A stretch of 50,740 bases of DNA from Saccoglossus kowalevskii (taxonomy: Eukaryota > Hemichordata > Enteropneusta > Harrimaniidae): NCBI RefSeq assembly GCF_000003605.2, contig NW_003149075.1, positions 1-50,740 of the forward strand, given 5' to 3'. Below, piece after piece: positions 1 to 50,740 of the stretch; position 1 is the stretch's first letter, and each line of letters opens with the position of its first letter. The translations under genes and the position numbers were made by a program. The notes under the pieces are model-generated. The model saw only the letters and a program-made list of their open reading frames with translations. It did not search any database and was not told the DNA's origin.

Positions 1-119
1 CTCTCCTTGCCCACCTATAAATATAGACGTACTGTATTTGTTGACACTCCTTCCCTACCTATAAATATAGGCGTACTGTATCTGTTGACACTCCTTGTCT
101 ACCTATAAATATGGACGTA

Positions 120-500
120 CTGTATATGTTGACACTCCCTCCCTACATATAAATATGGACGTACTGTATCTGTTGACACTCCTTGCCTACCTATAAATAT
201 GGACGTAGTTTATCTGTTGTCACTCCCTCCCTACCTATAAATATGGACGCACTGTGTTTGTTGACACTACCTCCCTACCTATAAATATGGACGTACTGTA
301 TCTGTTGACACTCCCTCCCTACCTATAAATATAGACGTACTGTATCTGTTGACACTCCCTCTCTACTTTTAAATATGGAAGTACTCTATTTGTTGACACC
401 CATTCCCTACCTATAAATATAGACGTACTGTATCTGTTGACACTCCTTGCCTACCTATAAATATGGACGTACTGTATCTGTTGACACTCCCTCCCTACAT
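120..500 (+). repeat. Multi-monomer block copied near 32.81-33.19 kb
   Basis: The rare monomer with GGACGTAGTTTATC (201) is followed by a GTTGTCAC monomer, a GGACGCACTGTG monomer and a CTCTCTACTT monomer (361). The same order occurs at 32,891 to 33,051, with offset 32,690 (743 monomers less 2 bases). This copy has CTACTTTTAAAT where the other has CTACTTATAAAT. Confidence 0.8.
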
Positions 501-1029
501 ATAAATATGGACGTACTGTATCTGTTGACACTCCTTGCCTACCTATAAATATGGACGTAGTGTATCTGTTGTCACTCTCTCCCTACCTATAAATATGGAC
601 GCACTGTGTTTGTTGACACTACCTCCCTACCTATAAATATGGACGTACTGTATCTGTTGACACTCCTTCCCTACCTATAAATATAGACGTACTGTATTTG
701 TTGACACTCCTTGCCCACCTATAAATATAGACGTACTGTATCTGTTGACACTCCCTCCCTACCTATAAATATAGCCGTACGGTATTTGTTGACACTCCTT
801 GTCCACCTATAAATATAGACGTACTGTATTTGTTGACACTCCCTCCCTACCTATAAATATGGACGCACTGTGTTTGTTGACACTACCTCCCTACCTATAA
901 ATATAGACGTACTGTATTTGTTTACACTCCCTCCCTACCTATAAATATAGACGTACTGTATCTGTTGACACTCCCTTCCTACCTATAAATATAGACGTAC
1001 TGTATTTGTTGACACTCCCTCCCTACCTA

Positions 1030-1960
1030 TAAATATAGACGTACTGTATCTGTTGACACTTTTTGTCCACCTATAAATATAGACGTACTGTATTTGTTGA
1101 CACTCCTTGTCCACCTATAAATATAGACGTACTGTATTTTTTGACACTCCCTCCCTACCTATAAATATGGACGTACTGTATCTGTTGACACTCCTTGCCT
1201 ACCTATAAATATGGACGTACTGTATTTGTTGACACTCCCTCCCTACCTATAAATATAGACGTACTGTATTTGTTTACACTCCCTCCCTACCTATAAATAT
1301 AGACGTACTGTATTTGTTGACACTCCCTCCCTACCTATAAATATAGACGTACTGTATCTGTTGACACTCCCTCCCTACCTATAAATATATACGTACTGTA
1401 TCTGTTGACACTCCCTCCCTACCTATAAATATGGACGTACTGTATCTGTTGACACTCCCTCCCTACCTATAAATATAGACGTACTGTATCTGTTGACACT
1501 CCCTCCCTACCTATAAATATAGACGTACTGTATCTGTTTACACTCCCTCCCTACCTATAAATATGGACGTACTGTATCTGTTGACACTCCCTCCCTACCT
1601 ACAAATATAGACCTACTGTATCTGTTGACACTCTCCCCTACCTATAAATATGGACTTACTGTATCTGTTGACACTCCCTGCCTACCTGTAAATATAGACG
1701 TACTGTATCTGTTTACACTCCCTCCCTACCTATAAATATGGACGTACTGTATCTGTTGACACTCTCCCCTACATATAAATATGGACTTACTGTATCTGTT
1801 GACACTCCCTGCCTACCTATAAATATAGACGTACTGTATCTGTTGACACTCCCTGCCTTCCTCTGAATATAGACGTACTGTATCTGTTGACACTGCCTCC
1901 CTACCTATAAATATAGACGTACTGTTTCTGTTGACACTTCCTCCCTACCTATAAATATAG
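1030..1960 (+). repeat. Segmental block A, copy 1 (one monomer shorter)
   Basis: The block runs from the CACTTTTTGTCC monomer (T-run at 1060) to the CTCTGAATAT monomer (1861). The same variant order is found at 15.87-16.85 and 20.88-21.83 kb. The distance between the two landmarks is 801 here and 845 in both other copies. The missing 44 bases correspond to the CTCGCTCCC/CTACAAAT monomer present near 16,600 and 21,620. Confidence 0.85.
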
Positions 1961-2929
1961 ACGTACTGTATCTGTTGACACTCCCTCCCTACCTATAAAT
2001 ATAGATGTACTGTATCTGTTGACACTCCCTCCCTACCTATAAATATAGATGTACTGTATCTGTTGTCACTCCCTCCCTACCTATAAATATGGACGCACTG
2101 TGTTTGTTGACACTCCCTCCCTACCTATAAATATAGACGTACTGTATCTGTTGACACTCCCTCCCTACCTATAAATATAGACGTACTGTATCTGTTGTCA
2201 CTCCCTCCCTACCTATAAATATTAACGCACTGTGTTTGTTGACACTCCCTCCCTACCTATAAATATAGACCTACTGTATCTGTTGACACTCCCTCCCTAC
2301 ATATAAATATAGACGTACTGTATCTGTTGACACTCCCTCCCTACCTATAAATATAGACGTACTGTATCTGTTGACACTCCCTCCCTACCTATAAATATAG
2401 ACGTACTGTATCTGTTTACACTCCCTCCCTACCTATAAATATAGACGTACTGTATCTGTTGTCACTCCCTCCCTACCTATAAATATGGACGCAGTGTGTT
2501 TGTTGACACTCCCTCCCTACCTATAAATATGGACCTACTGTATCTGTTGACACTCCCTCCCTACTTATAAATATAGACGTACTGTATCTGTTGAAACTCC
2601 CTCCCCACCTATAAATATAGACGCACTATATCTGTTGACACTCCCTCCCTACCTATAAATATGGACGTACTGTATCTGTTGACACTCCCTCCCTACCTAT
2701 AAATATGGACGTACTGTATCTGTTGACACTCCCTCCCTACCTATAAATATAGACGTACTGTATCTGTTGACACTCCCTCCCTACCTATAATTATAGACGT
2801 ACTGTATCTGTTTACACTCCCTCCCTACCTATAAATATGGTCGTACTGTATCTGTTGACACTCCCTCCGTACCTACAAATATAGACCTACTGTATCTGTT
2901 GACACTCTCCCCTACCTATAAATATGGAC

Positions 2930-3360
2930 TTACTGTATCTGTTGTCACTCCCTCCCTACCTATAAATATGGACGCACTGTGTTTGTTGACACTCCCTCCC
3001 TACCTATAAATATGGACGTACTGTATCTGTTGACACTCGCTCCCTACCTATAAATATAGACGTACTGTATCTGTTGACACTCCCTCCCTAACTATAAATA
3101 TAGACGTACTGTATCTGTTGTCACTCCCTCCCTACCTATAAATATGGACGCACTGTGTTTGTTGACACTCACTCCCTACCTATAAATATAGACCTACTGT
3201 ATCTGTTGACACTCCCTCCCTACTTATAAATATAGACGTACTGTATCTGTTGACACTCCCTCCCTACCTATAAATATAGACGTACTGTATCTGTTGACAC
3301 TCCATCCCTACCTATAAAATATAGATGTACTGTATCTGTTGTCACTCCCTCCCTACCTAT
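2930..3360 (+). repeat. Block copied at the far end of the window (49.62-50.05 kb)
   Basis: Landmarks CACTCGC (3034) and TCCATCCC (3301) recur at 49,726 and 49,993. The offset is 46,692 for both. Between them are a CCCTAACTAT monomer, a GTTGTCAC/GGACGCACTGTG pair and a CACTCACTCCC monomer in the same order. Confidence 0.85.
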
Positions 3361-3369
3361 AAATATGGA

Positions 3370-4360
3370 CGCAGTGTGTTGTTGACACTCCCTCCCTACC
3401 TATAAATATGGACCTACTGTATCTGTTGACACTCCCTGCCTACCTATAAATATAGACGTACTGTATCTGTTGACACTCCCTCCCTACCTATAAATATAGA
3501 CGTACTGTATGTGTTGACACTCCCTCCCTACCTATAAATATAGACGTACTGTATCTGTTGACACTCCCTCCCTACCTATAAATATAGACGTACTGTATCT
3601 GTTGACACTCCCCCCTACCTATAAATATGGACGTACTGTATCTGTTGACACTCCTTGCCTACCTACAAATAAAGACGTACTGTATCTGTTGTCACTCCCT
3701 CCCTACCTATAAATATGGACGCACTATGTTTGTTGACACTCCCTCCCTACTTATAAATATAGACCTACTGTATCTGTTGACACTCCCTCCCTACATATAA
3801 ATATAGACGTACTGTATCTGTTGACACTCCCTCCCTACCTATAAATATAGACGTACTCTATCTGTTGACACTCCCTCCCTACCTATAAATATAGACGTAC
3901 TGTATCTGTTTACACTCCCTCCCTACCTATAAATATGGTCGTACTGTATCTGTTGACACTCCCTCCGTACCTACAAATATAGACCTACTGTATCTGTTGA
4001 CACTCTCCCCCTACCTATAAATATGGACTTACTGTATCTGTTGTCACTCCCTCCCTACCTATAAATATAGACGTACTGTATCTGTTGACACTCCCTACCT
4101 AACTATAAATATAGACGTACTGTATCTGTTGTCACTCCCTCCCTACCTATAAATATGGACGCACTGTGTTCGTTGACACTCCCTCCCTACCTATAAATAT
4201 AGACCTACTGTATCTGTTGACACTCCCTCCCTACTTATAAATATAGACGTACTGTATCTGTTGACACTCCCTCCCTACCTATAAATATAGACGTACTGTA
4301 TCTGTTGACACCCCCTCCCTACCTATAAATATAGATGTACTGTATCTGTTGTCACTCCCT
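3370..4360 (+). repeat. Segmental block B, copy 1
   Basis: Rare markers occur in order: a GGACGCAGTGTG monomer, a CTACAAATAAAG monomer (3664), an ATGGTCGTAC monomer (TGGTC at 3936) and a TTCGTTGACAC monomer (CGTTGAC at 4171). The same order recurs at 18.30-19.27 kb with offsets 14,930, 14,930 and 14,931. The TGGTC-to-CGTTGAC part also recurs at 33.24-33.48 kb. Confidence 0.88.
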
Positions 4361-5763
4361 CCCTACTTATAAATATAGACGTACTGTATCTGTTGACACT
4401 CCCTCCCTACCTATAAATATGGACGCACTATATCTGTTGACACTCCCTCCCTACCTATAAATATGGACGTACTGTATTTGTTGACACTCCCTCCCTACCT
4501 ATAAATATGGACGTACTGTATCTGTTTACACTCCCTCCCTACCTATAAATATGGACGTACTGTATCTGTTGACACTCCCTCCCTACCTATAAATATGGAC
4601 GTACTGTTTCTGTTGACACTCCCTCCCTACCTATAAATATAGACGTACTGTATCTGTTGACACTCTCCCCCTACCTATAAATATAGACGTACTGTATCTG
4701 TTGACACTCCCTGCCTACCTATAAATATAGACGTACTGTATCTGTTGACACTCCCCTCCCTACCTATAAATATAGACGTACTGTATCTGTTGACACTCCC
4801 TCCCTACCTATAAATATGGACGTACTGTATCTGTTGACACTCCCCTGCCCTACCTATAAATATAGACGTATTGTGTCTGTTGACACTCCCTTCCTACCTA
4901 TAAATATAGACGTACTGTATTTGTTGACACTCCCTCCCTACCTATAAATATAGACGTACTGTATCTGTTGACACTCCCTCCCTACCTATAAATATAGACG
5001 TAATGTATTTGTTGACACTCCCTCCCTACATATAAATATGGAAGTACTGTATTTGTTGACACCCCTTCCCTACCTATAAATATAGACGTACTGTATTTGT
5101 TGACACTCCCTCCCTACCTATAAATATGGACGTACTGTATCTGTTGACACTCCCTCCCTACCTATAAATATAGACGTACTGTATTTGTTGACACTCCCTC
5201 CCTACCTAAAAATATAGACGTACTGTATTTGTTTACACTCCCTCCCTACCTATAAATATAGACGCACTGTATTTGTTGACACTCTTTGCCCACCTATAAA
5301 TATAGACGCACTGTATCTGTTGACACTCCCTCCCTACCTATAAATATAGACGTACTGTATCTGTTGACACTCCCTCCCTGCCTATAAATATGGACGTACT
5401 GTATCTGTTGACACTCCTTGCAAATCTATAAATATAGACGTACTGTATCTGTTGACACTCCCTCCCTACCTATAAATATAGACGTACTGTGTCTGTTGAC
5501 ACTCACTCCCTAGCTATAAATATAGACGTACTGTATCTGTTGACACTCCCTCCCTACCTATAAATATAGCCGTACGGTATTTGTTGACACTCCTTGTCCA
5601 CCTATAAATATAGACGTACTGTATTTGTTGACACTCCCTCCCTACCTATAAATATGGACGCTCTGTGTTTGTGACACTACCTCCCTACCTATAAATATAG
5701 ACGTACTGTATTTGTTTACACTCCCTCCCTATTTATAAATATAGACGTACTGTATTTGTTGAC

Positions 5764-5807
5764 ACTCCCTCCCTACCTATAAATATAGACGTACTGTATC
5801 TGTTGAC
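5764..5807 (+). repeat. Representative consensus monomer (44 bp)
   Basis: This copy matches the commonest form. Positions 1-14 read ACTCCCTCCCTACC, a C/T tract. Positions 15-28 read TATAAATATAGACG, the AT-rich core ending in the single CpG. Positions 29-44 read TACTGTATCTGTTGAC. ACGT and GTAC overlap at 26-31. CTATA and TATAG form 5-bp inverted arms around AA at 14-25. Common variants are A24G (ATGG for ATAG), C37T (TATTTG), G42T (GTTTAC), A43T (GTTGTCAC), T17C (CTACAAAT), A18G (CTATGAAT), G28C (GACCTAC), G28T (GACTTAC) and T29C (GACGCAC). The phase chosen for position 1 is arbitrary. Confidence 0.95.
5778..5785 (+). promoter_or_regulatory. TATA-box-like word present in nearly every monomer
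   Basis: TATAAATA fits the eukaryotic TATA-box consensus TATAWAWR exactly and recurs every 44 bp on the + strand throughout the array; this entry marks one example. It lies just after the C/T tract and inside the CTATA-AA-TATAG inverted repeat. Nothing else shows transcription: there is no unique downstream gene, and an AT-rich core alone would produce this word. It is recorded as a sequence feature, not a demonstrated promoter. Confidence 0.25.
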
Positions 5808-5849
5808 ACTCCCTCCCTACCTATAAATATAGACGTACTGTATCTGTTG

Positions 5850-6600
5850 ACACTTCCTCCCTACCTATAAATATGGACGTACTGTATCTGTTGACACTCC
5901 CTCGCTACCTATAAATATAGACGTACTGTATCTGTTGACATTCCCTCCCTACCTATAAATATAGACGTACTGTATCTGTTGACACTCCCTCCCTACCTAT
6001 AAATATAGACGTACTGTATCTGTTGACACTCCCTCCCTACCTACAAATATAGACCTACTGTATCTGTAGACACTCTCCCCCTACCTATAAATATGGACTT
6101 ACTGTATCTGTTGACACTCCCTGCCTACCTATAAATATAGACGTACTGTATCTGTTGACACTCCCTCCCTACCTATAAATATAGACGCACTGTATCTGTT
6201 GACACTCCCTCCCTACCTATAAATATAGACGTACTGTATCTGTTGACACTCCCTCCCTACCTATAAATATGGACGTACTGTATCTGTTGACACTCCCTGC
6301 CTACCTATAAATATAGACGTACTGTATCTGTTGACACTCCCTCCCTACCTACAAATATAGACCTACTGTATCTGTTGACACTCCCTCCCTACCTATAAAT
6401 GTAGACGTACTGTATTTGTTGACACTCCCTCCCTACCTATAAATATGGAAGTACTGTATTTGTTGACGCCCCTTCCCTACCTATAAATATAGACCACTGT
6501 ATCTGTTGACACTCCTTGCCTACCTATAAATATGAACGTACTGTATCTGTTGACACTCCCTCCCTACTTATAAATATGAACGTACTGTATCTGTTGACAC
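5850..6600 (+). repeat. Segmental block C, copy 1
   Basis: Markers CGCTACCTAT (5903), TGACATTCCC, TCTGTAGACAC (6065) and the single-base-deleted ATAGACCACTG (near 6,490) recur in the same order at 29,571, about 29.6, 29.73 and 30.16 kb. The offset is 23,668 at the two positions measured. Sharing of the one-base deletion makes common descent clear. Confidence 0.87.
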
Positions 6601-8094
6601 TCCCTCCCTACTTATAAATATAGACGTACTGTATCTGTTGACACTCCCTCCCTACCTATAAATATAGACGTACTGTATCTGTTGACACCCCCTCCCTACC
6701 TATAAATATAGATGTACTGTATCTGTTGTCACTCCCTCCCTACCTATAAATATGGACGCACTGTGTTTGTTGACACTCCCTTCCTACCTATAAATATAGA
6801 CGTACTGTATCTGTTGACACCCTTGCCTACCTAAAAATATGGACGTACTGTATTTGTTGACACTCCCTCCCTACCTATAAATATAGACGTACTGTATTTG
6901 TTTATACTCCCTCCCTACCTATAAATATAGACGTAATGTATTTGTTGACACTCCCTCCCTACCTATAAATATAGACGTACTGTATCTGTTGACACTCCTC
7001 CCTACCTATAAATATAGACGTACTGTATTTGTTGACACTCCCTCCCTACCTATAAATATGGAAGTACAGTATTTGTTGACACCCTTTCCCTACCTATAAA
7101 TATAGACGTACTGTATCTGTTGACACTCCTTGCCTACCTATAAATATAGACGTACTGTATTTGTTGACACTCCCTCCCTACCTATAAATATAGACGTACT
7201 GTATCTGTTGACACTCACTCCCTACCTATGAATATGGACGTACTGTATCTGTTGACACTCGCTCCCTACCTAGAAATATAGACGTACTGTATCTGTTGAC
7301 ACTCGCTCCCTACCTAGAAATATAGACCTACTGTATCTGTTGACACTCTCCCCCTACCTATAAATATGGACTTACTGTATCTGTTGACACTCCCGGCCTA
7401 CCTATAAATATAGACGTACTGTATCTGTTGACACTCCCTCCCTACCTATAAATATAGACGTACTGTATCTGTTGACACTCCCTCCCTACCTATAAATATA
7501 GACGTACTGTATCTGTTGACACTCCCTCCCTACCTATAAATATAGACGTACTGTATCTATTGACACTCCCTCCCTACCTATAAATATGGACGTACTGTAT
7601 CTGTTGACACTCCCTGCCTACCTATAAAATATAAGACGTATTGTAACTGTTGACACTCCCTCCCTACCTATAAATATAGACGTACTGTATCTATTGACAC
7701 TCCCTCCCTACCTATAAATATAGACGTACTGTATCTGTTGACACACCCTCCCTACCTATAAATATATACGTACTGTATCTGTTGACACTCCCTCCCTACC
7801 TATAAATATGGACGTACTGTATCTGTTGACACTCCCTGCCTAACTATAAATATAGACGTACTGTATCTGTTGACACTCCCTCCCTACCTATAAATATAGA
7901 CGTACTGTATTTGTTGACACTCCCTCCCTACCTATAAATATGGACGCACTGTGTTTGTTGACACTACCTCCCTGCCTATAAATATAGACGTACTGTATCT
8001 GTTGACACTCCCTCCCTACCTATAAATGTAGACGTACTGTATTTGTTGACACTCCCTCCCTATCTATAAATATGGACGCACTGTATCTGTTGAC

Positions 8095-8806
8095 ACTCTT
8101 TGCCCACCAATAAATATAGACGCACTATATATGTTGACACTCCCTCCCTATCTATAAATATGGACGTACTGTATCTGTTGACACTCCCTCCCTGCCTATA
8201 AATATGGACGTACTGTATCTGTTGACACTCCTTGCCAATCTATAAATATAGACGTACTGTATCTGTTGACACTCCCTCCCTACCCAGAAATATAGACGTA
8301 CTGTGTCTGTTGACACTCACTCCCTAGCTATAAATATAGACGTACTGTATTTGTTGACACTTTTTGTCCACCTATAAATATAGACGTACTGTATTTGTTG
8401 ACACTCCTTGTCCACCTATAAATATAGACGTACTGTATCTGTTGACACTCCTTGCCTACCTATAAATATGGACGTACTGTATTTGTTGACACTCCCTCCC
8501 TCCCTACCTATAAATATAGACGTACTGTATTTGTTTACACTCCCTCCCTACCTATAAATATAGACGTACTGTATTTGTTGACACTCCCTCCCTACCTATA
8601 AATATAGACGTACTGTATCTGTTGACACTCCCTCCCTACCTATAAATATAGACGTACTGTATCTGTTGACACTCCCTCCCTACCTATAAATATGGACGTA
8701 CTGTATCTGTTGACACTCCCTCCCTACCTATAAATATAGACGTACTGTATCTGTTGACACTCCCTCCCTCCCTACCTATAAATATAGACGTACTGTATCT
8801 GTTTAC
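8095..8806 (+). repeat. 16-monomer HOR (712 bp), copy 1
   Basis: The block starts at the CTTTGCCCACCAATAAAT monomer with the CACTATATATG tail. It passes a TATCTATAAAT, a CCTGCCTATAA and a CCAATCTATAA monomer, then CACTTTTTGTCC (T-run at 8361), CTCCTTGTCC and CTCCTTGCC monomers. Two 48-bp monomers with an extra CCCT (CCCTCCCTCCC at 8494 and 8762) follow, 268 bases apart. Fourteen 44-mers plus two 48-mers give exactly 712. Confidence 0.9.
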
Positions 8807-10918
8807 ACTCCCTCACTACCTATAAATATGGACGTACTGTGTTTGTTGACACTCCCTCCCTACCTATAAATATAGACGTACTGTATCTGTTGATACTCCC
8901 TCCCTACCTATAAATATAGACGTACTGTATCTATTGACACTCCCTCCCTAACTATAAATATAGACGTACTGTATCTGTTGTCACTCCCTCCCTACCTATA
9001 AATATGGACGCACTGTGTTTGTTGAAACTCCCTCCCTACCTATAAATATAGACCTACTGTATCTGTTGACACTCCCTCCCTACTTATAAATATAGACGTA
9101 CTGTATCTGTTGACACTCCCTCCCTACCTATAAATATAGACGTACTCTATCTGTTGACACTCCCTTCCTACCTATAAATATAGATGTACTGTATCTGTTG
9201 TCACTCCCTCCCTACCTATAAATATGGACGCACTGTGTTTGTTGACACTCCCTCCCTACCTATAAATATAGACCTACTGTATCTGTTGACACTCCCTCCC
9301 TACTTATAAGTATAGACGTACTGTATCTGTTGACACTCCCTCCCCACCTATAAATATAGTCGCACTATATCTGTTGACACTCCCTCCCTACCTATAAATA
9401 TGGACGTACTGTATCTGTTGACACTCCCTCCTTACCTATAAATATGGATGCACTGTATCTGTTGACACTCTTTGCCCACCAATAAATATAGACGCACTAT
9501 ATATGTTGACACTCCCTCCCTACCTATAAATATGGACGTATTGTATCTGTTGACACTCCCTCCCTACCTATAAATATGGACGTACTGTATCTGTTGACAC
9601 TCCTTGCCTACCTATAAATATGGACGTACTGTATTTGTTGACACTCCCTCCCTACCTATAAATATAGACGTACTGTATTTGTTGACACTCCCTCCCTACC
9701 TATAAATATAGACGTACTGTATTTGTTGACACTCCCTCCCTACCTATAAATATGGACGTACTGTATCTGTTGACACTCCCTCCCTACCTACAAATATAGA
9801 CCTACTGTATCTGTTGACACTCTCCCCCTACCTATAAATATGGACTTACTGTATCTGTTGACACTCCCTGCCTACCTATAAAAATAGACGTACTGTATCT
9901 GTTGACACTCCCTCCCCACCTATAAATATAGACGCACTGTATCTGTTGACACTCCCTCCCTACCTATAAATATGGACGCACTGTATCTGTTGACACTCTT
10001 TGCCCACCAATAAATATAGACGCATTATATATGTTGACACTCCCTCCCTATCTATAAATATGGACGTACTGTATCTGTTGACACTCCCTCCCTGCCTATA
10101 AATATGGCCGTACTGTATCTGTTGACACTCCTTGCCAATCTATAAATATAGACGTACTGTATCTGTTGACACTCCCTCCCTACCTATAAATATAGACGTA
10201 CTGTGTCTGTTGACACTCCCTCCCTACCTATAAATATAGACGTACTGTATCTGTTGACACTCCCTCCCTACCTATAAATATAGACGTACTGTATCTGTTG
10301 ACACTCCCTCCCTACCTATAAATATGGACGTACTGTATCTGTTGACACTCCCTGCCTACCTATAAATATAGACGTATTGTAACTGTTGACACTCCCTCCC
10401 TACCTATAAATATAGACGTACTGTATCTGTTGACACTCCCTCCCTACCTATAAATATAGACGTACTGTATCTGTTGACACACCCTCCCTACCTATAAATA
10501 TATACGTACTGTATCTGTTGACACTCCCTCCCTACCTATAAATATGGACGTACTGTATCTGTTGACACTCCCTGCCTAACTATAAATATAGACGTACTGT
10601 ATCTGTTGACACTCCCTCCCTACCTATAAATATAGACGTACTGTATTTGTTGACACTCCCTCCCTACCTATAAATATGGACGCACTGTGTTTGTTGACAC
10701 TACCTCCCTGCCTATAAATATGGACGCACTGTGTATGTTGACACTACCTCCCTGCCTGTAAATATGGACGCACTGTATCTGTTGACACTCCCTCCCTACC
10801 TATAAATATAGACGTACTGTATCTGTTGACACTCCCTCCCTACCTATAAATGTAGACGTACTGTATTTGTTGACACTCCCTCCCTACCTATAAATATGGA
10901 CGCACTGTATCTGTTGAC

Positions 10919-11630
10919 ACTCTTTGCCCACCAATAAATATAGACGCACTATATATGTTGACACTCCCTCCCTATCTATAAATATGGACGTACTGTATCT
11001 GTTGACACTCCCTCCCTGCCTATAAATATGGACGTACTGTATCTGTTGACACTCCTTGCCAATCTATAAATATAGACGTACTGTATCTGTTGACACTCCC
11101 TCCCTACCTATAAATATAGACGTACTGTGTCTGTTGACACTCACTCCCTAGCTATAAATATAGACGTACTGTATTTGTTGACACTTTTTGTCCACCTATA
11201 AATATAGACGTACTGTATTTGTTGACACTCCTTGTCCACCTATAAATATAGACGTACTGTATCTGTTGACACTCCTTGCCTACCTATAAATATGGACGTA
11301 CTGTATTTGTTGACACTCCCTCCCTCCCTACCTATAAATATAGACGTACTGTATTTGTTTACACTCCCTCCCTACCAATAAATATAGACGTACTGTATTT
11401 GTTGACACTCCCTCCCTACCTATAAATATAGACGTACTGTATCTGTTGACACTCCCTCCCTACCTATAAATATAGACGTACTGTATCTGTTGACACTCCC
11501 TCCCTACCTATAAATATGGACGTACTGTATCTGTTGACACTCCCTCCCTACCTATAAATATAGACGTACTGTATCTGTTGACACTCCCTCCCTCCCTACC
11601 TACAAATATAGACCTACTGTATCTGTTGAC
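10919..11630 (+). repeat. 16-monomer HOR (712 bp), copy 2
   Basis: This copy has the same markers and spacing as the one at 8,095: T-run at 11,185, CCCTCCCTCCC at 11,318 and 11,586, total 712. Its last monomer is chimeric: the CCCT insertion is followed by CTACAAATATAGACCTAC, a downstream half normally found in another monomer type. Confidence 0.9.
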
Positions 11631-11979
11631 ACTCTCCCCTACCTATAAATATGGACTTACTGTATCTGTTGACACTCCCTGCCTACCTATAAATATAGAC
11701 GTACTGTAACTGTTGACACTCCCTCCCCACCTATAAATATAGACGCACTGTATCTGTTGACACTCCCTCCCTACCTATAAAATATGGACGCACTGTATCT
11801 GTTGACACTCTTTGCCCACCAATAAATATAGACGCATTATATATGTTGACACTCCCTCCCCTATCTATAAATATGGACGTACTGTATCTGTTGACACTCC
11901 CTCCCTGCCTATAAATATGGCCGTACTGTATCTGTTGACACTCCTTGCCAATCTATAAATATAGACGTACTGTATCTGT

Positions 11980-12530
11980 TGACACTCCCTCCCTACCTAT
12001 AAATATAGACGTACTGTGTCTGTTGACACTCCCTCCCTACCTATAAATATAGACGTACTGTATCTGTTGACACTCCCTCCCTACCTATAAATATAGACGT
12101 ACTGTATCTGTTGACACTCCCTCCCTACCTATAAATATGGACGTACTGTATCTGTTGACACTCCCTGCCTACCTATAAATATAGACGTATTGTATCTGTT
12201 GACACTCCCTCCCTACCTATGAATATGGACGTACTGTATCTGTTGACACTCGCTCCCTACCTAGAAATATAGACGTACTGTATCTGTTGACACTCGCTCC
12301 CTACCTAGAAATATAGACCTACTGTATCTGTTGACACTCCCTCCCTACCTATAAATATAGACGTACTGTATCTGTTGACACTCCCTCCCTACCTATAAAT
12401 ATAGACGTACTGTATCTATTGACACTCCCTCCCTACCTATAAATATGGACGTACTGTATCTGTTGACACTCCCTGCCTACCTATAAATATAGACGTACTG
12501 TACTCTGGTTGACACTCCCTCCCTTCCTAT
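11980..12530 (+). repeat. Block D, copy 1 (matches 48.24-48.77 kb)
   Basis: GTACTGTGTC (12,011), GACGTATTG (12,184) and the first of two CTCGCTCCC/CTAGAAAT monomers (12,251) recur at 48,257, 48,430 and 48,497. The offset is 36,246 in all three cases. The two copies diverge near 12,500, where this one has an irregular TACTCTGGTTGAC monomer. Confidence 0.85.
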
Positions 12531-12960
12531 AAATATAGACGTACTGTATCAGTTGACACTCCCTCCCTACCTATAAATATAGACGTACTGTTTCTGTTGA
12601 CACTCCCTCCCTTCCTATAAATATAGACGAACTGTATCTGTTGACACTGCCTCCCTACCTATAAATATAGACGTACTGTATCTGTTGACACTCCCTCCCT
12701 ACCTATAAATATAGACGTACTTTATTTGTTGACACTCCCTCCCTACCTATAAATATGGAAGTACTGTATTTGTTGACACTCCTTCCCTACCTATAAATAT
12801 AGACGCACTGTATCTGTTGACACTCCTTGCCTACCAATAAATATGAACGTACTGTATCTGTTGACACTCCCTTCCTACATATAAATATGAACGTACTGTA
12901 TCTGTTGACACTCCCTCCCCACCTATAAATATGAATGTACTGTATCTGTTGACATTCCTT
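12500..12960 (+). repeat. Block E, copy 1 (matches 13.97-14.37 kb)
   Basis: The GACGAACTG monomer (12,626) and the CCAATAAATATGAACG monomer (near 12,834) recur at 14,033 and about 14,241, offset near 1,407 (32 monomers less one base). The order between is the same: a GGAAGTAC monomer, CTTCCC and CTTGCC types, and then ATGAACG monomers. Confidence 0.8.
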
Positions 12961-13214
12961 CCCTACCTATAAATATAGACGTACTGTATCTGTTGACACT
13001 CCTTGCCTACCTATAAATATGGACGTACTGTATCTGTTGACACTCCCTCCCTATCTATAAATATGGACGTACTGTATTTGTTGACACTCCCTCCCTACCT
13101 ATAAATATGGACGTACTGTATCTGTTGACACTCCCTGCCTACCTATAAATATAGACGTACTGTATCTGTTTACACTCCCTCCCTACCTATGAATATGGAC
13201 GTACTGTATCTTTT

Positions 13215-14000
13215 GACACTCGCTCCCTACCTACAAATATAGACCTACTCTATCTGTTGACACTCTCCCCCTACCTAAAAATATGGACTTACTGTATCTG
13301 TTAACACTCCCTGCCTACCTATAAATATAGACGTACTGTATCTGTTGACACTCCCTCCCTACCTAAAAATATAGACGTACTGTATCTGTTGACACTCCCT
13401 CCCTACCTATAAATATAGACGTACTGTATCTGTTGACACTCCCTCCCTACCTATAAATATAGACGTACTGTATATGTTGACACTCCCTCCCTACCTATAA
13501 ATATGGACGTACTTTATCTGTTGACACTCCTTGCCTACCTATAAATATAGACGTACTGTTTCTGTTGACACTCCCTCCCTATCTATAAATATGGACGTAC
13601 TGTATTTGTTGACACTACCTCCCTACTTATAAATATAGACGTACTGTATCTGTTGACACTCGCTCCCTACCTACAAATATAGACCTACTCTATCTGTTGA
13701 CACTCTCCCCTACCTATAAATATGGACTTACTGTATCTGTTGACACTCCCTGCCTACCTATAAATATAGACGTACTGTATCTGTTGACACTCCCTCCCTA
13801 CCTAAAAATATAGACGTACTGTATCTGTTGACACTCCCTCCCTACCTATAAATATAGACGTACTGTATCTGTTGACACTCCCTCCCTACCTATAAATATA
13901 GACGTACTGTATCTGTTGACACTCCCTCCCTACCTATAAATATGGACGTACTTTATCTGTTGACACTCCCTGCCTACCTATAAATATAGACGTACTGTTT
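13215..14000 (+). repeat. Tandem duplication of a 10-monomer unit
   Basis: The CGCTCCCTACC/CTACAAAT/CTACTCTATC monomer at 13,221 recurs at 13,661, offset exactly 440. The following CTCTCCCC monomer, ACCTAAAAAT monomer (13,361 and 13,800, offset 439) and ACTTTATCTG monomer also recur. One C lost in the second copy explains the change from 440 to 439. The two copies are adjacent, as expected for one unequal exchange of ten monomers. Confidence 0.85.
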
Positions 14001-14370
14001 CTGTTGACACTCCCTCCCTTCCTATAAATATAGACGAACTGTATCTGTTGACACTGCCTCCCTACCTATAAATATAGACGTACTGTATCTGTTGACACTC
14101 CCTCCCTACCTATAAATATAGACGTACTGTATTTGTTGACACTCCCTCCCTACCTATAAATATGGAAGTACTGTATTTGTTGACACCCCTTCCCTACCTA
14201 TAAATATAGACGCACTGTATCTGTTGACACTCCTTGCCTACCAATAAATATGAACGTACTGTATCTGTTGACACTCCCTTTCCTACATATAAATATGAAC
14301 GTACTGTATCTGTTGACACTCCCTCCCCACCTATAAATATGAAATGTACTGTATCTGTTGACATTCCTTC
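13970..14370 (+). repeat. Block E, copy 2, with extra single-base insertions
   Basis: This copy of the 12.5-12.96 kb block carries an extra T near 14,280 (CCCTTTCC) and an extra A near 14,341 (ATGAAATG). These shifts happen to open a 63-codon stop-free run at 14,234-14,425, which is repeat sequence and not called as a gene. Confidence 0.75.
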
Positions 14371-15873
14371 CCTACCTATAAATATAGACTTACTGTATCT
14401 GTTGACACTCCCTGCCTACCTATAAATATAGACGTACTGTATCTGTTGACACTCCCTCCCTATCTATAAATATAGACGTACTGTATCTGTTGACACTCCC
14501 TCCCTTACCTATAAATATAGACGTACTGTATCTGTTGACACTGCCTCCCTACCTATAAATATAGACGTACTGTTTCTGTTGACACTTCCCTCCCTACCTA
14601 TAAATATAGACGTACTGTATCTGTTGACACTCCCCTACCTATAAATATGGACGTACTGTATCTGTTGACACTCCTTGCCTACCTACAAATATAGACGTAC
14701 TGTATCTGTTGTCACTCCCTCCCTACCTATAAATATGGACGCACTGTGTTTGTTGACACTCCCTCCCTACCTATAAATATAGACGTACTGTATCTGTTGA
14801 CACTCCCTGCCTTCCTATAAATATAGACGTACTGTTTCTGTTGACAATCCCTCCCTTCCTATAAATATAGACGTACTGTATCTGTTGACACTGCCTCCCT
14901 ATCTATAAATATAGACGTACTCTATCTGTTGACACTCCCTCCCTACCTATAAATATAGACGTACTGTATCTGTTTACACTCCCTCCCTACCTATAAATAT
15001 AGACGTACTGTATCTGTTGTCACTCCCTCCCTACCTATAAATATGGACGCAGTGTGTTTGTTGACACTCCCTCCCTACCTATAAATATAGACCTACTGTA
15101 TCTGTTGACACTCCCTCCCTACTTATAAATATAGACGTACTGTATCTGTTGACACTCCCTCCCCACCTATAAATATAGACGCACTATATCTGTTGACACT
15201 CCCTCCCTACCTATAAATATGGACGTACTGTATCTGTTGACACTCCCTCCCTACCTATAAATATGGACGTACTGTATCTGTTGACACTCCCTCCCTACCT
15301 ATAAATATAGACGTACTGTATCTGTTGACACTCCCTCCCTACCTATAATTATAGACGTACTGTATCTGTTTACACTCCCTCCCTACCTATAAATATGGAC
15401 GTACTGTATCTGTTGACACTCCCTCCCTACCTATAAATATGGACGTACTGTATCTGTTGACACTCCCTCCCTACCTATAAATATAGACGTACTGTATCTG
15501 TTGACACTCCCTCCCTACCTATAATTATAGACGTACTGTATCTGTTTACACTCCCTCCCTACCTATAAATATGGACGTACTGTATCTGTTGACACTCCCT
15601 CCGTACCTACAAATATAGACCTACTGTATCTGTTGACACTCTAACCCTACCTATAAATATGGACTTACTGTATCTGTTGTCACTCCCTCCCTACCTATAA
15701 ATATGGACGCACTGTGTTTGTTGACACTCCCTCCCTACCTATAAATATAGACGTACTGTATCTGTTGACACTCCCTCCCTACCTATAAATATAGACGTAC
15801 TGTATCTGTTGACACTCCCTCCCTACCTATAAATATAGACGTACTGTATTTGTTGACACTCCCTCCCTACCTA

Positions 15874-16850
15874 TAAATATAGACGTACTGTATTTGTTGA
15901 CACTTTTTGTCCACCTATAAATATAGACGTACTGTATTTGTTGACACTCCTTGTCCACCTATAAATATAGACGTACTGTATTTGTTGACACTCCCTCCCT
16001 ACCTATAAATATGGACGTACTGTATCTGTTGACACTCCTTGCCTACCTATAAATATGGACGTACTGTATTTATTGACACTCCCTCCCTACCTATAAATAT
16101 AGACGTACTGTATTTGTTTACACTCCCTCCCTACCTATAAATATAGACGTACTGTATTTGTTGACACTCCCTCCCTACCTATAAATATAGACGTACTGTA
16201 TCTGTTGACACTCCCTCCCTACCTATAAATATAAACGTACTGTATCTGTTGACACTCCCTCCCTACCTATAAATATGGACGTACTGTATCTGTTGACACT
16301 CCCTCCCTACCTATAAATATAGACGTACTGTATCTGTTGACACTCCCTCCCTACCTATAAATATAGACGTACTGTATCTGTTTACACTCCCTCCCTACCT
16401 ATAAATATGGACGTACTGTATCTGTTGACACTCCCTCCCTACCTACAAATATAGACCTACTGTATCTGTTGACACTCTCCCCTACCTATAAATATGGACT
16501 TACTGTATCTGTTGACACTCCCTGCCTACCTGTAAATATAGACGTACTGTATCTGTTTACACTCATTCCCTACCTATGAATATGGACGTACTGTATCTGT
16601 TGACACTCGCTCCCTACCTACAAATATAGACCTACTGTATCTGTTGACACTCTCCCCTACATATAAATATGGACTTACTGTATCTGTTGACACTCCCTGC
16701 CTACCTATAAATATAGACGTACTGTATCTGTTGACACTCCCTGCCTTCCTCTGAATATAGACGTACTGTATCTGTTGACACTGCCTCCCTACCTATAAAT
16801 ATAGACGTACTGTTTCTGTTGACACTTCCTCCCTACCTATAAATATAGAC
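15874..16850 (+). repeat. Segmental block A, copy 2
   Basis: The T-run of CACTTTTTGTCC is at 15,904 and CTCTGAATAT at 16,749, 845 apart as in the copy 5,009 bases downstream. The block contains the CTGTAAATATAG, CACTCATTCCC, CTATGAATATGG and CTCGCTCCC monomers in the same order as that copy. Confidence 0.87.
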
Positions 16851-18299
16851 GTACTGTATCTGTTGACACTCCCTCCTACCTATAAATATGGACGTACTGT
16901 ATCTGTTGACACTCCTTGCCTACCTACAAATATAGACGTACTGTATCTGTTGTCACTCCCTAACTACCTATAAATATGGACGCACTGTGTTTGTTGACAC
17001 TCCCTCCCTACCTATAAATATAGACGTACTGTATCTGTTGACACTCCCTGCCTTCCTATAAATATAGACGTACTGTTTCTGTTGACACTACCTCCCTTCC
17101 TATAAATATAGACGTACTGTATCTGTTGACACTCCCTCCCTACCTATAAATATAGACGTACTGTATCTGTTGACACTGCCCCTACCTATAAATATGGACG
17201 TACTGTATCTGTTGACACTCCTTGCCGACCTACAAATATAGACGTACTGTATCTGTTGTCACTCCCTCCCTACCTATAAATATGGACGCACTGTGTTTGT
17301 TGACACTCCCTCCCTACCTATAAATATAGACGTACTGTATCTGTTGACACTCCCTCCCTACCTATAAATATAGACGTACTGTATCTATTGACACTCCCTC
17401 CCTACCTATAAATATAGACGTACTGTATCTGTTGTCACTCCCTCCCTACCTATAAATATGGACGCACTGTGTTTGTTGACACTCCCTCCCTACCTATAAA
17501 TATAGACCTACTGTATCTGTTGACACTCCCTCCCTACATATAAATATAGACGTACTGTATCTGTTGACACTCCCTCCCTACCTATAAATATAGACGTACT
17601 GTATCTGTTTACACTCCCTCCCTACCTATAAATATAGACGTACTGTATCTGTTGTCACTCCCTCCCTACCTATAAATATGGACGCAGTGTGTTTGTTGAC
17701 ACTCCCTCCCTACCTATAAATATAGACCTACTGTATCTGTTGACACTCCCTCCCTACATATAAATATAGACGTACTGTATCTGTTGACACTCCCTCCCTA
17801 CCTATAAATATAGACGTACTGTATCTGTTTACACTCCCTCCCTACCTATAAATATGGACGCACTGTGTTTGTTGACACTCCCTCCCTACCTATAAATATA
17901 GACCTACTGTATCTGTTGACACTCCCTCCCTACATATAAATATAGACGTACTGTATCTGTTGACACTCCCTCCCTACCTATAAATATAGACGTACTGTAT
18001 CTGTTTACACTCCCTCCCTACCTATAAATATAGACGTACTGTATCTGTTGTCACTCCCTCCCTACCTATAAATATGGACGCACTGTGTTTGTTGACACTC
18101 CCTCCCTACCTATAAATATAGACCTACTGTATCTGTTGACACTCCCTCCCTACATATAAATATAGACGTACTGTATCTGTTGACACTCCCTCCCTACCTA
18201 TAAATATAGACGTACTGTATCTGTTTACACTCCCTCCCTACCTATAAATATAGACGTACTGTATCTGTTGTCACTCCCTCCCTACCTATAAATATGGAC

Positions 18300-20440
18300 G
18301 CAGTGTGTTTGTTGACACTCCCTCCCTACCTATAAATATGGACCTACTGTATCTGTTGACACTCCCTGCCTACCTATAAATATAGACGTACTGTATCTGT
18401 TGACACTCCCTCCCTACCTATAAATATAGACGTACTGTATGTGTTGACACTCCCTCCCTACCTATAAATATAGACGTACTGTATCTGTTGACACTCCCTC
18501 CCTACCTATAAATATAGACGTACTGTATCTGTTGACACTCCCCCCTACCTATAAATATGGACGTACTGTATCTGTTGACACTCCTTGCCTACCTACAAAT
18601 AAAGACGTACTGTATCTGTTGTCACTCCCTCCCTACCTATAAATATGGACGCACTGTGTTTGTTGACACTCCCTCCCTACTTATAAATATAGACCTACTG
18701 TATCTGTTGACACTCCCTCCCTACATATAAATATAGACGTACTGTATCTGTTGACACTCCCTCCCTACCTATAAATATAGACGTACTGTATCTGTTGACA
18801 CTCCCTCCCTACCTATAAATATAGACGTACTGTATCTGTTTACACTCCCTCCCTACCTATAAATATGGTCGTACTGTATCTGTTGACACTCCCTCCGTAC
18901 CTACAAATATAGACCTACTGTATCTGTTGACACTCTCCCCCCTACCTATAAATATGGACTTACTGTATCTGTTGTCACTCCCTCCCTACCTATAAATATA
19001 GACGTACTGTATCTGTTGACACTCCCTCCCTAACTATAAATATAGACGTACTGTATCTGTTGTCACTCCCTCCCTACCTATAAATATGGACGCACTGTGT
19101 TCGTTGACACTCCCTCCCTACCTATAAATATAGACCTACTGTATCTGTTGACACTCCCTGCCTACTTATAAATATAGACGTACTGTATCTGATGACACTC
19201 CCTCCCTACCTATAAATATAGACGTACTGTATCTGTTGACACCCCCTCCCTACCTATAAATATAGATGTACTGTATCTGTTGTCACTCCCTCCCTACCTA
19301 TAAATATGGACGCACTGTGTTTGTTGACACTCCCTTCCTACCTATAAATATAGACGTACTGTATCTGTTGACACTCTCTCCCTACTTATAAATATAGACG
19401 TACTGTATCTGTTGACACTCCCTCCCCACCTATAAATATAGTCGCACTATATCTGTTGACACTCCCTCCCTACCTATAAATATGGACGTACTGTATTTGT
19501 TGACACTCCCTCCCTACCTATAAATATGGACGTACTGTATCTGTTTACACTCCCTCCCTACCTATAAATATGGACGTACTGTATCTGTTGACACTCCCTC
19601 CCTACCTATAAATATGGACGTACTGTTTCTGTTGACACTCCCTCCCTACCTATAAATATAGACCTACTGTATCTGTTGACACTCTCCCCCTACCTATAAA
19701 TATGGACTTACTGTATCTGTTGACACTCCCTGCCTACCTATAAATATAGACGTACTGTATCTGTTGACACTCCCTCCCTACCTATAAATATAGACGTACT
19801 GTATGTGTTGACACTCCCTCCCTACCTATAAATATGGACGTACTGTATTTGTTGACACTCCCTCCCTACCTATAAATATGGACGTACTGTATCTGTTTAC
19901 ACTCCCTCCCTACCTATAAATATGGACGTACTGTATCTGTTGACACTCCCTCCCTACCTATAAATATGGACGTACTGTTTCTGTTGACACTCCCTCCCTA
20001 CCTATTAATATAGACCTACTGTATCTGTTGACACTCTCCCCCTACCTATAAATATGGACTTACTGTATCTGTTGACACTCCCTGCCTACCTATAAATATA
20101 GACGTACTGTATCTGTTGACACTCCCTCCCTACCTATAAATATAGACGTACTGTATGTGTTGACACTCCCTCCCTACCTATAAATATAGACGTACTGTAT
20201 CTGTTGACACTCCCTGCCTACCTATAAATATAGACGTACTGTTTCTGTTGACACTCCCTCCCTTCCTATAAATATAGACGTACTGTATCTGTTGACACTG
20301 CCTCCCTACCTATAAATATAGACGTACTGTTTCTGTTGACACTTCCTCCCTACCTATAAATATAGACGTACTGTATCTGTTGACACTCCCCCTACCTATA
20401 AATATGGACGTACTGTATCTGTTGACACTCCTTGCCTACC
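18300..20440 (+). repeat. Segmental block B, copy 2 (longest)
   Basis: The left part matches 3.37-4.36 kb (offsets 14,930-14,931). From TGGTC (18,866) rightward it also matches 33.24-34.46 kb: TGGTC and CGTTGAC at 14,376, then GATGTAC (19,265 to 33,640), GTCGCACTATA (19,441 to 33,816) and GTATGTG (19,801 to 34,176) at 14,375. The block thus bridges two copies that overlap only in part. It contains its own 8-monomer duplication. Confidence 0.87.
19485..20188 (+). repeat. Tandem duplication of an 8-monomer unit (2 x 352 bp)
   Basis: The rare GTATGTGTTG monomer at 19,801 recurs at 20,153, exactly 352 = 8 x 44 bases later. The monomers before it, including a TATTTG, a GTTTAC, a GTTTCTG, a CTCTCCCCC and a GGACTTAC type, repeat in the same order. 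The related block at 33.8-34.2 kb has a single copy, so the duplication probably arose after those blocks separated. The second copy has a private CTATTAATATAG change near 20,003. Confidence 0.88.
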
Positions 20441-20882
20441 TACAAATAAAGACGTACTGTATCTGTTGTCACTCCCTCCCTACCTATAAATATGGACGCA
20501 CTGTGTTTGTTGACACACCCTCCCTACCTATAAATATATACGTACTGTATCTGTTGACACTCCCTGCCTACCTATAAATATAGACGTACTGTATCTGTTT
20601 ACGCTCCCTCCCTACCTATAAATATGGACGTACTGTTTCTGTTGACACTCCCTCCCTACCTATAAATATTGACCTACTGTATCTGTTGACACTCTCCCCC
20701 TACCTATAAATATGGACTTACTGTATCTGTTGACACTCCCTGCCTACCTATAAATATAGACGTACTGTATCTGTTGACACTCCCTCCCTACCTATAAATA
20801 TAGACGTACTGTATGTGTTGACACTCCCTCCCTACCTATAAATATAGACGTACTGTATTTGTTGACACTCCCTCCCTACCTA

Positions 20883-21825
20883 TAAATATAGACGTACTGT
20901 ATTTGTTGACACTTTTTGTCCACCTATAAATATAGACGTACTGTATTTGTTGACACTCCTTGTCCACCTATAAATATAGACGTACTGTATTTTTTGACAC
21001 TCCCTCCCTACCTTCAAATATGGACGTACTGTATCTGTTGACACTCCTTGCCTACCTATAAATATGGACGTACTGTATTTGTTGACACTCCCTCCCTACC
21101 TATAAATATAGACGTACTGTATTTGTTTACACTCCCTCCCTACCTATAAATATAGACGTACTGTATTTGTTGACACTCCCTCCCTACCTATAAATATAGA
21201 CGTACTGTATCTGTTGACACTCCCTCCCTACCTATAAATATATACGTACTGTATCTGTTGACACTCCCTCCCTACCTATAAATATGGACGTACTGTATCT
21301 GTTGACACTCCCTCCCTACCTATAAATATAGACGTACTGTATCTGTTGACACTCCCTCCCTACCTATAAATATAGACGTACTGTATCTGTTTACACTCCC
21401 TCCCTACCTATAAATATGGACGTACTGTATCTGTTGACACTCCCTCCCTACCTACAAATATAGACCTACTGTATCTGTTGACACTCTCCCCTACCTATAA
21501 ATATGGACTTACTGTATCTGTTGACACTCCCTGCCTACCTGTAAATATAGACGTACTGTATCTGTTTACACTCATTCCCTACCTATGAATATGGACGTAC
21601 TGTATCTGTTGACACTCGCTCCCTACCTACAAATATAGACCTACTGTATCTGTTGACACTCTCCCCTACATATAAATATGGACTTACTGTATCTGTTGAC
21701 ACTCCCTGCCTACCTATAAATATAGACGTACTGTATCTGTTGACACTCCCTGCCTTCCTCTGAATATAGACGTACTGTATCTGTTGACACTGCCTCCCTA
21801 CCTATAAATATAGACGTACTGTATC
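20883..21825 (+). repeat. Segmental block A, copy 3
   Basis: The T-run of CACTTTTTGTCC is at 20,913 and CTCTGAATAT at 21,758. The spacing of 845 equals that of the copy at 15.9 kb; the offset is 5,009. After CTCTGAATAT it loses the GTTTCTG/CACTTCC pair that the other two copies retain. Confidence 0.87.
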
Positions 21826-22509
21826 TGTTGACACTCCCCCCTACCTATAAATATGGACGTACTGTATCTGTTGACACTCCTTGCCTACCTACAAATATAG
21901 ACGTACTGTATCTGTTGTCACTCCCTAACTACCTATAAATATGGACGCACTGTGTTTGTTGACACTCCCTCCCTACCTATAAATATAGACGTACTGTATC
22001 TGTTGACACTCCCTGCCTTCCTATAAATATAGACGTACTGTTTCTGTTGACACTACCTCCCTTCCTATAAATATAGACGTACTGTATCTGTTGACACTCC
22101 CTCCCTACCTATAAATATAGACGTACTGTACCTGTTGACACTCCCCCTACCTATAAATATGGACGTACTGTATCTGTTGACACTCCTTGCCGACCTACAC
22201 ATATAGACGTACTGTATCTGTTGTCACTCCCTCCCTACCTATAAATATGGACGCACTGTGTTTGTTGACACTCCCTCCCTACCTATAAATATAGACGTAC
22301 TGTATCTGTTGACACTCCCTCCCTACCTATAAATATAGACGTACTGTATCTATTGACACTCCCTCCCTACCTATAAATATAGACGTACTGTATCTGTTGT
22401 CACTCCCTCCCTACCTATAAATATGGACGCACTGTGTTTGTTGACACTCCCTCCCTACCTATAAATATAGACCTACTGTATCTGTTGACACTCCCTCCCT
22501 ACATATAAA

Positions 22510-24400
22510 TATAGACGTAATGTATTTGTTGACACTCCCTCCCTACCTATAAATATAGACGTACTGTATCTGTTGACACTCCTACCTACCTATAAATATA
22601 GACGTACTGTATTTGTTGACACTCCCTCCCTACCTATAAATATGGAAGTACAGTATTTGTTGACACCCTTTCCCTACCTATAAATATAGACGTACTGTAT
22701 CTGTTGACACTCCTTGCCTACCTATAAATATAGACGTACTGTATTTGTTGACACTCCCTCCCTACCTATAAATATGGAAGTACTGTATTTGTTGACACCC
22801 CTTCCCTACCTATATATATAGACGTACTGTATCTGTTGACCCTCCTTGCCTACCTATAAATATGGACGTACTGTATCTGTTGAAACTCTCTCCCTACCTA
22901 TAAATATGAACGTACTGTATCTGTTGACACTCCCTCCCTACCAATAAATATAGACGTACTGTATCTGTTGACACTCCCTCCCTACCTATAAATATAGACG
23001 CACTGTATCTTTTGACACTCCCTCCCTACCAATAAATATGGACGCACTGTATCTGTTGACACTCTTTGCCCACCAATAAATATAGACGCACTATATATGT
23101 TGACACTCCCTCCCTATCTATAAATATATACGTACTGTATCTGTTGACACTCCCTCCCTGCCTATAAATATGGCCGTACTGTATCTGTTGACACTCCTTG
23201 CCAATCTATAAATATAGACGTACTGTATCTGTTGACACTCCCTCCCTACCTATAAATATAGACGTACTGTGTCTGTTGACACTCCCTCCCTACCTATAAA
23301 TATAGACGTACTGTATTTGTTGACACTTTTTGTCCACCTATAAAATATAGACGTACTGTATTTGTTGACACTCCTTGTCCACCTATAAATATAGACGTAC
23401 TCTATCTGTTGACACTCCTTGCCTACCTATAAATATGGACGTACTGTATTTGTTGACACTCCCTCCCTCCCTACCTATAAATATAGACGTACTGTATTTG
23501 TTTACACTCCCTCCCTACCTATAAATATAGACGTACTGTATTTGTTGACACTCCCTCCCTACCTATAAATATAGACGTACTGTATCTGTTGACACTCCCT
23601 CCCTACCTATAAATATAGACGTACTGTATCTGTTGACACTCCCTCCCTACCTATAAATATGGACGTACTGTATCTGTTGACACTCCCTCCCTACCTATAA
23701 ATATAGACGTACTGTATCTGTTGACACTCCCTCCCTCCCTACCTATAAATATAGACGTACTGTATCTGTTTACACTCCCTCACTACCTATAAATATGGAC
23801 GTACTGTATCTGTTGACACTCCCTCCCTACCTATAATTATAGACGTACTGTATCTGTTGACACTCCTTGCCTACCTATAAATATGGACGTACTGTATTTG
23901 TTGACACTCCCTCCCTTCCTACCTATAAATATAGACGTACTGTATTTGTTTACACTCCCTCCCTACCTATAAATATAGACGTACTGTATTTGTTGACACT
24001 CCCTCCCTACCTATAAATATAGACGTACTGTATCTGTTGACACTCCCTCCCTACCTATAAATATAGACGTACTGTATCTGTTGACACTCCATCCCTACCT
24101 ATAAATATGGACGTACTGTATCTGTTGACACTCCCTCCCTACATATAAATATAGACGTACTGTATCTGTTGACACTCCCTCCCTCCCTACCTATAAATAT
24201 AGACGTACTGTATCTCTTTACACTCCCTCCCTACCTATAAATATGGACGTACTGTATCTGTTGACACTCCCTCCCTACCTACAAATATAGACCTACTGTA
24301 TCTGTTGACACTCTCCCCCTACCTATAAATATGGACTTACTGTATCTGTTGACACTCCCTGCCTACCTATAAATATAGACGTACTGTATCTGTTGACACT
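22510..24400 (+). repeat. Segmental block F, copy 1 (about 1.9 kb)
   Basis: GACGTAATG (22,514), GAAGTACAGT (22,645) and GACCCTCC (GAC at 22,838) recur at 25,619, 25,750 and 25,943; all offsets are 3,105. After an extra A in a TATAAAATATAG monomer near 23,341 the offset becomes 3,104 (CCCTCCCTTCC at 23,909 and 27,013). This is the longest close pair of copies in the window and includes one 712-bp HOR. Confidence 0.9.
23061..23773 (+). repeat. 16-monomer HOR, copy 3 (713 bp)
   Basis: Marker order is as at 8,095: T-run at 23,327, CCCTCCCTCCC at 23,461 and 23,729. The extra base is an A in a TATAAAATATAG monomer near 23,341. Confidence 0.9.
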
Positions 24401-24469
24401 CCCTCCCTACCTATAAATATAGACGCACTGTATCTTTTGACACTCCCTCCCTACCAATAAATATGGACG

Positions 24470-24660
24470 CACTGTATCCTGTTGACACTCTTTGCCCACC
24501 AATAAATATAGACGTACTGTTTCTGTTGACACTCCCTCCCCTACCTATAAAATATGGACGTAACTGTATCTGTTGACACTCCCTTGCCTACCCTATAAAT
24601 ATAGACGTGCTGTATCTGTTTTACACTCCCTCCCTACCCTATGAATATGGACGTACTTTA
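24470..24660. other. Indel-dense, possibly miscalled tract at a chimeric monomer
   Basis: About eight single-base insertions fall within roughly 190 bases. They are GTATCCTG, CTCCCCTACC, ATAAAATATGG, GTAACTG, CTCCCTTGCC, TACCCTATAAA, CTGTTTTAC and TACCCTATG, nearly all lengthening a homopolymer by one. Neighbouring monomers rarely carry any indel. The tract also has a hybrid monomer whose CCCACCAATAAAT left half joins a GACGTACTGTTTC right half. Homopolymer consensus error at a low-coverage or misjoined point is the simplest reading; a true rearranged, diverged patch is the alternative. Confidence 0.7.
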
Positions 24661-24844
24661 TCTGTTGACACTCGCTCCCTACCTAGAAATATAGACCTAC
24701 TGTATCTGTTGACACTCTCCCCCTACCTATAAATATGGACTTACTGTATCTGTTGACACTCCCGGCCTACCTATAAATATAGACGTACTGTATCTGTTGA
24801 CACTCCCTCCCTACCTATAAATATAGACGTACTGTATCTGTTGA

Positions 24845-25900
24845 CACTCACTCCCTACCTATGAATATGGACGTACTGTATCTGTTGACACTCGCTCCCT
24901 ACCTAGAAATATAGACGTACTGTATCTGTTGACACTCGCTCCCTACCTAGAAATATAGACCTACTGTATCTGATGACACTCTCCCCCTACCTATAAATAT
25001 GGACTTACTGTATCTGTTGACACTCCCGGCCTACCTATAAATATAGACGTACTGTATCTGTTGACACTCCCTCCCTACCTATAAATATAGACGTACTGTA
25101 TCTGTTGACACTCCCTCCCTACCTATAAATATAGACGTACTGTATCTGTTGACACTCCCTCCCTACCTATAAATATAGACGTACTGTATCTATTGACACT
25201 CCCTCCCTACCTATAAATATGGACGTACTGTATCTGTTGACACTCCCTGCCTACCTATAAATATAGACGTACTGTTTCTGTTGACACTCCCTCCCTTCCT
25301 ATAAATATAGACGTACTGTATCAGTTGACACTGCCTCCCTACCTATAAATATAGACGTACTGTATTTGTTGACACTCTCTTGTCCACTTATAAATATAGA
25401 CGTACTGTATTTGTTGACACTCCTGGTCCACCTATAAATATAGACGTACTGTATTTGTTGACACTCCCTCCCTACCTATAAATATGGACGTACTGTATCT
25501 GTTGACACCTCTTGCCTACCTAAAAATATGGACGTACTGTATTTGTTGACACTCCCTCCCTACCTATAAATATAGACGTACTGTATTTGTTTATACTCCC
25601 TCCCTACCTATAAATATAGACGTAATGTATTTGTTGACACTCCCTCCCTACCTATAAATATAGACGTACTGTATCTGTTGACACTCCTCCCTACCTATAA
25701 ATATAGACGTACTGTATTTGTTGACACTCCCTCCCTACCTATAAATATGGAAGTACAGTATTTGTTGACACCCTTTCCCTACCTATAAATATAGACGTAC
25801 TGTATCTGTTGACACTCCTTGCCTACCTATAAATATAGACGTACTGTATTTGTTGACACTCCCTCCCTACCTATAAATATGGAAGTACTGTATTTGTTGA
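24845..25900 (+). repeat. Segmental block G, copy 1 (matches 47.22-48.24 kb)
   Basis: CACTCACTCCC (24,845), a pair of CTCGCTCCC/CTAGAAAT monomers, a CCCGGCC monomer, a GTATCAG monomer, a GTCCACTTATAAAT monomer, GACGTAATG (25,619) and GAAGTACAGT (25,750) occur in order. They recur at 47,218, 47,991 and 48,122 with offsets 22,373 then 22,372. Confidence 0.88.
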
Positions 25901-27500
25901 CACCCCTTCCCTACCTATATATATAGACGTACTGTATATGTTGACCCTCCTTGCCTACCTATAAATATGGACGTACTGTATCTGTTGAAACTCTCTCCCT
26001 ACCTATAAATATGAACGTACTGTATCTGTTGATACTCCCTCCCTACCAATAAATATAGACGTACTGTATCTGTTGACACTCCCTCCCTACCTATAAATAT
26101 AGACGCACTGTATCTTTTGACACTCCCTCCCTACCAATAAATATGGACGCACTGTATCTGTTGACACTCTTTGCCCACCAATAAATATAGACGCACTATA
26201 TATGTTGACACTCCCTCCCTATCTATAAATATATACGTACTGTATCTGTTGACACTCCCTCCCTGCCTATAAATATGGCCGTACTGTATCTGTTGACACT
26301 CCTTGCCAATCTATAAATATAGACGTACTGTATCTGTTGACACTCCCTCCCTACCTATAAATATAGACGTACTGTGTCTGTTGACACTCCCTCCCTACCT
26401 ATAAATATAGACGTACTGTATTTGTTGACACTTTTTGTCCACCTATAAATATAGACGTACTGTATTTGTTGACACTCCTTGTCCACCTATAAATATAGAC
26501 GTACTGTATCTGTTGACACTCCTTGCCTACCTATAAATATGGACGTACTGTATTTGTTGACACTCCCTCCCTCCCTACCTATAAATATAGACGTACTGTA
26601 TTTGTTTACACTCCCTCCCTACCTATAAATATAGACGTACTGTATTTGTTGACACTCCCTCCCTACCTATAAATATAGACGTACTGTATCTGTTGACACT
26701 CCCTCCCTACCTATAAATATAGACGTACTGTATCTGTTGACACTCCCTCCCTACCTATAAATAATGACGTACTGTATCTGTTGACACTCCCTCCCTACCT
26801 ATAAATATAGACGTACTGTATCTGTTGACACTCCCTCCCTCCCTACCTATAAATATAGACGTACTGTATCTGTTTACACTCCCTCACTACCTATAAATAT
26901 GGACGTACTGTATCTGTTGACACTCCCTCCCTACCTATAATTATAGACGTACTGTATCTGTTGACACTCCTTGCCTACCTATAAATATGGACGTACTGTA
27001 TTTGTTGACACTCCCTCCCTTCCTACCTATAAATATAGACGTACTGTATTTGTTTACACTCCCTCCCTACCTATAAATATAGACGTACTGTATTTGTTGA
27101 CACTCCCTCCCTACCTATAAATATAGACGTACTGTATCTGTTGACACTCCCTCCCTACCTATAAATATAGACGTACTGTATCTGTTGACACTCCCTCCCT
27201 ACCTATAAATATGGACGTACTGTATCTGTTGACACTCCCTCCCTACCTATAAATATAGACGTACTGTATCTGTTGACACTCCCTCCCTACCTATAAATAT
27301 AAACGTACTGTATCTGTTTACACTCCCTCCCTACCTATAAATATGGACGTACTGTATCTGTTGACACTCCCTACCTACCTACAAATATAGACCTACTGTA
27401 TCTGTTGACACTCTCCCCCTACCTATAAATATGGACTTACTGTATCTGTTGACACTCCCTGCCTACCTATAAATATAGACGTACTGTATCTGTTGACACT
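25615..27500 (+). repeat. Segmental block F, copy 2
   Basis: This is the partner of 22.51-24.40 kb at offset 3,105 then 3,104. It differs near 26,760 (ATAAATAATGACG) and lacks the CCCT insertion that the first copy has at 24,177. Its left edge overlaps block G, so the 25.6-25.9 kb segment has relatives both 3.1 kb upstream and 22.4 kb downstream. Confidence 0.89.
26166..26877 (+). repeat. 16-monomer HOR (712 bp), copy 4
   Basis: Markers are as at 8,095: T-run at 26,432, CCCTCCCTCCC at 26,565 and 26,833, total 712. It is followed by the GTTTAC then CTCACTACC monomers, as in copies 1, 3, 5 and 8. Confidence 0.9.
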
Positions 27501-27589
27501 CCCTCCCTACCTATAAATATACACGTACTGTATCTGTTGACACTCCCTCCCTACCTACAAATATAGACGTACTGTATCTGTTGACACTC

Positions 27590-28000
27590 CCTCCCTACCT
27601 ATAAATATGGACGTACTGTATGTGTTGACACTCCCTGCCTACCTATAAATATAGACGTACTGTATCTGTTTACACTCCCTCCCTACCTATGAATATGGAC
27701 GTACTGTATCTGTTGACACTCGCGCCCTACCTACAAATATAGACCTACTGTATCTTTTGACACTCTCCCCTACCTATAAATATGGACTTACTGTATCTGT
27801 TGACACTCCCTGCCTACCTATAAATATAGACGTACTGTATCTGTTGACACTCCCTTCCTACCTATAAATATAGACGTACTGTATCTGTTGACACTCCCTC
27901 CCTACCTATAAATATAGACGTACTGTATCTGTTGACACTCCCTCCCTACCTATAAATATAGACTTACTGTATCTGTTGACACTCCCTCCCTACCTATAAA
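27590..28000 (+). repeat. Block H, copy 1
   Basis: GTATGTG (27,618), CGCGCCCTAC (27,721) and ATAGACTTAC (GACTTAC at 27,961) recur at 28,145, 28,248 and 28,488, all at offset 527 (12 monomers less one base). Confidence 0.87.
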
Positions 28001-28116
28001 TATAGACGTACTGTATCTGTTTACACTCCCTCCCTACCTATAAATATGGACGTACTGTATCTGTTGACACTCCCTACCTACCTACAAATATAGACCTACT
28101 GTATCTGTTGACACTC

Positions 28117-28525
28117 TCCCCCTACCTATAAATATGGACGTACTGTATGTGTTGACACTCCCTGCCTACCTATAAATATAGACGTACTGTATCTGTTTAC
28201 ACTCCCTCCCTACCTATGAATATGGACGTACTGTATCTGTTGACACTCGCGCCCTACCTACAAATATAGACCTACTGTATCTTTTGACACTCTCCCCTAC
28301 CTATAAATATGGACTTACTGTATCTGTTGACACTCCCTGCCTACCTATAAATATAGACGTACTGTATCTGTTGACACTCCCTTCCTACCTATAAATATAG
28401 ACGTACTGTATCTGTTGACACTCCCTCCCTACCTATAAATATAGACGTACTGTATCTGTTGACACTCCCTCCCTACCTATAAATATAGACTTACTGTATC
28501 TGTTGACACTCCCTCCCTACCTATA
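28117..28525 (+). repeat. Block H, copy 2
   Basis: This is the second copy of the 12-monomer block, 527 bases after the first. Its first GTATGTG (28,145) is exactly 1,056 = 24 x 44 bases before the third at 29,201. Confidence 0.87.
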
Positions 28526-29172
28526 AATATGGACGTACTGTATCTGTTGACACTCCCTGCCTACCTATAAATATAGACGTACTGTTTCTGTTGACACTCC
28601 CTCCCTTCCTATAAATATAGACGTACTGTATCTGTTGACACTGCCTCCCTACCTATAAATATAGACGTACTGTATCTGTTGACACTCCCTCCCTACCTAT
28701 AAAATGTAGACGTACTGTATTTGTTGACACTCCCTCCCTACCTATAAATATGGAAGTACTGTATTTGTTGACGCCCCTTCCCTACCTATAAATATAGACG
28801 CACTGTATCTGTTGACACTCCTTGCCTACCTATAAATATGAACGTACTGTATCTGTTGACACTCCCTCCCTACATATAAATGTAAAAGTACTGTATCTGT
28901 TGACACTCCCTCCCCACCTATAAATATGAATGTACTGTATCTGTTGACATTCCTTCCCTACCTATAAATATAGACGTACTGTATCTGTTGACACTCCTTG
29001 CCTACTTATAAATATGGACGTACTGTATCTGTTGATACTCCCTCCCTATCTATAAATATGGACGTACTGTATTTGTTGACACTACCTCCCTACTTATAAA
29101 TATAGACGTACTGTATTTGTTGACACTCCTTGCCCACCTATAAATATAGACGTACCTTATCTGTTGACACTC

Positions 29173-29500
29173 CCTGCCTACCTATAAATATGGACGTACT
29201 GTATGTGTTGACACTCCCTGCCTACCTATAAATATAGACGTACTGTATCTGTTTACACTCCCTCCCTACCTATGAATATGGACGTACTGTATCTGTTGAC
29301 ACTCGCTCCCTACCTACAAATATAGACCTACTGTATCTGTTGACACTCTCCCCTACCTATAAATATGGACTTACTGTATCTGTTGACACTCCCTGCCTAC
29401 CTATAAATATAGACGTACTGTATCTGTTGACACTCCCTTCCTACCTATAAATATAGACGTACTGTATCTGTTGACACTCCCTCCCTACCTATAAATATAG
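29173..29500 (+). repeat. Block H, copy 3 (partial)
   Basis: GTATGTG (29,201) is followed by the GTTTAC, CTATGAATATGG, CTCGC, CTCTCCCC, GGACTTAC, CCCTGCC and CCCTTCC monomers in the same order as the two earlier copies. The CGCG change of those copies is absent (CTCGCTCCC here). Confidence 0.78.
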
Positions 29501-29517
29501 ACGTACTGTATCTGTTG

Positions 29518-30260
29518 ACACTTCCTCCCTACCTATAAATATGGACGTACTGTATCTGTTGACACTCCCTCGCTACCTATAAATATAGACGTACTGTATC
29601 TGTTGACATTCCCTCCCTACCTATAAATATAGACGTACTGTATCTGTTGACACTCCCTCCCTACCTATAAATATAGACGTACTGTATCTGTTGACACTCC
29701 CTCCCTACCTACAAATATAGACCTACTGTATCTGTAGACACTCTCCCCCTACCTATAAATATGGACTTACTGTATCTGTTGACACTCCCTGCCTACCTAT
29801 AAATATAGACGTACTGTATCTGTTGACACTCCCTCCCTACCTATAAATATAGACGCACTGTATCTGTTGACACTCCCTCCCTACCTATAAATATAGACGT
29901 ACTGTATCTGTTGACACTCCCTCCCTACCTATAAATATGGACGTACTGTATCTGTTGACACTCCCTGCCTACCTATAAATATAGACGTACTGTATCTGTT
30001 GACACTCCCTCCCTACCTACAAATATAGACCTACTGTATCTGTTGACACTCCCTCCCTACCTATAAATGTAGACGTACTGTATTTGTTGACACTCCCTCC
30101 CTACCTATAAATATGGAAGTACTGTATTTGTTGACGCCCCTTCCCTACCTATAAATATAGACCACTGTATCTGTTGACACTCCTTGCCTACCTATAAATA
30201 TGAACGTACTGTATCTGTTGACACTCCCTCCCTACATATAAATATGAACGTACTGTATCT
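29518..30260 (+). repeat. Segmental block C, copy 2
   Basis: This is the partner of 5.85-6.60 kb at offset 23,668, sharing CGCTACCTAT (29,571), TGACATTCCC, TCTGTAGACAC (29,733) and the one-base-deleted ATAGACCACTG. Confidence 0.87.
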
Positions 30261-30289
30261 GTTGACACTCCCTCCCCACCAATAAATAT

Positions 30290-30745
30290 GAATGTGCTGT
30301 ATCTGTTGACATTCCTTCCCTACCTATAAATATAGACAGTACTGTATCTGTTGACACTCCCTCCCTACCTATAAATATAGACGTATGGGTATCTGTTGAC
30401 ACTCCCTCCCTACCTATAAATATAGACGTACTGTATCTGTTGACACCCCCTCCCTACCTATAAATATAGACGTACTGTATCTGTTGACACTCCTTGCCTA
30501 CCTATAAATATGGACGTACTGTATTTGTTGACACTCCCTCCCTACCTATAAATATGGACGTACTGTATTTGTTGACTGCCCTTCCCTAACTATAAATATA
30601 GAACGTACTGTATTTGTTGACTCTCCCTTCCCTACCTATAAATATGGACGTACTGTATTTGTTGACACTCCCTCCCTACCTATAAATATAGACGTACTGT
30701 ATCTGTTGACACTCCTTGCCTACCTATAAATATAGGACGTACTGT
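30290..30745. other. Second irregular, indel-rich tract
   Basis: Unusual forms cluster here: ATGTGCTG, ATAGACAGTACTG, GACGTATGGGTATC, GTTGACTGCCC, CCCTAACTATAAAT, ATAGAACGTAC, GTTGACTCTCCC and ATAGGACGTAC. Several are single-base insertions in the GAC-G segment that is otherwise very stable. It may be poor consensus, or a stretch that has escaped homogenisation. Confidence 0.6.
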
Positions 30746-31329
30746 ATTTGTTGACACTCCCTCCCTACATATAAATATGGACGTACTGTGTTTGTTGACA
30801 CTCCTTGCCTACCTATAAATATGGACGTACTGTATCTGTTGACACTCCCTCCCTACCTATAAATATGGACGTACTGTATCTGTTGACACTCCCTTCCTAC
30901 CTATAAATATAGACGTACTGTATTTATTGACACTCCCTCCCTACCTATAAATATGGAAGTACTGTATTTGTTGACACCCCTTCCCTACCTATAAATATAG
31001 ACGTACTGTATTTGTTGACACTCCTTGTCCACCTATAAATATAGACGTACTGTATTTGTTGACACTCCTTGTCCACCTCTAAATATAGACGTACTGTATT
31101 TGTTGACACTCCCTCCCTACCTATAAATATGGACGTACTGTATCTGTTGACACTCCTTGCCTACCTATAAATATGGACGTACTGTATTTGTTGACACTCC
31201 CTTCCTATCTATAAATATAGACGTACTGTAATTGTTTACACTCCCTCCCTACCTATAAATATAGACGTACTGTATTTGTTGACACTCCCTCCCTACCTAT
31301 AAATATAGACGTACTGTATCTGTTGACAC

Positions 31330-32200
31330 TCCCTCCCTACCTATAAATATAGACGTAATGTATTTGTTGACACTCCCTCCCTACATATAAATATGGAAGT
31401 ACTGTATTTGTTGACACCCCTTCCCTACCTATAAATATAGACGTACTGTATTTGTTGACACTCCCTCCCTACCTATAAATATGGACGTACTGTATCTGTT
31501 GACACTCCTTGCCTACCTATAAATACGGACGTACTGTATTTGTTGACACTCCCTCCCTACCTAAAAATATAGACGTACTGTATTTGTTTACACTCCCTCC
31601 CTACCTATAAATATAGACGTAATGTATTTGTTGACACTTCCTACCTACCTATAAATATAGACGTACTGTATCTGTTGACACCCCCTCCCTACCTATAAAT
31701 ATAGACGTACTGTATCTGTTGACACTTCTTGCCTACCTATAAATATGGACGTACTATATCTGTTGACACTCCCTCCCTACCTATAAAAATGAACGTACTG
31801 AATCTGTTGACACTCCCTCCCTACCTATAAATATAGACGTACTGTATTTGTTGACACTCCTTGCCCACCTATAAATATAGACGTACTGTATCTGTTGACA
31901 CTCCCTCCCTACCTATAAATATAGCCGTACGGTATTTGTTGACACTCCTTGTCCACCTATAAATATAGACGTACTGTATTTGTTGACACTCCCTCCCTAC
32001 CTATAAATATGGACGCTCTGTGTTTGTTGACACTACCTCCCTACCTATAAATATAGACGTACTGTATTTGTTTACACTCCCTCCCTACCTATAAATATAG
32101 ACGTACTGTATCTGTTGACACTCCCTTCCTACCTATAAATATAGACGTACTGTATTTGTTGACACTCCCTCCCTACCTATAAATATAGACGTACTGTATC
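31330..32200 (+). repeat. Segmental block I, copy 1 (matches 48.89-49.64 kb)
   Basis: GACGTAATG (31,352) and AAATACGGAC (31,521) recur at 48,914 and 49,083, offset 17,562. ATAGCCGTACGG (31,921) recurs at 49,395, offset 17,474. The 88-base change between these landmarks is exactly two monomers. Parts of the order also appear at 4.99-5.76 kb (GACGTAATG at 4,997, ATAGCCGTACGG at 5,566). Confidence 0.87.
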
Positions 32201-32809
32201 TGTTGACACTCCCTCCCTACCTATAAATATAGACGTACTGTATTTGTTGACACTCCCTGCCTACCTATAAATGTGGAAGTACTGTATTTGTTGACACCGC
32301 TTCCCTACCTATAAATATAGACGTACTGTATTTGTTGACACTCCTTGTCCACCTATAAATATAGACGTACTGTATTTGTTGACACTCCTTGTCCACCTAT
32401 AAATATAGACGTACTGTATTTGTTGACACTCCCACCCTACCTATAAATATGGACGTACTGTATCTGTTGACACTCCTTGCCTACCTATAAATATGGACGT
32501 ACTGTATCTGTTGACACTCCCTCCCTACATATAAATATGGAAGTACTGTATTTGTTGAAACCCCTTCCCTACCTATAAATATAGACGTACTGTATTTGTT
32601 GACACTCCCTCCCTACCTATAAATATAGACGTACGGTATTTGTAGACACTCCTTGTTCACCTATAAATATAGACGTACTGTATTTGTTGACACTCCCTCC
32701 CTACATATAAATATGGAAGTACTGTATTTGTTGACACCCCTTCCCTACCTATAAATATAGACGTACTGTATCTGTTGACACTCCCTCCCTACATATAAAT
32801 ATGGACGTA

Positions 32810-33190
32810 CTGTATCTGTTGACACTCCCTCCCTACATATAAATATGGACGTACTGTATCTGTTGACACTCCTTGCCTACCTATAAATATGGACGTAGTT
32901 TATCTGTTGTCACTCCCTCCCTACCTATAAATATGGACGCACTGTGTTTGTTGACACTACCTCCCTACCTATAAATATGGACGTACTGTATCTGTTGACA
33001 CTCCCTCCCTACCTATAAATATAGACGTACTGTATCTGTTGACACTCCCTCTCTACTTATAAATATGGAAGTACTGTATTTGTTGACACTCCTTCCCTAC
33101 CTATAAATATAGACGTACTGTATCTGTTGACACTCCTTGCCTACCTATAAATATGGACGTACTGTATCTGTTGACACTCCCTCCCTACCT
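32810..33190 (+). repeat. Partner of the 0.12-0.50 kb block
   Basis: GGACGTAGTTTATC is at 32,891 and CTCTCTACTTAT follows near 33,050; the offset is 32,690 from the window-start copy. It is followed directly by block B sequence, a junction not seen in the first copy. Confidence 0.8.
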
Positions 33191-34460
33191 ATAAATATAG
33201 ACGTACTGTATCTGTTTACACTCCCTCCCTACCTATAAATATGGTCGTACTGTATCTGTTGACACTCCCTCCGTACCTACAAATATAGACCTACTTGTAT
33301 CTGTTGACACTCTCCCCCTACCTATAAATATGGACTTACTGTATCTGTTGTCACTCCCTCCCTACCTATAAATATAGACGTACTGTATCTGTTGACACTC
33401 CCTCCCTAACTATAAATATAGACGTACTGTATCTGTTGTCACTCCCTCCCTACCTATAAATATGGACGCACTGTGTTCGTTGACACTCCCTCCCTACCTA
33501 TAAATATAGACCTACTGTATCTGTTGACACTCCCTCCCTACTTATAAATATAGACGTACTGTATCTGTTGACACTCCCTCCCTACCTATAAATATAGACG
33601 TACTGTATCTGTTGACACCCCTCCCTACCTATAAATATAGATGTACTGTATCTGTTGTCACTCCCTCCCTACCTATAAATATGGACGCACTGTGTTTGTT
33701 GACACTCCCTTCCTACCTATAAATATAGACGTACTGTATCTGTTGACACTCCCTCCCTACTTATAAATATAGACGTACTGTATCTGTTGACACTCCCTCC
33801 CCACCTATAAATATAGTCGCACTATATCTGTTGACACTCCCTCCCTACCTATAAATATGGACGTACTGTATTTGTTGACACTCCCTCCCTACCTATAAAT
33901 ATGGACGTACTGTATCTGTTTACACTCCCTCCCTACCTATAAATATGGACGTACTGTATCTGTTGACACTCCCTCCCTACCTATAAATATGGACGTACTG
34001 TTTCTGTTGACACTCCCTCCCTACCTATAAATATAGACCTACTGTATCTGTTGACACTCTCCCCCTACCTATAAATATGGACTTACTGTATCTGTTGACA
34101 CTCCCTGCCTACCTATAAATATAGACGTACTGTATCTGTTGACACTCCCTCCCTACCTATAAATATAGACGTACTGTATGTGTTGACACTCCCTCCCTAC
34201 CTATAAATATAGACGTACTGTATCTGTTGACACTCCCTGCCTACCTATAAATATAGACGTACTGTTTCTGTTGACACTCCCTCCCTTCCTATAAATATAG
34301 ACGTACTGTATCTGTTGACACTGCCTCCCTACCTATAAATATAGACGTACTGTTTCTGTTGACACTTCCTCCCTACCTATAAATATAGACGTACTGTATC
34401 TGTTGACACTCCCCCCTACCTATAAATATGGACGTACTGTATCTGTTGACACTCCTTGCC
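33185..34460 (+). repeat. Segmental block B, copy 3
   Basis: TGGTC (33,242), CGTTGAC (33,478), GATGTAC (33,640), GTCGCACTATA (33,816) and GTATGTG (34,176) follow the order of 18.87-19.80 kb at offset 14,376, then 14,375 after loss of one C. It has one copy of the 8-monomer unit that is doubled at 19.5-20.2 kb. An extra T occurs in CTACTTGTATC near 33,295. Confidence 0.87.
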
Positions 34461-36129
34461 TACCTACAAATATAGACGTACTGTATCTGTTGTCACTCCC
34501 TCCCTACCTATAAATATGGACGTACTGTATCTGTTGACACTCCTTGCCTACCTATAAATATGGACGTACTGTGTTTGTTGACACTCCCTCCCTACCTATA
34601 AATATAGACGTACTGTATCTGTTGACACTCCCTGCCTTCCTATAAATATAGACGTACTGTTTCTGTTGACAATCCCTCCCTTCCTATAAATATAGACGTA
34701 CTGTATCTGTTGACACTGCCTCCCTATCTATAAATATAGACGTACTCTATCTGTTGACACTCCCTCCCTACCTATAAATATAGACGTACTGTATCTGTTT
34801 ACACTCCCTCCCTACCTATAAATATAGACGTACTGTATCTGTTGTCACTCCCTCCCTACCTATAAATATGGACGCAGTGTGTTTGTTGACACTCCCTCCC
34901 TACCTATAAATATAGACCTACTGTATCTGTTGACACTCCCTCCCTACTTATAAATATAGACGTACTGTATCTGTTGACACTCCCTCCCCACCTATAAATA
35001 TAGACGCACTATATCTGTTGACACTCCCTCCCTACCTATAAATATGGACGTACTGTATCTGTTGACACTCCCTCCCTACCTATAAATATGGACGTACTGT
35101 ATCTGTTGACACTCCCTCCCTACATATAAATATAGACGTACTGTATCTGTTGACACTCCCTCCCTACCTATAAATTATAGACGTACTGTATCTGTTGACA
35201 CTCTCCCCCTACCTATAAATATGGACTTACTGTATCTGTTGACACTCCCTGCCTACCTATAAATATAGACGTACTGTATCTGTTGACACTCCCTCCCTTC
35301 CTATAAATATAGACGTACTGTATCTGTTGACACTGCCTCCCTACCTATAAATATAGACGTACTGTTTCTGTTGACACTTCCTCCCTACCTATAAATATAG
35401 ACGTACTGTATCTGTTGACACTCCCCCTACCTATAAATATGGACGTACTGTATCTGTTGACACTCCTTGCCTACCTACAAATATAGACGTACTGTATCTG
35501 TTGCCACTCCCTCCCTACCTATAAATATGGACGCACTGTGTTTGTTGACACTCCCTCCCTACCTATAAATATAGACGTACTGTATCTGTTGACACTCCCT
35601 GCCTTCCTATAAATATAGACGTACTGTTTCTGTTGACACTACCTCTCTTCCTATAAATATAGACGTACTGTATCTGTTGACACTCCCTCCCTACCTATAA
35701 ATATAGACGTACTGTATCTGTTGACACTCCCCCTACCTATAAATATGGACGTACTGTATCTGTTGACACTCCTTGCCGACCTACAAATATAGACGTACTG
35801 TATCTGTTGTCACTCCCTCCCTACCTATAAATATGGACGCACTGTGTTTGTTGACACTCCCTCTCTACCTATAAATATAGACGTACTGTATCTGTTGACA
35901 CTCCCTCCCTACCTATAAATATAGACGTACTGTATCTGTTGACACTCCCTCCCTACCTATAAATATAGACGTACTGTATCTGTTGTCACTCCCTCCCTAC
36001 CTATAAATATGGACGCACTGTGTTTGTTGACACTCCCTCCCTACCTATAAATATAGACGTACTGTATCTGTTGACACTCCCTCCCTACCTATAAATATAG
36101 ACGTACTGTATCTGTTTACACTCCCTCCC

Positions 36130-36630
36130 TACCTATAAATATGGACGTACTGTATCTGTTGACACTCCCTCCCTACCTACAAATATTGACCTACTGTATC
36201 TGTTGACACTCTCCCCCTACCTATAAATATGGACTTACTGTATCTGTTGACACTCCCTGCCTACCTATAAATAAAGACGTACTGTATCTGTTGACACTCC
36301 CTCCCTACCCATAAATATAGACGCACTGTATCTGTTGACACTCCCTTCCTACCTATAAATATAGACGTACTGTATCTGTTGACACTCCCTCCCTACCTAT
36401 AAATATGGACGTACTGTATCTGTTGACACTCCCTGCCTACCTATAAATATAGACGTACTGTATCTGTTTACACTCCCTCCCTACCTATGAATATGGACGT
36501 ACTGTATCTGTTGACACTCGCTCCCTACCTACAAATATAGACCTACTGTATCTGTTGACACTCTCCCCCTACCTATAAATATGGACTTACTGTATCTGTT
36601 GACACTCCCGGCCTACCTATAAATATAGAC
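36130..36630 (+). repeat. Block J, copy 1
   Basis: AAATATTGAC (36,181), ATAAAGAC (36,271), a CTACCCATAAAT monomer and CCCGGCC (36,607) recur at 45,420, 45,510, about 45.55 kb and 45,846. The offset is 9,239 at the three measured landmarks. The first and last also occur at 43,828 and 44,254 with the same 426-base spacing. Confidence 0.87.
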
Positions 36631-37395
36631 GTACTGTATCTGTTGACACTCCCTCCCTACCTATAAATATAGACGTACTGTATCTGTTGACACTCCCTCC
36701 CTACCTATAAATATAGACGTACTGTATCTGTTGACACTCCCTCCCTACCTATAAATATAGACGTACTGTATCTATTGACACTCCCTCCCTACCTATAAAT
36801 ATGGACGTACTGTATCTGTTGACACTCCCTGCCTACCTATAAATATAGACGTACTGTTTCTGTTGACACTCCCTCCCTTCCTATAAATATAGACGTACTG
36901 TATCAGTTGACACTGCCTCCCAACCTATAAATATAGACGTACTGTATTTGTTGACACTCTTTGTCCACCTATAAATATAGAAGTACTGTATTTGTTGACA
37001 CTACCTCCCTACTTATAAATATAGACGTACTGTATTTGTTGACACTCCTTGCCCACCTATAAATATAGACGTACCTTATCTGTTGACACTCCCTGCCTAA
37101 CTATAAATATAGACGTACTGTATCTGTTGACACTCCCTCCCTCCCTATAAATATAGACGTACTGTATTTGTTGACACTCCCTCCCTACCTATAAATATGG
37201 ACGCACTGTGTTTGTTGACACTACATCCCTGCCTGTAAATATGGACGCACTGTATCTGTTGACACTCCCTCCCTACCTATAAATATAGACGTACTGTATC
37301 TGTTGACACTCCCTCCCTACCTATAAATGTAGACGTACTGTATTTGTTGACACTCCCTCCCTACCTATAAATATGGACGCACTGTATCTGTTGAC

Positions 37396-38107
37396 ACTCT
37401 TTGCCCACCAATAAATATAGACGCACTATATATGTTGACACTCCCTCCCTATCTATAAATATGGACGTACTGTATCTGTTGACACTCCCTCCCTGCCTAT
37501 AAATATGGACGTACTGTATCTGTTGACACTCCTTGCCAATCTATAAATATAGACGTACTGTATCTGTTGACACTCCCTCCCTACCTATAAATATAGACGT
37601 ACTGTGTCTGTTGGCACTCACTCCCTAGCTATAAATATAGACGTACTGTATTTGTTGACACTTTTTGTCCACCTATAAATATAGACGTACTGTATTTGTT
37701 GACACTCCTTGTCCACCTATAAATATAGACGTACTGTATCTGTTGACACTCCTTGCCTACCTATAAATATGGACGTACTGTATTTGTTGACACTCCCTCC
37801 CTCCCTACCTATAAATATAGACGTACTGTATTTGTTTACACTCCCTCCCTACCTATAAATATAGACGTACTGTATTTGTTGACACTCCCTCCCTACCTAT
37901 AAATATAGACGTACTGTATCTGTTGACACTCCCTCCCTACCTATAAATATAGACGTACTGTATCTGTTGACACTCCCTCCCTACCTATAAATATGGACGT
38001 ACTGTATCTGTTGACACTCCCTCCCTACCTATAAATATAGACGTACTGTATCTGTTGACACTCCCTCCCTCCCTACCTATAAATATAGACGTACTGTATC
38101 TGTTTAC
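37396..38107 (+). repeat. 16-monomer HOR (712 bp), copy 5
   Basis: Markers are as at 8,095: T-run at 37,662, CCCTCCCTCCC at 37,795 and 38,063, total 712. It has a private GTTGGCAC change near 37,613 and is followed by an irregular GGACTGAATG/GTTGTCCC monomer near 38,220. Confidence 0.9.
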
Positions 38108-38693
38108 ACTCCCTCACTACCTATAAATATGGACGTACTGTATCTGTTGACACTCCCTCCCTACCTATAATTATAGACGTACTGTATCTGTTGACACTCC
38201 TTGCCTACCTATATATATGGACTGAATGTATCTGTTGTCCCTCCCTGCCTACCTATAAATACAGACGTACTGTATCTGTTGACACTCCCTCCCTACCAAT
38301 AAATATAGACGTACTGTATCTGTTGACACTCCCTCCCTACCTATAAATATGGACGTACTGTATCTGTTGAAACTCTCTCTCTACCTATAAATATGAACGT
38401 ACTGTATCTGTTGACACTCCCTCCCTACCTATAAATATAGACGTACTGTATCTGTTGACACTCCCTCCCTACCTATAAATATGGACGTACTGTATCTGTT
38501 GACACTCCCTGCCTACCTATAAATATAGACGTACTGTATCTGTTGACACTCCCTCCCTACCTATAAATATAGACGTACTGTATCTGTTGACACTCCCTCC
38601 CTACCTATAAATATAGACGTACTGTATTTGTTGACACTCCCTCCCTACCTATAAATATGGAAGTACTGTATTTGTTGACACCCCTTCCCTACC

Positions 38694-38705
38694 TATATAT
38701 ATATA
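38694..38705 (+). repeat. (TA)6 expansion inside a monomer
   Basis: The usual TATAAATATAG core is replaced by six TA units before GACG. It follows a GGAAGTAC/CACCCCTTCCC monomer. (TA)5 forms in the same context are at 22,811-22,820, 25,916-25,925, 42,099-42,108 and 42,715-42,724. Confidence 0.92.
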
Positions 38706-40059
38706 GACGTACTGTATCTGTTAACACTCCTTGCCTACCTATAAATATGGACGTACTGTATCTGTTGAAACTCTCTCCCTACCTATAAATATGAACGTAC
38801 TGTATCTGTTGACACTCCCTCCCTACCTATAAATATAGACGTACTGTATCTGTTGACACTCCCTCCCTATCTATAAATATGGACGTACTGTATCTGTTGA
38901 CACTCCCTCCCTGCCTATAAATATAGACATACTGTATCTGTTGACACTCCCTCCCTACCTATAAATATAGACGCACTGTATCTGTTGACACTCCCTGCCT
39001 ACCTATAAATATAGACGTACTGTATCTGTTGACACTCCCTCCCTACCTATAAATATAGACGCACTGTATCTTTTGACACTCCCTCCCTACCAATAAATAT
39101 GGACGCACTGTATCTGTTGACACTCTTTGCCCACCAATAAATATAGACGCACTATATATGTTGACACTCCCTCCCTATCTATAAATATGGACGTACTGTA
39201 TCTGTTGACACTCCCTCCCTACCTAGAAATATAGACGTACTGTATCTGTTGACACTCTCTCCCTACCTAGAAATATAGACCTACTGTATCTGTTGACACT
39301 CTCCCCCTACCTATAAATATGGACTTACTGTATCTGTTGACACTCCCTCCCTATCTATAAATATGGACGTACTGTATCTGTTGACACTCCCTCCCTGCCT
39401 ATAAATATAGACGTACTGTATCTGTTGACACTCCCTCCCTACCTATAAATATAGACGTACTGTATCTGTTGACACTCCCTCCCTACCTATAAATATAGAC
39501 GTACTGTATCTGTTTACACTCCCTCCCTACCTATAAATATGGACGTACTGTATCTGTTGACACTCCCTACCTACCTACAAATATAGACCTACTGTATCTG
39601 TTGACACTCTCCCCCTACCTATAAATATGTACTTACTGTATCTGTTGACACTCCCTGCCTACCTATAAATATAGACGTACTGTATCTGTTGACACTCCCT
39701 CCCTACCTATAAATATACACGTACTGTATCTGTTGACACTCCCTCCCTACCTATGAATATAGACGTACTGTATCTGTTGACACTCCCTCCCTACCTATAA
39801 ATATGGACGTACTGTATTTGTTGACACTCCTTGCCTACCTATAAATATAGACGTACTGTATCTGTTGACACTCCCTCCCTACCTATAAATATAGACGTAC
39901 TGTATCTGTTGACACTCCCTCCCTACCTATAAATATAGACGTACTGTATCTGTTGACACTCCCTCCCTACCTATAAATATAGACGTACTGTATCTGTTGA
40001 CACTCCCTCCCTACCTATAAATATGGACGTACTGTATCTGTTGACACTCCCTCCCTACC

Positions 40060-40510
40060 TATAAATATAGACGTACTGTATCTGTTGACACTCCCTCCCT
40101 CCCTACCTATAAATATAGACGTACTGTATCTGTTTACACTCCCTCACTACCTATAAATATGGACGTACTGTATCTGTTGACACTCCCTCCCTACCTATAA
40201 TTATAGACGTACTGTATCTGTTGACACTCCCTCTCTCCCTACCTATAAATATAGACGTACTGTATCTGTTGTCACTCCCTCCCTACCTATAAATATAGAC
40301 GTACTGTATCTGTTGACACTCCCTCCCTCCCTACCTATAAATATAGACGTACTGTATCTGTTTACACTCCCTCACTACCTATAAATATGGACGTACTGTA
40401 TCTGTTGACACTCCCTCCCTACCTATAAATATAGACGTACTGTATCTGTTGACACTCCCTCCCTCCCTACCTATAAATATAGACGTACTGTATCTGTTGT
40501 CACTCCCTCC
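40060..40510 (+). repeat. Cluster of 48-bp (CCCT-insertion) monomers
   Basis: CCCTCCCTCCC occurs at 40,093, 40,321 and 40,457, with a CCCTCTCTCCC relative near 40,229. The last interval of 136 (three monomers plus 4) matches 46,510 to 46,646. Outside the 712-bp HOR this is the densest group of the 48-bp variant. Confidence 0.85.
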
Positions 40511-42534
40511 CTACCTACAAATATAGACCTACTGTATCTGTTGACACTCTCCCCCTACCTATAAATATGGACTTACTGTATCTGTTGACACTCCCTGCCT
40601 ACCTATAAATATAGACGTACTGTATCTGTTGACACTACCTCCCTACCTATAAATATAGACGCACTGTATCTGTTGACACTCCCTTCCTACCTATAAATAT
40701 AGACGTACTGTATCTGTTGACACTCCCTCCCTACCTATAAATATGGACGTACTGTATCTGTTGACACTCCCTGCCTACCTATAAATATAGACGTGCTGTA
40801 TCTGTTTACACTCCCTCCCTACCTATGAATATGGACGTACTGTATCTGTTGACACTCGCTCCCTACCTACAAATATAGACCTACTGTATCTGTTGACACT
40901 CTCCCCCTACCTATAAATATGGACTTACTGTATCTGTTGACACTCCCGGCCTACCTATAAATATAGACGTACTGTATCTGTTGACACTCCTTCCCTACCT
41001 ATAAATATAGACGTACTGTATCTGTTGACACTCCCTCCCTACCTATAAATATAGACGTACTGTATCTGTTGACACTCCCTCCCTACCTATAAATATAGCC
41101 GTACGGTATTTGTTGACACTCCTTGTCCACCTATAAATATAGACGTACTGTATTTGTTTACACTCCCTCCCTACCTATAAATATAGACGTACTGTATCTG
41201 TTGACACTCCCCCCCTACCTATAAATATAGACGTACTGTATTTGTTGACACTGCCTCCATACCTATAAATATAGACGTACTGTATTTGTTGACACTCTTT
41301 GTCCACCTATAAATATAGACGTACTGTATTTGTTGACACTCCCTCCCTACCTATAAATATGGAAGTACTGTATTTGTTGACACCCCTTGCCTACCTATAA
41401 ATATAGACGTACTGTATTTGTTGACACTCCCTCCCTACCTATAAATATAGACGTACTGTATTTGTTTATACTTCCTCCCTACCTATAAATATAGACGTAA
41501 TGTATTTGTTGACACTCCCTCCCTACCTATAAATATAGACGTACTGTATCTGTTGACACTCCTTGCCTACCTATAAATATAGACGTACTGTATCTGTTGA
41601 CACTCCCTCCCCACATATAAATATGGAAGTACTGTATTTGTTGAAACCCCTTCCCTACCTATAAATATAGACGTACTGTATTTGTTGACACTCCCTCCCT
41701 ACATATAAATATGGACGTACTGTATCTGTTGACACCCTTGCCTACCTAAAAATATGGACGTACTGTATTTGTTGACACTCCCTCCCTACCTATAAACATA
41801 GACGTACTGTATTTGTTGACACTCCCTCCCTACCTATAAATATAGACGTACTGTATCTGTTGACACTCCTCCCTACCTATAAATATAGACGTACTGTATT
41901 TGTTGACACTCCCTCCCTACCTATAAATATGGAAGTACAGTATTTGTTGACACCCTTTCCCTACCTATAAATATAGACGTACTGTATCTGTTGACACTCC
42001 TTGCCTACCTATAAATATAGACGTACTGTATTTGTTGACACTCCCTCCCTACCTATAAATATAGGAAGTACTGTATTTGTTGACACCCCTTCCCTACCTA
42101 TATATATAGACGTACTGTATCTGTTGACCCTCCTTGCCTACCTATAAATATGGACGTACTGTATCTGTTGAAACTCTCTCCCTATAAATATGAACGTACT
42201 GTATCTGTTGACACTCCCTCCCTACCTATAAATATAGACGTACTGTATCTGTTGACACTCCCTCCCTACCTATAAATATAGACGTACGGTATCTGTTGAC
42301 ACTCCCTCCCTACCTATAAATATGGACGTACTGTATCTGTTGACACTCCCTGCCTACCTATAAATATAGACGTACTGTATCTGTTGACACTCCCTCCCTA
42401 CCTATAAATATAGACGTACTGTATCTGTTGACACTCCCTCCCTACCTATAAATATAGACGTACTGTATTTGTTGACACTCCCTCCCTACCTATAAATATG
42501 GAAGTACTGTATTTGTTGACACCCCTTCCCTACC

Positions 42535-42548
42535 TATATATATATATA
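42535..42548 (+). repeat. (TA)7 expansion inside a monomer
   Basis: This is the longest TA run in the window: seven units between CTACC and GACG. It again follows a GGAAGTAC/CACCCCTTCCC monomer. Its block is related to the (TA)6 block 3,841 bases upstream. Confidence 0.93.
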
Positions 42549-43140
42549 GACGTACTGTATCTGTTGACACTCCCTCCCTACCTATAAATATAGACGTACT
42601 GTATCTGTTGACACTCCCTTCCTACCTATAAATATAGACGTACTGTATTTGTTGACACTCCCTCCCTACCTATAAATATGGAAGTACTGTATTTGTTGAC
42701 ACCCCTTCCCTACCTATATATATAGACGTACTGTATCTGTTGACACTCCTTGCCTACCTATAAATATGGACGTACTGTATCTGTTGAAACTCTCTCCCTA
42801 CCTATAAATATGAACGTACTGTATCTGTTGACACTCCCTCCCTACCTATAAATATAGACGTACTGTATCTGTTGACACTCCCTCCCTATCTATAAATATG
42901 GACGTACTGTATCTGTTGACACTCCCTCCCTGCCTATAAATATGGAGGTACTGTATCTGTTGACACTCCCTCCCTACCTACAAATATAGACCTACTGTAT
43001 CTGTTGACACTCTCTCCCTACCTATAAATATGGACTTACTGTATCTGTTGACACTCCCTCCCTACCTATAAATATAGACGCACTGTATCTGCTGACACTC
43101 CCTCCCTACCTATAAATATGGACGCACTGTATCTGTTGAC

Positions 43141-43766
43141 ACTCTTTGCCCACCAATAAATATAGACGCACTATATATGTTGACACTCCCTCCCTATCTA
43201 TAAATATGGCCGTACTGTATCTGTTGACACTCCCTCCCTGCCTATAAATATGGCCGTACTGTATCTGTTGACACTCCTTTGCCAATCTATAAATATAGAC
43301 GTACTGTATCTGTTGACGCTTCCCTCCCTACCTATAAATATAGACGTACTGTGTCTGTTGACACTCCCTCCCTACCTATAAATATAGACGTACTGTATTT
43401 GTTGACACTTTTTGTCCACCTATAAATATAGACGTACTGTATTTGTTGACACTCCTTGTACACCTATAAATATAGACGTACTGTATCTGTTGACACTCCT
43501 TGCCTACCTATAAATATGGACGTACTGTATTTGTTGACACTCCCTCCCTCCCTACCTATAAATATAGACGTACTGTATTTGTTTACACTCCCTCCCTACA
43601 TATAAATACAGACGTACTGTATTTGTTGACACTCCCTCCCTACCTATAAATATAGACGTACTGTATCTGTTGACACTCCCTCCCTACCTATAAATATAGA
43701 CGTACTGTATCTGTTGACACTCCCTCCCTCCCTACCTATAAATATAGACGTACTGTATCTGTTTAC
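43141..43766 (+). repeat. 16-monomer HOR, copy 6 (two monomers deleted)
   Basis: T-run at 43,409, CCCTCCCTCCC at 43,542 and 43,722. The interval between the two 48-mers is 180, not 268, a loss of exactly two monomers. Two extra bases lie before the T-run (CCTTTGCC and GACGCTTCCC). The total of 626 equals 712 - 88 + 2. Confidence 0.88.
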
Positions 43767-44270
43767 ACTCCCTCCCTACCTATAAATATGGACGTACTGT
43801 ATCTGTTGACACTCCCTCCCTACCTACAAATATTGACCTACTGTATCTGTTGACACTCTCCCCCTACCTATAAATATGGACTTACTGTATCTGTTGACAC
43901 TCCCTGCCTACCTATAAATATAGACGTACTGTATCTGTTGACACTCCCTCCCTACCTATAAATATAGACGCACTGTATCTGTTGACACTCCCTTCCTACC
44001 TATAAATATAGACGTACTGTATCTGTTGACACTCCCTCCCTACCTATAAATATGGACGTACTGTATCTGTTGACACTCCCTGCCTACCTATAAATATAGA
44101 CGTACTGTATCTGTTTACACTCCCTCCCTACCTATGAATATGGACGTACTGTATCTGTTGACACTCGCTCCCTACCTACAAATATAGACCTACTGTATCT
44201 GTTGACACTCTCCCCCTACCTATAAATATGGACTTACTGTATCTGTTGACACTCCCGGCCTACCTATAAA
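43755..44270 (+). repeat. Block J, copy 2
   Basis: AAATATTGAC (43,828) and CCCGG (44,254) are 426 apart as in the copies at 36.18 and 45.42 kb. It lacks the ATAAAGAC and CTACCCATAAAT changes shared by those two, so they are closer to each other despite the larger distance. Confidence 0.85.
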
Positions 44271-44690
44271 TATAGACGTACTGTATCTGTTGACACTCCC
44301 TCCCTACCTATAAATATAGATGTACTGTATCTGTTGACACTCTCTCCCTACCTATAAATATGAACGTACTGTATCTGTTGACACTCCCTCCCTACCTATA
44401 AATATAGACGTACTGTATCTGTTGACACTCCCTCCCTATCTATAAATATGGACGTACTGTATCTGTTGACACTCCCTCCCTGCCTATAAATATGGAGGTA
44501 CTGTATCTGTTGACACTCCCTCCCTACCTACAAATATAGACCTACTGTATCTGTTGACACTCTCCCCCTACCTATAAATATGGACATACTGTATCTGTTG
44601 ACACTCCCTCCCTACCTATAAATATAGACGCACTGTATCTGTTGACACTCCCTCCCTACCTATAAATATGGACGCACTGTATCTGTTGAC

Positions 44691-45358
44691 ACTCTTTGCC
44701 CACCAATAAATATAGACGCACTATATATGTTGACACTCCCTCCCTATCTATAAATATGGCCGTACTGTATCTGTTGACACTCCCTCCCTGCCTATAAATA
44801 TGGCCGTACTGTATCTGTTGACACTCCTTGCCAATCTATAAATATAGACGTACGGTATCTGTTGACACTCCCTCCCTACCTATAAATATAGACGTACTGT
44901 GTCTGTTGACACTCCCTCCCTACCTATAAATATAGACGTACTGTATTTGTTGACACTTTTTGTCCACCTATCAATATAGACGTACTGTATCTGTTGACAC
45001 TCCTTGCCTACCTATAAATATGGACGTACTGTATTTGTTGACACTCCCTCCCTCCCTACCTATAAATATAGACGTACTGTATTTGTTTACACTCCCTCCC
45101 TTCCTATATATACAGACGTACTGTATTTGTTGACACTCCCTCCCTACCTATAAATATAGACGTACTGTATCTGTTGACACTCCCTCCCTACCTATAAATA
45201 TAGACGTACTGTATCTGTTGACACTCCCTCCCTACCTATAAATATGGACGTACTGTATCTGTTGACACTCCCTCCCTACCTATAAATATAGACGTACTGT
45301 ATCTGTTGACACTCCCTCCCTCCCTACCTATAAATATAGACGTACTGTATCTGTTTAC
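44691..45358 (+). repeat. 16-monomer HOR, copy 7 (one monomer deleted)
   Basis: T-run at 44,957, CCCTCCCTCCC at 45,046 and 45,314. The interval from T-run to first 48-mer is 89 instead of 133, and the CTCCTTGTCC monomer is the one missing. The total of 668 equals 712 - 44. A CTATCAATATAG and a CTATATATACAG monomer are private to this copy. Confidence 0.88.
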
Positions 45359-45359
45359 A

Positions 45360-45860
45360 CTCCCTCCCTACCTATAAATATGGACGTACTGTATCTGTTG
45401 ACACTCCCTCCCTACCTACAAATATTGACCTACTGTATCTGTTGACACTCTCCCCCTACCTATAAATATGGACTTACTGTATCTGTTGACACTCCCTGCC
45501 TACCTATAAATAAAGACGTACTGTATCTGTTGACACTCCCTCCCTACCCATAAATATAGACGCACTGTATCTGTTGACACTCCCTTCCTACCTATAAATA
45601 TAGACGTACTGTATCTGTTGACACTCCCTCCCTACCTATAAATATGGACGTACTGTATCTGTTGACACTCCCTGCCTACCTATAAATATAGACGTGCTGT
45701 ATCTGTTTACACTCCCTCCCTACCTATGAATATGGACGTACTGTATCTGTTGACACTCGCTCCCTACCTACAAATATAGACCTACTGTATCTGTTGACAC
45801 TCTCCCCCTACCTATAAATATGGACTTACTGTATCTGTTGACACTCCCGGCCTACCTATA
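45360..45860 (+). repeat. Block J, copy 3
   Basis: This is the partner of 36.13-36.63 kb at a constant offset of 9,239. It ends at a chimeric monomer that switches straight into the 712-bp HOR. Confidence 0.87.
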
Positions 45861-46554
45861 AATATAGACGCACTATATATGTTGACACTCCCTCCCTATC
45901 TATAAATATGGACGTACTGTATCTGTTGACACTCCCTCCCTGCCTATAAATATGGCCGTACTCTATCTGTTGACACTCCTTGCCAATCTATAAATATAGA
46001 CGTACTGTATCTGTTGACACTCCCTCCCTACCTATAAATATAGACGTACTGTGTCTGTTGACACTCCCTCCCTACCTATAAATATAGACGTACTGTATTT
46101 GTTGACACTTTTTGTCCACCTACAAATATAGACGTACTGTATTTGTTGACACTCCTTGTCCACCTATAAATATAGACGTACTGTATCTGTTGACACTCCT
46201 TGCCTACCTATAAATATGGACGTACTGTATTTGTTGACACTCCCTCCCTCCCTACCTCTAAATATAGTCGTACTGTATTTGTTTACACTCCCTCCCTACC
46301 TATAAATATAGACGTACTGTATTTGTTGACACTCCCTCCCTACCTATAAATATAGACGTACTGTATCTGTTGACACTCCCTCCCTACCTATAAATATAGA
46401 CGTACTGTATCTGTTGACACTCCCTCCCTACCTATAAATATGGACGTACTGTATCTGTTGACACTCCCTCCCTACCTATAAATATAGACGTACTGTATCT
46501 GTTGACACTCCCTCCCTCCCTACCTATAAATATAGACGTACTGTATCTGTTTAC
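45843..46554 (+). repeat. 16-monomer HOR (712 bp), copy 8, with chimeric first monomer
   Basis: The first monomer has a CCCGGCC left half (as in block J) joined to the GACGCACTATATATG right half of the HOR's first monomer. From there the spacing is standard: T-run at 46,109, CCCTCCCTCCC at 46,242 and 46,510, total 712. The switch point lies within the shared ATAAATATAGACG core. Confidence 0.9.
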
Positions 46555-47217
46555 ACTCCCTCACTACCTATAAATATGGACGTACTGTATCTGTTGACAC
46601 TCCCTCCCTACCTATAAATATAGACGTACTGTATCTGTTGACACTCCCTCCCTCCCTACCTATAAATATAGACGTACTGTATCTGTTGTCACTCCCTCCA
46701 TACCTACAAATATAGACCTACTGTATCTGTTGACACTCTCCCCCTACCTATAAATATGGACTTACTGTATCTGTTGACACTCCCTGCCTACCTATAAATA
46801 TAGACGTACTGTATCTGTTGACACTCCCTCCCTACCTATAAATATAGACGCACTGTATCTGTTGACACTCCCTTCCTACCTATAAATATAGACGTACTGT
46901 ATCTGTTGACACTCCCTCCCTACCTATAAATATGGACGTACTGTATCTGTTGACACTCCCTGCCTACCTATAAATATAGACGTGCTGTATCTGTTTACAC
47001 TCCCTCCCTACCTATGAATATGGACGTACTGTATCTGTTGACACTCGCTCCCTACCTAGAAATATAGACCTACTGTATCTGTTGACACTCTCCCCCTACC
47101 TATAAATATGGACTTACTGTATCTGTTGACACTCCCGGCCTACCTATAAATATAGACGTACTGTATCTGTTGACACTCCCTCCCTACCTATAAATATAGA
47201 CGTACTGTATCTGTTGA

Positions 47218-48240
47218 CACTCACTCCCTACCTATGAATATGGACGTACTGTATCTGTTGACACTCGCTCCCTACCTAGAAATATAGACGTACTGTATCT
47301 GTTGACACTCGCTCCCTACCTAGAAATATAGACCTACTGTATCTGTTGACACTCTCCCCCTACCTATAAATATGGACTTACTGTATCTGTTGACACTCCC
47401 GGCCTACCTATAAATATAGACGTACTGTATCTGTTGACACTCCCTCCCTACCTATAAATATAGACGTACTGTATCTGTTGACACTCCCTCCCTACCTATA
47501 AATATAGACGTACTGTATCTGTTGACACTCCCTCCCTACCTATAAATATAGACGTACTGTATCTATTGACACTCCCTCCCTACCTATAAATATGGACGTA
47601 CTGTATCTGTTGACACTCCCTGCCTACCTATAAATATAGACGTACTGTTTCTGTTGACACTCCCTCCCTTCCTATAAATATAGACGTACTGTATCAGTTG
47701 ACACTGCCTCCCTACCTATAAATATAGACGTACTGTATTTGTTGACACTCTTTGTCCACTTATAAATATAGACGTACTGTATTTGTTGACACTCCTTGTC
47801 CACCTATAAATATAGACGTACTGTATTTGTTGACACTCCCTCCCTACCTATAAATATGGACGTACTGTATCTGTTGACACCCCTTGCCTACCTAAAAATA
47901 TGGACGTACTGTATTTGTTGACACTCCCTCCCTACCTATAAATATAGACGTACTGTATTTGTTTATACTCCCTCCCTACCTATAAATATAGACGTAATGT
48001 ATTTGTTGACACTCCCTCCCTACCTATAAATATAGACGTACTGTATCTGTTGACACTCCTCCCTACCTATAAATATAGACGTACTGTATTTGTTGACACT
48101 CCCTCCCTACCTATAAATATGGAAGTACAGTATTTGTTGACACCCTTTCCCTACCTATAAATATAGACGTACTGTATCTGTTGACACTCCTTGCCTACCT
48201 ATAAATATAGACGTACTGTATTTGTTGACACTCCCTCCCT
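47218..48240 (+). repeat. Segmental block G, copy 2
   Basis: This is the partner of 24.85-25.90 kb at offset 22,373 then 22,372. CACCCCTTGCC near 47,880 replaces CACCTCTTGCC of the first copy. Confidence 0.88.
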
Positions 48241-48770
48241 ACCTATAAATATAGACGTACTGTGTCTGTTGACACTCCCTCCCTACCTATAAATATAGAC
48301 GTACTGTATCTGTTGACACTCCCTCCCTACCTATAAATATAGACGTACTGTATCTGTTGACACTCCCTCCCTACCTATAAATATGGACGTACTGTATCTG
48401 TTGACACTCCCTGCCTACCTATAAATATAGACGTATTGTATCTGTTGACACTCCCTCCCTACCTATGAATATGGACGTACTGTATCTGTTGACACTCGCT
48501 CCCTACCTAGAAATATAGACGTACTGTATCTGTTGACACTCGCTCCCTACCTAGAAATATAGACCTACTGTATCTGTTGACACTCCCTCCCTACCTATAA
48601 ATATAGACGTACTGTATCTGTTGACACTCCCTCCCTACCTATAAATATAGACGTACTGTATCTATTGACACTCCCTCCCTACCTATAAATATGGACGTAC
48701 TGTATCTGTTGACACTCCCTGCCTACCTATAAATATAGACGTACTGTTTCTGTTGACACTCCCTCCCTTC
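48240..48770 (+). repeat. Block D, copy 2
   Basis: This is the partner of 11.98-12.53 kb at offset 36,246 for three landmarks. It directly follows block G copy 2; in the first location the neighbour is different, so the junction near 48,240 is a recombination point. Confidence 0.85.
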
Positions 48771-48889
48771 CTATAAATATAGACGTACTGTATCAGTTGA
48801 CACTCCCTCCCTACCTATAAATATAGACGTACTGTATTTGTTGACACTCCCTCCCTACCTATAAATATAGACGTACTGTATCTGTTGAC

Positions 48890-49640
48890 ACTCCCTCCCT
48901 ACCTATAAATATAGACGTAATGTATTTGTTGACACTCCCTCCCTACATATAAATATGGAAGTACTGTATTTGTTGACACCCCTTCCCTACCTATAAATAT
49001 AGACGAACTGTATTTGTTGACACTCCCTCCCTACCTATAAATATGGACGTACTGTATCTGTTGACACTCCTTGACTACCTATAAATACGGACGTACTGTA
49101 TTTGTTGACACTCCCTCCCTACCTAAAAATATAGACGTACTGTATTTGTTTACACTCCCTCCCTACCTATAAATATAGACGTAATGTATTTGTTGACACT
49201 TCCTCCCTACCTATAAATATAGACGTACTGTATCTGTTGACACTCCCTCCCTACATATAAATATGGACGTACTGTATCTGTTGACACCCCTTCCCTACCT
49301 ATAAATATAGACGTACTGTATCTGTTGACACTCCTTGCCCACCTATAAATATAGACGTACTGTATCTGTTGACACTCCCTCCCTACCTATAAATATAGCC
49401 GTACGGTATTTGTTGACACTCCTTGTCCACCTATAAATATAGACGTACTGTATTTGTTGACACTCCCTCCCTACCTATAAATATGGACGCTCTGTGTTTG
49501 TTGACACTACCTCCCTACCTATAAATATAGACGTACTGTATTTGTTTACACTCCCTCCCTACCTATAAATATAGACGTACTGTATCTGTTGACACTCCCT
49601 TCCTACCTATAAATATAGACGTACTGTATCTGTTGTCACT
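48890..49640 (+). repeat. Segmental block I, copy 2
   Basis: This is the partner of 31.33-32.20 kb at offset 17,562, falling to 17,474 (two monomers fewer) after about 49.1 kb. It ends where the 2.93-3.36 kb related block begins. Confidence 0.87.
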
Positions 49641-50050
49641 CCCTCCCTACCTATAAATATGGACGCACTGTGTTTGTTGACACTCCCTCCCTACCTATAA
49701 AATATGGACGTACTGTATCTGTTGACACTCGCTCCCTACCTATAAATATAGACGTACTGTATCTGTTGACACTCCCTCCCTAACTATAAATATAGACGTA
49801 CTGTATCTGTTGTCACTCCCTCCCTACCTATAAATATGGACGCACTGTGTTTGTTGACACTCACTCCCTACCTATAAATATAGACCTACTGTATCTGTTG
49901 ACACTCCCTCCCTACTTATAAATATAGACGTACTGTATCTGTTGACACTCCCTCCCTACCTATAAATATAGACGTACTGTATCTGTTGACACTCCATCCC
50001 TACCTATAAATATAGATGTACTGTATCTGTTGTCACTCCCTCCCTACCTA
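49620..50050 (+). repeat. Partner of the 2.93-3.36 kb block
   Basis: CACTCGC (49,726) and TCCATCCC (49,993) match 3,034 and 3,301 at offset 46,692. An extra A is present in TATAAAATATGG near 49,698. Confidence 0.85.
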
Positions 50051-50740
50051 TAAATATGGACGCACTGTGTTTGTTGACACTCCCTCCCTACCTATAAATA
50101 TAGACGTACTGTATCTGTTGACACTCCCTCCCTACTTATAAATATAGACGTACTGTATCTGTTGACACTCCCTCCCCACCTATAAATATAGTCGCACTAT
50201 ATCTGTTGACACTCCCTCCCTACCTATAAATATGGACGTACTGTATCTGTTGACACTCCCTCCCTACCTATAAATATGGACGTACTGTATCTGTTTACAC
50301 TCCCTCCCTACCTATAAATATGGACGTACTGTATCTGTTGACACTCCCTCCCTACCTACAAATATAGACCTACTGTATCTGTTGACACTCTCCCCTACCT
50401 ATAAATATGGACTTACTGTATCTGTTGACACTCCCTGCCTACCTATAAATATAGACGTACTGTATCTGTTTACACTCCCTCCCTACCTATAAATATGGAC
50501 GTACTGTTTCTGTTGACACTCCCTCCCTACCTATAAATATAGACCTACTGTATCTGTTGACACTCTCCCCTACCTATAAATATGGACGTACTGTATCTGT
50601 TGACACTCCTTGCCTACCTATAAATATGGACGTACTGTATTTGTTGACACTCCCTCCCTACCTATAAATATAGACGTACTGTATCTGTTGACTCTCCCCC
50701 CCTACCTATAAATATAGACGTACTGTATCTGTTGACTCTC

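Follow-up and report, generated by a model that had tools for sequence, protein, structure and literature searches.

The window analysed here, 50,740 bp in length, is an entire contig (C3931:1-50740) of the 572-Mb assembly of Saccoglossus kowalevskii and consists of a 44-bp satellite (Table 1). It was resolved into 1,150 whole 44-bp monomers belonging to 339 types, and the 48-bp monomers found among them are length variants carrying a CCCT insertion. The longest open reading frame listed encodes 65 amino acids, and neither Rfam matches at gathering scores nor tRNAs were detected in the window, which is thus tandem satellite DNA in the sense of a long head-to-tail non-coding array. A dimer of the monomer did not fold better as DNA than its shuffles (z 0.91), and a CENP-B-box pattern found no match on the two strands; any chromosomal role of the array, for example as centromere or heterochromatin, is inferred. 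Sigma-70-like matches between 8000 and 10000 numbered 25 against 7.4 in shuffles, an excess that arises because the monomer repeats and to which we assign no meaning. No relatives of the array were found in phages and plasmids (one 1,000-base query) or in collections of viral and prokaryotic contigs (two patterns each), which says little given the viral, plasmid and prokaryotic content of these collections. A literature search by phrase and by monomer strings, covering mainly the main texts of open papers, returned no such 44-bp satellite, nor did one appear in the titles and opening abstract lines of the papers listed.

Table 1. Coordinates of the satellite array, the block copies and selected duplicated segments in the window
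Feature	Position	Strand	Evidence or remark
44-bp satellite array, head to tail, whole contig	13..50740	+	TRF: 1150.8 copies, 90% matches
Block copy c1, 16 monomers, 712 bp	8062..8773	+	Monomer decomposition
Block copy c2, 16 monomers, 712 bp	10886..11597	+	4 differences from c1
Block copy c3, 16 monomers, 713 bp	23028..23740	+	3 differences from c4
Block copy c4, 16 monomers, 712 bp	26133..26844	+	Within 43-monomer segment common to c3
Block copy c5, 16 monomers, 712 bp	37363..38074	+	Monomer decomposition
Block copy c6, 14 monomers, two absent	43108..43733	+	
Block copy c7, 15 monomers, one absent	44658..45325	+	
Block copy c8, 16 monomers, first monomer diverged, without CTTTGCCC marker	45810..46521	+	
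8-monomer partial copy, right part of block	39837..40192	+	Aligns with 23473-23828 and 37807-38162
Duplicated segment with the highest count of aligned monomers (83, at a mean distance of 0.73)	849..4805	+	Partner 15693-19823
Partner of 849-4805	15693..19823	+	Monomer-level local alignment
Segment holding c3	22501..24408	+	Duplicated at 25606-27508 (43 monomers)

Within this array, the original prediction had described a higher-order repeat (HOR) of 16 monomers and 712 bp in eight dispersed copies. Monomer decomposition recovered exactly such a block (14 x 44 + 2 x 48 = 712 bp) in eight copies, no two of which adjoin: six are full, one lacks two monomers and one lacks one. The copies expected at 8,095, 10,919, 23,061, 26,166 and 37,396 (c1 to c5) all proved to have 16 monomers, those near 43,141 and 44,691 were indeed short by two and one monomers, and the eighth, for which no position had been given, is c8. 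In seven copies 268 bp separate the starts of the two CCCT-insertion monomers, and in the 14-monomer copy c6 the figure is 180 bp. The marker CTTTGCCCACCAATAAAT occurs at 12 places in the window, seven of them inside block copies, and CACTTTTTGTCC at 11, eight of them inside. Pairs of copies differ at 2-17 positions over 580-712 aligned bases (0.3-2.7%), and the monomers missing from c6 are not those missing from c7. The copies fit a tree, with four-gamete conflicts in 0 of 28 comparisons, so no exchange is apparent inside the block.

The repeated order of variants, which the prediction proposed to set against chance, was matched by no shuffle. With c1 as the template, five ungapped registers (c1 included) had a total edit distance of at most 16 over 16 monomers, against none in 300 monomer shuffles, the best of which reached a distance of 46. 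Exact 8-monomer words were repeated at 102 positions (0 in 200 shuffles), the best monomer-level local alignment scored 210 (19-21 in three shuffles), and eight pairs of 48-bp monomers lay exactly six monomers apart (2,000 random placements gave 0.5 such pairs on average and never more than 4). The order of monomers in the block is therefore repeated far beyond chance.

Whether this order amounts to an HOR depends on the definition. The predicted likeness to alpha satellite held in one respect: equivalent monomers in different copies are 1.41% apart, against a mean of 11.8% for monomers within a block (six full-length copies). It failed in the other, namely contiguous blocks with a fixed period: monomer identity at lag 16 was 0.014, below expectation (z = -2.2), and no peak of spacing appeared at 712 bp (interval counts of 6, 0 and 0 at k = 20, 30 and 40). 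As no copies adjoin either, we reject an HOR of the alpha-satellite type that repeats every 16 monomers. Periods of 35, 14 and 7 monomers scored 5.8, 4.6 and 4.5 on exact identity (null for the maximum over periods in 200 shuffles: mean 2.0, largest 4.8); by edit distance the best period, 32 monomers, scored 4.3, below the largest null value of 7.1 (60 shuffles), and we therefore claim no general short period. Under the looser pairwise-block definition of TRASH (PMC10199239), which asks for an equal number of monomers in matching order, the block is an HOR. Our re-implementation of that definition with stricter limits, used instead of TRASH itself, yielded 65 block pairs of at least eight monomers at a distance of at most 1, covering 64.9% of monomers, against 0 in five shuffles.

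The sequence common to pairs of copies comprises 13-58 aligned monomers and often extends past the block, so 16 monomers do not form a fixed unit. The flanks are mosaic: the last three monomers to the left of c5 are identical to those of c2, and the first three to its right are identical to those of c3 and c4. Across the window, 112 pairs of duplicated segments touch 1,043 of the 1,150 monomers; the segments comprise between 6 and 83 monomers, or about 0.3-4 kb, with a median of 13. They came from an alignment at the monomer level; one with loose gaps had joined segments into chains of 20-35 kb and was set aside. At the scale of 16 monomers, no other of these tracts recurs as often as the 712-bp block with its eight copies, and the block is one piece, framed by markers, of a wider patchwork of variable-length duplications.

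The pieces of this patchwork are widely scattered. Partners lie a median of 15.6 kb apart, against 14.9 kb for random position pairs, with an excess at 10-20 kb (44 observed, about 31 expected); divergence showed no clear rise with offset (rho 0.13, p 0.17), only seven of the 112 pairs are nearly tandem, and neighbouring monomers resemble each other scarcely more than distant monomers do (identity over lags 1-10 is 1.21-fold the base). There are 121 near-identical runs, the longest ungapped one having 27 monomers, and the identity fraction is 0.023. How satellites are kept homogeneous has long been asked, and under short-step unequal exchange neighbouring monomers should be similar; here, dense markers (339 types and the 48-bp variants) allow copying events to be followed through the length of the tracts, the distance covered and the flanks. 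The scatter indicates either that short tracts were copied over long range or that large old duplications have since been broken up.

The same pattern is seen on a second contig of the assembly, C1250, which is satellite throughout. It has 103 segments in common with the window, in scrambled order and with a median of 11 monomers; among them are an exact match of 810 bp and a ninth copy of the block, with 99.2% identity to c1. The strand of C1250 switches abruptly near base 2195, with a mirror identity of 91% over 2,031 aligned bases and 432 gap columns; this is about the identity of unrelated satellite stretches, and a simple fold-back palindrome was rejected.

The interiors of satellite arrays are where assemblers are weakest, and both ends of the window lie inside the array since the contig is wholly satellite. 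The patchwork might accordingly be a mosaic of assembly or read correction, in which reads of different copies were mixed in the consensus and the true long-range order is otherwise; the all-satellite C1250 with its strand switch would fit such an origin. We consider it improbable, given that the copies are set apart by private differences and missing monomers and yield a consistent tree, that the common tracts, mostly 0.3-2 kb, are shorter than wrong long-read joins would be expected to leave, and that the pattern recurs on two separate contigs, though both come from one assembler.

The dispersed blocks suggest instead that short stretches were copied across long distances inside the array. 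At about even probability, we propose that monomer variants are shuffled as multi-monomer blocks by long-range tract copying together with local gain and loss of monomers. Short multi-monomer tracts would be copied to places far away in the array, the most plausible route being non-allelic gene conversion or template switching in break repair, while small out-of-register exchanges would lead to the local gain or loss of one to a few monomers. Gene conversion tracts are usually about 2 kb or less, according to PMC2834710. The copies, their lengths and scatter, the mosaic flanks, the monomer losses and the sharing with C1250 are direct observations; conversion and the insertion of copied tracts cannot be told apart from the sequence alone. 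Insertion might also have involved extrachromosomal circles, amplified and then put back into the array at distant sites as multi-monomer tracts, and circles derived from plant satellites have reportedly been described in one study. From a rolling-circle origin one would, however, expect the tracts to stand in tandem, whereas the block copies are non-contiguous and nearly tandem pairs are as few as noted above, and we regard it as very improbable.

A more serious competitor of long-range tract copying is unequal sister-chromatid exchange in large steps (about 3-15 kb), which would produce tandem multi-kilobase duplications that, eroded by indels and deletions, leave remnants seeming dispersed. 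A macro-period near 14.7 kb, weak and accompanied by a harmonic at 29.2 kb, is indicated by an excess of partner word matches; like the excess of partner offsets at 10-20 kb, it would fit an old large tandem duplication. The period is suggestive but not established, its significance being borderline (block shuffles reached the joint statistic in 0, 12 and 26 of 200). Over lags 1-199 identity peaks at lag 70 (z 5.7), which matches the c3-c4 offset of 3,105 bp, and the family at 3837-4805, 18767-19823 and 33143-34198 lies at spacings, measured by hand, of 4225, 4261 and 4220 bp from c1, c3 and c5; for the sequence between these two families, however, random intervals scored as well in 72 of 135, 14 of 135 and 34 of 130 cases, so that its likeness in the three places is not clearly above that of random sequence stretches.

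Crude simulations were divided between the two. In the main set (96 runs), 36 were kept and 60, with mean monomer distances outside 2.5-6.5, were dropped; a second set comprised 60 runs, none dropped, and the simulated values of a first set (seven runs), poorly matched in diversity, were unused. Run length, tested without gaps (with monomer gaps the longest common segment has 83 monomers), favours copying: against the 27 monomers observed, global copying gave longest runs of 17-56 in 23 of 24 kept simulations, the other having too few runs, and long-step unequal exchange left 47-385 in all 12 kept. Run count favours long-step unequal exchange, with 125-669 near-identical runs (12 kept) lying nearer to the observed 121 than the 11-49 of global copying in which at most half of the events were small and tandem (14 kept). 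When copying was confined within a range of 60, all six runs had lag ratios between 1.97 and 2.76, above the observed 1.21. The diversity of the window was never attained under short-step unequal exchange (means 12 and 30), which was therefore not fairly tested, and the lowest identity fraction in any kept simulation, 0.057, exceeded that of the window. We judge large-step exchange to be rather unlikely. The stronger proposition, that long-range copying of tracts of 0.3-2 kb is the main way in which the array evolves, without decay over distances of at least 50 kb and across contigs, so that neighbours are hardly more related than distant monomers, is offered tentatively; if true, it would be the opposite of what short-step unequal exchange predicts, namely similar neighbours, in a satellite with a unit of only 44 bp.

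Similar phenomena are known in plant centromere satellites, and the window therefore adds a further well-marked case rather than a new kind. As in human alpha-satellite HORs (PMC8122249), equivalent monomers are closer than monomers within a copy, but the block of the window is non-contiguous and has no fixed period. Rice CentO arrays (PMC2834710) have another sequence and unit and are likened here by description alone. The blocks satisfy the same pairwise definition by which TRASH annotates Arabidopsis CEN178 HORs (PMC10199239), with a monomer of 44 bp as against 178 bp. A further parallel is maize CentC, in whose arrays, according to PMC4806543, blocks of several monomers have been duplicated and a single monomer has been lost by homology-mediated recombination, as ascribed there to double-strand break repair. 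Several of the maize blocks are described as adjacent segmental duplications, whereas the window holds eight copies of a block at near-random distances over 50 kb, built from a 44-bp monomer.

The window comprises C3931:1-50740 of an assembly of 572,110,611 bases in 4,830 contigs, a size that points to a eukaryote, and both of the window's ends lie within the satellite, for which Tandem Repeats Finder reported one period-44 array (13..50740, 1150.8 copies, 90% matches). Wrap-around decomposition divided the array into 1,150 whole monomers, which fall into 339 types, include 1,056 of 44 bp and 25 of 48 bp, and all run head to tail in one orientation. In the window, nothing matched Rfam at its gathering scores, tRNA genes were absent, and none of the ORFs listed exceeds 65 codons. 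Two features of the consensus unit recur in most monomers, the motif TATAAATA and a tract of pyrimidines, CTCCCTCCCT; the CpG observed/expected ratio is 0.59.

The original prediction described a 16-monomer, 712-bp block in eight copies. A marker search found its marker words at the predicted positions, monomer decomposition returned the same block size, and eight copies were located, two of them short by the predicted two monomers and one.

Copies of the 16-monomer block in the window
Copy	Coordinates	Length if short
c1	8062-8773	
c2	10886-11597	
c3	23028-23740	
c4	26133-26844	
c5	37363-38074	
c6	43108-43733	14 monomers
c7	44658-45325	15 monomers
c8	45810-46521	

Pairs of copies differ at 2-17 positions per 580-712 aligned bases, and other in-register matches to the block are mostly 91-93% alike, including the better BLAST-listed ones on C1250, a second satellite contig of the assembly. 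The variant order recurs beyond chance, as predicted: the window holds five ungapped 16-monomer registers within a total distance of 16 from c1 (c1 counted; the next is at 17), a distance reached in 0 of 300 monomer-order shuffles, the best of which was 46. All 31 of the 1,135 16-monomer windows that have four or five other ungapped copies lie in or beside the block family, and the block is therefore the most-copied 16-monomer word in the array. The 48-bp monomers carry a CCCT tract one unit longer, and 16 of the 25 sit in the eight copies; judging from their fixed spacing inside the blocks, they were multiplied by block copying more than by recurrent slippage.

The block had also been likened, as a higher-order repeat (HOR), to alpha-satellite organisation, for which we used the description in PMC8122249. 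The likeness holds in that equivalent monomers across the six full copies differ by a mean of 1.41%, against 11.8% for monomers within the block, and this is the block's sole alpha-like property; it fails in that there is neither a fixed period nor contiguity, no copy adjoining another, in keeping with the dispersed layout predicted. An alpha-satellite-type HOR was rejected because lag-16 monomer identity was 0.014, under expectation (z = -2.2). A 712-bp spacing of successive identical k-mers occurred 6 times at k = 20 and 0 times at k = 30 and k = 40, whereas counts for the 44-bp spacing run to thousands. Copy pairs share from 13 to 58 aligned monomers (c3-c4, 43; c3-c8, 54; c2-c3, only 16), indicating that the block edges depend on the pair compared and that 16 is the stretch between the chosen markers. 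TRASH applies the term HOR to any two blocks whose monomers match (PMC10199239), and HORs of this type are present in the window: our own re-implementation, under limits stricter than those of TRASH and not as TRASH output, counted 65 pairs that are 8 or more monomers long, with 0 in five shuffles.

Monomer-level local alignment of the window revealed 112 segment pairs scoring at least 28 (top score 210; best in three shuffles, 19-21), which involve 1,043 of the 1,150 monomers and have a median path length of 13 monomers (range 6-83). Partners lay a median of 15.6 kb apart and random positions 14.9 kb; offsets of 10-20 kb were over-represented (44 pairs, ~31 expected). Neither divergence (rho 0.13, p 0.17) nor segment length (rho -0.09, p 0.36) correlated clearly with offset, and only 7 of the 112 pairs were nearly tandem. 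The block flanks are mosaic, the three left-flank monomers nearest c5 being those of c2 and the three nearest on the right those of c3 and c4. Within the block, 0 of 28 four-gamete conflicts were found (8 informative sites), so these sites give no sign of exchange inside it. At 19472-20175, 8 monomers (352 bp) are duplicated almost perfectly in tandem (7/8 identical), a local exchange event. Nowhere is the array more regular locally than at 16747-20300, a stretch with short-period similarity (lag-5-monomer mean distance 2.6-2.8 versus 4.17 background).

Word matches have one maximum at 333 monomers (~14.7 kb) and a second, its harmonic at 29.2 kb, near 663. Shuffles of blocks of growing size reproduced the first maximum 5, 8 and 22 times in 100 and the joint one 0, 12 and 26 times in 200, and in the three supposed units the sequence between matching families was not clearly more alike than random intervals. 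This weak ~14.7-kb macro-period, which involves 849-4805, 15693-19823 and 33143-34198 plus c1, c3 and c5, is suggestive only.

An 88-base query search of the assembly contigs returned at least one scored contig, C1250 (21,846 bp), which bears the same satellite with an abrupt flip from minus to plus strand at ~2195. The inverted part has a 595-bp exact match to the window from position 1391 and so resembles normal array sequence in reverse. In the plus-oriented part, 404 of 446 whole monomers fall in 103 segments that recur in the window in scrambled order; the segments have a median of 11 monomers and a top score of 193, against 17-19 in three shuffles. By the same k-mer method, the longest exact match between the contigs is 810 bp and the longest exact repeat inside the window 556 bp. 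A ninth block copy lies at C1250 11172-11879 (99.2% identity to c1), and two more sites there match the block at 94.6-94.8%.

Arrays were simulated under two regimes, tandem duplication/deletion and tract copying, and 36 of 96 runs of the main set were retained (mean monomer distance 2.5-6.5; observed 4.17). We prefer a reading in which short tracts would have been copied over long range within the array. Under global copying, the longest ungapped near-identical run spanned 17-56 monomers in 23 of 24 retained runs (the other had too few runs for length measurement), and 27 were observed; eroded large-step unequal exchange, the main rival, fares worse on this statistic, long-step simulations giving 47-385 monomers in 12/12 retained runs. 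The number of near-identical runs, 121 in the window, points the other way, with 125-669 under unequal exchange (12 retained) and 11-49 under global copying with at most half small events (14 retained); the longest shared segment with gaps allowed, 83 monomers, also argues against copying. In another set of simulations, copying restricted to 60 monomers gave a neighbour identity of 1.97-2.76 times base in 6/6 runs, versus 1.21 observed. When half of the events were small tandem ones, global copying with a mean of 10-20 monomers gave lag ratios of 1.08-1.46 (9 retained runs), which bracket the observed value. No retained simulation attained the observed identity fraction of 0.023, and short-step unequal-exchange simulations never attained the observed diversity and hence allow no fair comparison. 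Because these statistics are split, we give long-range copying of short tracts only an even chance and keep both rivals live: large-step unequal exchange seems rather unlikely, and assembly mosaicism as the source of the block pattern improbable.

Unequal exchange is described as one source of HORs, gene conversion tracts as usually ~2 kb or less, and the variant monomers of rice CentO as reshuffled (Talbert and Henikoff, PMC2834710). In the account of maize CEN10, CentC HORs occur among segmental duplications, a CentC monomer has been deleted, and break repair is the most plausible cause (PMC4806543). As far as these accounts describe them, the array in the window fits the kind of satellite that rice CentO and maize CentC represent, from which it differs in its shorter unit and in the dispersal of its block copies.
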